DNA of 64,000 nucleotides from positions 18,820,539 to 18,884,538 of the forward strand of contig OY987248.1 of the NCBI GenBank assembly GCA_963920765.1, read 5' to 3'. This DNA is from Ulota crispa (lineage: Eukaryota > Streptophyta > Bryopsida > Orthotrichales > Orthotrichaceae). The notes under the pieces are model-generated. The model had not been told where the DNA came from, searched no databases, and saw only the letters and a program-made list of their open reading frames with translations. Below are positions 1-64,000 of this stretch, in pieces. Both the position numbers and the translations under genes were made by a program. Each line of letters begins with the position of its first letter. The stretch's first letter is position 1.

Positions 1-1881
1 CCCAACCAAGATGATAAGTTCAAAGGTAACCATAGGCAATCATGGCATGTTTAACCCATAAAATCCCATTGTCCCTATATGGGACAAAATGGATTTTAGG
101 CAGGCTATTCAAATTTCAATACTTGTTGTAGTTTTTTGAAACTTTTTGTGAAGGTTAAAAAACACATTTGTTTTTTGCGAATATAGCTTTTATCTCAATT
201 GGTGGTTGAAAATAAAAGTTATGGCACAAAAGTCTTTTTTTAGTTTGGCAGGAAAAAAAATAACCCCCACAAAATATTAAGATAAAAATACTTAATCATC
301 TTACGCATAGATTGTATTTTTATCTACATTAGAAGCTTTAATTTGTTCCATTTGGATTTGTTATGAAAAAGTTATGAACAATCTGTTCTTTGGGCAATCA
401 AGACATCTTATTAAAAAATAACTTGCAAGATTCATTTTTGAACTCAAATTTTATAACTTTTCAAAAAATAAATGTTGGAAGGTTAAAATTTATTACTATA
501 ACAATTTTGCCTTTGAGATTAGCGTGTTTTAATTCCATCTTAGAGTCAACAATTTAGTTTTCCCTTCAATTTTGAACCCACTCCTATTTAACAATTTTTT
601 TATAAGTGAAAATTGATTGTCTTTTTTATTAAAAAATCTTCTAGATTCTCAACTTAGTTCTTTAATATAAATGATTATAAACTCAAAATCAAGTGTGCAA
701 AAAATTTATGCTATAAAGATTCAAAATTATAAAACTTAATCAATTCAGGGGCCAAAAATATAGTTTTCTTCATTTTAATTTCATGAATCTTGCAGCCTAC
801 ATGGTCAAAGTTTTTGGAATTTCTTTCACATATTCTTTAAATATTATGGTACAAGATCCTACATTTAGACATGTAAAAAAACTATTTACTAATTTTTCAA
901 TTTTTTTCCTGTTTACAATAGAAATGACAATTTTGAGTGATTTTCAACATAAATAAGGCCTTGGGACTTGAGGGGTTAAAAAATGCCCCTTGTATATTCT
1001 TCCCAGAAAATTTACACTTTTTGCATGTGATTTCAAACATCGACTCTTCTGTATTTTTACAGGTAGGTTTAGAATTGCACATTTGGCTATTGTACTATTG
1101 AAAGGATTGAAAAAAAATTACAATTTTAGAAAAACATGATGTCGGAATTATGGGCCACATACGTAGAAATGGTAATAGCAACAGAAATGACAAAAACCAC
1201 CGTTTAAAAAACGTTTTTGAAAAATACCACTATTTGAGCGAAACAAATTAAAAACAAAGTGCATCTGGCCAAGCATAACAATAGGGACTTGTGTGTTGAG
1301 AGATTAGCCATGGGTTATTTCTATATTTGTGATTACAATCTTAAGAGATTCCAAATATCTTCACACAATGTCCAAAACCAAATATTGAAAGAGTTTGGAA
1401 CCTTCTCCAAAGCAACAAAACTAAATCCCTTGATACTTTCAAAAGACACTTAAAAATTAGCATGAGGGGTTGAGTGTGACTTCGAAGGATGACGGACACT
1501 TGATTTAAAACTCACCCCATTTGATTGGTTATAATGTATCAAATTTGAGTAAAAAGGAAACCGACTTTATGTCACCAAGAATGTGTGAAAATATTACATG
1601 TCTCGATTATGCAAAAGAAAAAGGTCAAAGAAAGTATTGCCTCTTCTTACCACTTTTATGCAAATTAAGGGTCAACTTCCCTAGAGGTCTCAAATAAAAA
1701 AGTGAGGAAACAACAAATGGGTTATGAAGCCATGCATGGAAGTGTGCTTAATCAAAAATTGGTTTTGGCAAGTTTATTACAAGAATCACACAAAATTTGA
1801 CAATTTGAGTTTTTCACAATTGAAAAATGTTGATCACATGTTTGATTCCAATGTAATATGAAAGTTGGCCCAATGTCCAAG
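1..1881. other. AT-rich non-coding stretch
   Basis: I see no supportable gene. ORFs here are short and have no recognisable motif. Around 55-110 there is a decayed relative of the TTAA-element left end seen elsewhere: CCCATTGTCCC, a GGGACAAA stretch, then a TTTTGAAACTTTTTGTGAAGG-like segment that recurs near 9270 and 13550. Confidence 0.5.
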
Positions 1882-1884
1882 TTA

Positions 1885-2230
1885 GAGCATCTGCACCCTT
1901 GCACGTAACATGTAGCTCTCAAAAGCTGGTGTACAAGGTGCATCTACAACCACGGGCTCACTCAAATTTTGGATGTCCCACCCTTGCCCTCTAGCAAGTA
2001 CAGGCAAGCATTGAGAGCATATCAAAGAGGATAGAATTCTAGCTTCAATTGCTATCCTCTTCTGTCGACCAATTAGCAAGTTTTGATTGATTTGGATCTA
2101 GGAGCATGTTCCAATTTTTGAGCTATAATTGAGTGAACCATGTCTCACATAGAACAATTATATGTCTACGATGATTGGCCGGACCAAGTGCTCTTGCGGG
2201 GCTGCTAAGCATATGTGGATGCAGATGCTC
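1885..2230. mobile_element. PIF/Harbinger-like MITE (346 bp)
   Basis: The ends are inverted: GAGCATCTGCACCC on the left and GGATGCAGATGCTC on the right. They are flanked by the 3-bp direct repeat TTA (1882-1884 and 2231-2233), the TWA target typical of PIF/Harbinger. There is no transposase inside. The termini resemble those of the elements at 44731-45413 and 56893-57215. Confidence 0.6.
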
Positions 2231-2559
2231 TTAGACCTCTTGTTTATGAAGGGACCAATGATAAGATAAGACCTCACCTTTGCTCAACTGGGCCAAAAGC
2301 CTGAGATGTTTATTTTAAGATGTGGTTCTCTGTACCAATTAAAATTAAAAACATCAAAATCCACATCCTGACAGGATTTTTGCTTTGAGGCAAAAAGAAA
2401 GAAGTTCTGACAAAAGGAGGGCAGGACGAAGTTTTGGATTTAGGAATTACAACCCCATCCAGTATTTAATGAACTACCAATCAGATCATCCGAGCCGATC
2501 AATCCCGTCGATCGCCAACACCCCAATTTCACGACACGTATTAAAGTAGTATTATCCAC

Positions 2560-3000
2560 AAAATCGTAGATGTGGAAATCTCTCCCGACTCCACGCATCA
2601 CCAAGTTTAGCAAGATTTTCCCGATCTACTGTTCCGGTCTTCCCATCTACACCCTCCCTAGATGCCAGGCTCGGGTGCCTCGCCTAGGAGAGGGGGATGG
2701 CGCTGCTGCTGCCGATCCCTTTCTCCCCTTTCACGTTGCGCGTTGCCTGCGAGCGTTGCGCGCGCGTCCATCCCCTTCTCAAATGCAATTGCTCCGGAAC
2801 AGCAACAGCCACAGTTGTAGTAGCACATCACCAGATCGATCGGTGCGCTTCGAAATTTGCGAGTGGAGATGTGGGGTTTGGAGAAGGCTGAGTTGCAAGC
2901 GGGGTAGGGAGGCGGAGAAGAGGCGGTGAAGCGACTCTTCTTCTCCGAGAGATCAACTCATTCCAATTAGGCGAGGTAGGGTCACGTAGTTTGTGTTGTA
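2560..3000 (+). promoter_or_regulatory. GC-rich candidate promoter / 5' leader of the START gene
   Basis: This is a GC- and CpG-richer island in AT-rich DNA, upstream of the START-domain gene. Pyrimidine-rich leader-like sequence runs about 2650-2800. A possible 5' splice site (GCGAG|GTAGGG, near 2975) could open a leader intron whose acceptor is CTGAATCAG at about 4436-4444. Start site and intron are inferred. The open frame at 2570-2929 shows no known domain and is not annotated as coding. Confidence 0.3.
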
Positions 3001-4488
3001 TATATGTTTGAATGAATTTCTCTTATACCGACGTGAGCCTTTTCTTTAGGGCTGTGTTTGAATTCAGAAAATATATTGTTTCGCGAGGGTTATGAGAGGA
3101 TTTGCGGTGAGATTGTTTAAGCGGCCTCGACGGTCGTCTGATCTACAGTAGCGTCAGAGTAGCCGGTGGCGCGAATTGTTGTTTGTTCAACTATGGCGGT
3201 GACTCACGCGGGGTTTGAGATTGGCGGCTGTAATTTACGGCTACTATAGCGCCGCCATGACGGTGGTGCTCATAGGACTTTATTCCGTGAATGTGGACCC
3301 TATCATGCCAGTACCGATTGGTTGGATTGCCGATATGTTTGAATTTTTAGTAGTAGGTAAGCTGCGCAAGAGTTGAACTGTCACGGAGGTCGTCAGCCCG
3401 TCTTGGGAGTCGTGAGCTCAAGAGTTCCATGTTTGAGTGCCTGGCTCCGACCCTTTCTGTCGTATATGTAAGGGCGAAGTCTGAGGTCCTTAAGAGAGTC
3501 CAACACTTTCTCACGATCACATACGGATTGCGTTTTAGTCTTGAGGTCCAAAGCACTCGTTCTGAAAGCTTCCTGAATTCACATCTGCATTCTTGGCTGT
3601 GAGTTCTTTTACTGTATTAGAAAGATCCCTTTTTAGAGAAAAGTTTCTTAAAAAAGCTGTCATATTTAGTCGCGAATACAAAACGAAGGTATCCAAGTAG
3701 TTCAGGAAAGTTTTACTTGAGATAACGTGGCGCATGAGGGCATGCTTTTGGTACAAATGCTGCTTTTGCATCCTTGATCATCTGCGAGGGGGATTGAGTT
3801 TTTTTGCTCTTGTTTGAGATCTTCCCAACTCAGAGTAATAGGTCTGTTGTTGATCATTGCATAACTTTTTGCGGGAGTCAGTGCGCTCTAAATTCTCCTG
3901 TCTGAATCGCTTGGTTTCGTTACGAAGAAAGAGTAGGTCGGTGGAAACATAAAGAAACCTATATCCACATTGTAGATAATGTCTTTTGTATACAATCATA
4001 TATCTGTTTTTTGCGGGTTTAGAGCTACAGCTTGACCGGCTCTTTGGGTATGGCAAAGGTAGAGTGCTACTGAGTGCATGTTTTATGGAGAGAATGTACC
4101 AAATGCTGTGCAAGAGAGATGTAACAAACTGTTGTCTGAAGATTTTGTTACTGGGAAATATTGAATAGCTGACGTCTTTTTGTCTCCTAACTAGTATTTT
4201 CGTGTAACATTGGGTTTTAATGTCATTGTTTTTCCATTGGCGTTACAGTGTGAAGTAGGGTGCCGAGAAGAAACCGTCGAAGAAGGAGCAATTGACAAAA
4301 GCAGGGTGTCTCACAAAGTTTTCTATCAGAAGTAAGAACAGCCAACTTCATCCTAGTTAGCATACATTGTATGACATTGTTATTTTCACTGCATTGTGTT
4401 AGTTTTCTTTGGCTGACGTGGCTTCTGTGTTTTTGCTGAATCAGGGTCACATCGCAGGAGCACCCGCCAGGGTGTGTGCTCCGAAGTC
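3001..4488 (+). other. Probable 5' leader intron region of the START gene
   Basis: Only short, unrecognised ORFs on either strand. It lies between the GC-rich island and the first in-frame ATG of the START gene and ends at an acceptor-like CTGAATCAG about 45 bp before that ATG. I found no transposon termini here, unlike most of the window. Confidence 0.3.
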
Positions 4489-6690
4489 ATGGTCTGGGAA
4501 ATGGAGCCGATCGGGAAAATAAACTATTCTCTATGGGGGAAGCCTGCAGTGATGGAGACCGCTGCAGATATGATGTTTTGCATGGTGCCGATTTGGGTGG
4601 CCGTTGCACTTGGTCTGCTTATGGGATGGATGTGGAAACCTCAATGGGTTAGTATTTTCTTAATGGGCATCAAAACACGTCCCCGGCTAGTATGGGAAAC
4701 TCCTCCAGGCTTTGGAGCTCGTCGTTTTTGGCTGGCTATTATGGCGGTGTCAGCGTTTCCTATGTGGAAAAAAGCATGGAGAACATTTAGTTCGTGGATG
4801 TGGCCACCTGCTGAATTCGTAGTGTTGCACTCTGACGCCGTTGCAGTATCTCCATGGTAAGTAATGCATCTGGTTTTCTGTATTGGTTCACCTCAAACTC
4901 TCTTTTATAGTTAATTACCTGTACTCTGCTCTTGAGTTCATTATCAAAGTTGATGGTAATTTTCAAGGTTCATTCCTGTCGTTTAGGGTATGGTTTCTTC
5001 TTCTTCTTCTTTCTATTGATGCATTTTGCTACCTTTAAAAAAAAAACTCTTATGGATCGGGAAGTGCCACCTTTGAGTGTAGGGGTCAAGGTTACCATCT
5101 ATTTACCTGGAGGTTCGTTCGTTGATGTGCAGTGCGCTTGTTGTTAAAGAGGAGATGAAGAAGGAAGTGGTGACAACTGAGGACCTGAGTCAGTTCATGC
5201 AGTTGCTGGATTGCACAGATGGAGGTCCCAACTGGCAACCTATGATGGACAAGTCCATCCCTGGCATGGCCTATCAAGCATGGCGCCGTGAAGTTGAGGT
5301 AACCACTGCTTTCCTGTATCGGATGCCTGCTTACGTGGTTGGGATTATGCATGGCTACCGTTGTTAGTGTGGGGGATGCTGATCTTATGCTGAAATTCTG
5401 CAGGTAGGACCAACTGAGTACAGGAGTCGAACAGTGTTCGAGGACATGCCGCCCGAATTGGTGCGAGATTTTTTCTGGGATGACGAGTTCAGAGAACACT
5501 GGGACGACATGCTGATCTTTACTAAAACATGGGAGAAGTGTGAAGAGACCGGTGCTACAGTGGCGCAATGGATTAGGAAGGTTGGAACTCCTGACACACG
5601 TCCTGTTTTTGCGGGTATGAGATTTTTGGTCTTGGAGGAAAGTGTGAATGAAATTGCGTGTACCATGAAATTGTTGTACATGGAGTCTTTGTTGACTTGA
5701 AACTTGGATGTATGTGGGCAGTACCCTTTCTTCTGCAAGGACCGGGAGTATGTCATTGCTCGACGCATCTGGGAGTCTAACAAAACCTACTACTGCATCA
5801 CTCGGGTAAACACTTGGGGTTGCATTGCTTGATTCTGCATTGGTCTTTTTTTGGTTATGTTTTAAAAACCGCTCTTCCAGAGGAGAGTGGTGATGAAACT
5901 TTGATGTATCTGATTGCAGGGTGTGGATCACAAATTGATTCCCCGAAGACAGTCTCCAAGAAGGGTGGGTGTTTATTATTCGAGTTGGCGGATAAGAGCA
6001 GGTGTGCTTTAAAGTAGCACCTTTTTTTATTATATTATACTGTTTGTTAAAGCTAGAGATTAGAATCAGGTTATAGTATGTGTTACAAGCTTCCATACTA
6101 CCATATTCAACATGCAAGGGCTGGACTGATGGACGTTAGTTGTATGCAATGGAGAGGGTGCCGTTAGTATTACGCAAGATTTCTCCAAATTAGGTGCTGA
6201 ATGTCATGGATTGGGTGCAGTTGAATCGACAAGGGGCGATGGGCAAATGACAGCCACGGAAGTCCTGCTGTTCCACCATGAAGACATGGGCATCCAAAAG
6301 GATTTAGCAAGGCTTGGAGTGCGTCAAGGCATGTGGGGCTGTGTGAAGAAAATGGAGCCTGGGATGAAGAAATACAAGTTGGAGCGGAAGGCAAACACGC
6401 CTCTCTCACCATCAGCACGGCAGGCTCGCATCATGACCAAAGTTCCCCGTTGCCTCCTCAAGGAGGACTCGAAACCTGCGGAAGCTGCACAGAAATACGA
6501 GGCCGTGTTGGCGAAGAGAGGACAACAACAGCACCAGGAGGAGCAGCACCAGGACAACAAGGGTTACATGAAATGGGTGATATTAGGAGGTGCTGTTGCT
6601 CTGGTTTGTGGTATGGATAGAGGTGCTGTGGGCAAGTTTTTGGTGTTTGGAGTTGCAAGACGCCTCGGCGGAGTTCGTCGAAGGTTGTAG
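4489..6690 (+). CDS. Membrane-anchored START-domain lipid-binding protein (plant CP5 / STARD7-like), 6 exons
   Basis: Exons are 4489-4856, 5133-5298, 5404-5580, 5722-5805, 5920-6001 and 6221-6690; all introns are GT-AG and the phases agree, giving 448 aa. Residues about 20-90 hold a hydrophobic N-terminal segment (PIWVAVALGLLMGWMWKPQW) and the family block PPGFGARR. A START domain follows at about 140-360, with WQPMMDKS, YQAWRREVE, RDFFWDDEFR, QWIRKYPFFC, DREYVIARRIW, VYYSSWRIRA, EVLLFHHEDMGI and GVRQGMWG. The C-terminus (about 408-448) has KWVILGGAVAL...CGMDRG, a second membrane segment, and ends basic. START domains bind a lipid in a hydrophobic pocket; this plant group resembles phosphatidylcholine-transfer STARD7/PCTP and is probably membrane-anchored. 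Length fits the family as I remember it. The start is the first in-frame ATG; a GTG 15 bp upstream is not used. The ligand is unknown. No lesion seen, so probably functional. Confidence 0.92.
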
Positions 6691-7562
6691 CGCAAGTACC
6701 ATGTATTTTGCTTTTGTAACAATGAGAGAAAAGAAAAAGAAAGAGATGCCCGGGTTTTCCTCTTGCTGGATCAGGTGGTTCCCATCAGGAAACTGTAATT
6801 TAGTTTAGAAGTCGGTTGATTCATTCTCAGGGTTGGGCAGTTTTTAGGGACCCCTCCTCCATCTTTATGTGCTCCGGCAAAAGCCTTGCTGGGCTGAAAA
6901 GAGCAGTTTTAATCCTACGGTTTTTTGCTCTTCCATTACGGTCATTGATTATTCTGTTGCGTGGACTCTCTATTTGGGTTGTGATGAGATTTGTGTTGTT
7001 GCTGATGCTTCTAAAAATCAAGGACTGTAAGGGTTACTACTTTTGAACTAGAGAAGTATGTGAACCTGCTTGTATTGTCGAGGACTTGTGTTTTCTAATT
7101 ATAGAAATGGAAATATCTCGAAATACCATTTGGAAGTGTAAGACTTTCTCCTTGCGGAGGTGGACTCTTTAGCAGCTGTAGAATTGGCAGTGTGTGTGGA
7201 ATCTTTAGACGAGGACTAGGTTCGAACTATGCGCCAAGCAACACCTCGGGAGCAGCTAAAAATAATACTGGAGGAGCCAAATGTCCGGAAATTCAAGATT
7301 TGCATGCTGGATTGCGTTGGAGCTCTCTCCAAATTGGGTGGTGGTGGGCTTATATGAGTGTCAACCCAACTGAGAATCCAATTGGGCTGTGTTTCTTGAG
7401 CCTAATTGGAAGACCATCCTTTTGGCAAGAAATCACAAACCACGTGTGTAGGCTTATGTGGATCCATATGTAATGATTTGAATGAATGCTGGAGAGAATG
7501 GTAGAACAATCCAAAGGTCAGGAGAAGGAAAAGTGTGTATACAAATAACAACGAAAAAAAAA
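6691..7562. other. 3' flank of the START gene
   Basis: The first few hundred bases are probably 3' UTR; no clear AATAAA signal was seen. The remainder has only short ORFs. Around 7310-7420, partial inverted copies of CCAATTGGG-type sequence suggest an eroded repeat. Confidence 0.35.
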
Positions 7563-8075
7563 GGGAATTGATATGTGCACACCGGGGGTTGATATTTGCA
7601 CACCCCCCTGCGGGGTAAATTATTGAATTCTACCATCAAAAAGCTGCATTTGAGAATTTTGAAGTTGCATTTGAGAATTTTGAATTCAGATTTGGACTTA
7701 GAGACCATGATTTAGTCTAGAATCATTGTGGTAAATTATTGAATTCTACCATCAAAAAGCTGCATTTGAGAATTTTGAATTCAGATTTGGACTTAGAGAC
7801 CATGATTTAGTCTAGAATCATTAAAAAAAGTTGTAATTGAACAACATCCAATAAAAAAGCTTATCTTTTGTACAAAAGTAAAAATAACACTTTTCCCTCT
7901 AATTAAACTTTTTCACTGGATGTTGTTCAAATTGCAACTTTTTGTATAGTTCTAAACTAAATCATGGTCTCTAAGTCCAAATCTGAATTCAAAATTCTCA
8001 AATGCAGCTTTTTGATGGTAGAAACCAATAATTTACCGCGCAGGGGTGTGCCCCTGGTGTGCACATATCAATTCC
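7563..8075. mobile_element. Palindromic MITE, family A copy 1 (513 bp)
   Basis: It begins GGGAATTGATATGTGCACAC and ends with the inverse (GTGCACATATCAATTCC). Long inverted arms contain GAATTCTACCATCAAAAAGC and its complement. It sits in a run of A on both sides, so a 9-bp A-rich target duplication is possible. A direct duplication of about 110 bp (about 7614-7728 and 7729-7823) makes it longer than the copy at 54418-55190. G-rich ends and the 9-bp repeat at the second copy suggest Mutator-like affinity. Confidence 0.65.
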
Positions 8076-9183
8076 AAAAAAAAACCCATCTTTTTTGTAC
8101 CAAATAAAGTGGAAAAACGACCTTTTTCATATCAACAGGATTTTCGAGTTTAGACCAATATCGAAAGTCTAATCTTGAAAGTAAGAAAGGCATTTTCACT
8201 GTTAAAAACTGTTGGTCACGGTTTCTTCTTCCCATTAGTACATTTCTGTCAAGCTTCCTAAATGACTCGTTTGGTATTTTGACACAAGGGGTTAAACAAA
8301 TCAGGTGCATGTTTTTGTAAGCAACAATTTACCTCACTTATGCTTAAGTATAGCTTAACCACTCACCGCATTTGCACTGAAAAGGATCCCCTCCCTATTT
8401 TCTAATATTGGCAATTAATGCTTGATTGTCGCCACGTCACTACAAATAGCATGATTGAGGAGCACCAAAAGATTGTTCAAACCAGAAGATTTCTTGCTTA
8501 ATAACAAATCATGGACTGGACACAAACCGGGCATGCTATCTGCGATCGTGGAGAGGTGCAGGATTAGTGGAAAATGTCCATGATTCTTGTGATTTAGTCA
8601 GCATTTGAATACGAATTAGTTGGTTGAAAAGCTTGGATTCCATCCCCACTTCCAGCATCTCTGCCAATTTGCATTACCAATATGACTGCATTGAAACATG
8701 CGACATGAAAGTGGAGCCTTTGTTATGAGAATCAACAAGCTTTGGATCTAGAAGCGGGAGCCTTACAAATGTGAAATTTTGATAATAGAAATAACATGTT
8801 GAGCCAATTAATGGTGAGGGAAATTAATTTTCTAATGAGTGAGGTTGTACATACGTTGCTAAGAAAGCATTGATGTTTGGATCATGTTTGACGGTGCTTG
8901 ATTTAGGAGCTAAATTTGATATTGCAGCTTTACTTGATTATTTTGCGCAAGTGTAGTATTGTCCTTTGTGTTTCTAACAATGAGTAAAAAATGATTTAAA
9001 AATAATCAAAAGATTATTGGAATAATTTCACAGTCTACACAATCCAAAGCAATAAAGATACCCACAACAATAGCAACGCAAGTTGAGTCAACTCAACAAG
9101 GACACCTCATAATAAACAAGATGATGACCAAACTAAAACCTCATGACCCAAAGAATGGAAGCCTAAAAAATGATTAGTCCAAC
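8076..9183. other. No gene seen
   Basis: AT-rich, with only short ORFs and no recognisable protein motif. No complete transposon ends identified. Confidence 0.4.
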
Positions 9184-9187
9184 TTAA

Positions 9188-9900
9188 CCCCTAAAGGACC
9201 AAAGTCCCCTGGGGACTTTTGGGATTTTGGGCATGTATTTATGGCTAAATTACTTTGTGTAGTTTTTTGAAATTTTTATGAAAGATGAGGAATTCAAAGA
9301 TTTGTGTGGGCATCTAATTTTTTCCTCATTCCGACATTTATTGAAGAAGTTAAAAATGAATTTATGAGAATTTTAGTTTGGCAAGCAGCCCAAAAACTTC
9401 TTTAAAAATTGCATTTTTTAAAATAAAAATTTGAGGTTGGTTCTTTAAACTTATGTATATGTAGGAAGCTTTGAATCATTCAATTTTAATTGATGAGATG
9501 AAAATTATGAGAAGTTTTAGTTTGCGTGTAGGCATTGTTTTGAGATTCTCCACACCTACCCGCAAACCAAAACTTCTCATAACTTTCATATCATCAATTA
9601 GAATTGAATGATTTAAAGCTTCCTACATACATAAGTTTAAAGAACTAACCTCTAATTTTTAATTTAAAAAATGCAAATTTTAAAGAAGTTTTTGGGTTGC
9701 CCGCCGAACTAAAATTCTCATAAATTCATTTTTAACTTCTTCTTTAAATGTCAGAATGAGGAAAAAATTAGATGCCCATACAGATCTTTGAATTCCCCAT
9801 CTCCCATAGAAGTTTCAAAAAATCATGCAAAGTAGTTTAGCCATAGGTACGTGTCCAAAATCCCATTTGTCCCCGAAAAGGGGGCTTGGTCCTTTAGTGG
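9188..9900. mobile_element. TTAA-flanked foldback element, piggyBac-like ends (713 bp)
   Basis: Flanked by TTAA at 9184-9187 and 9901-9904. It starts CCCCTAAAGGACCAAAG and ends CTTGGTCCTTTAGTGG. The two halves are inverted copies almost throughout; the centre is near 9540, where AAAACTTCTCATAACTTTCAT faces its complement. There is no ORF of note. Its left arm is shared with the elements at 13473, 41999 and 60170. Confidence 0.75.
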
Positions 9901-9904
9901 TTAA

Positions 9905-10779
9905 CCCCTAAAGGACCAAGTGTCCGTTCAACATCCACTTAAGAACTCGGTAGGGTCATATGGAGCCAACTTTTATTGGATGTTTTCAAAATTGTTACAC
10001 GAGGTGCAAATATGTATTCCCCAAGTAGATGTATAGTTTTTTCCTCAATCGAATGCCCAGTTCAAAAGTTATGCTGCCCAAAAGAATTTTGGGCAGTTTG
10101 GGCAGTTTGGGCATCTTTGGAAAATCTCATGCTAAAACTTTCATTAACTTTTGAAATTTGGCAAGTATGTAACTAAGAAAACATGGTGTACAATTGTCAA
10201 AAACAAAAACAAAATTGAGCTCTCACATCACACTTTGAAGGGAGTCAAACTTTGTTAACTATGTTTGGGTAGTTTCAAGAAGAAAAAGTCCTATAACTTT
10301 AGCCTTTAGGCCCTATTATCTTTCAATCTACAAATCCAAAGCTCTTGAAACTTTATTTCACACATTTCAAATGTTTGTCTCTAACTTTTCACTATTTAAA
10401 TTTCAAATAAAAGACTTCCTCATTGTACAAGAAATCATGAAAGAATGACTAATGTATTGCCAATTCACCAAATCTCCTTGCATTGTAGGACAATTTAGAA
10501 TAAGCTAGATTCTATATTTGTTTTGAACTTTATTTCGAGTGAACCTAACATCATTTACTTGTGAATGGTCAAAAAAATATTTTCGTGTAGAGCAAAAAAT
10601 TTACCCTAGGAAGCCTCAAAATCTGTTGACCCTGTTTTGCAAGAACAAAAAAAGTTGTTTTTCTCACTTCAAACAATATACTCTTACGTCTACAAGTTTT
10701 CAAAGTTGTCATCTAGTTTGCCATGTAGTCCAAGCTCTCTCCTTGATCGCCCCCTCTTTGGGTTGTCAAGTACAAGACA
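9905..10779. other. Second TTAA-element left end, then unassigned sequence
   Basis: The TTAA at 9901-9904 is shared: directly after it another left end reads CCCCTAAAGGACCAAGTGTCC (9905-9925). I could not find its right partner. Beyond about 9960 there are only short ORFs without motifs. Confidence 0.4.
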
Positions 10780-10781
10780 TA

Positions 10782-11211
10782 AGGTAGCAACACTCATAAC
10801 CGTTATTGTCTCCATGGGCTTGACCTACTCTTGACACAAGGTGTCAGTGACTTACAACTATTAAAAAATTTAGTTATGGGTACTTAAGTGATGGTTTTGG
10901 GTGACAAAGTGATGTTTACGGGTGACAAAGTGATGTTTACGGGTGACAAAGTGATAGTTGTAGGTGACTTACAAGACGGTATTGAGTGTCCCATTGCGTT
11001 GTTTTTAGCATCTCCTACTCACAACTATGCATTTTCAGCAGTTTTGGACTTTGGAAAATCTTTGTGAACAAATGCTTGCAATTGGAACTTTGAAATTGAT
11101 GCCAATATTTTTCATTCTTTCTTGTTAATCTAGCAATATTATTTTCAAGCTTGTTCAATTGAGGTATATAGCCTACAACCCTTAAACTCACGCTTATGGG
11201 TGTTGCTACCT
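10782..11211. mobile_element. TA-flanked MITE, AGGTAGC family copy 1 (430 bp)
   Basis: Termini AGGTAGCAACACTCATAA and TTATGGGTGTTGCTACCT are inverted and flanked by TA (10780-10781, 11212-11213), as in Tc1/mariner (Stowaway-type) elements. Inside, about 10888-10966, a 21-bp unit containing GTGATGTTTACGGGTGACAAA repeats almost four times. The related copy is 12011-12398. Confidence 0.6.
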
Positions 11212-11213
11212 TA

Positions 11214-12008
11214 TCCGGTTGTTGACTTTTCTACACTAATGCAGCATTGCCCCATTGGCAACCAGTCACCATTGGCACTACAAATTGCAACTCATAACCT
11301 TCTTTTCTTTCAACTTGCTTCCTACACCCTTGGATCATGAAAGGCAAAGATTGAGATTGAAAAATGTACAACTGCTTATGTACAATAACCTATTTGCCGC
11401 TAGCACGGCTCATTGATTTTCTAATACATAATTTTTTTTTCTTTTGTTGCGTTTTTGAAGATTTTACATTGCTAGCAAAGATGCAAAATACAGTACAAAG
11501 CAAAAGGACAATTACAAAAGCAAAGTACCTAATAAAAATAGACCTAACCAAATATAACCAGCAATCTGAAAATGGTACATGGTTAGAATTCTAGCTCTTC
11601 TAGAGTGGTATTTCACTGATGGCTCGAGCCCCCCCGGAAGGGATTGTAAATTAGAAGCGAATGTCCACTTATATAGAGCCATCATTTGGTTAATTCCTGC
11701 TAGCAACTTGCTGTTGAAAGCGTTCAAATTGTACACAGCCCCCCTTCCTTGACTTCTTTCTCTGCCACCAGCTGGAGCTTGCCGTCTTCCACGAGAAAAA
11801 ACTAGTATACGACCCTGTTTCAACAGAACATAAATACATCCCAGTGAGGTGAGAAAGAAAGCCCTCGAATAATTTCAAGCTGGATTTGAGGCAGCATTTG
11901 AGGTCAAAAGTAGAACAGAAATCTGTACTTTCATGAAATAAATCAGACATCAAACAATGTTTTCATGATTTGATCCACTGAGATACAACGTACCAACACA
12001 CTGATTCC
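11214..12008. other. No gene seen between two AGGTAGC MITEs
   Basis: Two short minus-strand ORFs (11512-11823 and 11690-11953) overlap each other and show no known motif. The stretch is slightly less AT-rich around 11590-11800. No RNA gene recognised. Confidence 0.35.
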
Positions 12009-12010
12009 TA

Positions 12011-12398
12011 AGGTAGCCGCCCCCATAAGCGTGAGTTTAAGCACTTTATCACGGTTAGGGTAGTTGGACAAGGGCAAAAATTATATCATTAGATTGGAAA
12101 TAGAGAACAAAAAATATTAGTTTAGTTTGGGAAGTTATCCACATAGTCATGTGTGCGTGGGTATTTTTCAAAGTGTTAGATTACTGAAATTGTAGGAACC
12201 ATGTGTAAGAGATGCTAAAAATAAGGCTTGTTGGTTCTTAAATAGTGAGATGGGTACTCAAAACCATCATAACAATCACCCACAATCATCACTTTGTCAC
12301 CCATAACCATCACTTAGGTCACTCATAAGCATTTGCTTTTTTAATTATGATGTCAATGACGCCCATGGGGACGGTCACGTTGATGGGTGTGGCTACCT
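12011..12398. mobile_element. TA-flanked MITE, AGGTAGC family copy 2 (388 bp)
   Basis: Ends AGGTAGCCGCCCCCATAAGC and GATGGGTGTGGCTACCT lie between TA at 12009-12010 and 12399-12400. About 12280-12340 carries, inverted, the GTGAC-containing repeats seen in the copy at 10782. Confidence 0.6.
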
Positions 12399-12474
12399 TA
12401 AATATAATTCCACTAGGAAACTCTTAAAGAGGTGTTACGACATGAGTATGCAACGGTGTGGACTTATATTCTAA

Positions 12475-13004
12475 GGGCCGCTTCACACTATGGCCAACCA
12501 AGTTGAGACCCAATGAGATTGAGTGTCCAAACTTAATTGAGAGGTCAAAGAAATGGGATGAAAATAGGTAATAAAATATTGTTTTTGACACCTTTGGCCG
12601 CCCTTAGTGTGAAGCCTCCAAAGGCCAAATTCTTTGGCAATGAGCTTCCATGGCCTCTCAACTTGAATGGTCATAGTGTGAAGCCTCCAAAGGCCAAACC
12701 CAAAATCCAAAATCATGACATTTATTAGGCCTTCCAAATCTAACAGCCGAGATCTTGTTTACTTTTGATTTGTTTATGAAAAAAATTAACGGCCTCTCAA
12801 TCATAGTTTGGGTTTCCGTTTTTGCTCAACCCAAACTTTTCTTGAGAGACAGCTGATTTGAATGAAAGAGTGATGTCATGAGGGGTAAGAAACTTTGAAC
12901 TTTGACTTCTAATGTGAAGGGCCGAGAGGCCAAAATGTTGATTTTGCAATCTGATTGGTGGAATCAACGGGTTCTCGACCTTCGGCCATAGTATAAAGCT
13001 GCCC
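12475..13004. mobile_element. Harbinger-like MITE (530 bp, TAA duplication)
   Basis: Termini GGGCCGCTTCACACTATGGCC-like and GGCCATAGTATAAAGCTGCCC-like are inverted; TAA flanks both ends (12472-12474, 13005-13007). Internal copies of TAGTGTGAAGCCTCCAAAGG occur near 12605 and 12675. The ends resemble the element at 31931-32252. Confidence 0.6.
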
Positions 13005-13007
13005 TAA

Positions 13008-13468
13008 ATCCCTCAGAGATATGCTGAGCTGAACATTTCCAGGATAACTGCATTTGCTAGATTGTCAGAAACAAAACTGTCTGGAAATGATGCGGAGTTG
13101 AATGGGCACATATGATTGACTTCCTTCAGATTGACATTAGCACACAAACGCTAAACAATTTGATTAACAGCATAAAAAACTAAAGATTAACACCTGATCA
13201 CGCACACGAAGAATGCAAAATACGGATATGCACAGAGAGTTGTGAAAGCAAAAAGTGTCTCAGCGAAGTTCTTGCACCTGGAACAATACCCTAAACTTGA
13301 TAAATGCTGACGGGGACGAAAATCGTCCCTAGCGAATACACTGAGTCCGTGTATATGCGGCTATAGGCCTTGGCGCTTAAAGATTAATGAAACATAAGTC
13401 AAATATCGCATTCTTGCTAGCAAGAATCCTCCCGCAGGTTGGAGGGAAAGACAGACAAGAGGATAAGA
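13008..13468. other. No gene seen
   Basis: Short unassigned stretch between two transposons. No ORF of note and no recognised RNA gene. Confidence 0.4.
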
Positions 13469-13472
13469 TTAA

Positions 13473-14406
13473 TCCCTAAAGGACTAAAGTCCCCTTGGGG
13501 GACAAATGGGATTTTGGGCATGTACCTATGGCTAATCTACTTTTTGTAATTCTCTAAAATTTGTATTGAAGGTGGGGAATTCAAAAATCTACGTGGGCAT
13601 CTAATTTTTTCTTCATTCCAACATTCAACAAAGAAGTTATGCATGAATTTATGAAAATTTAGGGAGGACTGCCTATCTGGGCAGTCCTAAAAACTTTTTT
13701 AAAAATTTACATTTTCTAAAAATAAAAATTTGAAATTGGTTCTTTAGATTTTTTTTATATGTAAGAAGCTTTGAATCATTCAATTTTAATCAATGAGATG
13801 AAAGTTATGAAGAGTTTTGTTTGTAGGCAATTGTGATTTTTCTACTCTAAAATAAACTTTGAAGTCCTTTATTTTACTTAATTTTCAATATTTTAGAAAA
13901 AAAAATTAAACCAAAGGAAGTAGATTGTTTATCACAACATTATAAATGTTGGGATTTGCATTTTTCATTTCCATAATTAAATTCTTCACAATTTAGTGTT
14001 TTGACTCATTCTTTACTTCTTTTTACTTACTATATTTTCTCATATGTTGTATAGTTCCAATTGATTTGGAAATTCTCCCACACATACCTAACTTAATCTC
14101 ATACATGGAAAAATTAAAGCACAACTTTGGGTAGAGCAATTTTTTTCATGTAAGAGTGGTCAAAGGTTTTTGAAATTTATTAGCAGCAAGGAAAAAAACC
14201 TTTTCCTTTCACTTTAGATGTAAATACCTCCCTCCTCTCCATTTAGAATGACCTAAATTTTTCTCATAAGTACCTCTTCTAGTCTAAGGCAAGATCCTAT
14301 GGTTTGGTTTCCATTAAAAAAAAAAAAAAAAAAAACCTACCTTCTTACTCATCCTCTAGCAGGTTTCCATGATTTTGGCAGAAAAAAGGGCTTAATCCTT
14401 TAGGTG
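13473..14406. mobile_element. TTAA-flanked element, long type (934 bp)
   Basis: TTAA flanks at 13469-13472 and 14407-14410. Left end CCCTAAAGGACTAAAG is preceded by T in place of the first C; the right end is inverted (CTTAATCCTTTAGGTG). The left arm matches 9188-9540; the rest, including AAATAAACTTTGAAGTCCTTTA, matches 60170-61083 and, inverted, 41999-42932. A poly-A run lies near 14316-14335. Non-coding, so non-autonomous. Confidence 0.72.
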
Positions 14407-14410
14407 TTAA

Positions 14411-15429
14411 AGAACTCGGTAAAAAATACATGTTAAAATCTCTTCATCTGTAATTGTTCCTTCATTCATCATTTTGAATACGTGAAGGTTTAAGAGCATT
14501 GCCACCTTATTGCGGTCAAGTCTCTAAAAGGAGCCACTTCCCAAAGCTCAATACAATGCAAGGGTCCAGTCACTTGGTAACCCTCCTAAATGATCCAAGA
14601 GGTTGGGTTCTTTGCCAAATTTTTGGCAGCTACTAATTCTTAAACTCCTCCATTAAACCAAAATTACCAAATTAGCTTGCTCTAATTAATGTATCATGTG
14701 GCCTTTCAAGAGAGCTTAGAAGAGCAAGTTACTCCATGAATATTTCTTTTCAAGATTAAAAAGTATGATTATTCCTATAAAGACTTTTTTTCAAAAATAA
14801 AAGATAAAGTTACTCTTGTTTTGACTTATTTTTACAATAATACAAAAAGCTATTTCAAAAATAATTTTCCTTTTAAAAATTGAAACAAATGGTTTTTTCA
14901 TAACATTAACCTCAAAAATATGTCTTTTAAAACAGACAATTATTCCAAAAACTCTTTATTGAAATTAGAAGAGCAAGTTATTCCATAGATATGTCTTTCT
15001 AGGATTAAAAGAGATGATTACTCCTATGTACACCAGCTTTTTTTTAAAATAAAACATAAAGTTCCTTTTCCACTGATTAATAATACAAACAATTGGTCTT
15101 AAGATAGTTTTATTTAAAATTGAAACACATTGTTTTCCTAATATTGTCCTGAGTTCTACTTAAAAATTAGAGTTAGTAATATATATACTCCAATCCTTTC
15201 TTCAAAAACTTAATTTTATATCAATTTTCTTCAATGCATCAAAACAAATTTTGTATTAGCAAATCAAGTACAAGGGCATGTATAGACTCCATGGCTTCTA
15301 GCCTCTAGGGATAGGGTATGTGCAGCCTTGCGTAATTAAATTGCAATAGTGCCGGCCTTCCAAAACATTCTTTTGATTGTAGCAAAGTCTGCATAGAGTT
15401 TTGGACATTGAAGTCTTGATTTTAGCCAA
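14411..15429. repeat. AT-rich stretch with a ~250-bp direct duplication
   Basis: Sequence starting GAAGAGCAAGTTACTCCAT at about 14720 recurs diverged at about 14970 (GAAGAGCAAGTTATTCCAT), each followed by similar GATTAAAA...AAAACATAAAGTT blocks. No gene seen. Confidence 0.45.
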
Positions 15430-15433
15430 TTAA

Positions 15434-15580
15434 CCTCTAAAAGCCCAACTGTCCCCCAAGGGGACAATTGAGATTTTGAGCATATACCCATAGCTAAGAT
15501 TTTTTTGAACTTTTATTGAAGGTGGGCAATTCCAAGACCTACTCGGGAATCTAATTTTTTTGTCATTTTGACATTGAATC
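15434..15580 (+). mobile_element. Truncated left end of a TTAA element
   Basis: After TTAA (15430-15433) comes CCTCTAAAAGCCCAACTG, then the GTCCCCCAAGGGGACAA and TTTTATTGAAGGTGGGCAATTC blocks of the family left arm. Similarity stops near 15580 and no right end is present. Confidence 0.6.
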
Positions 15581-15661
15581 TTCCTTAGGAGCCATGACCG
15601 CTTCAACAGGTACCACAGCTAAATCATCTTGATCTTCACTTGCCACCACCATAGGGACACT

Positions 15662-15957
15662 CTAAGGAACATCCTCCTCAACAGTTATCCCAAACATCGA
15701 GCAATAATGCCTTGCGCTCGGCATAAGTCCTTCTGCAAACGTAACCAACGCGTGCCTCTTGTCCTTAGGCTCTAAAGTCTCAAACCCTTCCGGTAATTTG
15801 GACAGCGCGACAAGCGGCGAAAGCACCTCAAACTGACCATAAGCACCGGCCAAGAGGTGGCCACTGCCACCTCTAGCATGGTTCTCATACCTCTTGACAA
15901 TCCAAGTGAAGAGCTTATGCTCTAGCTTAGAGTGCTGGCTAGACTAAGATAGTTTGG
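15662..15957 (-). CDS. Unrecognised exon-like ORF
   Basis: The minus-strand frame is open from about 15957 to a stop at 15662 (about 96 codons) and is richer in GC than its surroundings. It includes LFTWIVKRYENHARGG, QFEVLSPLVALSKLPEGFE and HALVTFAEGLMPSARHY. No ATG opens it. A possible acceptor (CTAGCCAG) lies near its upstream edge, so it could be a terminal exon or a captured gene fragment. I do not recognise the family. It lies between a truncated TTAA element and tandem arrays. Confidence 0.3.
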
Positions 15958-16193
15958 TATGAAACCTTGGACAAACAAAATTGACAGTAATCGTGTTCTT
16001 CATGTTCCTCACCATGAGAAAGAAATAACAAAGTAGCAAACAAGAAACCAAACAGGTCACAACAAGTATCAAATGCAATAATGGACAAATAAAAGAAAAG
16101 TAGGTTAAGTAGAGTAGCGCGCTGCGCTGAAGGCAATAACGAGTTTGAAATTGAGCGCAGAGAAGGCAGGAAAGAAGTTTCAAATTCATTAAT

Positions 16194-16500
16194 CATGGCA
16201 AACTCAAGTATACACGGATCAACAATATTATCATATGTAAAGCAATGCAAATAATAGAATATAAAACTTGATGGCGGACCTCATTGTCAATTAAACATGG
16301 CGGACTTGGGTGGGTATACAGATCAATGACATTAGCATATACAAAGCAACGCAAATAATAGAACATAAAACTTGACGGCAAACTTCACTGTCAATTAAAC
16401 ATGATGGACTCAAGTACATTCGGTTCAACAACATTAGCATATACAAAGCAACGCAAATAATAGAACATAGAACTTGACAGCGAACCTCACTGTCAATTAA
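16194..16500. repeat. Tandem repeat, ~103-bp unit, about 3 copies
   Basis: GCAAATAATAGAACATA-type blocks recur near 16246, 16350 and 16453, each followed by AAAACTTGA, a CACTGTCAATTAAAC block and variable sequence. Copies diverge by some substitutions. Several minus-strand ORFs across it are by-products of the repetition. Confidence 0.65.
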
Positions 16501-16865
16501 ACAGTGCAAAACAATGACAGTTATCACAATTCAATGAAAAGATAAACCTAAGATGAACACAAACTAATGCAAGAGAAACAACAATAGAGATAGACAGTGC
16601 GAAGCAATGACAGCCATCACAACTTAACAAAAAGATAAACTCAAGATGAACACAAACTAACGTAGGAGAAACAACGGTAGAGATAGCCGCAGATATAGAA
16701 TGCAAATGAGGGCACATGGAGAAACAACAAGAGAGAGCCGCAGTAGAGAATGAAAATGAGGGCACATTGAGAAACAATGGGAGAGAACCGCACTAGAGAA
16801 CGCAAATGAGCGCACACGGAGAAACAACGAGGAGACAACCGCAAATAACACCAATGAGGGAGAAA
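16501..16865. repeat. Tandem repeats, ~93-bp then ~55-bp units
   Basis: A unit with GCAATGACAG...AAGATAAAC...AAGATGAACACAAACTAA occurs at about 16503 and 16594. It passes into shorter units with GAGAAACAAC, GAGCCGCA and AATGAGGGCACA up to about 16860. Low-information protein frames here are artefacts of the array. Confidence 0.6.
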
Positions 16866-16885
16866 AGAGCATATAAACGCTACAA

Positions 16886-17047
16886 CGTCTCCATAGTTGT
16901 AACTCTAATTGGGCAAGAGATATGAGCCGTTGGATGGGGTATTTGATGGTGGAGATTGATTTGGCCATCTAAATCAATCACCATCGTCAAATACCCCATC
17001 CAACGGCTCATATCTCTTGTCCAGTTAGGGTTACAATTGTGGAGACG
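16886..17047. mobile_element. Short palindromic MITE (162 bp)
   Basis: Starts CGTCTCCATAGTTGTAAC and ends with the near-inverse (GTTACAATTGTGGAGACG). Its arms of about 75 nt carry GAGCCGTTGGATGGGGTATT and its complement. The near-perfect stem would fold into a long hairpin if transcribed. Target duplication not clear. Confidence 0.6.
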
Positions 17048-18839
17048 TCTTGAATTTTTGGACATTTGGCTGGCTCAATATACTGCACATACGTCAATGT
17101 GGGTCCTGGTTTGTCAGATCTAAAAACAAACCATGCTCCATGGCTGCCCCTCCGGACGTGCTGCCCAAGCCCCAGAGCACCCCAAACTGAAATTGAAATT
17201 TATCATTGACCATCATGGGCTCACTTTATTGTCATCTACTCACGGGACCTCATCTTCAATCTCAAAGCTCAAAGTTTAAGGATCTTAGAGAGTTGTCAGG
17301 GAGGGCCGCGAGGGTGCTGGAGTTTTTGAAAACCTATCTCATTCTGCTGATGTGGCTATTTGCTTTGCTGATGCAACTGTACTGTTATAACTTATTGCAA
17401 ACAACTCCTAGGTCATGCACATGCACACCTACTTTATTATTTTAAATTCTAGCCATATATACTAGGTATGGTAGAATAGTAAAAAGGAGGTTGTATGTGT
17501 ATCAATTTCCTAAACATAAATGTATTCCTTGACTATGCAAGGAGGGATTTTGAAAATCTAAACTAGAAAAACATGAAGGAAAATTATATAATCAAATGAA
17601 TTGGATAGAAGGTAGATGTAAACATGAGAGATGTTTAAATTCATTCAGTGCCTAGAGGTCTTCAAATCTATACCATGAAGTGGAAGCCACCCTTCACTGG
17701 CTTTGTGCCTTTTTGTAGGACATTCTAGAACTTTTTGGTGGAAGTTGAAGTAATAAAATATGCTTTACATGTAGAATACTAGTGGACCCTTGTACCCGCC
17801 ATTTCGGCGGAGGACCATCATGGGAGGGGGTCCTTGCAAAAATATTAACATGACCTTCCTCATAATCACCTTCTTCAAGCTTCTTCTCCTTTTCATTACA
17901 ATGAGCTTACTTGTACTATACCTACCTAGGCGTCCACCCCCTATTCCCATGTATACCCCATCCCCAAGGACAACCATAATCGCCACATAACCATAGAAAT
18001 AAGAATAATCGCCACATAACCGCCATTTAATCTTCTTGAAGCAAAGTTGAAGTAATAAAAAATGCTTTATATGTAGAATACAAAGCTCCCTCCAAGTAGG
18101 TCCTTCTCCAAAATCTTATAGAAATTTTAGGTGGAAGTGTAAACAACAAAGGATGCTCCAAATATAAAATTCCAAAACTCCTGTCAACCATGTTTTCAAA
18201 CACCAAATAAATGTCAATTGCTCTGTGAGCCCTACATGTCCAAGGCCTTTCTGAACTTCTTGGAATTTTCATGATATTGAGCAATCAATCAACCTTCTAA
18301 TAAATCTTATCAAGTTTATTTCAATTGTAACCATACAAATTTACACTAAACATGTTATAGATTACATGGAAAAAGAAAATACAACAATATCACTTATAGT
18401 TTGAATGATTTTAATGTTTGAACAAGAGGGTGTTAAAACTACAAAAGTGACTTCATGTCTTGCAATCCTCATATCATATGTCAAATCTAAGAAGTTGGTC
18501 ACCAAAAAATTTGAGGTTTAAGATCATCTTATATTTCTAACTTTAATCAGTTTATGGCTTCAAAATCTATTCCATTATGTTTTTTAAAAGGGGTCTTCAT
18601 TTAGATTTTTCTCCTACCTCTAGTATATTTGAGGCTCATTTTCAAAAATTTCCAACACTAGAAAGCCTAAGAATGCAATGGACACCCTTGTACAAAATCT
18701 TGAGTAGAAAAATCATCAACATTCATTTTGAAATTCAGACTTCTGATGTTGACAATAGACTTCAAAACAAACTTGAATTGAATAAAATAATCTAAAAATA
18801 TTGATTTGATAAAGTTTTATTCATCTTCAAAGTTTTGTA
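17048..18839. other. Non-coding stretch with dispersed repeats
   Basis: No gene supported. About 17345-17430 (GCTATTTGCTTTGCTGATG... CCTAGGTCATGCA) recurs inverted at about 30505-30590. A block with AAGTTGAAGTAATAAA and TGCTTTA(C/T)ATGTAGAATAC occurs twice, near 17745 and 18046. The plus ORF at 17790-17990 has no family support. Confidence 0.4.
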
Positions 18840-18879
18840 AACACCCAAATTGGGTGCCACTACCTTGGGCATTTAGGGG
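18840..18879. mobile_element. Right end of a TTAA element (same family as 61199-62081)
   Basis: ACCCAAATTGGGTGCC...TTGGGCATTTAGGGG runs up to TTAA at 18880-18883. This parallels the 3' end at 62050-62081 (CCAAATTTGATGCC, then TTTGGCATTTAGGGG, then TTAA). The left boundary was not identified. Confidence 0.55.
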
Positions 18880-18883
18880 TTAA

Positions 18884-20633
18884 CAAAGTGTTAAAAAGTG
18901 AAATTCTGATGAAGACAATTATTATTTTTGGTTTAAAAAAGGAACTAAAATGACAGTGCATCAAGGTTAGATTTTGAACCAATTATGAGATACTGATTTT
19001 CTATAAAAGAGTAGATTCTAGACCAATTATGTTGTTAGATTATTTAGATATATATTTTCTATAAAATTGAACATTGCATTACTCATACATGTCCAACGCA
19101 AGCAAAGCATGTGCACGTATGTTAGTTATATATATGTGACAATATCACACAATGGTCAAGATGTGATATTAAAGTGGTCCAAATATGATATTACAAAGCC
19201 TAGTCTTGTGATTTTAGTAGTACAATGACTGTCTTTTCCTTTGTTGTTTAAAATTGAGAAAAAAATCAATTTATTTTGTATTTAGAGGGACAAGACATGG
19301 AGGTCAATATACATTGTTTACACTAGCTGAAGCACTAGAAGACTCTATGACATTTCTTTTAGCATACAACTGCATAATCTATACAGTCAATTTTGATCAA
19401 ATATTAATACTGAAACCCTATTCCTTACTAATTCCAACCTCAAGATTACTTGCATACCATGATAAATGTGCATTTCCTATATGTAGTGTGGTATGCAACT
19501 CAAGATTTTTTTGAGTAGCTGTAAACATTTGATGTACAGCTTTTGGAGACTTGTTGAGTAACTCTAAATATTTGATGTACAACTTTTGGAGACTTGTTGA
19601 TTCACAATAAAGAAATAACATTCTATATTTTACTAGATAAAAAGAACCAAAAACTCAAAAGTAATAACCATGCATGATAGTAAACTTTAATTGCATGATT
19701 TTATTCATTATTTGTAGCCCTATTAAATTGCATCAAGAGATTCCTGTATGTGTTTGTCTGTCAGATTCCAAAAATTGGGACCAATGCAAATGGGGAGCAA
19801 GAGATATTTTAATAGAATTCTTCTTTCAATAGCAAAATTTTGGATCCTTCAAGAGACCCGTAATCCCCAAAGGACCAAACAGCCCAATATGGCCAAATGG
19901 GATTCTTGGAGGTGTAAAAGTAGACAAAAAAGGCATTGCATGCTCAAGTTTTGGTCTGCCACTCAAGTCCAAATGGAGCTAAAAGTCCGACAAAACTTTT
20001 GGATCAGCTTGTTATTCCTTGAATCCTCTAGATTTTGCACCCAAACATTGGAAATTACTATTTTTAATATTAAAGCTATTAGTGGGAGTGTATGTAGGCG
20101 TTGTACATTGCATTGTGGATGGAGGAATTTTGAATGGGATGGATTGGAAGCCCACACTCCCATGAATATGGGAGAAGGTTGGTGATGTGTTACTTTTTTC
20201 TCTGTCTATTGGGCAAGGTGTTTGTAGCTCTAAAGCAGTGAGCCAGCTAGATACACTTACTTTGAATGATGATAAATTTTGGATTTTTTTCCCATTTGAG
20301 GAGTTTTTTTTTTTCCATCAAGTATGGCTAAACACGTTCTCATGGGATCAACCATTAGGTTATTTTTTTTTGAGAAAAAATCACATCAAAGTCCAAAATC
20401 CATATTGTGAACTACTACCCAAATTAACAAATATGAGATTCTCAATAGTGGGGATTTTGCAAATTTACTTGGATTTGAAATCAGACTAACTTTAAACTTT
20501 TGATTTATAGTTGGGTATAGAATGACTGGTTTGGATTATGTGAATACTTGTTCAACTTTTTAAAAATTGAGGAAATGTGCTGAAGGTTCCATATTGGAGG
20601 TATGCAAAATTTTCTTAGCAAGACGCTTAGGGG
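18884..20633. other. No gene seen; ends at a TTAA-element terminus
   Basis: AT-rich, with short ORFs only. At about 19861 CCCCAAAGGACCAAAC resembles a left TTAA-element end (flank mutated to GTAAT). The stretch closes with GACGCTTAGGGG before TTAA at 20634-20637, so parts may be an eroded element. The 145-codon plus ORF at 19748-20185 shows no recognisable motif. Confidence 0.35.
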
Positions 20634-20637
20634 TTAA

Positions 20638-21776
20638 AGGACAAGGTTACTATAATACATAGTATGTACATTGCTATATAACTAGCACTTGCTACCAAAT
20701 TTTTTTTTTAATTTGGGGTCTTGACTTCTTCACTAGAAGAGCATGGATCTATATTCTAACTTTTTTGTTGATCTCAAATATAATAAAGGTGTGGATGCAC
20801 TCCAAATACAAGAAAAATACACCATATTGTACTCATTGCAAAGGGCTGTCTCATCCTTTAGGGATTAAGAAGTCTCAAAAAGGATCCCAAGACATGTACT
20901 TATTGCATCAAACAAATCACTAATCCCATATTTCTGCCCACCTTTTCAATTCAATGCAATCATGAAAACTATATTGTTGTGCCATCTCAATAGGACAAAG
21001 ATGTGGGTACACAATAGAACCATAAATTTGGTTTTACTCTATTTGTATACATGAGTAAAGTACTTGGGTATGACTATTGAGTTCATTTACATATTTTATC
21101 AATGCTATGCCTTATTATATTATTTTAGATTGTGAATGTGGATAAGGTCCTTCATATAAGGACTAGATTGTCATTTTATATACATGATTTTAGAGATGTA
21201 GAATAGGAAAGCCATACAAGGTAGAGATACTTCACATACTTTCTACTATACCTAGCCTAGGCTCTATAAATGTTAATAGTGACAAAAATTAAGGGCATCT
21301 TGGAGGGTTCAAATTTTTGCTAATGGCATGATGAAATAAAATGGCATAGGTCATTCAATGGATGGAATGTTAGATGCATTGGAGTACCAAACATCTTATA
21401 TTAAAACAAAATGTGTAAGTCTGGCTTGATTCAACATATATGTTTTTAATTCAATTTATACTTGGTAGCTAGTACTAATTCAAAAAATATCACTTTACTC
21501 CAGTAAGGAGAAAAAATTGTATAGCTATCCAAAGTAATGAAATTACATGATGCAGTGCACTTACAATGTTTAACCCCTAGTACATAGTATGGAGAATTTT
21601 TCTTGTATTTGGAGTATATCCACACCTTTATTACATTTGAGATCAACAAAGAACTTAGAATATAGATCAATGTTGTTTTAGTGAGGTAATCAAGATCCCA
21701 AATTAAAACTTTTTATTGGTAACAAATGCCAGTTATACAATAGCGTACATACTATGTATTGTAGTAGCCTTGTCCT
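20638..21776. repeat. Inverted pair of related ~200-bp TTAA-type units
   Basis: 20638-20866 (AGGACAAGGTTACTATAATAC ... CCTTTAGGGA) and 21574-21776 are the same sequence in opposite orientation. Shared blocks include TTGATCTCAAAT, GGTGTGGAT and CTCCAAATACAAGAAAAA. TTAA lies at 20634-20637, 21570-21573 and 21777-21780. About 700 bp without genes separates them. Confidence 0.55.
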
Positions 21777-21780
21777 TTAA

Positions 21781-22006
21781 CCCTTAAACGTCTAAGAAGC
21801 CCTTTGCGACCAGTACAATATGGGATATTTTTCTTGTATTTGGAATCAATCCACACCTCTACTACACTTGAGACCAACAAAGCAGTTGGAGAAAAGATCA
21901 ATACGGTTCTAGTGAGCTACTTGAGATTCCAAATTAAAATTTCTTATTGGTAGCAAATGACAATTATACGTTAGCGTACACACTATGCCCTATGGACGTT
22001 TAAGGG
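21781..22006. mobile_element. TTAA-flanked MITE (226 bp)
   Basis: CCCTTAAACGTC at the left and GACGTTTAAGGG at the right, flanked by TTAA at 21777-21780 and 22007-22010. The internal part is a diverged copy of the 21574-21776 unit. A second GGGTTAA follows immediately (22011-22017). Confidence 0.7.
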
Positions 22007-22017
22007 TTAAGGGTTAA

Positions 22018-22869
22018 TCATCCTTGATTTAATTTCCTAAACCACATTTTCATAAATATATACACACAAATATCTCTTCAAAGATATGTCAAAAACCTTG
22101 TCATGCATGCCCTTCATAACCCAGAAATTGAAGACACTAGATTGTATTGAAATTTATCATCATTCCTCTAAGCCTCGACACCCATTTCTAAAATTATAAA
22201 TAACAGTACGTATGAGAGTGAAATTGAAAATATATGGTTTGTTGCTATAGTGCATGACACTTATAACCAACAACTATCGACCAAACAAGAAATACTTAAG
22301 CACAAGACATGTACTCATTAGCTCAAAAGTAATTCCACCACCAAGCGGGACAAACCCTAAGCTTCATCTTGATGGACTCAAATTTTTGATAACTCTTTTT
22401 TTAACAAAGCCTTAGGCTAACCACTTGAATTGGGAGTTGTTGGTTATAAATGTCATGCATCGTATTATCCAAACTATCTAAATTAAGAGAGCAAGTGAGC
22501 AACACACAATATTGTGTTGAAATTGCTCTTTAAAATAAGTTTATCACTATCAAAACTTCATGGATGATAATACAAGTTAAAAAATATATATTGTATTTGC
22601 AGAAATAGAAATATGAAATATAAGTGTTTATTGAAAATCATGAAATTATAAGCTTATAAATCGTACATCACTAAATTAGTTAGTCTTACAATTCGGGACC
22701 AAGTCCAATGAAAAACACTGCACATGCACATAAAAGCCAATTTGAGAAAACACGTTTTTCTGCTTAAATTGTGTTAACAAACAACAAATTTTGGTTTGGC
22801 TACCAACCTCAGAGTCACCGGAAAAAAGGATTATGAAATCCCCAATGATAAGATTCTAAATCGTATATG
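22018..22869. other. No gene seen
   Basis: AT-rich. A TTATAACCAACAACT-type block near 22260 has an inverted partner near 22430 (AGTTGTTGGTTATAAATGTCATG), suggesting an eroded inverted-repeat element. No ORF of note. Confidence 0.35.
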
Positions 22870-23615
22870 CTCACCACATGGCTTGTTCAAGACAAAGATG
22901 ACCACACCTTCAATGGAGAGGAGAGAACTGAAATAGTTCCTCAGACAAGTCCTCATCCCCATTCCTCAAGCAAATTGGCGCAACATAGTCATTGTCTATA
23001 TGTTACACCCCAAGCCTTGCATTTCGAATTGCACAATTCAGTGCCGCCCCTGCCACATCGCTAGCAATATCTTGGTTGAAAAGTTTACTATCATGCCCAG
23101 CAACCTGTCCATGTATTCTGCAACTTCCAAAATCAAGCCATCAGTTTTTTTGTGGCAATCAAACCAGAAAAAACGCAATATTTGTTAAATTGGGAAAATG
23201 AGTACATTTTGGTACTTTTGAGAATTTTAGGTGATCACTTAAAACCAAGCTCGCGGAGTTTTTTTGGTACACATGCCCTCACTTGAGAGGAGGAATTTGC
23301 AAGGGAGATAATCTTAGTGGCTCAGATTGAATTCAAATACCTTCAAATCTGGTTTAAGGTGGCTATTCTAGATTAAGGTGAGGTACAAAATGGTACCCAT
23401 CATTTTCCCATTTTAGTGAATATCAGGTTGTCAACCTCTTTTCCTCTTGCATTCAGAGCAGAGACCAACATGTTTGCATCATAGTTTCCTTTCACAGCGT
23501 TTATGTGGGACTTGAATATCAATGAGAGAGGATTTGGCACAATGGATTCAACATTGGCAGTGAATAAGCCATCTGCTATGGAGTGTAGCTCTTTTTTGGT
23601 AAAAGATTTCTTGCC
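22870..23615 (-). pseudogene. Josephin-domain (ataxin-3/JOSL-type) deubiquitinase relic, interrupted by a MITE
   Basis: On the minus strand, after an acceptor TTGACAG, the frame from 23615 reads KKSFTKKELHSIADGL...NPLSLIFKSHINAV...GNYDANMLVSALNARGKEV. This matches the middle of plant Josephin-like proteins. A 258-bp MITE (23172-23429) then cuts the exon. Beyond it the match resumes in the expected order: FFWFDCHKKTDG, LLGMIVNFSTKI, then GRH followed by a stop (TGA at 23038-23040) where the catalytic His-Trp is expected. A frameshift is needed before NDYVAPICLRNGDED. A late VVIFVLNKP segment precedes a GTGAGC donor near 22877. Josephin enzymes cleave ubiquitin with a Cys-His pair; the N-terminal exon with the catalytic Cys was not found. 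Insertion, stop and frameshift make it non-functional. Confidence 0.72.
23172..23429. mobile_element. AACACCATATT-family MITE, copy 1 (258 bp)
   Basis: AACGCAATATTTGTTAAATTGGG opens it and the near-inverse CCCATTTTAGTGAATATCAGGTT closes it. Internal blocks GGTACACATGCCCTCACTTG and CTTAGTGGCTCAG are shared with copies at 33422, 34007, 38049, 41460 and 47511. It lies inside the Josephin relic. No clean target duplication here, unlike other copies. Confidence 0.65.
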
Positions 23616-24185
23616 CTGTCAAACAAATGAAACAATCACAAATAACTGGAAGCAAAAGTCATAAAGAAGGCATGCCACCAAAAGTACAGATTGAATAACA
23701 ATCTAACATTTAGTCAATTGATTATGACAAGTTTATGAGCCTAGACAACAATACCTTTGCCTTTCTTCTTCTAAATTTTCCTCCGGTAGAATTCTAGGTC
23801 CTTGCCTTCCAAGATATACTTGCAATAAGCCCAGAAACATGGCATATGAGAAAGTTCTTTTATTTTATTCTATCCAATTCACCAAGCAAGTAGAAGTTGA
23901 TGATTGAAGTAACGGTCCCCAACTATTGAAAGTTGAATTGTAAAATTGCAATACAAATGAACATACTCGTTAGGTAGATCACTCTTTGTATGTTTGGGTA
24001 CCCCACGTGCGGCAAGGGGGTAATTTATAGGGGGCTGTTTACTTCCTAGGCAAGAATAATAAGACCTCTATAATTATATAATTTGAAAAATTGGCCTATT
24101 TTAGGGTACTCTATAATTACTTGTAGAGTTTTAGAGATACCATTTTTTACTAGGCTATTTTATTTATAAGGGAAAAAATAAATTC
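23616..24185. other. No gene seen
   Basis: Upstream flank of the Josephin relic. I looked for the N-terminal exon carrying the catalytic cysteine and did not find it. Confidence 0.35.
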
Positions 24186-24189
24186 TTAA

Positions 24190-24427
24190 CCCCTAAAGGA
24201 TGTTGCCTACCAAAAGTGTTGTCTATATTCATAAGAAGATCATTTAGTACTTGAAAACATGGTTATATGACAAATGTCAAAAATTCCCCAGAAAATCCAA
24301 GTTTATCATAAAAATGTTTATGACTAGTTTAAAATTTACAACTCTAATGGGATTTATGTGCTACCCAGATACCCCATCCGTATACAATACAAGAGAGAGT
24401 ACACAATACATCAACATCCTTTAGGGG
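24190..24427. mobile_element. TTAA-flanked MITE (238 bp)
   Basis: Starts CCCCTAAAGGATGTTG and ends CAACATCCTTTAGGGG, a perfect 16-bp inverted terminal repeat. Left flank TTAA (24186-24189), right flank TTAG, one base changed. The interior is unrelated to the long TTAA elements. Confidence 0.7.
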
Positions 24428-24431
24428 TTAG

Positions 24432-25298
24432 GGAAAGTGATGAGATGAAAGGGAGAGCATATTCTAATTGAAAAATACAATGGAATAGGAATATTTCTCA
24501 ACCTGAAGAATTCACAAGCAACTACACACAAAAGCAAATCATGTGAAAGAACTTCATGTACTAGATTTGAAAAGAAGACAATTCATAATCACTCAAAGAA
24601 CAAAGAGCTTGAGCCCCAGCATCAGTTGTTTATTTACATAATCAACTTCAATTGCAACTTCATGGGCATAGTGAACGTCCTATCAGATAGGGATTTAGGA
24701 TGAGCCCCAAAAGACCATACTAAATACAACAGCCCCAACAATATTGCATAGTATACTCTTACGATATGTTAACAATTGCTGTTAAGAGGGATATTAGTCC
24801 CAACAGTATTACATAGGATACTCTTACGATATGTTAACGCTTGCTATTAAGAGAGGTATTAGCAAAGGAAAATTGAATGTATTTGGACATACCTTTAGAG
24901 TACATTCATCACCCTAATACTCCTTCTAACACCAAATGTGAACATACCCTTATATATATCACCCCTATATTATATATATAAAAAAGTAATGTCCCATATT
25001 TCTAGGGACCCTATACTACTTATATTAGATTTACCACTTTGAATGTTCCCTTTATGATTTGTAATTCTATTATAATTTTATCTCCAATAAATAAAACCCT
25101 CCCTATATTATGCCGCACGTCATTTGTAAAATGCACTAAGTGATCTACCTAGGACATACTCAAATAGCCGAGAACATGCACAAATGCTTGAGATTTGGAG
25201 TGGTCTTGGTGTATGAAGAACTCTGTAGACCAGACAATTTCGTTTTTTCTTGACTGTCTAGAAGGACGTTTAGTTTTTCTTGACTAGGACGTTCAGGA
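24432..25298. other. No gene seen; local direct duplication
   Basis: A block of about 68 bp with CTCTTACGATATGTTAAC and TTGCTRTTAAGAG repeats directly near 24755 and 24820. The rest is AT-rich without motif-bearing ORFs. Confidence 0.4.
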
Positions 25299-28200
25299 TC
25301 ACACTACAATGGTGCAATTAACATAGAATATTAAGACCTCAACAGATAGGAAATTCTTTGAAAAAGATTTTGAGTAGACACACCCATTAGAGCGGCTAGA
25401 TTGACGAGGTTGAGAAGCGATGAAAGTGAGCACCATGGCACTAGCAAACATATCCTCTAAATGAGAATGAAGCTCCTGGCCCGTCCACCTATTACCTATA
25501 TGCACCCTCTTGCTCTTCTTATCTTGCTCATGAGCTTCACAATCCTAAAGCTGAACAAAGAAATAATCAAAGGTTAGCTTTGTTGCATTCTAAAACAAAG
25601 AGTACTAAAGAAAATTCAATTTGATCACTTCTACAAACAATTTCCCAACAACTATCTTGATTAGCACTTGAATGCACAAATGATCAAATGTGGTAATTTT
25701 GATATCAAAATTGAAATGTATCAATGTAGAAGATTAAAAAGATTTAGAAAAATATACCAACATATAAAATAAACCATACATAACATCCATATATAGAATA
25801 ATTGTGTTTTAGAAATTTCCAAAACTACAATGTGGACTTTGAAAGTGAACTTTTTAGTTTGAATCAAGCACCTATAGTAAGTAATAAATTTGAATAGATG
25901 GAGACAAAACAAGCAGTAAGGTTAGATGCAACTTACAAGATTGAAACTTTTCTTCTTCTTGGATGAGTTTCCCAATACTATTTCACAAAGTGGTTTCATA
26001 CACTTTAGAGAGTCACTTGTACCCTCTATTGGAACAAAAACATCTATTGGATTGTGTACCCTTTCATGTGATCTACCCATTAACTCCATAATGCTACTTT
26101 GTAATGCATCAATGCCTGATAATACATGTTGTTGCAACCAAGGTTCTCCTTCAACCATTTGCTCTAAAACTGAAAATCGCCTTCTAATCTTGTGGGTGAG
26201 GTTTGTAGGTATTTCTTGCCTTGGAAGTACTATAATAGGACATGGCTCTCTCAAAGTCTTGTCATAAGGAGTTCACATAGCAAGATGATGATGGAGATTG
26301 ATGTTCTAAATAAGGGAAAGTGGTCATTTGTGACATATCACAATTTTGAAGGTTTTTTGGCATTGACCACTTTCCACCAACTTGTGAATCAAAGTATTCT
26401 CACAAACTCCAACCAATTGTTGATTAGTTGCTCCAAAAATCAACTAGAATACTCTCAAGACATGTCTGCATATATTTGCTTGTCCAACTTTAGCACAACT
26501 ACAATCTGCCCATTCTGATGCTAGATTCAAAACATAATAATCCACCTTAGTTTTATGGCTACAATCCTGAACTACCACATAACCCTTTGGATTGGATGGA
26601 AAGATAACATCTTCTTTTTTAATTTGGGATGTTTTCAATACCATGTTACAAATAATTTCAGTTTTGTGTATATTTTCACAAAACCATGGCGTTTAAGAAA
26701 GTCCAAGTACCAATAATGATGTATAAGATTGGAAGTCAAGAACCATACTAACCAATCAAGTTGTTTAGGTCTTAGAGTTTTCTTACTTAGAGCTTGTCGT
26801 TGTTTGAGGACATTGTGATATGCTTCAATAGCAGCATTTGTGTCTTATCCAGCATGAGGAAATTGCCTTGTTGCTTTTATCCACGTATCTAATACATTGC
26901 AAAACAAAAAACAAAGTAATGGGTTAGGTTTGTGTAAATAAAATGAAACTTAGACAAAGCAACTTGTACATAAATCAACAACTTTAACAACAACATATAA
27001 TTTATTGAAATAAAAAAAATTGAAATTGGCTAGTTTGAAATAAATACAAAAGAATCACTCACCCTTAGATAGCCAAGTTTGTTTGAAATATGTGATAAAT
27101 GCAATTTCACTTGAATATTGCATAAATATTAGGTCCAATAATGTACAAGCCGCTTCATGTGATTCCACTACTGTCTTGTTGTAAGAAACCATGTACATCA
27201 CCATGCCAAGTTTTTTCATTATGTCCACTCTTATTTCAAGGGAGCAAACCTTTTTAATTAAATGATTTAACCAACAATGTTGCACATGCCATAGACATAG
27301 CAAAATTGCTACTGAATTGCTCCAAACTAGCCTGTGTTCACAAAGAAAAGACAGTAAAAATTCAAGAATGAAAATTTATAATTCACTTTAAATTAAAAAA
27401 ACAAAAAAATCCTTCAAATTGTTCATAACTTTAAAAAAAGAAAAATGTACTTTAGATAGTAGCTATCATATAAAAGTTGAATATTTGAGAATGTGGTCAA
27501 AAAATCTGATTGAGGTACCAGTAAGCGGTGACTATAGAGAAATCAGTAATTACCAGCATAAAATGACAATAGGCTGTGACTATAGAAAAATCAGTAATTG
27601 CCAACAAAAAATGACATTACTATTGAAGGCGTCTTTGCCTTCTTAATCCACTACCTAAAGCACCATTAAGTGCCACAAGTACACAAACATGGAATTGCTT
27701 ACTTAAAGTCATGTACAGTAATAATTGTTCCTATAGCTAAAGACACTTATCTACCACGATTTTATGCCCAACACAATTTGGAAAGCTTAGAACAAAATAA
27801 GACTAATTTTACAAAACAGATCTTGATCTTCCAATAATTCAAAATGAATGGCGGAAAAAATGCCAAAATTGTACTTAAAAAAATAGGAAGAAGAGAGACT
27901 CAAAGAATCCCAAAAAATAAAATAGTATTGCTAAATTTTGGTAATTTAATTGATAGCATTGCTTTCTGCATCCGCGTTATCCATCATAAAAGTATTTGGT
28001 TTCCAATGAGGATCCATTACTTTTATTTTATCATTGATCTTTGATATCCACAATAATATATCATTACCTTTAGCACTATCAGTGATTATCTATGCTATCG
28101 GGATGCCGTTGCAATAAGTATCAAATACCATAAGAGTAAACAAGTGATACTGCAAAAGTCCACAAATTGAATTAGTAAGATATGTTAATAAAATTACATT

Positions 28201-30110
28201 TTTTGAATAACTCAAATTTTTTTAGTTACAAAATAAAATGTTCACAATTGCTTATGAACATGTTATAGTTAATTCCAAGATTATGTTTTTTAATACCTAG
28301 AAAGTACTTGTAAGAGATCCTTACAAATTATGTGATGTTTGAAATATATGTATGTGACAAGTTAATAGATGGGTTAATGAAAAAAACATAATTTTGCATA
28401 TCAAACTTCTGAATATACATATCTAGTACATAAAAAATTTCATTTCCACTTTTTAAAAGCAAATTTTCAGTTTATGATAATGTCAATTCTTACATAATAA
28501 CAATAAAAAATAAAAATAAAAGATACGTACCTTATACTTATTTGTTCCAAACATGGCATCACAAGCTATAATGCTTTTATGGCCAAATTCTAACGTTTTG
28601 TTAGATTGCTAAGGTGATTGTAAACCTAGTATGTAGGCTTGAGATTCCCTTGAGCTTAAAATCTTGTTTTGTTGAAAAAAAAACCAAGTCTAGATGCTTT
28701 CTCATCCACATATCAACACTAATACAATCATCTTCATGTTTTTGATATTTTTTCTTAGTTCATTTACTAGAGAGATTTAGAACATTTCTTTCTAGAAGAT
28801 AATTGTCTCGTGACATATCTTCTTCATGTCCTTGAACATCACTCTTTGCTTGCAATAATTGTGTATGTTGAGCAATGATTTGAGATGGCGAACACTTCTG
28901 AGATAATTTTTCTTCTATCCATGCTCTCATTTCTTGAAAAAGATAAGGTTTGTGTACAGCTTTTTGTTTCTCGGCACTTAGATTCAAATAACCATGACAG
29001 TGGACTCCTTCATTTGTGTGTCCTACATGATAATATATGATTTGTGATACACTTGGCCACAAATATAATTGCTTGATTGCAAAATAACATGAACATCCCC
29101 TCTTTATGGAAGGACCTCCTTCAGCACTATATAGTCTACTACTAGATGCACTTCTGGGTTTGAAGGTTTTATCAATCAAGGGCGTAATTATAATTTGAAA
29201 GTCTTCAAGACCATAGGAACATTCATACCTATAGAAGAGAAAAGAAATAGTCACTAACATATAATAGAATTAATATGCATTAAATAAAGGGAAATGACAA
29301 ATAGGGGCACAAAAACGTAAAATATTATAAATAGGGGTGCAATTTCAAAATAATTACAAATAGGGGCACGATTTCAAAAAAAATTGTAATTTTTTGTAAT
29401 TTTTTTTACTTTGGACGTAGGTTGATTTAGATACATCACATTGAATGTTAGCTAACTTCCAAAAAAAATTAAAGTTTTCAAAAATTGTCACCTCCTATAC
29501 TAAAATTGCTTTATTTATGCTTGATTTGGAGAGACTTTTAAGTTTTTTGGAATTCAGCTAACTTTTAATATGATATGTCTAAATCAACCAATGTCCAAAC
29601 AAAAAAAATTACAAAAAATTAAATTTTTTTTTTGAAATTGTGCCCCTATTTGTAATTATTTTGAAATTGCACCCTTATTTGTAATATTTTACATTTTTGT
29701 GCCCCTATTTGTAATTTCCCCTTAAATAAAACTTAGCAATAACTCTCACAAGAAAATACAGTATATATTTGAGTTTGAGATAAATTATGAATGACAATTA
29801 TAAACAAGCACGTTTGTTAGCAATTGAGTGTTTTCAATTGTTGATTTTATTATTTTTTCCAATAAATATAAGATTACATAGAAAAGAAACATACCAAGTT
29901 TGTCGAAGGAAACTTGTAGCTTGTGGCCTCTTCAATTCTCCAAGCTCCTTTTTTTTGACAACTTGAACTTTGAAAGATGTTGGTGCTACTGGATTCTCAC
30001 ACTCTCCTTTAATGAAATCATGTGTTGAAGATGATGGAATGTAAGCCACTAAAATTTCCTTCAACTGTGACATACCTACAACTTTCATGCATTTCTTTTT
30101 CAAACTTCAA
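25299..30110 (-). pseudogene. Decayed Mutator-like (FAR1/MULE-type) transposase gene
   Basis: Minus-strand fragments occur in MULE order. First come 30103-29834 and a Cys-containing stretch at 29229-28760 (GPSIKRGCSCYFAIKQLY, YYHVGHTNEGVHCHGYLNL). A first catalytic-Asp block (ACDAMFGTNKYK) lies at about 28600-28535. Next is LMVFDTYCNGIPIA, a stop (28090-28092), IITDSAKGND and FMMDNADAE. WHVQHCWLNHLI follows near 27290, and TNAAIEAYHNVLKQR after a stop at 26845-26847. A SWIM zinc finger reads CSCAKVGQANICRHVL (about 26490-26455). The tail continues to about 25922 and possibly 25299. In-frame stops and AT-rich interruptions show it is dead. MULE transposases are DDE enzymes; FAR1 transcription factors descend from them. 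A MITE sits in one intron. Terminal repeats for the whole element were not found. Confidence 0.72.
29289..29721. mobile_element. Mutator-like MITE with 9-bp duplication (433 bp)
   Basis: The 9-bp direct repeat TTAAATAAA occurs at 29280-29288 and 29722-29730. Ends GGGAAATGACAAATAGGGG and CCCCTATTTGTAATTTCCCC are inverted. Further inverted copies of AATAGGGGTGCAATTTC lie inside. The 9-bp duplication and G-rich ends fit Mutator. It lies within the decayed MULE gene, probably in an intron. Confidence 0.75.
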
Positions 30111-30693
30111 AGCTTCATAACACCAACGTCCTATGACAACTTGGACCACAAAAGGACAATCAACACTTGACATACTTGATTTTAAACCCTAAAATTTAAA
30201 CAATTAAGACCCTAAACCACAACACATACAAATATGGGGACCCTAAACCCTAAGATTAAAAAAAAAGCTAAATTCTAATCCTAAACAACAAATAGAGAGG
30301 TTTAAGAATAAAAAGTAATGACAACTAGAAACTATAACAAATATAGAGATTTTAGACTCAAAAAAGTAGAATAACTACAAGATTGAATATCAAAGCAAGA
30401 TTTAAACTTCAGAAAGGGAGGACAAGCAAAAAGATAGAATTCAAAAACGGAGGACAAGTAGAAAGATAACTTAAAACAACAAAATTAATGTCTACTCCTG
30501 GCTAATATGCATGACCTAGGACTTGTTTGCAATAAGCTATAACAGTACAGCTACATCAGCAAAGCAAATAGCCACATTAGTGTCATGCACTGTAGCACTA
30601 CTGATTTTTGGAATTCTTGCAAATTTTGTGCTTAGCCTAACTTTGATTTTGTACTCATATTCCTTGGGTTGGGGACTTGGCGCTCAAATCCTT
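30111..30693. other. No gene seen; dispersed repeat
   Basis: Contains a few CCCTAAA-type words (30180-30250), too scattered to be telomeric. About 30505-30590 is the inverted partner of 17345-17430. No ORF of note. Confidence 0.4.
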
Positions 30694-31590
30694 GTATAGT
30701 ACCCTCTAGAAAGTCTTGCAACCTCTTTTTAGAAGCCCTTCAAATTCTTTCTTTTATTTTCATTGTAAAAGTATTTTGTCAAAACTATCCTATTACATGT
30801 ATTGCTTTTATAGTACCTTTACCAACATACAAAATGTTAATGTCTAAAAATAAAAACTCTATTTTTGGTGAATTAATTAATTTTACTTCATTTTATTGGC
30901 TTCACATAAAAATTAATCAAAAATTATATATGATGATTTTTTAACATTTGATTGCACAAATATATAGGAAATGTCATTGCTCACATTTTTTGTATTACAA
31001 AGATGCACACTATGTAAGTAAAATTTTCCTCTATGCGGCTATAAAGTTAAAATTTGCCCAAATTTGTTTTCCATTTTTCTTTCAGAAAAAAGCTAAGGAA
31101 ATCAAACTAATGTTATTGTAGGCTTCTACATTACTATAGCTTTCTAATGATACCATATTTCACTATGTTTGTTCAAGTTTTAGCCTACTATAATATGAGT
31201 TTGATTTCCATAGCCTCAAATTTGTATGAAAGAAAATTAGAAAACATGTTATAGCCACATAGAGGAAAATTCTACCTATAGTGTGCATCTTTGTAATACA
31301 AAAGATGTGAACAATGACATTTCCTATATATTTGTACAATCAAATGTTAAAAAATCATCACATATAATTTTCAATTAATTTTTATGTGAAGTCAAGAAAA
31401 TAAAATATATTAATTCACCAAAAATAAAGGTTTTATTTTTAAACAATGACATTTCATATGTTGATGAAGGTTCTATAAAGCAATACATTTAATAGGATAA
31501 TTTTGATAAAATACTTTTACAATGAGGATAAACAAAAAAAACTGAAGAGCTTCATAGAGTTGTTGCAAGACTTTGTAGAGGGTATTGTAC
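30694..31590. mobile_element. Large palindromic foldback element (897 bp)
   Basis: Starts GTATAGTACCCTCTAGAAAG and ends with the near-inverse (CTTTGTAGAGGGTATTGTAC). Arms of roughly 430 nt each pair around about 31140, with shared blocks such as CATTTGATTG(C/T)ACAAATATATAGG and GATGCACACTAT. No coding capacity. Its right end lies 42 bp before the first ATG of the 195-aa gene. Confidence 0.7.
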
Positions 31591-31632
31591 AGCGGAGGAG
31601 ACGATGATGACGGCTCCGAAGCAACGCAGTGC

Positions 31633-33820
31633 ATGGAAGAGGAGGAATACCAGGAAGAAAACCGTTTGCGTGCAAAGAGGGCAGAAACTTGGTTGGGGAA
31701 TCGATCTGCGTTGGAGAAGCTACCAGTGGTTGATCAATTGCCTGAAGCCAAAACAGTTTGGCAGGTATGGAAGCGCTAGAATTAAATTTCCAATTTCCTA
31801 TCTATGTGCACATGTTTAGTTTCTATGATTGATTTTGGTATATTATTATTTTGAGTGAGGAGGTATCTAGTACTTTGATTTTAGATTTTTAGTACATCTC
31901 CTTTGCCGTTTCAGGTTTTTTAAAACTTAAGGGGCGGTTCAGACTATGTCCCACGTCCCATGTGACGAAGTCCCATGGGAGTGCATAATCCCATCTTTGT
32001 GGGTCAGAAAAGATGGGACTTGGGCTAAAAGATGGATCTAGCATAGTTTTGGTCAACTCAAGAAGTCTCACTTCTTTGCCACCAAAACTTTCAAAAGTGC
32101 TACCATGTAGGCGCCATGTAAGCAAGTGGGATGTGGGACTTGAGGCATAGTTTGAAAAGCAAAATCCCATCTTTTGACTCTCTGCCAAAATGCTAATCAG
32201 ATTCTCAAATTGAAGTGGGACTTGGGACGTGAGACATAGTCTGAACCGCCCCTTAACTCCTGAATTTGCTAGAAATGTTATGTTTGTGAGCGATCGCTCT
32301 AGGGTTCAGGTTTTTCCTGGCGACCTCTATCAATTTGTAGGTATGTTTTGTGGTGGTAATTTAGTATTTGAGTTTAGCTTAAGAAACTGTAGTTGCCGCC
32401 AAAGGTTTTTAAATCATGATGAGTTCAGGAGGGCAAAGTGCAAGTGAACAAGAGCAGTGGAAAAACCTCTGGAACGGAGAAAAATAAACGGGACGTCCAG
32501 AGACAGTTGAACAAGAGCAGAGTAGCAGATTTTGGTTCGAAAGAAAACATTCTCCTATTTCATTGTAGACAATTTAGACGAAGGGCGCTCTCGTTTGCTG
32601 TCTTCTGCATGCAACTATATCACTGCAAGTCTTTGTTGTTGATGTGTTTAGAGGGCGAGTTTGGACTCTTTTACATTAGGATGCAAAAAGTGATGATGTG
32701 GTTCTTTAACTAGCCCTCATTTGAAACATCCTGGCAGATTATCGTACACGCGTCAAATTACTCGATACCTACAATGCCTTATATGACGGAATGAAAGATC
32801 TTGAGCGTAGGGCATCTAAGTTCCCTCACTTGATGCCACAAGTTCAACTCCTGAAGCAAGAATTCGCTGAAATTACTGTCGACGCAAAAGGTATGCATTT
32901 ATCGCTTGGATTCATGACGTGCTGTAGCGCACCATGCAATGGCCTAGTCAATTTTTGGATTCTGTGCTGGGAAAGCCCTGCTTGATTTAATTGCCAGGAG
33001 ATGAAATATTTGTTCACAAGATGAACCAGATTTTTGCTTCTTCTTTTGATAATGTCTTGCCGTACAATACGTAATAGAACCGTGCTCTTGCAAGTTTGTG
33101 AAGTGTTTACATAGTTTGAGCAATTCAGTTTGCTTTCAGACCTTCAAGAAATACATGAAGCATTGGAGGGTGCTCCGACCACCGGTCAACAAAGGACAGA
33201 TTTGGAGCAAACTCATATGTCATTGTCAAAGGGTCATCTTGATGAGAATTTGCTAAATCAACTTACCGAGACTCTACGGAGGTTAATGAGCGTTCCTATT
33301 TTTCTGTCCTCCTGAAATTTTGATTACAGTTATGTTCCTCTGTTTCCTTTGTATAAGCTTCGAGTATGCGTTCTCTTCTCTTAGAGTTTCTCTCTATCGC
33401 TTTGTTAGAAAGTTTGTCATGAACACCATATTAGGTAAATTGGGAAAACGGGGGTCCCAGTTTGTACGTCACCTGGATCCTGAGAAGTCACCCAAAATCA
33501 GATTTAAAAGGTATCAGATTCAATCTGAGTCACTAAGATTTTTTTCCCTTGCAAATTCCTTCTCAAGTGAAGACACGTGTACAAAAAAACGTTAAGCTCG
33601 GTGGATGATCACCTACAACCTTCAGAAGTCCCAAAATGTACCCTTTTTTCCCAATCTACCTAATATGGTGTTCATGACTCTTTTTTAGAGAATGTTGGGC
33701 ATGAAGCTCGCAGCCCTCAGCCACATGCCTTTGGTCAACATGGCCAGGGAAGTGGTGAACCTCGTGTGTGGTATGGTGGGCAGGATGGAGTTGGAGAGGC
33801 CGCTTGCGGGTGCGTGCTGA
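31633..33820 (+). CDS. Unrecognised 195-aa protein, five exons
   Basis: Proposed exons are 31633-31764, 32310-32340, 32738-32890, 33140-33281 and 33691-33820. All introns are GT-AG, and codons split at three junctions rejoin in frame, which supports the model. The protein starts MEEEEYQEENRLRAKR, continues ETWLGNRSALEKLP and EAKTVWQ|VFPGDLYQFV|DYRTRVKLLDTYNALYDG. A charged, helix-rich middle follows (MKDLERRASKFPHLMP, LLKQEFAEI, LLNQLTETLRR) and it ends MELERPLAGAC. I see no signal peptide or catalytic motif; it looks like a small soluble, partly coiled-coil protein. I do not recognise the family and assign no function. Intron 1 holds a 322-bp MITE (31931-32252) and intron 4 a 251-bp MITE (33422-33672). 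A coding exon further upstream is possible because the frame is open to about 31585. It converges with the LRR gene. Confidence 0.55.
31931..32252. mobile_element. Harbinger-like MITE in intron 1 (322 bp)
   Basis: GGGGCGGTTCAGACTATG starts it and CATAGTCTGAACCGCCCC ends it, a perfect 18-bp inverted repeat. TTAA lies on both sides (31927-31930, 32253-32256). Ends resemble those at 12475-13004, which has a TAA duplication. It lies within an intron of the 195-aa gene. Confidence 0.72.
33422..33672. mobile_element. AACACCATATT-family MITE, copy 2 (251 bp)
   Basis: AACACCATATTAGGTAAATT at the left and AATCTACCTAATATGGTGTT at the right. The 4-bp direct repeat CATG flanks it (33418-33421, 33673-33676). 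Internal blocks are shared with the other copies. It lies in intron 4 of the 195-aa gene. Confidence 0.75.
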
Positions 33821-34006
33821 TACGAGAGAGGACTTGCAATGTGAAAGCGCGCCAACGATGGAGGTTAGTCTAGGCTTCTTCATAACACAATTGTATGCTT
33901 GAGATACATGTGGTTTTGCAAAAATGTTTCTATCAGGTACGTGTGCCTCTTAGTTCAAGTTTTCCTTGACTTACAATATTGGTTGCAGTTTAAATCACAG
34001 TGCCCA

Positions 34007-34281
34007 AAACGCCATATTCGTTGATTTGGGACTAAAGCTCGATTTTGGAATAAACTAGGTTTAAGGTGATCACCTTAAATTGAGTTCTAGGTTTAAGCAA
34101 CAATTTTTAGGTACACGTGCCCTCACCTGAGAGGAGGAATTTGCAAAGGAAAAAATCTCAGTGACTCAAACCAAATTTGATACTTTCAAATTTGGCATTT
34201 ATACTCCAAAGAAGAAACGCTAAGTTTAAGGTGAAGTACAACTTGGGAATCTGGTTTTCCCAATTTAATGAATATGGCGTT
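34007..34281. mobile_element. AACACCATATT-family MITE, copy 3 (~275 bp)
   Basis: Begins AAACGCCATATTCGTTGATT and ends AATTTAATGAATATGGCGTT. CCCA occurs at 34003-34006 and 34282-34285, a likely 4-bp duplication allowing one extra A at the left end. Contains the family block GGTACACGTGCCCTCACCTG. Confidence 0.65.
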
Positions 34282-34651
34282 CCCATCTTCCGGCCAAGCC
34301 GTCTTGAAGGAAGCTATGAACATGGAGGAGGGGATAGTTTCATAGGTGTGCCAAATTCTAGGAGTCACTACACAAAATTGGTATCAATTCAATCATTTTT
34401 GTAGATTCAGACATGTCAATTTGGACCTTTTTGTTTTTGTCAGTGTGGGCACTTTTTTATCAATTTGGACAGGTTTAGCCAATAATAGCAGGATTCGTAT
34501 AGGATTTGGGCATGTAGAAAATGTTGTATTGAATCAAATACTCTTCATCATTTTGGTCGTAAACTGGCTTTGTGCTCCCAGAACGCAAAAAATAAATAAA
34601 ATGTTTCATAACCTTTGGCAACAGACACTTTAGCCCGGAAGCCTGAGCGCT

Positions 34652-35760
34652 TCACGCTGGGATCTTTGACCTCAACGCCATGCGCTTTATTCTATTCAAA
34701 GACAAGAAAAGCGCTATGTGGAACAAAACCCCGCTACGCACACAAGAACCCATGTGGTGTTGGTAATAACGATATTCTAATTGGACCATTCAAAGTAGTA
34801 GTAAGTTAGTACCTTGCTTAAAATTTGCATCTCTTCTAAGGTGATGAGATTGTGTTGGTAATTGTTGGGATCGTCGAGCAAGATCTAGAGTCTCCAACCG
34901 AGAAAATGCTTTCTCCCCGAATGCGATCTGCGAAATGTGAACCTCAAGTTGAGAATAAGCGCTTTTCTGAGAGTTGCAAATGCAAAGGGACACAACTTTA
35001 TCTCACAACGAAGCCCCTGGATCATTTTTGTTATTAATAATGGTGGACGACTCTTACTTACGTGGTCTGGAATCCCTTTGATGTGATTCTTGGGCAGATT
35101 CAGCGTCTCAAGCCATGGCAACTGCACAGAGACATTTTATCATCAGGCATCTTTGAAGACTGCTAATCTTTGATCATATATATATATATATATATATATA
35201 AAATAAGGATGCAGGAGGACCAACGTCGGGTTTGCCAATACCTTGCTTAGCGATAAGAGGCACGTGGAAGATAAAATGTTTTTGTTTTGTTTTGTTGCAG
35301 ACAACGTCTCTACGCGAACAAATGCTCTTATTTTAGTAGCCTCCAGCGGAATCAGGTCCAAGTGGTTGTTGTTGTTGATGTTTAATTAGAACACGCAATG
35401 AAGGCAGAAAGGAAAGTGCAATTATAGCGGTATGATCATTCAGAAGGTTGTAAAAGACATCTAAAACCTGCATATATATTTAATCAGCTGCCATGGATGG
35501 AAGGCTTGTTGCTGATAACGTGTGTGTAAAAATGCCAAGAGGAAGAACCGTACTGGTACCTAAATCCTTTGAAACCTGATCCAGGTATTAAGTGCTTGTC
35601 AATCAGAATGAAGGATTTCCTGCAAATCGAACTATAAAGATCTTAACTTAGCATCGTATCTCAAGCTCTTGGAAGGAGCCCTCTGGAATTTCCAACTCCG
35701 ATTACTGATTGCCCAGCAAATCAAGCTTTCTCAGAGCCCGGCAGAGCTGCAAAAGCATAT
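34652..35760 (-). CDS. Leucine-rich-repeat gene or relic, 3' exons
   Basis: Minus-strand exons with agreeing phases are about 35383-35242 (LDLIPLEATKIRAF...CLLSLSK), 35121-35062 (LPWLETLNLPKNHIKGIP), 34966-34813 (SQLEVHISQIAFGEKAFSRLETLDLA) and 34713-34652 (LFLSLNRIKRMAL, then stop). The second is exactly 20 codons between TGTGCAG and GTAAGTAAG. Further upstream, after TTTTGCAG near 35757, is another LRR segment (LCRALRKLDLLGNQ) followed by a stop, so either the model is incomplete there or the gene is decaying. LRRs form curved protein-binding solenoids; one repeat per exon is common in plants. No kinase, NB-ARC or membrane segment was found nearby. Plasma-membrane receptor, intracellular LRR protein and pseudogene all remain possible. 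Confidence 0.45.
35176..35201. repeat. (TA)n microsatellite
   Basis: An uninterrupted run of alternating T and A, in a presumed intron of the LRR gene. Confidence 0.9.
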
Positions 35761-36817
35761 TAACCAGAAGTCAAGCCATGGAGGCTGGGTTATTGAAAGG
35801 AAGTGAAAAGATTCGAATCGAGGCTGGAAGAAAAAAAAACAAGTAGAACACCATATTCGTTATAGTGAGAGTTTCCAGCGAAATGAGAATAATTTTAAGG
35901 AAATTCAACCTGAAATTAAAAAGTTTTAGGACAATTTGATGAAAGGTTTTAGGTCAATTGAGCTTAATTGACATAAATTTTTTCAGATTTGACCTGAAAT
36001 TGAAAGGTTTTATGTCAATTTAGCTCAATTTGAGTTGAAAAATATCATTGTAATGTTTATTTTGAGAGGTCCCCATTCTCTCATTATAATGAATATGGTA
36101 ATATAGGTAACTCATAGGACCCCACTGTGGTTGAAATGCGGGGCAACACTGCAAATGTTGGATACCTAGCCCCATGTGATAAAAGAGAATAATCTTGAGG
36201 AGGTCAATGGTGTTTGATATTTGTATGATTCTTGCGGACACTAAATATTGCATTTAGGATGATCCACACTAATTTTTTTGACATTTTATACTACATAAAT
36301 ATTTACTATTACTACAATAAGTTTTATTAATGATTACTCCAATAATTTTTTTTAAAGGGCCTGGCAAGTGGCAGCAACAACAAAGTTGTAAAAAAACAAA
36401 CTAACCACATCCAAGTTTTAAATCATGTAACATCTTAGTATAAACATAGTTGCATGCGCCTCCAAGTGGCCAAGCAATGAGTCATGAGATAACTTCCTAA
36501 GGTAAGGCAACCTAATTATAATGCAACATTCAATGTAGCTTGAAAAAGATGTAATTTTTTCTGCCAAAATATGTGACTACATGTGAAGTAGATATTGATT
36601 GTATCTTTTTTTTTGTTGGAGGGTCAAAAAGTAGGCTCCATGTTTTAATTTCTCTATGTGCTTGCATGCGTGTAGGAGATATATACGTGCTGTCAAGGAT
36701 ATAGTTCTTGTTGTTTCAGCTTATATTTGCTATATTATCTCTAATATCAACATACCCAGACTTGTTTGCCACATATGGTTTTGAAGGCGTAAAAGTTTAG
36801 AAATGGTTTTAGAAGTG
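35761..36817. other. No gene seen; short local repeats
   Basis: About 35905-36040 repeats AGGTCAATTGAGCT / ATGTCAATTTAGCTCAATTTGA and CTGAAATT-AAA blocks. The remainder is AT-rich without motif-bearing ORFs. Confidence 0.4.
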
Positions 36818-36821
36818 TTAA

Positions 36822-37080
36822 CCCCTGAGTGCCCGGAGTCTGAACATAGTGTTGGGGTACCGAGAGACATACTTGCAATTGGGTTGAGTTTGTGGATTGG
36901 GAAACTAGATCCATAAGATTTGACCCTTGAAATTGCAAGTTCAAAGCATTCATCATGTGTTGGGCTTGGTCCCTGACTATTTCACCGAAGGAACAACACT
37001 ATTATACCAATCAAACTTGCATTGACTTTTCCTTCTTAGAATACCCATTGACAGTATAATGTCAATTGGGTGCTCAGGGG
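36822..37080. mobile_element. TTAA-flanked MITE (259 bp)
   Basis: Starts CCCCTGAGTGCCC and ends GGGTGCTCAGGGG. TTAA flanks at 36818-36821 and 37081-37084. Interior unrelated to other TTAA elements in the window. Confidence 0.72.
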
Positions 37081-37220
37081 TTAAGCTAGAAGTGGTTATG
37101 CAAGTTAGGATAACTCTGGTTGTAAGCCCCCCATTGACAATATAATGTTGACTGGGTGCTCAAGAATTAAACTAGAAGTGGTTGTGCAAGTTAGGATAAC
37201 TCTGGTTGTAGGCCCCTTTG
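37056..37220. repeat. ~83-bp direct duplication spanning a TTAA-element end
   Basis: ACAGTATAATGTCAATTGGG...TCAGGGGTTAAGCTAGAAGTGG and the following AAGTTAGGATAACTCTGG block recur directly from about 37138 (ACAATATAATGTTGACTGGG...CTCAAGAATTAAACTAGAAG). The last 30 or so bases of the 36822-37080 element were duplicated together with its flank, after insertion. Confidence 0.65.
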
Positions 37221-38044
37221 TGATTTTTTACCTTTTTTTTGTATTATTTTCTTGAAATAAAGAAGTCCTTGGGTTTAGAAAGCCCTTTGAGCCCTCCAAA
37301 TGGGGACATGAACATCAACACTTTATCTGTATGAGGTTTTTTAGACCATATATATAACGGTTATCTTGCTTCTTTCATTTCTTTCCTTAACAAAAAAAAA
37401 GCTCTATTCCCTCTTGCCACATGGCTGCCATTCAACTAGCTTCATTGCTCGCATCTGTAAATACATTTGTTCTCCTCCCTTCTTGTTGTCTTACATAAGT
37501 ATACTCTATGTGTTCCTTGAGTTTGCTCAATCGTGATTTGAGCACATGACTTTCTAGCATGTGAACGTGACCTTAACAAAGCAACAACAATGTTATGTGA
37601 AAAAGGGGACATGGCTAGCTAATTGAAGTTATTCTAAAAACACAAGACGTTATGTTCCAGGTGTTTTTCAAAGCTTTGAGCCTCACATTCATTCAGATTT
37701 GGTGTTTTAAGTCTTTTTAAAAGAATCTTTGAACAACTTAATGAAAAAATAAAACGGTTGTCTTTGAAAAGTTAAAGCCGTTGTATAATGCAATAATATT
37801 TATTGTAATATATTAGTATAAAGCAAACATTTTGTATAATTGAGTAGTTGTCAAACTCGTTATATTTTGTTGGTTTTGTCAATAACATGGTGTTCTTCAT
37901 GGTATTGTGGTCTTGATAGTAGATCTTTGGTTTTGAGAGATTCATTCATGGAAAAACATTATTTTATGAAAACTTGGATAACATCATGTAGCCGCGGCCC
38001 ACTGTTGCACGTGAAGAGATTTTTGTCAAAAAATAGATAAAAGG
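37221..38044. other. No gene seen
   Basis: AT-rich. The 66-codon plus ORF at 37840-38040 has no recognisable domain. Confidence 0.4.
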
Positions 38045-38048
38045 AAGT

Positions 38049-38305
38049 AACGAGACATTCATTAATTTGGGATAAAACGTTCATTTTTGGACTTTTGAAA
38101 ATTTGGGAAGATTGGGGTGATTACCCCAAACCAAGCCCCTTTGGTACATTTGTCCTCACCTGAGAGGAGAAATTTGTGAGGGAAAAAATCTTAGTGGCTC
38201 ATACTAAACTTGATACTTTTGAATATAGTTTGAGGAAACTATTTTGGATTGAGACGGAATACAAAATGGGACCCATGTTATTCCCAAATTAATGAATATC
38301 CCGTT
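38049..38305. mobile_element. AACACCATATT-family MITE, copy 4 (257 bp)
   Basis: AACGAGACATTCATTAATTT at the left and AAATTAATGAATATCCCGTT at the right. The 4-bp duplication AAGT flanks it (38045-38048, 38306-38309). Shares GTACATTTGTCCTCACCTGA and CTTAGTGGCTCA with its relatives. Confidence 0.72.
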
Positions 38306-38309
38306 AAGT

Positions 38310-39060
38310 GCAATTTAAACAACTAAACAAAGAATAGGATTTGAGTTGTAGATGAAGATTTGTTAAAGAGATGGTGAAAATAATTATAATGAACAATAGT
38401 TTTACAAAACCCAATGATAGTTGACATTGCATTTTAAACTAGAGTAGGGAACTTTAACATTATTAATTAACTTTGAAAAGGTGCATGCCTAGTCAATGTC
38501 AGCATTTTTCTTTGCATTTTCTAATTTTCTACAATGTATGAGTGATAGCTATTATTCAAAATATTTTAAACATTGATGTACATGATGTTTCTCCTATGTA
38601 TCTAAATTTTCTAAAAAGAAATGTGAAAATTTAATATTATAATTGCAATATTTTTCTAAGAATAGTTGGAAAAAAATCTTAAAAGTACAAAATAAACTCA
38701 AAAAATCTGAAATTTTCACCAAATGTATTCTTTGTAGTGTAGAACATCATAGTGTAAACAAAAATTTATAATTGGGAAAATTACTAATCCTTGACTACGG
38801 GCTTAAAGTTCAAATTGTAATATACATAAGTTTTGGAAAGTTTTCAAACTAAAGTAGAATCTAGACCCAACAAGCTTCACCTTTTTATTTGAGCTCTAAC
38901 CAAAAGTTGATTGTTTTGAAGACTAAAATTCAAATTTAGATTAACCTCCTACTAAAATTACAATGTTGAATTCTGATGTTACTCACAGTGCCAAAATTAA
39001 TTCTAGAAGGTGAGTGTAATAAGTACTTCCACAGAAAATCCATGGCTGCAAGTCCATCCT
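38310..39060. other. No gene seen
   Basis: Very AT-rich, short ORFs only, no transposon ends recognised. Confidence 0.4.
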
Positions 39061-39064
39061 TTAA

Positions 39065-39784
39065 CCCCTAAAGGCCCATTGTCCCTTTGGGGGATAAATA
39101 GAATTTCGAGCATGTACCTATGGCCAAACTACTTTGCGTGATTTTCTAAAATTTTTATTTTAGGTGAGGAATTCAAAGATCTATGTGGGAATATAAAAAA
39201 AACTTCACTTCGACATTTATTGAAGAAGTTAAAAATGAAAAACTGAAAATCAGGGGACTTCGGGTAGCCCAAAAAATTCTGCAAAAATTGTGTTTTTTTC
39301 AAATAAAAATCTGAAATAGGTTTGTTAGACTTATATAGACATGGGGAGCTTTGAATCATTCAATTTTGATAGATGAGATGAAAGTTATGAGAAGTTTTAG
39401 TTTGCGGGTAGGTGTGGTTTCTCTCAAATTCACACCTACTTGCAAACTAAAACTTCTCATAACTTTCATCTCATTTATCAAAATTGAATGATTCAAAGCT
39501 CCCCACGTCTATATAAGTCTAAAGAATCTATTTCAGATTTTTATTTGAAAAAAAACGCAATTTTTAAAGAAGTTTTTGGGCTGCCTGGAGTCCCTTGTTT
39601 TTCAGTTATTCATTTTTAACTTCTTCAATAAATGTGGGAATGAAGATTTTTTTATATTCCCGCGTAGATCTTTGAATTCCTCACCTTCAATAAAAGTTTC
39701 AAAAAATTGCGCAAAGTAGTTTAGCCATAGGTACATGCCCAAAATTCCATTTGTCCCCCAAAAGGGCCCTTGGGCCTTTAGGGG
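39065..39784. mobile_element. TTAA-flanked foldback element (720 bp)
   Basis: TTAA at 39061-39064 and 39785-39788. Starts CCCCTAAAGGCCCATTG and ends GGGCCTTTAGGGG. The two halves are inverted copies meeting near 39425. It is closely parallel to 9188-9900 in length and organisation; both look like an inverted doubling of the left arm of the 934-bp type. Confidence 0.78.
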
Positions 39785-39788
39785 TTAA

Positions 39789-40299
39789 GGGTTAAAAAAA
39801 CGATTGGATGAAAGCATGGTTTTTTTTTTGGCAATTTTTTTGCGTGAATCTTATTTCAAATTGCTTCTCGCTACCATCATTATACTAAAAAAATTGGGTG
39901 AAAACTAATTGGATGAAATTGCCAAATCCCTCCTTCGAGCAAAAACCTAGTTCACAAAACTTTGGATGAAAGTAGCTTGTATTAGCAGTAGTTTTTTGGA
40001 TGAACTTGCACACTTTGTTAATTCTTTCCAATTTTAGCCAAATTTTCCTCACATGTGTGTGTGCATTCTGAGGTGCGAGTTGCTCTAAGGTAACCTTCCC
40101 CATACCCAAGCAGTCCCAAAGCCAACCCCTATTTTTGAGGTGTTCACCGCTCACTATGAACCCAAAATGGAGCAATGAATACCACTTGCTCACAAAAATC
40201 TTGCTACGTGTCAACTTAGGAGCTAGTTTGGGACTTTGGGGGTTAGAATTGGGAGTGTCAAGTACATGTATAGGAACACATCCAAGAAGCTTCAAGGGT
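39789..40299. other. Dispersed repeat, no gene
   Basis: About 40040-40300 recurs inverted at about 58205-58560, sharing CATGTATAGGAACACATCCAAG-type and AACTTAGGAGCTAGTTTGGGA-type blocks. The minus ORF 39885-40295 has no known domain and lies in this repeat. Confidence 0.45.
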
Positions 40300-40301
40300 A
40301 A

Positions 40302-40634
40302 GGTAGGAGGCTCATATTCTACTCATGCTCTAAAACCATCCACTTTCTCAAACATAATCCATTTGTACATACTATGTTTCATAGCCTTCAACAATGTACA
40401 AGCAATGTACATTTGAAGAGGTGCACAGCTTTAGAGCCCTATGCCACTTCAACTTCAAATTTTCATAACTAATTCCACAAAGCTCCAAAAAAAATGAAAC
40501 AACTTGGATTAGATGCCAATTGCCCAATTCCTCTTGTCTTTCAAGGAAGACTTGTTGAAAAACATTTCAAGAAGTTTTGACTCCCCAAAATTCAATTTCA
40601 GCCCTTGGATGGTTAGTTTATGAGCCTCCTAACT
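40302..40634. mobile_element. TA-flanked MITE, AGGTAGGAGGCTC family copy 1 (333 bp)
   Basis: Starts AGGTAGGAGGCTCATA and ends TATGAGCCTCCTAACT between TA at 40300-40301 and 40635-40636. The interior matches 44082-44419 in inverse orientation (the AGACAAGAGGAATTGGCATC block and its complement). Confidence 0.6.
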
Positions 40635-40931
40635 TAGTCTAGAGTTGCTTTTGGGGACCCTCTGAGCTATAACTTTGCCCTTTAACCCTTTAGAGACAAC
40701 CAAACCATATTTTGGTTTGGGAGAGTAGTTTTTGGCCTATATAGTAAAATCACTCAACAATTTGGAAATTGATCTTGAAGAACGCTTATGATCACAAGAA
40801 TTTTGCATCCAACTCAAAAAACAACAATGGAATCAAATATGTGAGTTGTTAAATAATGGTGTTTATACATCATGGCCTTAAAATACGTAATCATATTTGG
40901 TCAAAGATGGATCAAAGCAACAACAAAATAC

Positions 40932-41073
40932 CACTAGAAGAAATCTTGTCCTATACAATTGGTTCACGATGACTGCAAATGTCCTAAACAACTATAATTG
41001 AGTCATTGTACAGTCGTTTAGGACATTTGAGTTGTTGTAAACCAGTAATTTAGGATAGTTTTTTCTTCTAGTG
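40932..41073. mobile_element. CACTA-type MITE (142 bp)
   Basis: Ends CACTAGAAGAAA and TTTCTTCTAGTG with the 3-bp duplication TAC (40929-40931, 41074-41076), the standard CACTA (En/Spm) signature. The interior pairs as GTCCTAAACAACT / GTTTAGGACATTTG. The other copy of the host element lacks it. Confidence 0.8.
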
Positions 41074-41459
41074 TACATCAAACATCCAAGAAGAATGCAA
41101 CATTTCAATTGTGCAATCTTAAAAAAATTCAGCTTGCTTAAGGAATATGCTTGTGTTGTTTCTCTATACAATAGTAGTATAATTGCAATATTTGAAAATC
41201 TATTGAAATGGTGCTATCATTTCATTTTCAAAATTTTTCATCCTACATTTGAGGCCAATTCTTGATTGCTTTCACCAATCAGATTTTCCATAACAATTAT
41301 CAAATTTCTTGTAGAACCGTTTTAGGGTAGCAAAGAAAGTGGAACTTTATACCCTTTTTGTCCACTTAGCTACACCTTGTGATTGTTTATCTATTTTTGT
41401 GTGAAACTAGTCTTATTGAAAAGGTGGGAAACCCTGCTTTCTAGAAATGTAAGGCCCTT

Positions 41460-41716
41460 AACACCATATTCATTAAATTGGGAAAAAGAGGTGTCCCAAC
41501 TTGTACTCCCCCTCAAACCCAAAATTTAGATTCAAAGGTATCAGATCTAGTCTAAGCCACTAAGATTTTTTCCCTTGCATATCCCTCCTTTCATGTGAGG
41601 TCACGTGTACAAAAAAAAGTGCTGAGCTTAGTTTGAGGAGATCACCTCAAGCTTTTAAAAACAAGTCTAAAAGTCCCTAATTATACCCCTTTTCCCAATT
41701 TACCTAATATGGTGAT
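41460..41716. mobile_element. AACACCATATT-family MITE, copy 5 (257 bp)
   Basis: AACACCATATTCATTAAATT to AATTTACCTAATATGGTGAT, flanked by CCTT (41456-41459, 41717-41720). The matching position in 57292-58196 (AAGGCTCTTTTCAATC) is empty, which confirms the boundaries within a few bases. Confidence 0.78.
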
Positions 41717-41998
41717 CCTTCTCAATCAAAGCTTGCATGAAGGGTTGACACTCAAAACCACACAAGCATGAAAAACTAGAGATTTTCCACATAAGGCTCA
41801 CTTAATCATTATAATATTTCACCTACAACAGTAGATCTAGCTAAAATTTTGATACATTACAACAAACAAGGTGTCCTTCACATTTGTACAGTTGGATTCT
41901 TCAAATTGGATCCATATTTGATTCAAATGCCCATCTAATTTTATTGCTATGGTTTCTAATGGATTTTGTGAAAATGGGTGTGGTCTTTAAAGGGTTAA

Positions 41999-42932
41999 CC
42001 CCTAAAGGCCCAAACCTATTTTTATGTGAAAGTCACTAAGAATTGCCACTTTAAGGGGAATGAGTAGAAAAGTAGGAAATAAAGTTTGTTTTGCAAATCC
42101 AATGTAGTATCTTGCCCTAGACTAGAAGAGGTACTTGTGGGAAAAAAATCAGGCCATTCTAAATGGAGAGGAGGGAGATATTTACATTTGAAGTGAAAAA
42201 AAAGGTTTTTTTCCATGTTGTCCAAAAAATTCAAAAGCCTTTGACCACTTTTACATGAAAAAAATTGCTCTACACAAAATTGAGGTTTATTTTTTCCATG
42301 TAGAAAACCAAGTTAGGTATGTGTGGGAGACTTTCCAAACAAATTGGAACTATACAACACATGAGAAAAAATTGTAAGTAAAAAGAAGTAGAGAATGAGT
42401 CAAATCACTAAGTTGTTAAGAATTTAGTTATTGGAATGAAAAATGCAAATCCCAATGATTATAATGTTGTAATAAACAATCTACTTCCTTAGATTTAGTT
42501 TTTTTTTCAAAATACTAAAAATGGTGGAAGATAAAGGACTTCAAAGTTTATTTTAGAATACAGGATCTATAATTGCCCACAAACTAAAACATCTCATAAC
42601 TTTCATCTCATTGATTGAAAGTAACTGATTAAAAGCTCCCCAAATACAAAAAAATTTAAAGAACCAATTTCAAAATTTTATTTTTAAAAAGTACAAATTT
42701 TAAAGAAGTTTTTGGGTTGCGTGGATTTCCCTCCCTCCCCTGGGTAGCAAAAATTCTTGCATAACTTCTTTGTCTAAAGTTAGAATGAAGAAAAAATTAG
42801 ATGCCTGCGTAGGTCTAGCTTAGAACTCCCCACCTTCACTAAAAGTTTCAAAAAATCACACAAACTAGTTTAGCTATAGGTACATGCCTAAAATCCATTT
42901 ATCCCCCGACAGGACAGTTGCGCCTTTAGGGG
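41999..42932. mobile_element. TTAA-flanked element, long type, inverse orientation (934 bp)
   Basis: TTAA at 41995-41998 and 42933-42936; ends CCCCTAAAGGCCCAAAC and GCGCCTTTAGGGG. It matches 13473-14406 and 60170-61083 read from the other strand and has exactly the length of the former. No coding capacity. Confidence 0.75.
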
Positions 42933-42936
42933 TTAA

Positions 42937-44079
42937 TATAAAAATTTCTACCATATATTTTTCCACAAAAATGACGTTCCATGATATTTTTGAAAAGCTA
43001 ACCTTCCAAATTTTTTCCATGAATTTTTTGAGACCTTGAAGTACCCTAAAAGCCTAAACCCTTAAACGCTTGGATATGGAGAAGGTTACCTTACTCTGAC
43101 CAAAACAAAAATAAAATAAAAACACTAGGTGGCTGAAATCGTGAGAGGATGGATGCAACTCATGCAAGTGCCAAATCTCTATGATTTGAAATGCCAATCT
43201 CTACATGGAGTTCATGGTTGTCACATTGAGCTGCTCATCCACCTTCCCGCCTGTATGCCCAAAGTGCCCAATTGATATCATGGTCTGATCAATGAAGTCA
43301 ACTCATAGTTGACTTTAATAAGTGGCATAAAATGATAAAAAAAAAACTTGCTTTGTACATGCTAGTAGTGACATTCATTGTTGCCAACATGAAGTCAAAA
43401 TGTGGATTCAAACTTCAAAGCCGTACCAAGTAATAAAAATGAAAATTGATCATTTAATTCTTCCATTTTTAGGCCAAAAACCTTAAAAATGCCCTAAAAA
43501 CATGAAAGGGCAAACACGTCTGTCCATGCTATCTTTTTTGTGCGTCTGATTGTGCTGTCTTTTTTGTGTGTCTAATTGTGCTGTCTTTTTTGTGCATCCG
43601 CATGTGCTGTCTAACAACCAAAACTAGCTCAGAGTAACAACCATGATGGAGTTTATAAATAGATGGTGAGGATTATGGATGAACTTGCACATGTGGATCA
43701 AGGTTTAAAAAAATTGTATCATCGCTATCTGCCCATTAAATGAGGAGCATTTTGCAAGGGACAGAAGTGCATTTGTTAATATTGAATCTTATTGTAGCAA
43801 ATCTTGCAATAAAACGCCAGCAAAAAAAACCCTAATGTGGGCGATTCCATCTAAATTTCCCTTATTTAGCTTGCATTGAGGGGATGGGGCAGGGTTTTTT
43901 TTAACTGACACAGATGGCAAAGTATAACTTTGTGTCCACTTATCATAGGACAATTTTTTTGAGGGAAGAGAAGTTACTAATTGCATGACAAATTTGGCAA
44001 AAAATATGTCAGTGAAAAAAAATGTTCAACAAAGGGTGCGTGTTGCCCAACTACTGAACTAACAAAAAAAAAGGGCCCA
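42937..44079. other. No gene seen; 26-bp tandem repeat
   Basis: About 43528-43610 holds three units of GCTGTCTTTTTTGTGYGTCT plus a short tail, ending with a partial GCTGTCT. Near 43058, ACCCTTAAACGCTTGGATATGG resembles the inverted sequence at 58215-58245, a possible eroded TTAA-type end. ORFs lack motifs. Confidence 0.45.
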
Positions 44080-44081
44080 TA

Positions 44082-44419
44082 AGGTAGGAGGCTCATAAAC
44101 CGACCATCTAAGGCTGAAACCTGAAATTAAATTTTGGGGAGGTGAAACTTCTAAAAGTAGTTTCCAATTTGTTTTACTTGAAAGACAAGAGGAATTGGCA
44201 TCTAATTCAAGTTTTTTCATATTTTTGGAGCTCAATGGATTAAGTTATGAAATTTTGAAGTGGAAAGGCTATAGGCATAGTGCTCTAAAATCACCTACCT
44301 CCTCAAATGTATGTACTTTGTACATAACTGAAAGGCTATGAATAGGAACATGTACTAGCAAAATTCATTTGGGGAGGTGAGCGGCTTTAATGCCCTAACA
44401 GAGTTCGAGCCTCCTACCT
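44082..44419. mobile_element. TA-flanked MITE, AGGTAGGAGGCTC family copy 2 (338 bp)
   Basis: AGGTAGGAGGCTC at the left and GAGCCTCCTACCT at the right, between TA at 44080-44081 and 44420-44421. Inverse match to 40302-40634. Confidence 0.62.
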
Positions 44420-44431
44420 TACCCCGTGACC

Positions 44432-44733
44432 AGCTCAATCTACTGCACATACATCAACGTGGGGTCGAGGTGGAAAACCTCAAGTTTTTTTTCACAAAGA
44501 AGAATAATGGTAATAGTTTATCTTTGTATTTGTATTTGTATTGTTCAATTGTATCCTCCTCCACACTCTAGATTAATGAAGTGCCTCTGAATTCAAAAAT
44601 GAATTCAAAACTCCCTAGTCCCCAATTCAATTACTAGATGGCAATAGTTAAACGTTCACATTTTTTTGGCAAGTGAAAAACCTGAGGTTTTCCACCCCGG
44701 CCCCACATAGACGTATGTGCAATAGATTGAGAG
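44432..44733. mobile_element. MITE with CTCAATCTACTGCACATAC ends (~300 bp)
   Basis: Left arm from about 44433 (CTCAATCTACTGCACATAC, then CGTGGGG, then GGTGGAAAACCTC) is mirrored at about 44674-44732. Single-arm relatives occur near 17072 and 59642. Its right end touches the next MITE. Confidence 0.55.
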
Positions 44734-45413
44734 CACCTCCACCAGCCCAAGCTCGTTTAGAATTTTTTGTCTATTTTGGCCAACCCCCAAGTCGTTGTAT
44801 CTCCACCCATGCTCTTCAAAAAGGTGACCTTGCACTCCAACACGCCCCATAAATAAGCAATTGACCACTTATCAAGAAAAGTAGAGGAAAGATTTTACTA
44901 AACTTAGGGTGAATATTGGATGAATAGTGGCTTGAAGCAGGGTTGTCAAAATTGATGTGACGTGGGCTTTTCACGTCGGGATGTCATGACTTGTCCGTCA
45001 TGACGCGTCCTGACCCGTCCGTCATGACGCGTCTTGATTCGTCACGATTTGTCCCCTAAACCGAAAATTCGTCCTGGCCATGGATGAAGTTCGTCGACTC
45101 GGACGGTCCATCGAGGTATTTTGTTTACCAAAACCATCCACCACAGACAACGAAACGTCCGTCCAAAGGCTGTTCTCATCCGCTGAGGACAATTCTGCCA
45201 ACAGACACATCCTAACGGACTTCAGAGGTGAATCTTGACGTCCCGTCGGTCATCCGTCCATCATGACTTGACATGATGGGTACAACCCTGGCTTGAAGAG
45301 CCCTTGCTAGACACTATAGGACACAATATCAAGAGAGGGTTTTGAAAGGCCTTGCAGCACATTTCATCCACTTTGAGTGTGTTGGAGACTTGGAGTCACT
45401 GGTGGAGCTGCTC
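44731..45413. mobile_element. GAGCA..CTCC MITE carrying a nested hAT MITE (683 bp)
   Basis: Ends GAGCACCTCCACCAG and CTGGTGGAGCTGCTC. It matches 56893-57215 except for the insert at 44938-45290. Removing the insert and one 8-bp duplication leaves 322 bp against 323 bp in the other copy. Harbinger-like ends; the target duplication is not clean. Confidence 0.68.
44938..45290. mobile_element. hAT-type MITE (353 bp)
   Basis: Ends CAGGGTTGTC and TACAACCCTG with a perfect 8-bp duplication GCTTGAAG (44930-44937, 45291-45298), the hAT signature. The interior is GC-richer, with repeated GTCATGACGCGTC / GTCCGTCATGAC words. A 62-codon minus ORF inside has no recognisable domain. Confidence 0.82.
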
Positions 45414-45492
45414 TAAGCCCCATAACCCTTACCAAGACACACTATTTAGAGTAAGAGACGCGGGTAAGCCGGCAAGGCTGCTGTAGCAGCTA

Positions 45493-45946
45493 CCCGGGGT
45501 GGCAATTCACAATACAAAGACATGGGTTTTCTTAACCCTTCTAATGTACAAGAAGGGAACAAATTGTTTTATTAAGTAGGTTATAGGAACATAGTTAGAA
45601 AGAAGACATTCAGAGGATTCCAATGGTATCATTTTTATACTAATCATAAAAGTTTTAGGTTCTCAGAAGTCATTTTAAGAACTTATAATACAAAGAATTT
45701 CTCAAACAAGTAGCACCACACAGACCCCTAGCTCATTTTTGAAATTATTAAAAATTATTATTTCTTAAATACTCTTCTAAAAAAAATCTAATAATCCTAG
45801 TGTTAAAACTTCATTATTACCTATAATTTTTTTATTATAAGCTCTTTTGAGGTTATAATAATTTCTTAAATTTGAAGTATACAAGACATTTTACCCTTTT
45901 TCAAAACGGTCCCCCATGCACATTATATAGTACTTGCCACCCTGGG
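45493..45946. mobile_element. MITE with 8-bp duplication AGCAGCTA (454 bp)
   Basis: Ends CCCGGGGTGGCAA and TTGCCACCCTGGG, flanked by AGCAGCTA (45485-45492, 45947-45954). The 8-bp duplication suggests hAT, though the ends are not the usual CAGGG. AT-rich non-coding interior. Confidence 0.72.
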
Positions 45947-45954
45947 AGCAGCTA

Positions 45955-46897
45955 TAAGTTACCAGACCCAACACCCGCATCACTCGAGTCACTCGGCTCA
46001 AGCCCATAGTCCGAGAAGTTTTTTTAGCTTAACCGACCTATATCTGACATTTTCTTGGGCCAACTGATTGTCTATAGTAAACTCTTGGTTAAGCTTATAG
46101 AAAATAAAAAATATTCTCTTTTTTTCCTCTTACATGGTCGATTTTTTTTCTAAACTTTCGAATTCAATTTGACAATTCTCAAAGTCAATCGACTAGCTCG
46201 TAACTAAATACCGGTACTCCCCGTACATTGCTCGGCCCCCCTCGGCAACGCTCGGGAACGGCCGGCCATACCTGGCAAGGGGCGCCTAGTTCACGACGAG
46301 AGGGCGAGCACGTGCGCCCCTCACGCACCAGCACCGACGGCGTGTGCCTCGAGTGGGCTTCGGAAAAATACAAGAGAATATTCCATTCGTACACGCAGCC
46401 TCGCCGTGTGCTCTGCATCCCCGTCCCCTCGGTCCCTGCTACCACACATTCTCTCCACCCTCCCGCCATGTGCTTCCGCACACTTCCTCCTGCACCACTA
46501 CTGAACCAACCGGGCTCCCTCCGCATCTGCCATGCATGCATGCAAGCAAAGCAAAGCATATATATAATGTTATCGCCTGGGTGATGACAGACAGTGCTGG
46601 TAACTTCTTCAGCTCTGGAATCTGGAGTAAAAACATTTCGACACCTTCTCATCCAGCCTCGAACCGCGAATCACCTAATCATTTGAATTTTGCAGTGTTT
46701 CAGGTTCTAACATCTGACTGAGTAGGTTACATGACACGGTCGTACAGTAGTGTTTTCGTCAATGTAACTGACATCTCAAGATCAACGAGGGGTTCGTAAG
46801 ACTTGCAAGTTTCGGCATCACTAAATTTCAACTACTAACTTACTGCGGTTACAGGAATCCGTCGTTACACTAGTCTGTAATAATAATAATATGTAAG
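45955..46897. promoter_or_regulatory. GC-rich stretch with a TATA-like motif
   Basis: About 46200-46530 is clearly GC-richer than its surroundings. GCATATATATAATG at about 46556-46569 could be a TATA box. Overlapping ORFs on both strands (46185-46652 minus, 46228-46584 plus) show no known domain, so I do not call either as a gene. No downstream coding exon was identified. Confidence 0.25.
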
Positions 46898-47151
46898 TCA
46901 AACACTAAGACTGGTTTGTGATTGATCGAGTAGCAGATTACTGAAACTGTACCACGGGATATGAAAGCAGAAAGTCATCATGTCGACCATGCCCCCGGGC
47001 CATGGCCTGAGTACTCGATCTACACCGCCTGAGTAATACACATCCGCAGGAATATTCATGATCACCGGGGGACCTGACCTGACCAGCATGTGGGGATCGA
47101 CCTTCAACTCCTGGTGCCATTTACTGAAAGCGGCTTCAAAACCACTGTAGA
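46898..47151 (-). CDS. Unrecognised exon-like ORF
   Basis: After an acceptor-like CTCTACAG (near 47152) the minus strand reads GFEAAFSKWHQELKVDPHML, GPPVIMNIPADVYYSGG, VDRVLRPWPGG and MVDMMTFCFHIPWYSF, to a stop at 46898. The composition looks protein-like and GC is higher than in the flanks. No ATG near the start, so it would be a terminal exon. Upstream exons were not found between 47152 and 47506, and I do not recognise the family. Confidence 0.3.
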
Positions 47152-47510
47152 GATGTCAACGCCTAGCTGGTGACCTCGTGTTCGGGGACGCATATGATTA
47201 TCACGAATATTCTTATCTCTGAACGTTCCTGCTGGATTTTTCATCGGGCTTCAGGGCATGTCGCTCCACGTAATCTCTGGCTCAAGTTCACTGGTCGAAG
47301 TTACCCACGGCAGGCGATTGATTCGAACGCACGAACGAGAAATGAAGGATTTCAAGGTGGTCTGCGGAATTAGGTTAATTGGGAAAAATGGAGGGACCAT
47401 TTTGTACTCCACCTTAATGGCTTAATCCCACGTACAATAAATACAGGTATAGCTATTGCTCTATTGCTCAAAGTTGTAAATTCTTAAATTTTTTGGAGGC
47501 AATCACTAAG

Positions 47511-47779
47511 AACACCATATTCGTTAATTTGGGAAAAACAGGTGTTCCACTTTGTACTCCACCGTAAACCCAAAAAATTACTTTAAACCAACTAGATTTG
47601 AAGGTATTAGATTCAATCTGAGCCACTAAGATTTTTCCCTTGCAAATTCCTCCTCTTAAGTGAGGACACATGTACAAAAAAATGCTAAGCTCGATTTTAA
47701 GAGGCCTCCTAAAACTTTCAGATCAAAATTTGAAAGTCCCAAAATGTACCGTTTTTCCCAAATTAACAAATATGACATT
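47511..47779. mobile_element. AACACCATATT-family MITE, copy 6 (269 bp)
   Basis: AACACCATATTCGTTAATTT to AAATTAACAAATATGACATT, flanked by TAAG (47507-47510, 47780-47783). Partial relatives lie on both sides: about 47370-47410 (AATTGGGAAAAATGGAGGGACC) and about 47860-47925. Confidence 0.72.
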
Positions 47780-47783
47780 TAAG

Positions 47784-49114
47784 AGTTCACTATTGTACAA
47801 GAAAAATTAATGCATGTTTGTTTTTTTGTAATAGGCTAAAATGCACATAATGACGGAAATAGTGAAAGTCCTAGAGTGTACCTTTTTTCCCAATTCACCT
47901 AAATAAATATGGAGTTTGAGACTGTTCGTTTGTTCAAGGGGGTGAAGTTTTTATTATTGGCCGCAGGCCCGCATCCCACAACAGCACCACACTATCTCCG
48001 AAGCTTGCATGTGGTCCCTTGTGATGCAGCGCTTCGACGCTCGAGGGATCTATATAATAGCCCACCGGCCCTGCTAGGCAGATTTGTATTCCACAATTGA
48101 AACTACATAGGTCCAGCAGCACTCTATCTGTAAGCTGCAGTTGCATCATTGTCTTCTTCGCTTCAGGTTCGTCTTCGAATGTTACATTTGTTCTCTCCTG
48201 GAAATGCAGTAGTGATTTTTTGATGTTTTGTTACAAACTAAGAACTCATTGTCGGCCTCTGACATTACTTGCGGCGAACTGCTGAGATTAGTCTGTTAAT
48301 GTTGTAATAGTAGCAAGGCAGGGGCTGACGGCTGTGATCCTGCCTTTCGAGTTCACATGCGTTCACTTGAAAGGCTAGTGAAGATTCTCCTCCATTTGTT
48401 TATCAGCGAGACGGATTGATGCTGAATTCAATACTAGCTAGTGGAGAGAGCAACTTAAAACCGACAGTGAGATGGCTTAGAAACCGGTATATTTGTATTT
48501 GCAATGCATTTAAACGACATTGGTAGGTCGTTCTGGCGCGTCCTTTAGTAATGTCGTACGATTGTGTCATTCAGAGTTCCTGCAGGCTCCTACTGTTACA
48601 GTCTTCAATCAAACCTCGATCACGCCAACGTGCAACATGCATTCTGGATATATTGAGACCAGTTATGAACAACAAGGATCACAGGAATATATTATTATTA
48701 TGGACAGGGGAATAGTGAATCAGGGGAATCCATATGAACATTTATACACAGCTTACATATGAGTACAGGGAAATATGCACCAATCCCCTTCGGTCTTCTT
48801 ATCCCCTAGCATAGCATTGTCCATTGACGGTGACGGCCCTAGCCATGCCCTGGAAAATTCGTTCACAAGCAGAGGATAAGATGTTTTCAAATCTGTTGCT
48901 ATTGAATAAATTGTGGCTGTTCGGGTGCAGCAAATCAAATGCGTGTTGACAATTTGCATTCTGGTGTTGTAGTTTTGGTGGCTGACCCGCGACCATTCAA
49001 CTGTTGCTCACTCCGGATATGGCTAGTTTGGAATTTCATCGTTAAGTAATTTGACACATGTCAGGGTATTCCTTTTATGCAGATATTGATCATATCAGTC
49101 GGGAGAACATAGCC
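47784..49114. other. Upstream region of the germin-like gene
   Basis: No coding exon supported. TATATAATA at 48051-48059, followed within about 110 bp by a CTTCGCTTCAG acceptor-like site, could mark a promoter and 5' leader, but its link to the germin-like gene about 1 kb downstream is speculative. Short ORFs at 48520-48762 and 48753-48996 have no motifs. Confidence 0.25.
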
Positions 49115-49998
49115 ATGGCGCTTCGTTTAACGTTGGCGTTGGTGGTGGTCGCTCTGGCGGTGACCGTGCAAGCGGCCGACCCGGAGCTCACGACGGACTT
49201 CTTCGTCCCCGCGGGAATGAACAGAAGCGATATCATGAGCGACTACTTCATGTCGATGACACTCGCTGACGGCGTCAATATTACGGCGCCCGCCAAGTTC
49301 GGCGCCGTGCGCATCACCTCGGACAACACGCCCGTGCTCACAGGGCTGGGCGTGTCGACGGCCATCTTTAGGTACCAGCCGGGTGGCATCAACCCGCCTC
49401 ACACGCACCCACGTGGCACGGAGATTCTGTACGTGATGGAAGGAAACAACCTCACCGTGGGACTCATCGACACCACCAACAAGCTGTTCACTGCGGTAAG
49501 CCAAAAATTTGGTGTTTTTCAATCAATATGGAGTTGCATGTTATATATGGAGTGTATTTGGTCATTTCATTGGTCCAGATACACTCCATATATAACATGC
49601 AACTCCATATTGATCGAATATGGGGTCACTCAATTCTAATCCTATGGGCCATTTATCGAGTTCCAGAGGCGGTCTCTCATCCTGCCGAATTATTATTAGT
49701 ACAGGCATGGCTCGTACGAAAACTGCGTCATTCTAACTCAATTGTGGGAAAATCCCTGCAGGAATTGTACCCTGGCGATGTGTTCGTGTTTCCGAGAGGA
49801 TTGGTGCACTACCAAATCAACATGGGTCCGGTGGACGTGGTGGCATACATCTCCTTCAGCAGCTCCAACCCCGGGACTGTGTCGCTGCCTGCCAATCTGT
49901 TCGGAAGCGGTATCCCTGATGTTGTGCTCACGACAGCTTTCAAGGTGGATAACACCGTCATAGACAGTCTGCAATTGCCCTTCAACGTGACGAATTAA
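49115..49998 (+). CDS. Germin-like protein (secreted cupin), two exons, cysteine-free
   Basis: Exons 49115-49495 and 49762-49998, GT-AG intron, phase 0, 205 aa. Residues 1-20 form a signal peptide (LTLALVVVALAVTVQA). Germin box 1 is at about 88-116 (GGINPPHTHPRGTEILYV), with metal ligands His96, His98 and Glu103. Box 2 is at about 129-145 (LYPGDVFVFPRGLVHYQ), with His143. All four metal ligands are kept, so a Mn-binding cupin barrel is expected, probably hexameric in the cell wall; oxalate oxidase or superoxide dismutase activity is known in some relatives only. The N-terminal cysteine pair of typical germins is missing and there is no cysteine at all. N-glycosylation sites such as NRS and NIT are present. 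The start at 49115 is preferred over the in-frame ATG at 49058 because it opens directly on the signal peptide. Confidence 0.92.
49522..49614. repeat. Perfect 36-bp hairpin in the germin-like intron
   Basis: 49522-49557 and 49579-49614 are exact inverse complements, with a 21-base loop. The stem contains GGAGTTGCATGTTATATATG. A shorter relative is at 50811-50872. It may be a very young MITE; it would also fold in the pre-mRNA. Confidence 0.88.
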
Positions 49999-50096
49999 AT
50001 GGGCTTGGTCGTCGATGTGTGCTATCATGCACCGGTAATGTTTTTGTCTGTGAGAACTGTTCAATTAATCTATCTGGTTGTTGGGCAAGCATTTCA

Positions 50097-50102
50097 AATA
50101 AA
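50097..50102 (+). terminator. Candidate polyadenylation signal of the germin-like gene
   Basis: AATAAA about 100 bp after the stop codon. Another AATAAA lies near 50360. The site in use cannot be decided from sequence alone. Confidence 0.4.
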
Positions 50103-51397
50103 AAGCAGCTCTATGTCTGGCTTTCGCTTCTCGTATTTTCAGGAGAATTTGGTGTCTAGGCACCGCAACTATAGAGTAGCATGACTATGAAGCTGTGAAC
50201 TTTTTGTGTAACCTGCACTTGAAAGGATGTACTCTATCTCATTCTTTTGTGAATACATGAGGAACTTGGGGACCATATCTAAAACTTGTGTGTATTATTT
50301 CTAGTGATTCCTCTTTTGATTCCCTAAGGGAGTTGTTCATCATGCACTGCCATAGCTCAATAAAATTGAATGCGAAGGAGCTCTACCAGTGACAGGGATC
50401 AACGGAGCTTAGCCACTCCTTGGACATGGACATTCTCAGAAAGCTGAATGCCTCTTTTATGTTACTAGTAATTAAATGTGGGATATCAGACAAGCATCAA
50501 ACTACTGGCTCGTCTTCCCATTCGGATAAATTCCCAGGTGGTCCTTCACTCCCATCGCCAATTGTAGGTTGGTCTGTAAGAGCAACCGTAAGAAGCTCCC
50601 TCTGGTTTTGTAATCTTTCTGTGAACATGTCTGTCTAGCGACGAAAAGGGTCACTTTGCCCATAATCTGGAAACCTAGTGAGCCTCATAGTGGACTACAC
50701 AACACTCAGTTACTAATCTGTTTGACCTCCGTGGAAGGAATGAATCGTAGCATTCATCATAATGAAGCCTCACTAATCTCGAATTTCAGTTACCGAGATA
50801 GCAGTGAAAGACTTGATATTTGAAGTGTATCTGGACCAGTAAAATGTCCTGATACACTCCAAAATACCAAGTATTATTATAAATGCATTAGTTTTGGTGT
50901 TGGCAATTCTTGAATCACCATGAACCTTTTCAATCGGCAGTTGTTTCTGCTTCAGTTGGGTACGTCTATGAACTTTCAATTTTTGTTCTTTCATGACTCA
51001 ATTAGTACATATTGCTTGACTGCTCTTCAAGAGGCGTAGATTGTCTTTGCTTCCATCAAAGGAGAGTCTCACCACATAAATGAGAATTACGACATTAAAA
51101 GATGCCATACGAGCTTCAGCATCTTCTCCCAACGATACTCAATGCTACTGCCTACTAAATAAATGCTATGGATTGAAGTTGCCAGTTTTGGCAGATTTTG
51201 CATATAATTTTTTTGCTTGTTTGAGAATCTACAATATAGTATCTAAAAATCTGTAAAGAAATGCTCAAATTTCTTTCCAAAAAATCTGGTAATAGTTGTA
51301 TTTTTTTCTCTGAGTTTTGAATATGATGGTAGGTAGACCTAAGATATTCATTCAAGCGCAGATATTGTGGTTTTGGGACAGATTTATAACATTTCTA
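50103..51397. other. 3' flank of the germin-like gene, no further gene seen
   Basis: Only short unassigned ORFs. The sequence is less AT-rich than typical intergenic DNA here, so an unrecognised gene cannot be excluded. Confidence 0.3.
50811..50872. repeat. Short hairpin related to the germin intron hairpin
   Basis: ACTTGATATTTGAAGTGTATC pairs with GATACACTCCAAAATACCAAGT. The loop side keeps CTGGACCAGT and ATGTCC, matching the inverse of the loop at 49558-49578. Stem imperfect. Confidence 0.7.
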
Positions 51398-51719
51398 GGG
51401 AAATTCTGATGGATACCTCTGAAGTTTGCAGTGTTTGTACAGATCACCTTATTTTTTCAAAATTGCACAAATATTCTTGAACCATCATTTTCAGGCATTT
51501 ATTCTGTTGTGCACGTCATTTTCTTCTCCCTGTGTGCACAAGTTCTTTCTTTCCTGTTCCATTGCACTCTCTACTTCAAACATTGGTCATGAAGAAAGTG
51601 GTGCGCACAATAAAACAAATACTTGAAAATTATGGTCCAAGGATTTTTGTGCAATTCTGAAAAGCCAGGGGTACTTGTACAAGTATTGCGAACCTCAAGG
51701 GTATCCAGCAAAATCTCCC
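51398..51719. mobile_element. GGGAAATT..GGATACC MITE, copy 1 (322 bp)
   Basis: Starts GGGAAATTCTGATGGATACC and ends with the near-inverse (GGGTATCCAGCAAAATCTCCC). Contains GCACAAATATTCTTG and its inverted partner near the other end. Related to 54353-55421 and the partial copy at about 56540-56690. Confidence 0.62.
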
Positions 51720-54352
51720 TTATATCTATCTGGTGAAGTCAGAGTATAAGGAGGCTATCCCCTTACATCGCGTATCTTCCATTGGTCTTGGGTCTGATGG
51801 ATCAATGACATGTGTTCTGAGAGTAATGCAGGGCCCTGAAGAATATATTTCAGGAAATGTTGTGACCAATGCCAATATTGAAGCATGACTGTTGAGGATC
51901 TGCGTACGTTGGAGGCTTGAATGGGGAGCTATACAGGAGTTGTATAAATCTTACCGCTCGAAGCCCACCTTGTGAATCGTATAAATCTAGTGGCCTGGAT
52001 TGTGTCAACAAAAGTCCATATAATTCAGTACGTATGTCAGGCTCATAGGCAAAACCTTCAATCCTCAAGCCTTGACAATGCTCTGCTCACAGAACTCTTT
52101 CGCAACGTGCTTGCAGTCAAGTACAAGTCCTGCTGCACCAATTCAGTAACTACGAGTAACTCGGTGACTAATGAAAACAAACAGACTCATTATACTATGG
52201 CTCTGTCCCCTCATATATGCATGAGATAAGATATTTGTGTCCTTGTAGCTAGAGTAATCTTTAGGGTGGTTGTTCATGCATGTCTCGTTGGTGGTAGCCC
52301 CAAGCAAAACACAAGCCCCACTCAAAAACGGTATTACATGAACAACTAAAAAGTATTGGTTAACACAGACCTACATATAAATAAGTCAGCTGGGTTTTTA
52401 CTCTCATCTGGAGATCCGGCTAGAGCTCCAAAACAGCTAGCTCACAGGTTGTAGGGTTTAAATACCATGTCCTTTCTTTCAATCTCAAACATTGTAGTCT
52501 GTATTTTTCGGTTGATCGAAGGGTTATGGCGGGGGTTATGGTCTCCCAAGACAAGGAGAAAGCGACACAGATTTGAAACTCGGACTTGGCAGTATGAGAT
52601 TACTCAGCTTTAAGATCAAATCTCCAATTATATTTGCTGTGACATCTGCAAGTGCAAAGCACAAAATTGCACCGGATACTCACCCAACTCTGTATCGAAT
52701 ACTTGCACCTCTTCAGTACTCACAAATATCTTGGAAGGATGGTCTGATATCAACACCAAAACCATACACGTCTAGTATTTCTCCAGATATTCCAACTCTC
52801 GAGTATTCCGGTTCAAGAGTTCGTGTGCTGAATAACAGGGAGTGTCAAATGATCCAGGTGTTTGTAAGGTTTCGCAAGGACATACCAAACATTTCCTGAT
52901 GTCTCAAAGTGGCTTACGGCTTCTGAGGCTGTTGTTGTGGGGCTCGTTGAGGGGCTTGAGGTTGTCGTGTATCTCATGTTGGGTGTGCATGTGGCGCAAA
53001 GCAAGGTTTCATAGAATGTATGCCCTTGTGCCACGAAACCTGACAAACACGCCCTTCGGACTCGCTGTCCAAGGTTAACAATCTTCTTCCCATGGAATAG
53101 GGTCAGACGCGGTTTGTCAAGTTTCTAAATGTAGCCATATTTGTGTTTCCTTGACAGTTTAGATTCGGGAAAAATCCGGCTAGTGGGAATTTAAGATACG
53201 TCAACGCCTTGCAATCAGGAATTAGGATGCAAGGAATCTAAAGAGCAGAAAGATGAAGATCTAGTTAAAAATGAAGCGTCATGCTCACGGAAGAACAAGG
53301 CTGCTGCTGGTAGGACACTGGTCCACTGGAGTCCGAAAATCCACCTGCACGTCTCTGTTTCCAGTCCACCACCAGCAATCTCCATGGCGCCATCACGCAT
53401 CATGTGCCTCTCGTTGCAACAGCCATGGCAACATCCGTGGTGCACTTTACCGAACCCCACCAAATTCTAAGTCGGAAATTGAGGCCTCTCTCTGTGCAAG
53501 TGGAGTACAGTAGTTGGAGTTGCTGATGTACTAAGGTTGTGTTTTGTGGTGGATGACAAAGCCAGTTCCGCAAATTGCTTGCCAACACGTGGAGTTCGAG
53601 TCAACACTTTTGTTCTGAGACTTGTGAGGATTGAAATTAGGGTTTTACTGCCGATCAAGGCAGTCTGATTACGAATTCAAGGGATTTGAGCGACAATTCT
53701 TGGTTTAGGGTTGCGAAATTTTTTAGTTAGAGATGATGCTGATTGTGGAGCAGGGGTCAGGATGGCGATGTCGTTACGTACGAGGGAATTGCTGGAGAGT
53801 AAACAGAGTTCGGCATGGGTGAGATTAGTGCAACAGAGTTCGACATGGGTGAGATTAGTGCAACAGAGTACAGCAACGGATGTGGTGGTGCCCATACCTC
53901 AAATGGAGATTCAAAACAAAAGGGAAGATGGTGAGTAGGAGCGTGCCAGAGACGGTGATCTGCGGAGAGCATTCAGGCCCGCTATCCCTCCACTACCCAG
54001 AGCGGGAGGTGACGCTGCTCGGTTGCCCGCCTCACGCGGTACCCTCCACTGTAACGCCATAGCAATTCCGCCCTCCGGCGGAATCGAGGTGGCGACTCCG
54101 TGTTTGGAGTAGACAGGCCTTCGACATGTCTCCACAGGCCGCGGACTGGAGTCCCACTTCCACATCTCCCTACCCTCGCTCGAGTGACAGGCAGGCGCTA
54201 CCCTGCCCAGATGACGGAAAAGCTGGGCTAATTCATATATATACAAAGTCCCATCTATGCCACCAATCGATATGGGTTTTCATGTCACAGCCTGCATGCC
54301 GTTGCTAGAGAGCTTTGTTTTGATTGTCCAATCTCCAGTTCTATATTTTATT
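51720..54352. other. Region without recognised genes; 30-bp tandem repeat
   Basis: GC is moderate and several ORFs of 60-110 codons occur (for example from an ATG at 52591, and 53759-53936), but I recognise none. About 53808-53867 is a 30-bp unit (GAGTTCGRCATGGGTGAGAT) repeated twice, giving VRLVQQSS-type repeats in one frame. GTGAGTAG after 53931 could be a splice donor. A divergent or lineage-specific gene is possible here. Confidence 0.3.
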
Positions 54353-54417
54353 GGGAAAATTTCATGGATACCCCTGAACTTTACAATACTTTCATAGATA
54401 CCCATGTTTTCTCAGAA

Positions 54418-55190
54418 GGGCATTGATATGTGTACCACACCCTTTGAGCTACTATACCACACCTTAGGGTAAATTTTAGATTTCTACCATCAAAAAGCTA
54501 AATTTGAGAATTAGGAATTCACGTTTGGACTTAACCCCTAACCGTCCAAGAGGACAAAAATCATCCTTTCAATGCCAAAAACACACCCCAAGGGTGGAAA
54601 AAGATTTTTTTTTCAATTTTTTTTTCTTGAAAGTGGTGAGAGAGATGTGCCACATCATTGAATATCAAAAATAGCTACTTTCAATGCCTCCATATTTTTT
54701 CAAACACCAACTTGTGAAGAGATGTATAAGGTCCTTGTTGCCCTTTTTGTGACGGCAAGATACACTATTGACTTTTCTTTCTTTTGAAGAGAATATTATC
54801 TCTTTTGGACACATGCCGCAGGCTGTTCATTGCCCATGAATAGTGCACTCTCCTCGGTCTGAGTCACGAGTTCAGGGTCAGTCTTTTAAGGGTTAAAGAC
54901 TGTCTTTTGGTCTAGAACCACAAAAAAGTGTTTTAATTGAACAATGCCCAATGACAAAGTTTAGCTAGGGAAAAAATATTACTTTTACTTTTCTTTAGAA
55001 AAAAAGATAAGCATTTTCATTGGATGTTGTTCAATTAGAACCTTTTTATGATTCTAGACTAAATCAAGGTCTCTAAGTCCAAATCTGAATTCCAAATTCT
55101 CAAATTTAGCTTTTTGATGGTAGAAATCTAAAATACACCCAGGGGGTGTGGTACAGTAGTTCAAAGGGTATGGTACATATATCAATTCCC
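54418..55190. mobile_element. Family A MITE, copy 2, nested
   Basis: GGGCATTGATATGTGTACCA to TGGTACATATATCAATTCCC. The flanks TTCTCAGAA and TTTTCAGAA form a 9-bp duplication with one mismatch. The interior matches 7563-8075 (CTACCATCAAAAAGC, TTTGGACTTA, GTCTAGAA). Confidence 0.72.
54535..54892. mobile_element. TTAA element nested in the family A MITE (358 bp)
   Basis: CCCCTAACCGTCCAAGAGG at the left, CTTTTAAGGG at the right, TTAA at 54531-54534 and 54893-54896. The host reads GGACTTAA before it and TTAAAGACTG after it. The other host copy reads GGACTTAGAGACC uninterrupted, so one TTAA was duplicated. Confidence 0.75.
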
Positions 55191-55421
55191 TTTTCAGAAA
55201 TGTCACAAATATTTTTGCACCAAAAATTCACTTCTTTCTCCCTTTGTGTGCACAATATTTTTGTTTTTATTATGCATGTGTACAAAGGAAGAAGGGAAGT
55301 GGCATGCACAACAAAACAAACACCTAAAATTTTTGGTCCTAAGGTATTTGTGATATTTTTGAAAAAGCAAGGGTATCTATGAAAATATTGCAAACTTTTG
55401 GGGTATCCATTAAATTCTCCC

Positions 55422-56892
55422 TATATTATTTTATTTATTTAAAGAAATCTTTGTCTAAGCTCAATAGTAATCACACATTCTAATTATACACCAATCAAAA
55501 AATAGTAATATTTTTGGTGAGTGGTTCCCAATGCTAGAGTGATGATTCTCTTACAATAGTATACTCACAAAATCAAACCCTTCCAATCAAGCATTGTACT
55601 CCTCAACAAAATTGACAAGAGTCTAATGTAGTAGGGTTACTTTTTTAAGGATATTAACTTATGAAAGTACTAGCGATGATTTTTTTTTATGGTAATCCAC
55701 TTAGGTGGCTATTTTGGAAAAACACTTCAAGAAGCAAGTTTTGTTCAAGAAGAAAGGTGGACATAATATTGGCTACTAGTGGTTCTTTATTACACAATTA
55801 AGGAGGTGATACATCATATTTTGCAACAACATATTTGGTCATGACCGTAATTCAGACATATTAGTTTTTGGCATTCTTTGCCACCAAGTCGTTAAAGTGT
55901 GGCAATGCATTAGCAATTTGTCTTGATGTAAAAGGCTATGTGGGCAACAAATTTGTTCAAGTATTGGAAATCTAAGCAACATTCTCCTATAAGTACATGT
56001 CTAGTATTGACTCAATTGCACTTTGTTCTCATATAATTATATGTTTTATATTTCTAGCAAGCATTCCTACTTTAAAAAAATCCAAAACTATACTTCCCAC
56101 AAAATCATGGCTACAAGGAATCAAGTACTTCAGAATATATAATAAACAATTGCATGCAACTATCCCAAAACTTAAAACCCTAAACAAACAAGTTGCCATA
56201 CTCATACCTTGTATAGCTAAGCATATGGCTAAGGGAGTAATGGTTTGAATGAAGCACACTAGTCACAACCTTTGAAGTACTACAAGTAAACTTTGAGAGA
56301 TGAAGTATGTGGCACGCAAGGCACTTGTATTATTTTGGTTGGAGATTAGATTGGCAATGCTAATCAACAAGTAAGGGAATACATATATGGTCCTCAATCA
56401 AGTCTTAGCCAGGCCATACAGTTATCAATTACAAGTGAACGTTGGCAACGCAGACACTCTCTTTCACATTTATTTCCTTTTAATAATAATGAAGCACACT
56501 TTTTTAAATCAAAATTTGGTTATATTTAGTTAATAAAACAAAGAAACATTTCATAGATACCCTTGAAATTTGCAATATTTACATATATTCCCCTGCTTTT
56601 TCAAAAATTGCACAAATATCCTTGGACCATAATTTTTAGGCATTTAAAACTCTTCCTCAAAGTGAATACAAAAATTGCACGTGTAACAGGGCCCTCCTTT
56701 TGTTGTTTATAGGGCTCTTATTTGTACCTTAGTTGAGGATGCCTTACATGGTTGGGAGGGGTGATTTTGCTAAGTGTGCTATAACATTAACTTTCATTAT
56801 GAGTGTAGTTAGCAGTAATGGAATTTCTTGAATTTTGTGACGTGTAGCCTATTTTGAACATTTGTAAATAAGAAAACGTGTATGATTTATAT
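55422..56892. other. No gene seen; partial MITE
   Basis: About 56540-56690 is a partial relative of 51398-51719 (TTCATAGATACCC, TTGCACAAATATCCTTGGACC). ORFs near 55997-56259 lack motifs. Confidence 0.4.
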
Positions 56893-57215
56893 GAGCATCT
56901 CTAATACTGCACTTCAAACTTGATGCTTCAAGTGATCATATCTATTTTTCAAGGGTTGTCAAAATTCTTAATCTCTACCCTTGCTCTTCAAAGGTGGCCC
57001 TTTCACTTCAAATGTGCCTCATAAATAATAAATTGATCATTTATCAAGGGACATACAAAATAAAGCTCACTAAACTTATCATGAATATTATTTTGGTGGG
57101 ACATTATTTGACACTTTAGGATGAAGTGTCACAAGAAAATTTTGAAAAGTCAAGAACACTTATCATTCATGCTTGCAATATATCAAACCACGTGAGAGCA
57201 ACACTGGAGATGCTC
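56893..57215. mobile_element. GAGCA..CTCC MITE, uninterrupted copy (323 bp)
   Basis: GAGCATCTCTAATACTG to CACTGGAGATGCTC. It matches 44731-45413 minus its hAT insert (CTCATAAATAAT...TTGATCATTTATCAAG) and gives the empty site for that insertion. Confidence 0.65.
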
Positions 57216-57291
57216 TAAGCAAGGCCTAGTGCAAATATACCACCCTAGAATTCAAACATGTGCTACCAAACAAATTGGATATATCAGTTAA

Positions 57292-58196
57292 CCCTTTAAG
57301 GACCACGCGACCATATTTTGGTTGCTGGGAGTGGTTTTTGGCATGTAGGTTGAAATCGCTCAATAATTTGGAATTTGGTCTTGAAGAACACATGTGATCA
57401 CAAGAATCTTGCATCCATCTAAAAAAATAACAATGCAATCGGGTATGTGAGTTGACAAATAATGGTGTTTATACAGCATGGTTTCAAAATACGTATCCAT
57501 TTATTGTCAAAGATGGATCAAAGCAACAACACAATACATCAAGTATGCAAGAAAAATGTCAAATTTCAATTGCACCATTCTATAAAATTCAAATTGCTTA
57601 AGAAATATGCTTGTATTGTTTTCCTATGCGGTAGTAGTATAATTGTAGTATTTGAAGATTTACTAAAATAATGTTGTCATTTTGGCTTTAAAATTTGTCA
57701 TCCTACATTTAAGGCCAATTCTTCATTGTTTTCACCAATTGGATTTTCCAAAATAATCATCAAATTTCTTGTAGAACCGTATTAGGGTAGCAAAGAAAGT
57801 GGGTTATTTGACCCTTTTTGTCCACTTAGCTACACCTTATGATTGCTATTTTTGTCTATTTTGTGTGAAACAAATCTTATTGGAAAGGTGGGAAAGCCTG
57901 CTTTCTAGAAATATAAGGCTCTTTTCAATCAAAACTTGCATGAAGCAATCACATTCAAAACCACACAAGCATGAAACACTAGAGATTTTCAACGTACGGC
58001 TCACTCAGTCATTATAATATTTCACCTCCAATGGTAGATCTAGCTAAAATTTTGGTGCTCTATAGTAAGCAAGGTGTACTTTTCATTTGTACGATTGGAT
58101 TCTTGAAAATGGGTCTATTTTTGAGTCAATTGCACATCTAAGCTTATAGCCCCTCTTTTAGTGGATTTTGTGAAAATAAGTGTGGTCCTTAAAGGG
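57292..58196. mobile_element. TTAA-flanked element (905 bp)
   Basis: TTAA at 57288-57291; the right flank is TTTA (58197-58200), one base changed. Ends CCCTTTAAGGACCACG and GTGGTCCTTAAAGGG. It is the uninterrupted relative of 40686-41994. Confidence 0.72.
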
Positions 58197-58200
58197 TTTA

Positions 58201-58612
58201 TCATTCTTGGTAAGGTAACCTTATCCATACTCAAGTGTTTAAGGGTGAGGGTACCTCAAGGTCTTGGAAAAATTAGGAAAAAAATTCATTGGGTTAGCCT
58301 TTCAACAAGCTATCATGAGAGTGAATTTTGTGGAAAATTTATTGTAAGTTACTTTATATTAAAGGGCAAAGTTGCAGCTCATAGGGTCCCTATTAGCAAC
58401 ACTCTAAACTACCCTTGAAATTGCTTGGATGTGTTCCTATACATGTAATTGACGGTCCCATTCCCAACCCTCCCAAACTAACTTCTAAGCTAACATGTGA
58501 TAAGATTTGCTTGTGCAAGTAACTTTCAATGTTCCACTTTGGATTCAAGAGTGTGTGGAAAACATCCCAAATGTAGAGTGCGACAATGGGAACCGCTCAA
58601 GTATGGGGTAGG
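58201..58612. repeat. Dispersed repeat, inverse of about 40040-40300
   Basis: Contains GGATGTGTTCCTATACATGTA and GTTCCACTTTGGATTCA, the complements of blocks near 40140-40275. No gene. Confidence 0.45.
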
Positions 58613-58616
58613 TTAA

Positions 58617-59472
58617 CCCTTAAAGGTCCGCACATCCACTTTTTGGATGCGTGTTGGTCAACCCTAATTGTAATTTTTAAAATATCAATTTTTGGTATGT
58701 GGCTCAAACTAATGAAATGAAGCTTGACAAGTTTTCCTTCTTCCATATAATTTTTTTGAAAACTGCCAAAAATTGAAAGAGTTGTTTCCATTGCAAGCTC
58801 CAAGTGTTAGAATCCAAATAACACAACATGGTGTATTTTTCATTCATGTTTTCTACTCTTTAAATGCATTTTAAATTTAAACTACAAAACTATGCTTCTG
58901 AGTTTCTCATTCTACCATTCATTTATGGTAGAGGTTATAATTTTTTTAAATATATATTCTAATTGATATTATTTTATTTCCACATTTAGTTTTAAAATTT
59001 CACAATAATTTGAATTTTCCATCAAATTTATCAAAAAAATTAAAGTAAATAGAAAATGAATGTGTCTTCCAGCAAAATATCAAGATTTTATTAATTAAAA
59101 ATAAGGATAAACTTGGTTTGATAGTCAAATTTGACTTTAAATTCTTTGTTGTGGCTGTTTTGGGTGTAAAAAATAAAATAACCCATTGAAAATTTTTCAC
59201 AATGGTGTTTATTGCTACTTGTACCTCTTGAAAAAAATTCAAGTAATTTGGTTTTTTTTTGCTATTTTAACTTATTTATGTTCATTTTTTGCAAAAAAAA
59301 TGATAACAATTACAACTTTTGATGAAACAAATTGAAATTTTGTGTAGTGATATATCATTCATAGTTTCAAGCAATAAAAATATAAAATTGTTGTTTGAAC
59401 ACACTTTAAGAGACAAACTTGAGCTTAGACATGAAGTTTGACCATTTCAAAATGGATCAAGTCCTTTATGGG
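58617..59472. mobile_element. TTAA-type element, eroded right end (856 bp)
   Basis: TTAA at 58613-58616, then CCCTTAAAGGTCCGC. The right end is AAGTCCTTTATGGG followed by TAAA rather than TTAA. Interior AT-rich and not shared with the other families. Confidence 0.5.
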
Positions 59473-59476
59473 TAAA

Positions 59477-60165
59477 GTTACTATGGCTACAGTATTCAGG
59501 GGCCTAGATGATGACCCATAACATTTAGTAGCACTCAACAAGCTTGCCCTCCCTCCAACTGAAGAGTGTGGAATATTCCACACCCATCAGTAGCTAAGAG
59601 GACACTTGGTTGAATTTGTTAAAGAGTTTATGAAGGAGAGGCTCAATTTAGTGCACATACATCGATGTGGGGGCCAGCCATGTAAGAAAAAATTAATCAA
59701 AAATTAAAAAATAAATTTTATATATATATATATATATAATCATGATGAAGTTAGTGGATGATATCTGAAGAGAGGGAAAGGCAGCCTCTCTTCAGGCTAC
59801 TGAATGTTATGCTTGAACGTTTTTAAATTCTCATCCTCTTTGCTTTTTATCATGTCCACAAACATTAAAAATGTAAAAAGAATCTCACCTACCTTGACGG
59901 TGGAAGTCCGCTTCATTGATTAATGCTTCGTTTCAGAAGGAAGGGGTCCGCCTAGAGTCTACAATAAATAGTGCAACCACTACACTCACCAGGTATCGCT
60001 GCCCAAAAGAAATCTTCTCTTGACTAGCACTTTGACAAGTTTTACAAAACTTGTCGCTAGGGAACTTGGCTTTATGTTAGATTTTCTCATGATGACGGCA
60101 ACAATCATGTTCTCCCTGAATTTTGTGCATCACAATAGATCAAAAGAAAGATGTATGAGACCATT
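59477..60165. other. No gene seen; (TA)n run
   Basis: An alternating TA run lies at about 59719-59738. A CTCAATTTAGTGCACATACA block near 59643 is a single arm of the MITE at 44432-44733. No ORF of note. Confidence 0.4.
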
Positions 60166-60169
60166 TTAA

Positions 60170-61083
60170 CCCCTAAAGGACTGTTGTCCCTTCAAGGGAC
60201 AAGTGGGAGTTCGGGCATGTATCTTTGGATAAGTTATTTTGTGTAATTTTCTGAAACTTTTATTGAAGGTGCAGAATTCAAAAATCTACATAGGCATCTA
60301 ATTTTTTCCTCATTCCGACAATTATTGAAGAAGTTATGCATGAAAATTTGAAATGCAAAGGAGGACTGCCCGCCCGGGTAACCCAAAAACTTCTTTAAAA
60401 ATTAAAATTTGAAATTGGTTCTTTAGATTTTTTTATAGGTGAGAAGCTTTGAATCATTCAATTTCAATCAATGAGATGAAAGTTATGAGGAGTTTTTGTT
60501 TGCAGGCAGTTATGGATTCTCTACTTTAAAATAAACTTTGAAGTCCTTTATTTTACTCAATTTTCAACATTTTGGAAACTAAACAAAACCAAAGGATGTA
60601 GATTGTTTATCACAACATTATGACCGTTGGGATTTGCATTTTTCATTTTAATAATTAAATTATTAACAATTTAGTGATTTGACTCATTCTCTACTTCTTT
60701 TTGCTTACTGATTTTTCGTATGTGTTCTGTAGTTCCAATTGATTTGAAAATTCTCCCACACATAGCTAACTTGATCTCCTACATGGGAAAAAAAAAGCGC
60801 AAAGTTTTGTAGAGCAATTATTTTCATGTAAGAATGGTCAACGGCTTCTGAAATTTTGCAGCACCATGAAAAAAACCTTTTCTTTTCACTTTAGATGTAA
60901 ATATCTCACTCATGTCCATCTGGAATGACCTGATTTTTTTCCACAAGTACCTAATCTAGTCTAGGGCAAGATCTCAAGGTTGGATTTCCTAAATTTTTAG
61001 AAAAAATCACCTTCTTACTAACCCCCCCAAAAGTGGCAGTTTTGAGTGATTTTCACTGAAAAAATGGCTCAGTCCTTAAGGGG
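60170..61083. mobile_element. TTAA-flanked element, long type (914 bp)
   Basis: TTAA at 60166-60169 and 61084-61087; ends CCCCTAAAGGACTGTTG and CAGTCCTTAAGGGG. Colinear with 13473-14406. Confidence 0.75.
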
Positions 61084-61198
61084 TTAAATTCTTCTTCATG
61101 TTTGTATATAAGATCAACAAGGTCCACAAAGAAGTTGAAAACAAAAAGGTTTGGGCACCTTGCATAAAAATGCAAGGTGTTGATCGAAGGTGCCTCAA

Positions 61199-62081
61199 CC
61201 CCTAAATGCCAAAGGGTACTTTTCTTGTTTCTAGAAGGCAATTTTGAAGTTTTTGAATAGTTTTTGTAAGATTGTTATTAAACATAAAAAAAACTTGTAA
61301 TTGTAGGATCTTGAACTTCAAGGCTCCTAGTTGGTGCTATCAAAAAAAACTCCAAAAAAGGCACATAAATTTTAAGATATTTGTGATTGAATGTGGATGA
61401 ACATAAAATTTTCTAGTTTTTTTGAAGCCGCTTAAAACTTCTAATGCAAAAAATGGCAAATTTTGGGAACAAAGTTGGTAAACAAACACTTGTGATGCTT
61501 TAGTGTTCATTATTGCTACTTCAAAATTGATGACCCCCCTTCCAAATTCATGACCACAATTTCACAAATGAGCTTGAAATGCAATTGTCAAAGAGCTACC
61601 ATCTAATACAAATTTTTTTAGCTCCAATCATTGACCAAAATTTGATATGAATGGAAGACAACTCAACAGTGAGTGAATTATAAGATTTACAACAAAAACG
61701 TCCCAAGTGAAATTAGCTCAAAGACACATTTAGATTTTGTTAGATGATGAGTTTTTAATAAAAGGGCCCTCACTGCCCAAGGGAGTGTCTAAGGGAAACG
61801 TTGACTTCGTGCAAAGCTTGTTGCCGGTTTTTCCAATGTGGCAACTTATCAAGAACTCTTTAGTGACACTATTCATCACACTTTTTGATGTGCAACAATC
61901 ATGCTTGCAGTTTAGCTTCCACCAAAAACAATTGGAATGTAAAGAATATTAAAATTGAACATTGTAGCTGACTTCAAACCACAACTTCTCCAAAATAAGG
62001 TAAAAACAACTAATTCTCTGACTTCAACAAGGTTTCAAAGTTTCTTGAACATCCAAATTTGATGCCTTTGGCATTTAGGGG
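61199..62081. mobile_element. TTAA-type element (883 bp)
   Basis: CCCCTAAATGCCAAAGG at the left and CCTTTGGCATTTAGGGG at the right, a perfect 17-bp inverted repeat. Right flank TTAA (62082-62085), left flank TCAA (61195-61198), one base changed. The 71-codon plus ORF inside has no transposase motif. Confidence 0.7.
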
Positions 62082-62165
62082 TTAAGGGCATCCCACTTGA
62101 CCTTAAAAGCTTCATCACCAAGAAACACAATGTTTTTGTTTTCATTGTTGACAACATGTTTTCCC

Positions 62166-62605
62166 GCTGGGGTTAGATGGCATGCCATTTTGACTGGGGC
62201 CCAGCTGCTTTTCCAGGGTGGCCCTGCTCGCTCTTCCTGCATGACCCCTCCTCTTGCTCGCTTCCTTCTTCTCTTTGGCTCGCTTCCTTCCTCCTTTCGG
62301 CTTCCTCCTTCCCACTCGTTTCTTGTTAAGTTGTTGTAGGAATGTCAAGAAGCTAGCAACACCAGGAGCAAGCGACATGGAGCAACACAGCAATAGCTTA
62401 ACAAGAAGCAAGCGGGAGGGAGGAAGTCGAAGGGAGGAAGGAAGCGAGCCGGAGAGAGGAAGGAAGCGAGCTGGAAAGAGGAAGGAAGCAAGCCGGAAAG
62501 AGGAAGGAAGCAAGCAAGAGGAGGGATCAGGCAGGAAGAGTTAGCAGGGCCACGTTGGAAAAGCAGCTGGGCCCTAGCCAAAATGGCATGCCATCTAATC
62601 CTAGC
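62166..62605. mobile_element. Inverted-repeat element with purine-rich tandem repeats (440 bp)
   Basis: GCTGGGGTTAGATGGCATGCC opens it and the near-inverse GGCATGCCATCTAATCCTAGC closes it. The arms extend through CAGCTGCTTTTCCA and its complement. Flanks ATGTTTTCC / ATGTTTCCC hint at a 9-bp duplication (Mutator-like). The middle is a GAGGAAGGAAGCGAGCCGG-type array of about 22 bp per unit (about 62400-62525). Long ORFs on both strands come from the repeats. Confidence 0.62.
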
Positions 62606-63972
62606 CCATGTTTCCCCCACATGTCCAACTAGCTAGGTACATCAAAGTCCAGCCAACAACAAATCTCCTTGTTTGCAAAAGCATATAGTTTCTCCATTAT
62701 TGATCATTCAACCTACAAATTTTGAAAGAAGAAATATTTGAAGGAATGACACTGCACAAGAAAATTGCATCTTTTTGCCGTATCAAAAAGAATATTTTGG
62801 TGTGTCCATGCATCAATTGCTTCCTTTTCAACCAAAGTTCCCCCAATCAGGTGTTTTGCAGTGTGGGTGCGGGTGTATATCAGGGTCTAGCGGGTATTAA
62901 CCAATGAAATTCTACAAAAAAATCCAAAATAGTATATTTCAGTGCAAATATAGAAAATATCCGGTGCAAGCAGGCAAATACCGGTTGAATATGGGAAATG
63001 CCTGATTTTAACCGGGGAAGTCAAAATTTCTCCCTGGCCGCTGGTGCGGATGCCCAGAGCAGCAACAAAATCGTGAGCCCCTTGTGGAGGTGGAGGTGTC
63101 CAGGTGGGAGTGCGATGATGAAATCGAGCCTCGAGTAGTCGAGGGATCGAATTTAGGAGAGGTCCAAATATCTGAAGAGTGAAGAAGGCAGTTGCAAATG
63201 TTGCAAACGTGCAATGCAGAGAGGCATGCTCACTTTGCCCTGCTGCCATGTGCCACACCTATGCAAACACACAAGTTTCTTCCTCGACTCTGCTCCTCTG
63301 CTCCTCTTTCCCATTCAAGGGAATGAACGAAGACCCCGAAATCTAGAGGAGGCGCAGTAGCTCTGTAGCTGTAGCTAAGCTTAGCTGATTAAAGATAGCA
63401 ATGAGGTTGGGGCCATCAAGCCATGGTCGCTTGACTCGCTTCACTGCCCCTGCCATTACTATGCAGTCAGTCTGGTAGGTGGGGGATGCCCAGATGGATG
63501 CACACGTGGATGCCCAGTTGGATGCCCAGTTGGATGCCCGGTGCTTGCGCTGTGTGACCGCCAGTGCCGCCAGCGCCCCGATTTCCCCAGTTTCCAGTGG
63601 CTGATTTCCACCCAAGCAAGCTTCACTTGGACGATGTTGCTCATCGGGCTCAGGGCCATGTTGCCCTTGCTCTCAATTCGGCATTCTGGCCGGTCCCCCA
63701 CGCTGCCTCCTGCGATTTCTTCGACCTCTCCCAGTCATTTTTTTATCTCCTTTCACAGGATAATTGGACAGCGCCTTTGTTCCACCATTCGCCAATTTCA
63801 TCCTCTTATTTAAACTATCCTTATAAGACCTCTCTAATATCATTTATTTACCGGGCCATTCCGTTCATCTTTAAATGTCCACAAATGAAGATCTTTTGAT
63901 ATCAAGTTGGAGCCTAAAGCATTGATTTTTGTGACATCCTTGGCAGAGACTGGACTAAGCAGAGGCCTTCTC
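62606..63972. other. Mixed stretch; 12-bp tandem repeat, no gene recognised
   Basis: GC rises after about 63000. About 63483-63540 has five 12-bp units of GATGCCCAGTTG type. ORFs at 62887-63258 (minus) and 63541-63899 (plus) have no known domain; a gene start near the window edge is possible. Confidence 0.3.
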
Positions 63973-63976
63973 TTAA

Positions 63977-64000
63977 CCCCTGAAGGACCAAGCCCCCTTT
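63977..64000 (+). mobile_element. Left end of a TTAA element, cut by the window
   Basis: TTAA at 63973-63976, then CCCCTGAAGGACCAAGC, the family left terminus. The rest lies beyond the window. Confidence 0.6.

Follow-up and report, generated by a model that had tools for sequence, protein, structure and literature searches.

The 64,000-nucleotide stretch of the Ulota crispa genome analyzed here (the window) contains 13 recognizable non-autonomous elements, which together make up 9.3 kb, or 14.5% of its length. These elements belong to the piggyBac superfamily and are very probably non-autonomous piggyBac transposons (MITEs) that are moved by a transposase of this superfamily, with its gene outside the window in the same genome. 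PiggyBac, a widespread genetic tool, is best known from animals; to our knowledge, it has been little described from land plants. The kind of transposon is a known one, and its scale here is unusual for a land plant. The original prediction, made from the letters of the window, is confirmed in its observation that many TTAA-flanked elements share a common end design, and its interpretation is partly supported.

TTAA is found on both edges of nine of the 13 elements, with a single base changed at one edge in E6, E12, and E14, and one end lost in E2. In ten of the 12 starts originally listed, a CCC-type end immediately follows TTAA; the exceptions are 13473, which reads TTAA-TCCC, and 61199, which reads TCAA. 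The element at 9901 was missing from that list. Comparison of the interiors by blastn (1e-4, rechecked with corrected edges) separates them into eight groups with no detectable similarity between groups, in keeping with the six or more originally noted. The window is 63% A+T and contains 426 occurrences of TTAA.

Group A comprises E1, E3, E8, E10, and E13. E1 (721 bp, 9184–9904, plus strand) has TTAA at both ends and a terminal inverted repeat (TIR) of 16/20, and is mostly an inverted repeat, with foldback arms at 9211–9458 and 9627–9874 that are complementary at 88%. The foldback form E8 (728 bp, 39061–39788, plus strand; TIR 14/14), with 252-nt arms complementary at 83%, matches E1 at 77% across 734 bp. 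E3 (942 bp, 13469–14410, plus strand), whose edges are matched precisely by positions 1501–2440 of locus L007, agrees at 80% across 950 bp with E13 (922 bp, 60166–61087, plus strand; TIR 13/14) and at 82% across 838 bp with E10 (942 bp, 41995–42936, minus strand; TIR 13/14). E10 adjoins E9, and one TTAA at 41995 is common to both, forming the right end of E9. Group B consists of E9 (1317 bp, 40682–41998, plus strand; TIR 12/14) and E12 (913 bp, 57288–58200, plus strand), which match at 82–83% in three blocks. An unrelated repeat of ~258 bp is nested inside E9 at 41460–41717, and the right edge of E12, set by alignment with E9 and L041 830, reads TTTA instead of TTAA.

The remaining six elements are each the single member of a group. 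E2 (9901–10687, plus strand) is an incomplete copy of a TTAA-ended family of ~955 bp from which the final ~170 bp are absent, and its left TTAA is also that of the right edge of E1. The longer form of this family (953–967 bp) occurs at L004, L006, and L043, with edges TTAA, TTAA, and TTAA/TTGA, respectively. E5 (234 bp, 21777–22010) adjoins an inverted duplication in a composite without assigned strand at 20621–22017, which has additional ends of the form TTAA-[CT]CC[CT]T, located at 20637, 20868, 21570, and 22017. A candidate element E4 at 20634–21780 was dropped as the middle of this duplication, and an apparent empty site of E5 was rejected as a repeat of E5's own half. E6 (246 bp, 24186–24431, plus strand) ends on the right in an outward CTAA in place of TTAA. 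E7 (267 bp, 36818–37084, plus strand; TIR 11/14) and E11 (366 bp, 54531–54896, plus strand) have TTAA on each side, and E14 (891 bp, 61195–62085, plus strand) has TCAA on the left and TTAA on the right.

A genome-wide search with the PF13843 (DDE_Tnp_1_7) profile returns 120 matches, all above the cut-off (best E value 1.3e-73), bearing out piggyBac as the proposed superfamily. The same profile has no match in any of 14 control genomes, which may be no test for plants. The presence of transposase genes elsewhere in the genome supports the idea of a source transposase there, whose present activity is conjectural, with stops inside 110 of the 120 matches. The best 30 domains of the genome are 26–80% identical, and 13 of them are encoded on the minus strand. 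Their catalytic Asp columns are occupied in 27, 22, and 26 of the 30 domains at motifs 1, 2, and 3, and six domains have strict forms of all three motifs at once; the second Asp is replaced in eight (N in seven, E in one). The catalytic Asp triad is a property of the transposase family, not of every copy. A CxxC zinc-finger pattern lies just C-terminal of the domain at 22 of the 30 loci, in frame at 16. The L019 domain matches the structures of piggyBat (1.2e-21) and piggyBac (1.1e-16), and none of the 30 domains has a match in the window at 1e-3 (tblastn).

Elements of 5.0–5.7 kb with the same end design enclose transposases in the genome, compared with about 2.5 kb for T. ni piggyBac. TTAA and CCC-type ends span the transposase at L039 (863–5889), L041 (896–5997), and L042 (1801–7108), and at L043 (695–6350) the transposase element is bounded by TTAA and TTGA. 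L042 has an alternative end pair around the same transposase at 1419 and 7267 (10/14). That such an element has been mobile is shown by L039 and L040, which share a single block of 5,029 bp at 90.5% that stops within one base of the element ends, with unrelated flanks.

The ends of the two classes were compared using 25 MITE ends and 10 piggyBac ends (five copies of four elements). Position 5 is T in all 35, and each of positions 1–3 is C in 24 of the 25 MITE ends. Further inward, A at position 7 is found in 25/25 MITE and 8/10 piggyBac ends, G at position 10 in 24/25 and 10/10, and C at position 12 in 21/25 and 9/10; the full form C.CYT.A..G.C occurs in 18/25 and 7/10. A strict CCYT, with T at position 4, is present in 7/25 MITE ends and 5/10 piggyBac ends, and the rest mostly have C there. 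Compared with the piggyBac rule of a 12–19 bp terminal inverted repeat beginning CCYT, the ends here start with CCCYT, often CCCCT, with one extra C. A full-length element with these ends had been proposed as the decisive check: ends of the same kind do enclose a transposase, whereas exact CCCCTAAAGG ends occur in none of the four elements examined (0 of 10 ends).

The outermost 450 bp on either side of the four piggyBac elements have no match in the window MITEs at an E value of 0.01. A looser search (E value 1) yields end matches and matches of chance size, such as 23 bases in E6, besides a nested copy of the E2 family in L043. This copy lies beside L043's own end at 6350, and the corresponding match of 9901–10687 on the 3′ side of L043 was rejected as a piggyBac terminal piece, since it represents a separate MITE family. 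In the regions compared, the window MITEs do not share subterminal sequence with the sampled piggyBac elements and so do not appear to be deletion derivatives of them.

Kolobok and Sola3 likewise target TTAA and have a transposase of a different kind. It is conceivable that one of these superfamilies moved the MITEs and that the piggyBac elements are a separate TTAA-using population, an explanation favored by the lack, in any sampled piggyBac element, of an exact CCCCTAAAGG end or of window-MITE subterminal sequence. However, MITE and piggyBac ends have CCC and mostly A7, G10, and C12 in common, and the group B end of E12 agrees at 13 of 14 bases with the 3′ end of L043, the nearest transposase-element end found. 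A Kolobok or Sola3 source is rated improbable, and piggyBac remains the preferred source.

The end design common to the window elements, TTAA-CCCYT-N-A-NN-G-N-C, has 20 exact copies in the window, against none for seven other A/T cores in place of TTAA. The shorter pattern TTAA[CT]CC[CT]T gives 17 left and 15 right ends, and the nine other cores counted (ten in all) reach at most 7 left and 6 right. In 100 first-order Markov sequences, the 32 ends compare with a mean of 4.5 (maximum 11) and the eight end pairs with a mean of 0.02 (maximum 1); these pairs include 21777–22017, which reuses a left end, and 51–979, to which no element is assigned. Across the genome, the end 14-mer TTAACCCCTAAAGG has 15,411 copies (7,719 forward and 7,692 reverse) versus a single copy of the reversed control (1 forward, 0 reverse).

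Target sites were also considered through sequences that lack the insertions. A paralogous empty site for the E9 and E10 double insertion (58218–58411, minus strand; 74% over 207 bp spanning the junction) has a single intact TTAA, in line with the anticipated TTAA duplication, and the corresponding site in L040 reads TTTA. Six paralogues of the E11 site lack the element, and each has a single 4-bp site (TTAG in four, TAAG in one, and TTGG in one), with intact TTAA in none of the six. These six sites, together with the A/T-rich window and its many TTAAs, could suggest that TTAA edges stem from composition or repeat structure instead of target duplication; the counts for other A/T cores, the Markov controls, and the intact TTAA at the E9 and E10 site make this highly implausible. 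It is no more credible that the transposase-bearing DNA is an animal or oomycete contaminant, even with piggyBac described as widespread especially in metazoans (PMC10175614), as the PF13843 matches are spread over contigs C1 to C11 (C1 to C10 being 16–41 Mb) and the window, which shows the same type of ends, also contains a plant signal recognition particle RNA and a cupin gene. Nine other Rfam matches (E ≤ 0.01) in the window, all miRNA-type, fall under gathering scores and were set aside.

Under the piggyBac explanation, a transposase from elsewhere in the genome would bind the shared end TTAA-CCCYTNANNGNC, excise the element at TTAA, and reinsert it at another TTAA, which then flanks both sides. 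The genome contains both a large, divergent transposase set and the 5.0–5.7 kb elements of the same end design, and the MITE groups of the window were probably moved by the transposase clades sampled here or by closely related ones. We propose that the ends are kept across MITE groups because the transposase reads them, while the unrelated interiors may reflect independent origin or divergence. More tentatively, the elements might record a long-lived native piggyBac radiation in a land-plant lineage, in which the end code CCCYTNANNGNC was kept across clades, so that transposases mobilize many unrelated MITE groups. A few open-frame copies with intron-like interruptions might then have been kept as host genes, and this radiation would be missing from plant MITE catalogues of five superfamilies or placed wrongly in them.

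The TTAA target and CC-starting inverted ends resemble those of the piggyBac superfamily (piggyBat 9c0f, transposase 6x67), as do the DDE_Tnp_1_7 domain, the three Asp motifs, and the C-terminal CxxC zinc finger, whereas the host here is a land plant. Like plant MITEs, the window elements are short, non-autonomous, and present in high copy number with inverted ends, but they differ in targeting TTAA and in having ends of piggyBac type. A genome that carries upwards of 15,000 exact copies of a single piggyBac-type end, together with over 100 transposase matches, offers a setting for asking how plants silence such elements and for studying the joint evolution of transposase and ends. Where plant repeat annotation is restricted to five MITE superfamilies, a sizeable component may be overlooked. 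A survey covering 207 plant genomes works, in its main text, with five superfamilies and a special group, and the word piggyBac is absent from that text (PMC12550479); PMC10619864 contains only "piggybacking". Among the literature matches listed, no title or abstract start announces piggyBac in a bryophyte; the words piggyBac and bryophyte both occur in PMC10004981, on MITEs and plant microRNAs. Passages in two other papers state, without detail, that piggyBac-like elements are present in plants (PMC10813416, PMC8086355), and a table for a fern reports 1,230 PiggyBac copies at 0.00% of the genome (PMC6890710).

Thirteen non-autonomous elements (MITEs) with TTAA-type edges together span 9,276 bp, which is 14.5% of the window when a nested repeat of 258 bp is counted in. 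A first comparison of interiors covered 14 candidate stretches, of which 20634–21780 was dropped as the middle of an inverted duplication; a second, with corrected edges, covered 13 at a threshold of 1e-4. The original observation of six or more unrelated interior groups is borne out, as the 13 fall into eight groups with no between-group matches at this threshold. Group A comprises E1 (9184–9904), E3 (13469–14410), E8 (39061–39788), E10 (41995–42936), and E13 (60166–61087), and group B comprises E9 (40682–41998) and E12 (57288–58200). The single-member groups are E2 (9901–10687), E5 (21777–22010), E6 (24186–24431), E7 (36818–37084), E11 (54531–54896), and E14 (61195–62085). TTAA is present at both edges in 9 of the 13; one edge carries a single base change in E6, E12, and E14, and E2 has lost one end. 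An inverted repeat makes up most of E1 and of E8. An 86 bp tandem duplication in two copies (37044–37216) overlaps the right end of E7. Twelve element starts had been named as TTAA followed by a CCC-type end, which holds for ten of them; 13473 reads TTAA-TCCC and 61199 reads TCAA.

Ends of the form TTAA[CT]CC[CT]T number 17 left and 15 right in the window, while each of the other nine cores among the ten counted gives at most 7 left and 6 right ends. In 100 first-order Markov sequences, ends average 4.5 (maximum 11) and end pairs 0.02 (maximum 1), whereas the window has 32 and 8. Twelve of the 32 ends are assigned to none of the 13 elements (979, 8295, 14392, 18883, 20637, 20868, 21570, 22017, 39795, 45532, 58613, and 63973); 14392 falls within E3, those from 20637 to 22017 belong to a composite surrounding E5, and the pair 51–979 (11/14 matching) may mark a further element. 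Across the 274.8 Mb genome, the 14-mer TTAACCCCTAAAGG occurs 7,719 times forward and 7,692 times in reverse, figures that count ends rather than elements, and its reversed pattern, as a control, occurs once forward and never in reverse. Eight of the exact copies fall in the window, six as left and two as right ends; per base this is roughly double the genome-wide mean.

The predicted source of transposase was sought with the PF13843 (DDE_Tnp_1_7) profile, which gave 120 genomic matches with a best E of 1.3e-73. All of them exceed the curated cut-off, and some genes are split into two pieces; the initial pass listed 528 candidates, and scoring covered 116. None of 14 control genomes gave a match, in a set of unstated make-up that may be no test for plants. 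Ten of the 120 rows are free of stops. Pairwise identity among the 30 best domains (L009–L038) averages 38% and spans 26–80%. They carry aspartate at the three catalytic columns in 27, 22, and 26 cases, the second column otherwise holding Asn (7/30) or Glu (1/30); strict forms of all three motifs co-occur in six. Taken with the many TAG/TGA stops, loss of the second aspartate would be consistent with decay through cytosine deamination. Just after the domain, 22 of these 30 loci carry a CxxC zinc-finger pattern, which is in frame at 16. Among solved structures, the domain of one locus (L019) matches piggyBat at 1.2e-21 and a piggyBac transposase at 1.1e-16. Opposite-orientation transposase pairs on the same contig (C7:18203169/18223004, C2:36765124/36779670, and C10:676128/785346), with equal scores in the C7 and C2 pairs and close scores in the C10 pair, resemble the product of inverted segmental duplication more than that of transposition.

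Among six transposase loci examined, full-length elements with this kind of end were found. TTAA edges and matching ends enclose a transposase in L039 (863–5889, 12/16), L041 (896–5997, 12/16), and L042 (1801–7108, 13/16; an alternative pair, 1419 and 7267, matches 10/14), while the L043 element runs from 695 (TTAA) to 6350 (TTGA). The 3' end of L043 is part of a transposase element, since that terminal region recurs at another locus, L036, with 70% identity over 315 bp. A single 5,029 bp alignment at 90.5% covers L039 and L040; it stops within one base of the element ends, and the flanks are unrelated. The L040 left edge is TTCA. L043 has a stop-free transposase in one frame (3451–4866), seemingly with an in-frame extra stretch, and L044 has two stop-free frame segments separated by about 270 bp (3250–4938), with no convincing upstream end found. 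A Pfam scan of these open frames, one in L043 and two in L044, found PF13843 alone. The interruptions are possible introns, and the two loci possible retained genes.

The rule described for piggyBac is TTAA plus CCYT (PMC10175614). Among 25 ends from MITEs and 10 from piggyBac elements (four elements, five copies in all), T at position 5 is invariant (35/35); A at position 7 (25/25 MITE, 8/10 piggyBac), G at position 10 (24/25, 10/10), and C at position 12 (21/25, 9/10) are widely shared. The full form C.CYT.A..G.C occurs in 18 of 25 MITE and 7 of 10 piggyBac ends. TTAA followed by CCCYTNANNGNC is found 20 times in the window, seven other cores and the reversed form not at all. The E12 left end and the L043 3' end are identical at 13 of 14 bases. 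The CCCCTAAAGG end is absent from all 10 sampled piggyBac ends, and no window MITE matches the terminal 450 bp at either end of the four piggyBac elements.

Duplication of TTAA, also predicted, is supported by an empty site for E9 and E10, which adjoin with one common TTAA. Their joined outer flanks match across the junction at 58218–58411 in the window (74% over 207 bp), with a single intact TTAA, and at L040 124–291 (82% over 168 bp), with TTTA. The joined flanks of E11 have six element-free matches (L022, L034, L012, L043, and two in the window), each with one 4-bp site; none is an intact TTAA, four reading TTAG, L022 TAAG, and L034 TTGG. The screen used 65 joined flank pairs, many not real elements, and a filter that left out matches near the element itself; under it, no other junction-spanning matches were found.

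The anatomy points to cut-and-paste in trans by piggyBac transposases as the best reading. These transposases would act on short elements retaining recognized ends alone. If selection acts on the ends alone, unrelated interiors are expected. Identity is 71–82% among group A copies in the window, 83–88% in the E2 family, and 90.5% for L039/L040; because this small sample contains no near-identical pair, recent movement is not demonstrated.

The window is plant DNA, given a plant signal recognition particle (SRP) RNA on the minus strand (53924–54211; score 152 bits, gathering score 105) and a cupin gene (~49058–49998), apparently germin-like. Two overlapping open frames of this gene match successive halves of Cupin_1, a layout consistent with an intron. 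A MITE survey across 207 plant genomes, including 4 bryophytes, uses five superfamilies and a special group, and the word piggyBac is absent from its main text (PMC12550479). In the moss Ptychostomum knowltonii, TIR transposons annotated with EDTA and RepeatModeler2 form 29.13% of the genome, CACTA making up the largest share (PMC11704416).

A second short repeat family of ~260 bp, whose inverted ends resemble ACACCATATT..TTAAATTGGGAAA, has window copies at 23172–23444, 33422–33672, 34008–34281, 38062–38305, 41460–41717, and 47511–47774, one copy being nested inside E9. The family is also present in L001, L008, L039, and L041, and in L008 a TTAACCCCTAAAGG end is located within the end of a repeat copy.
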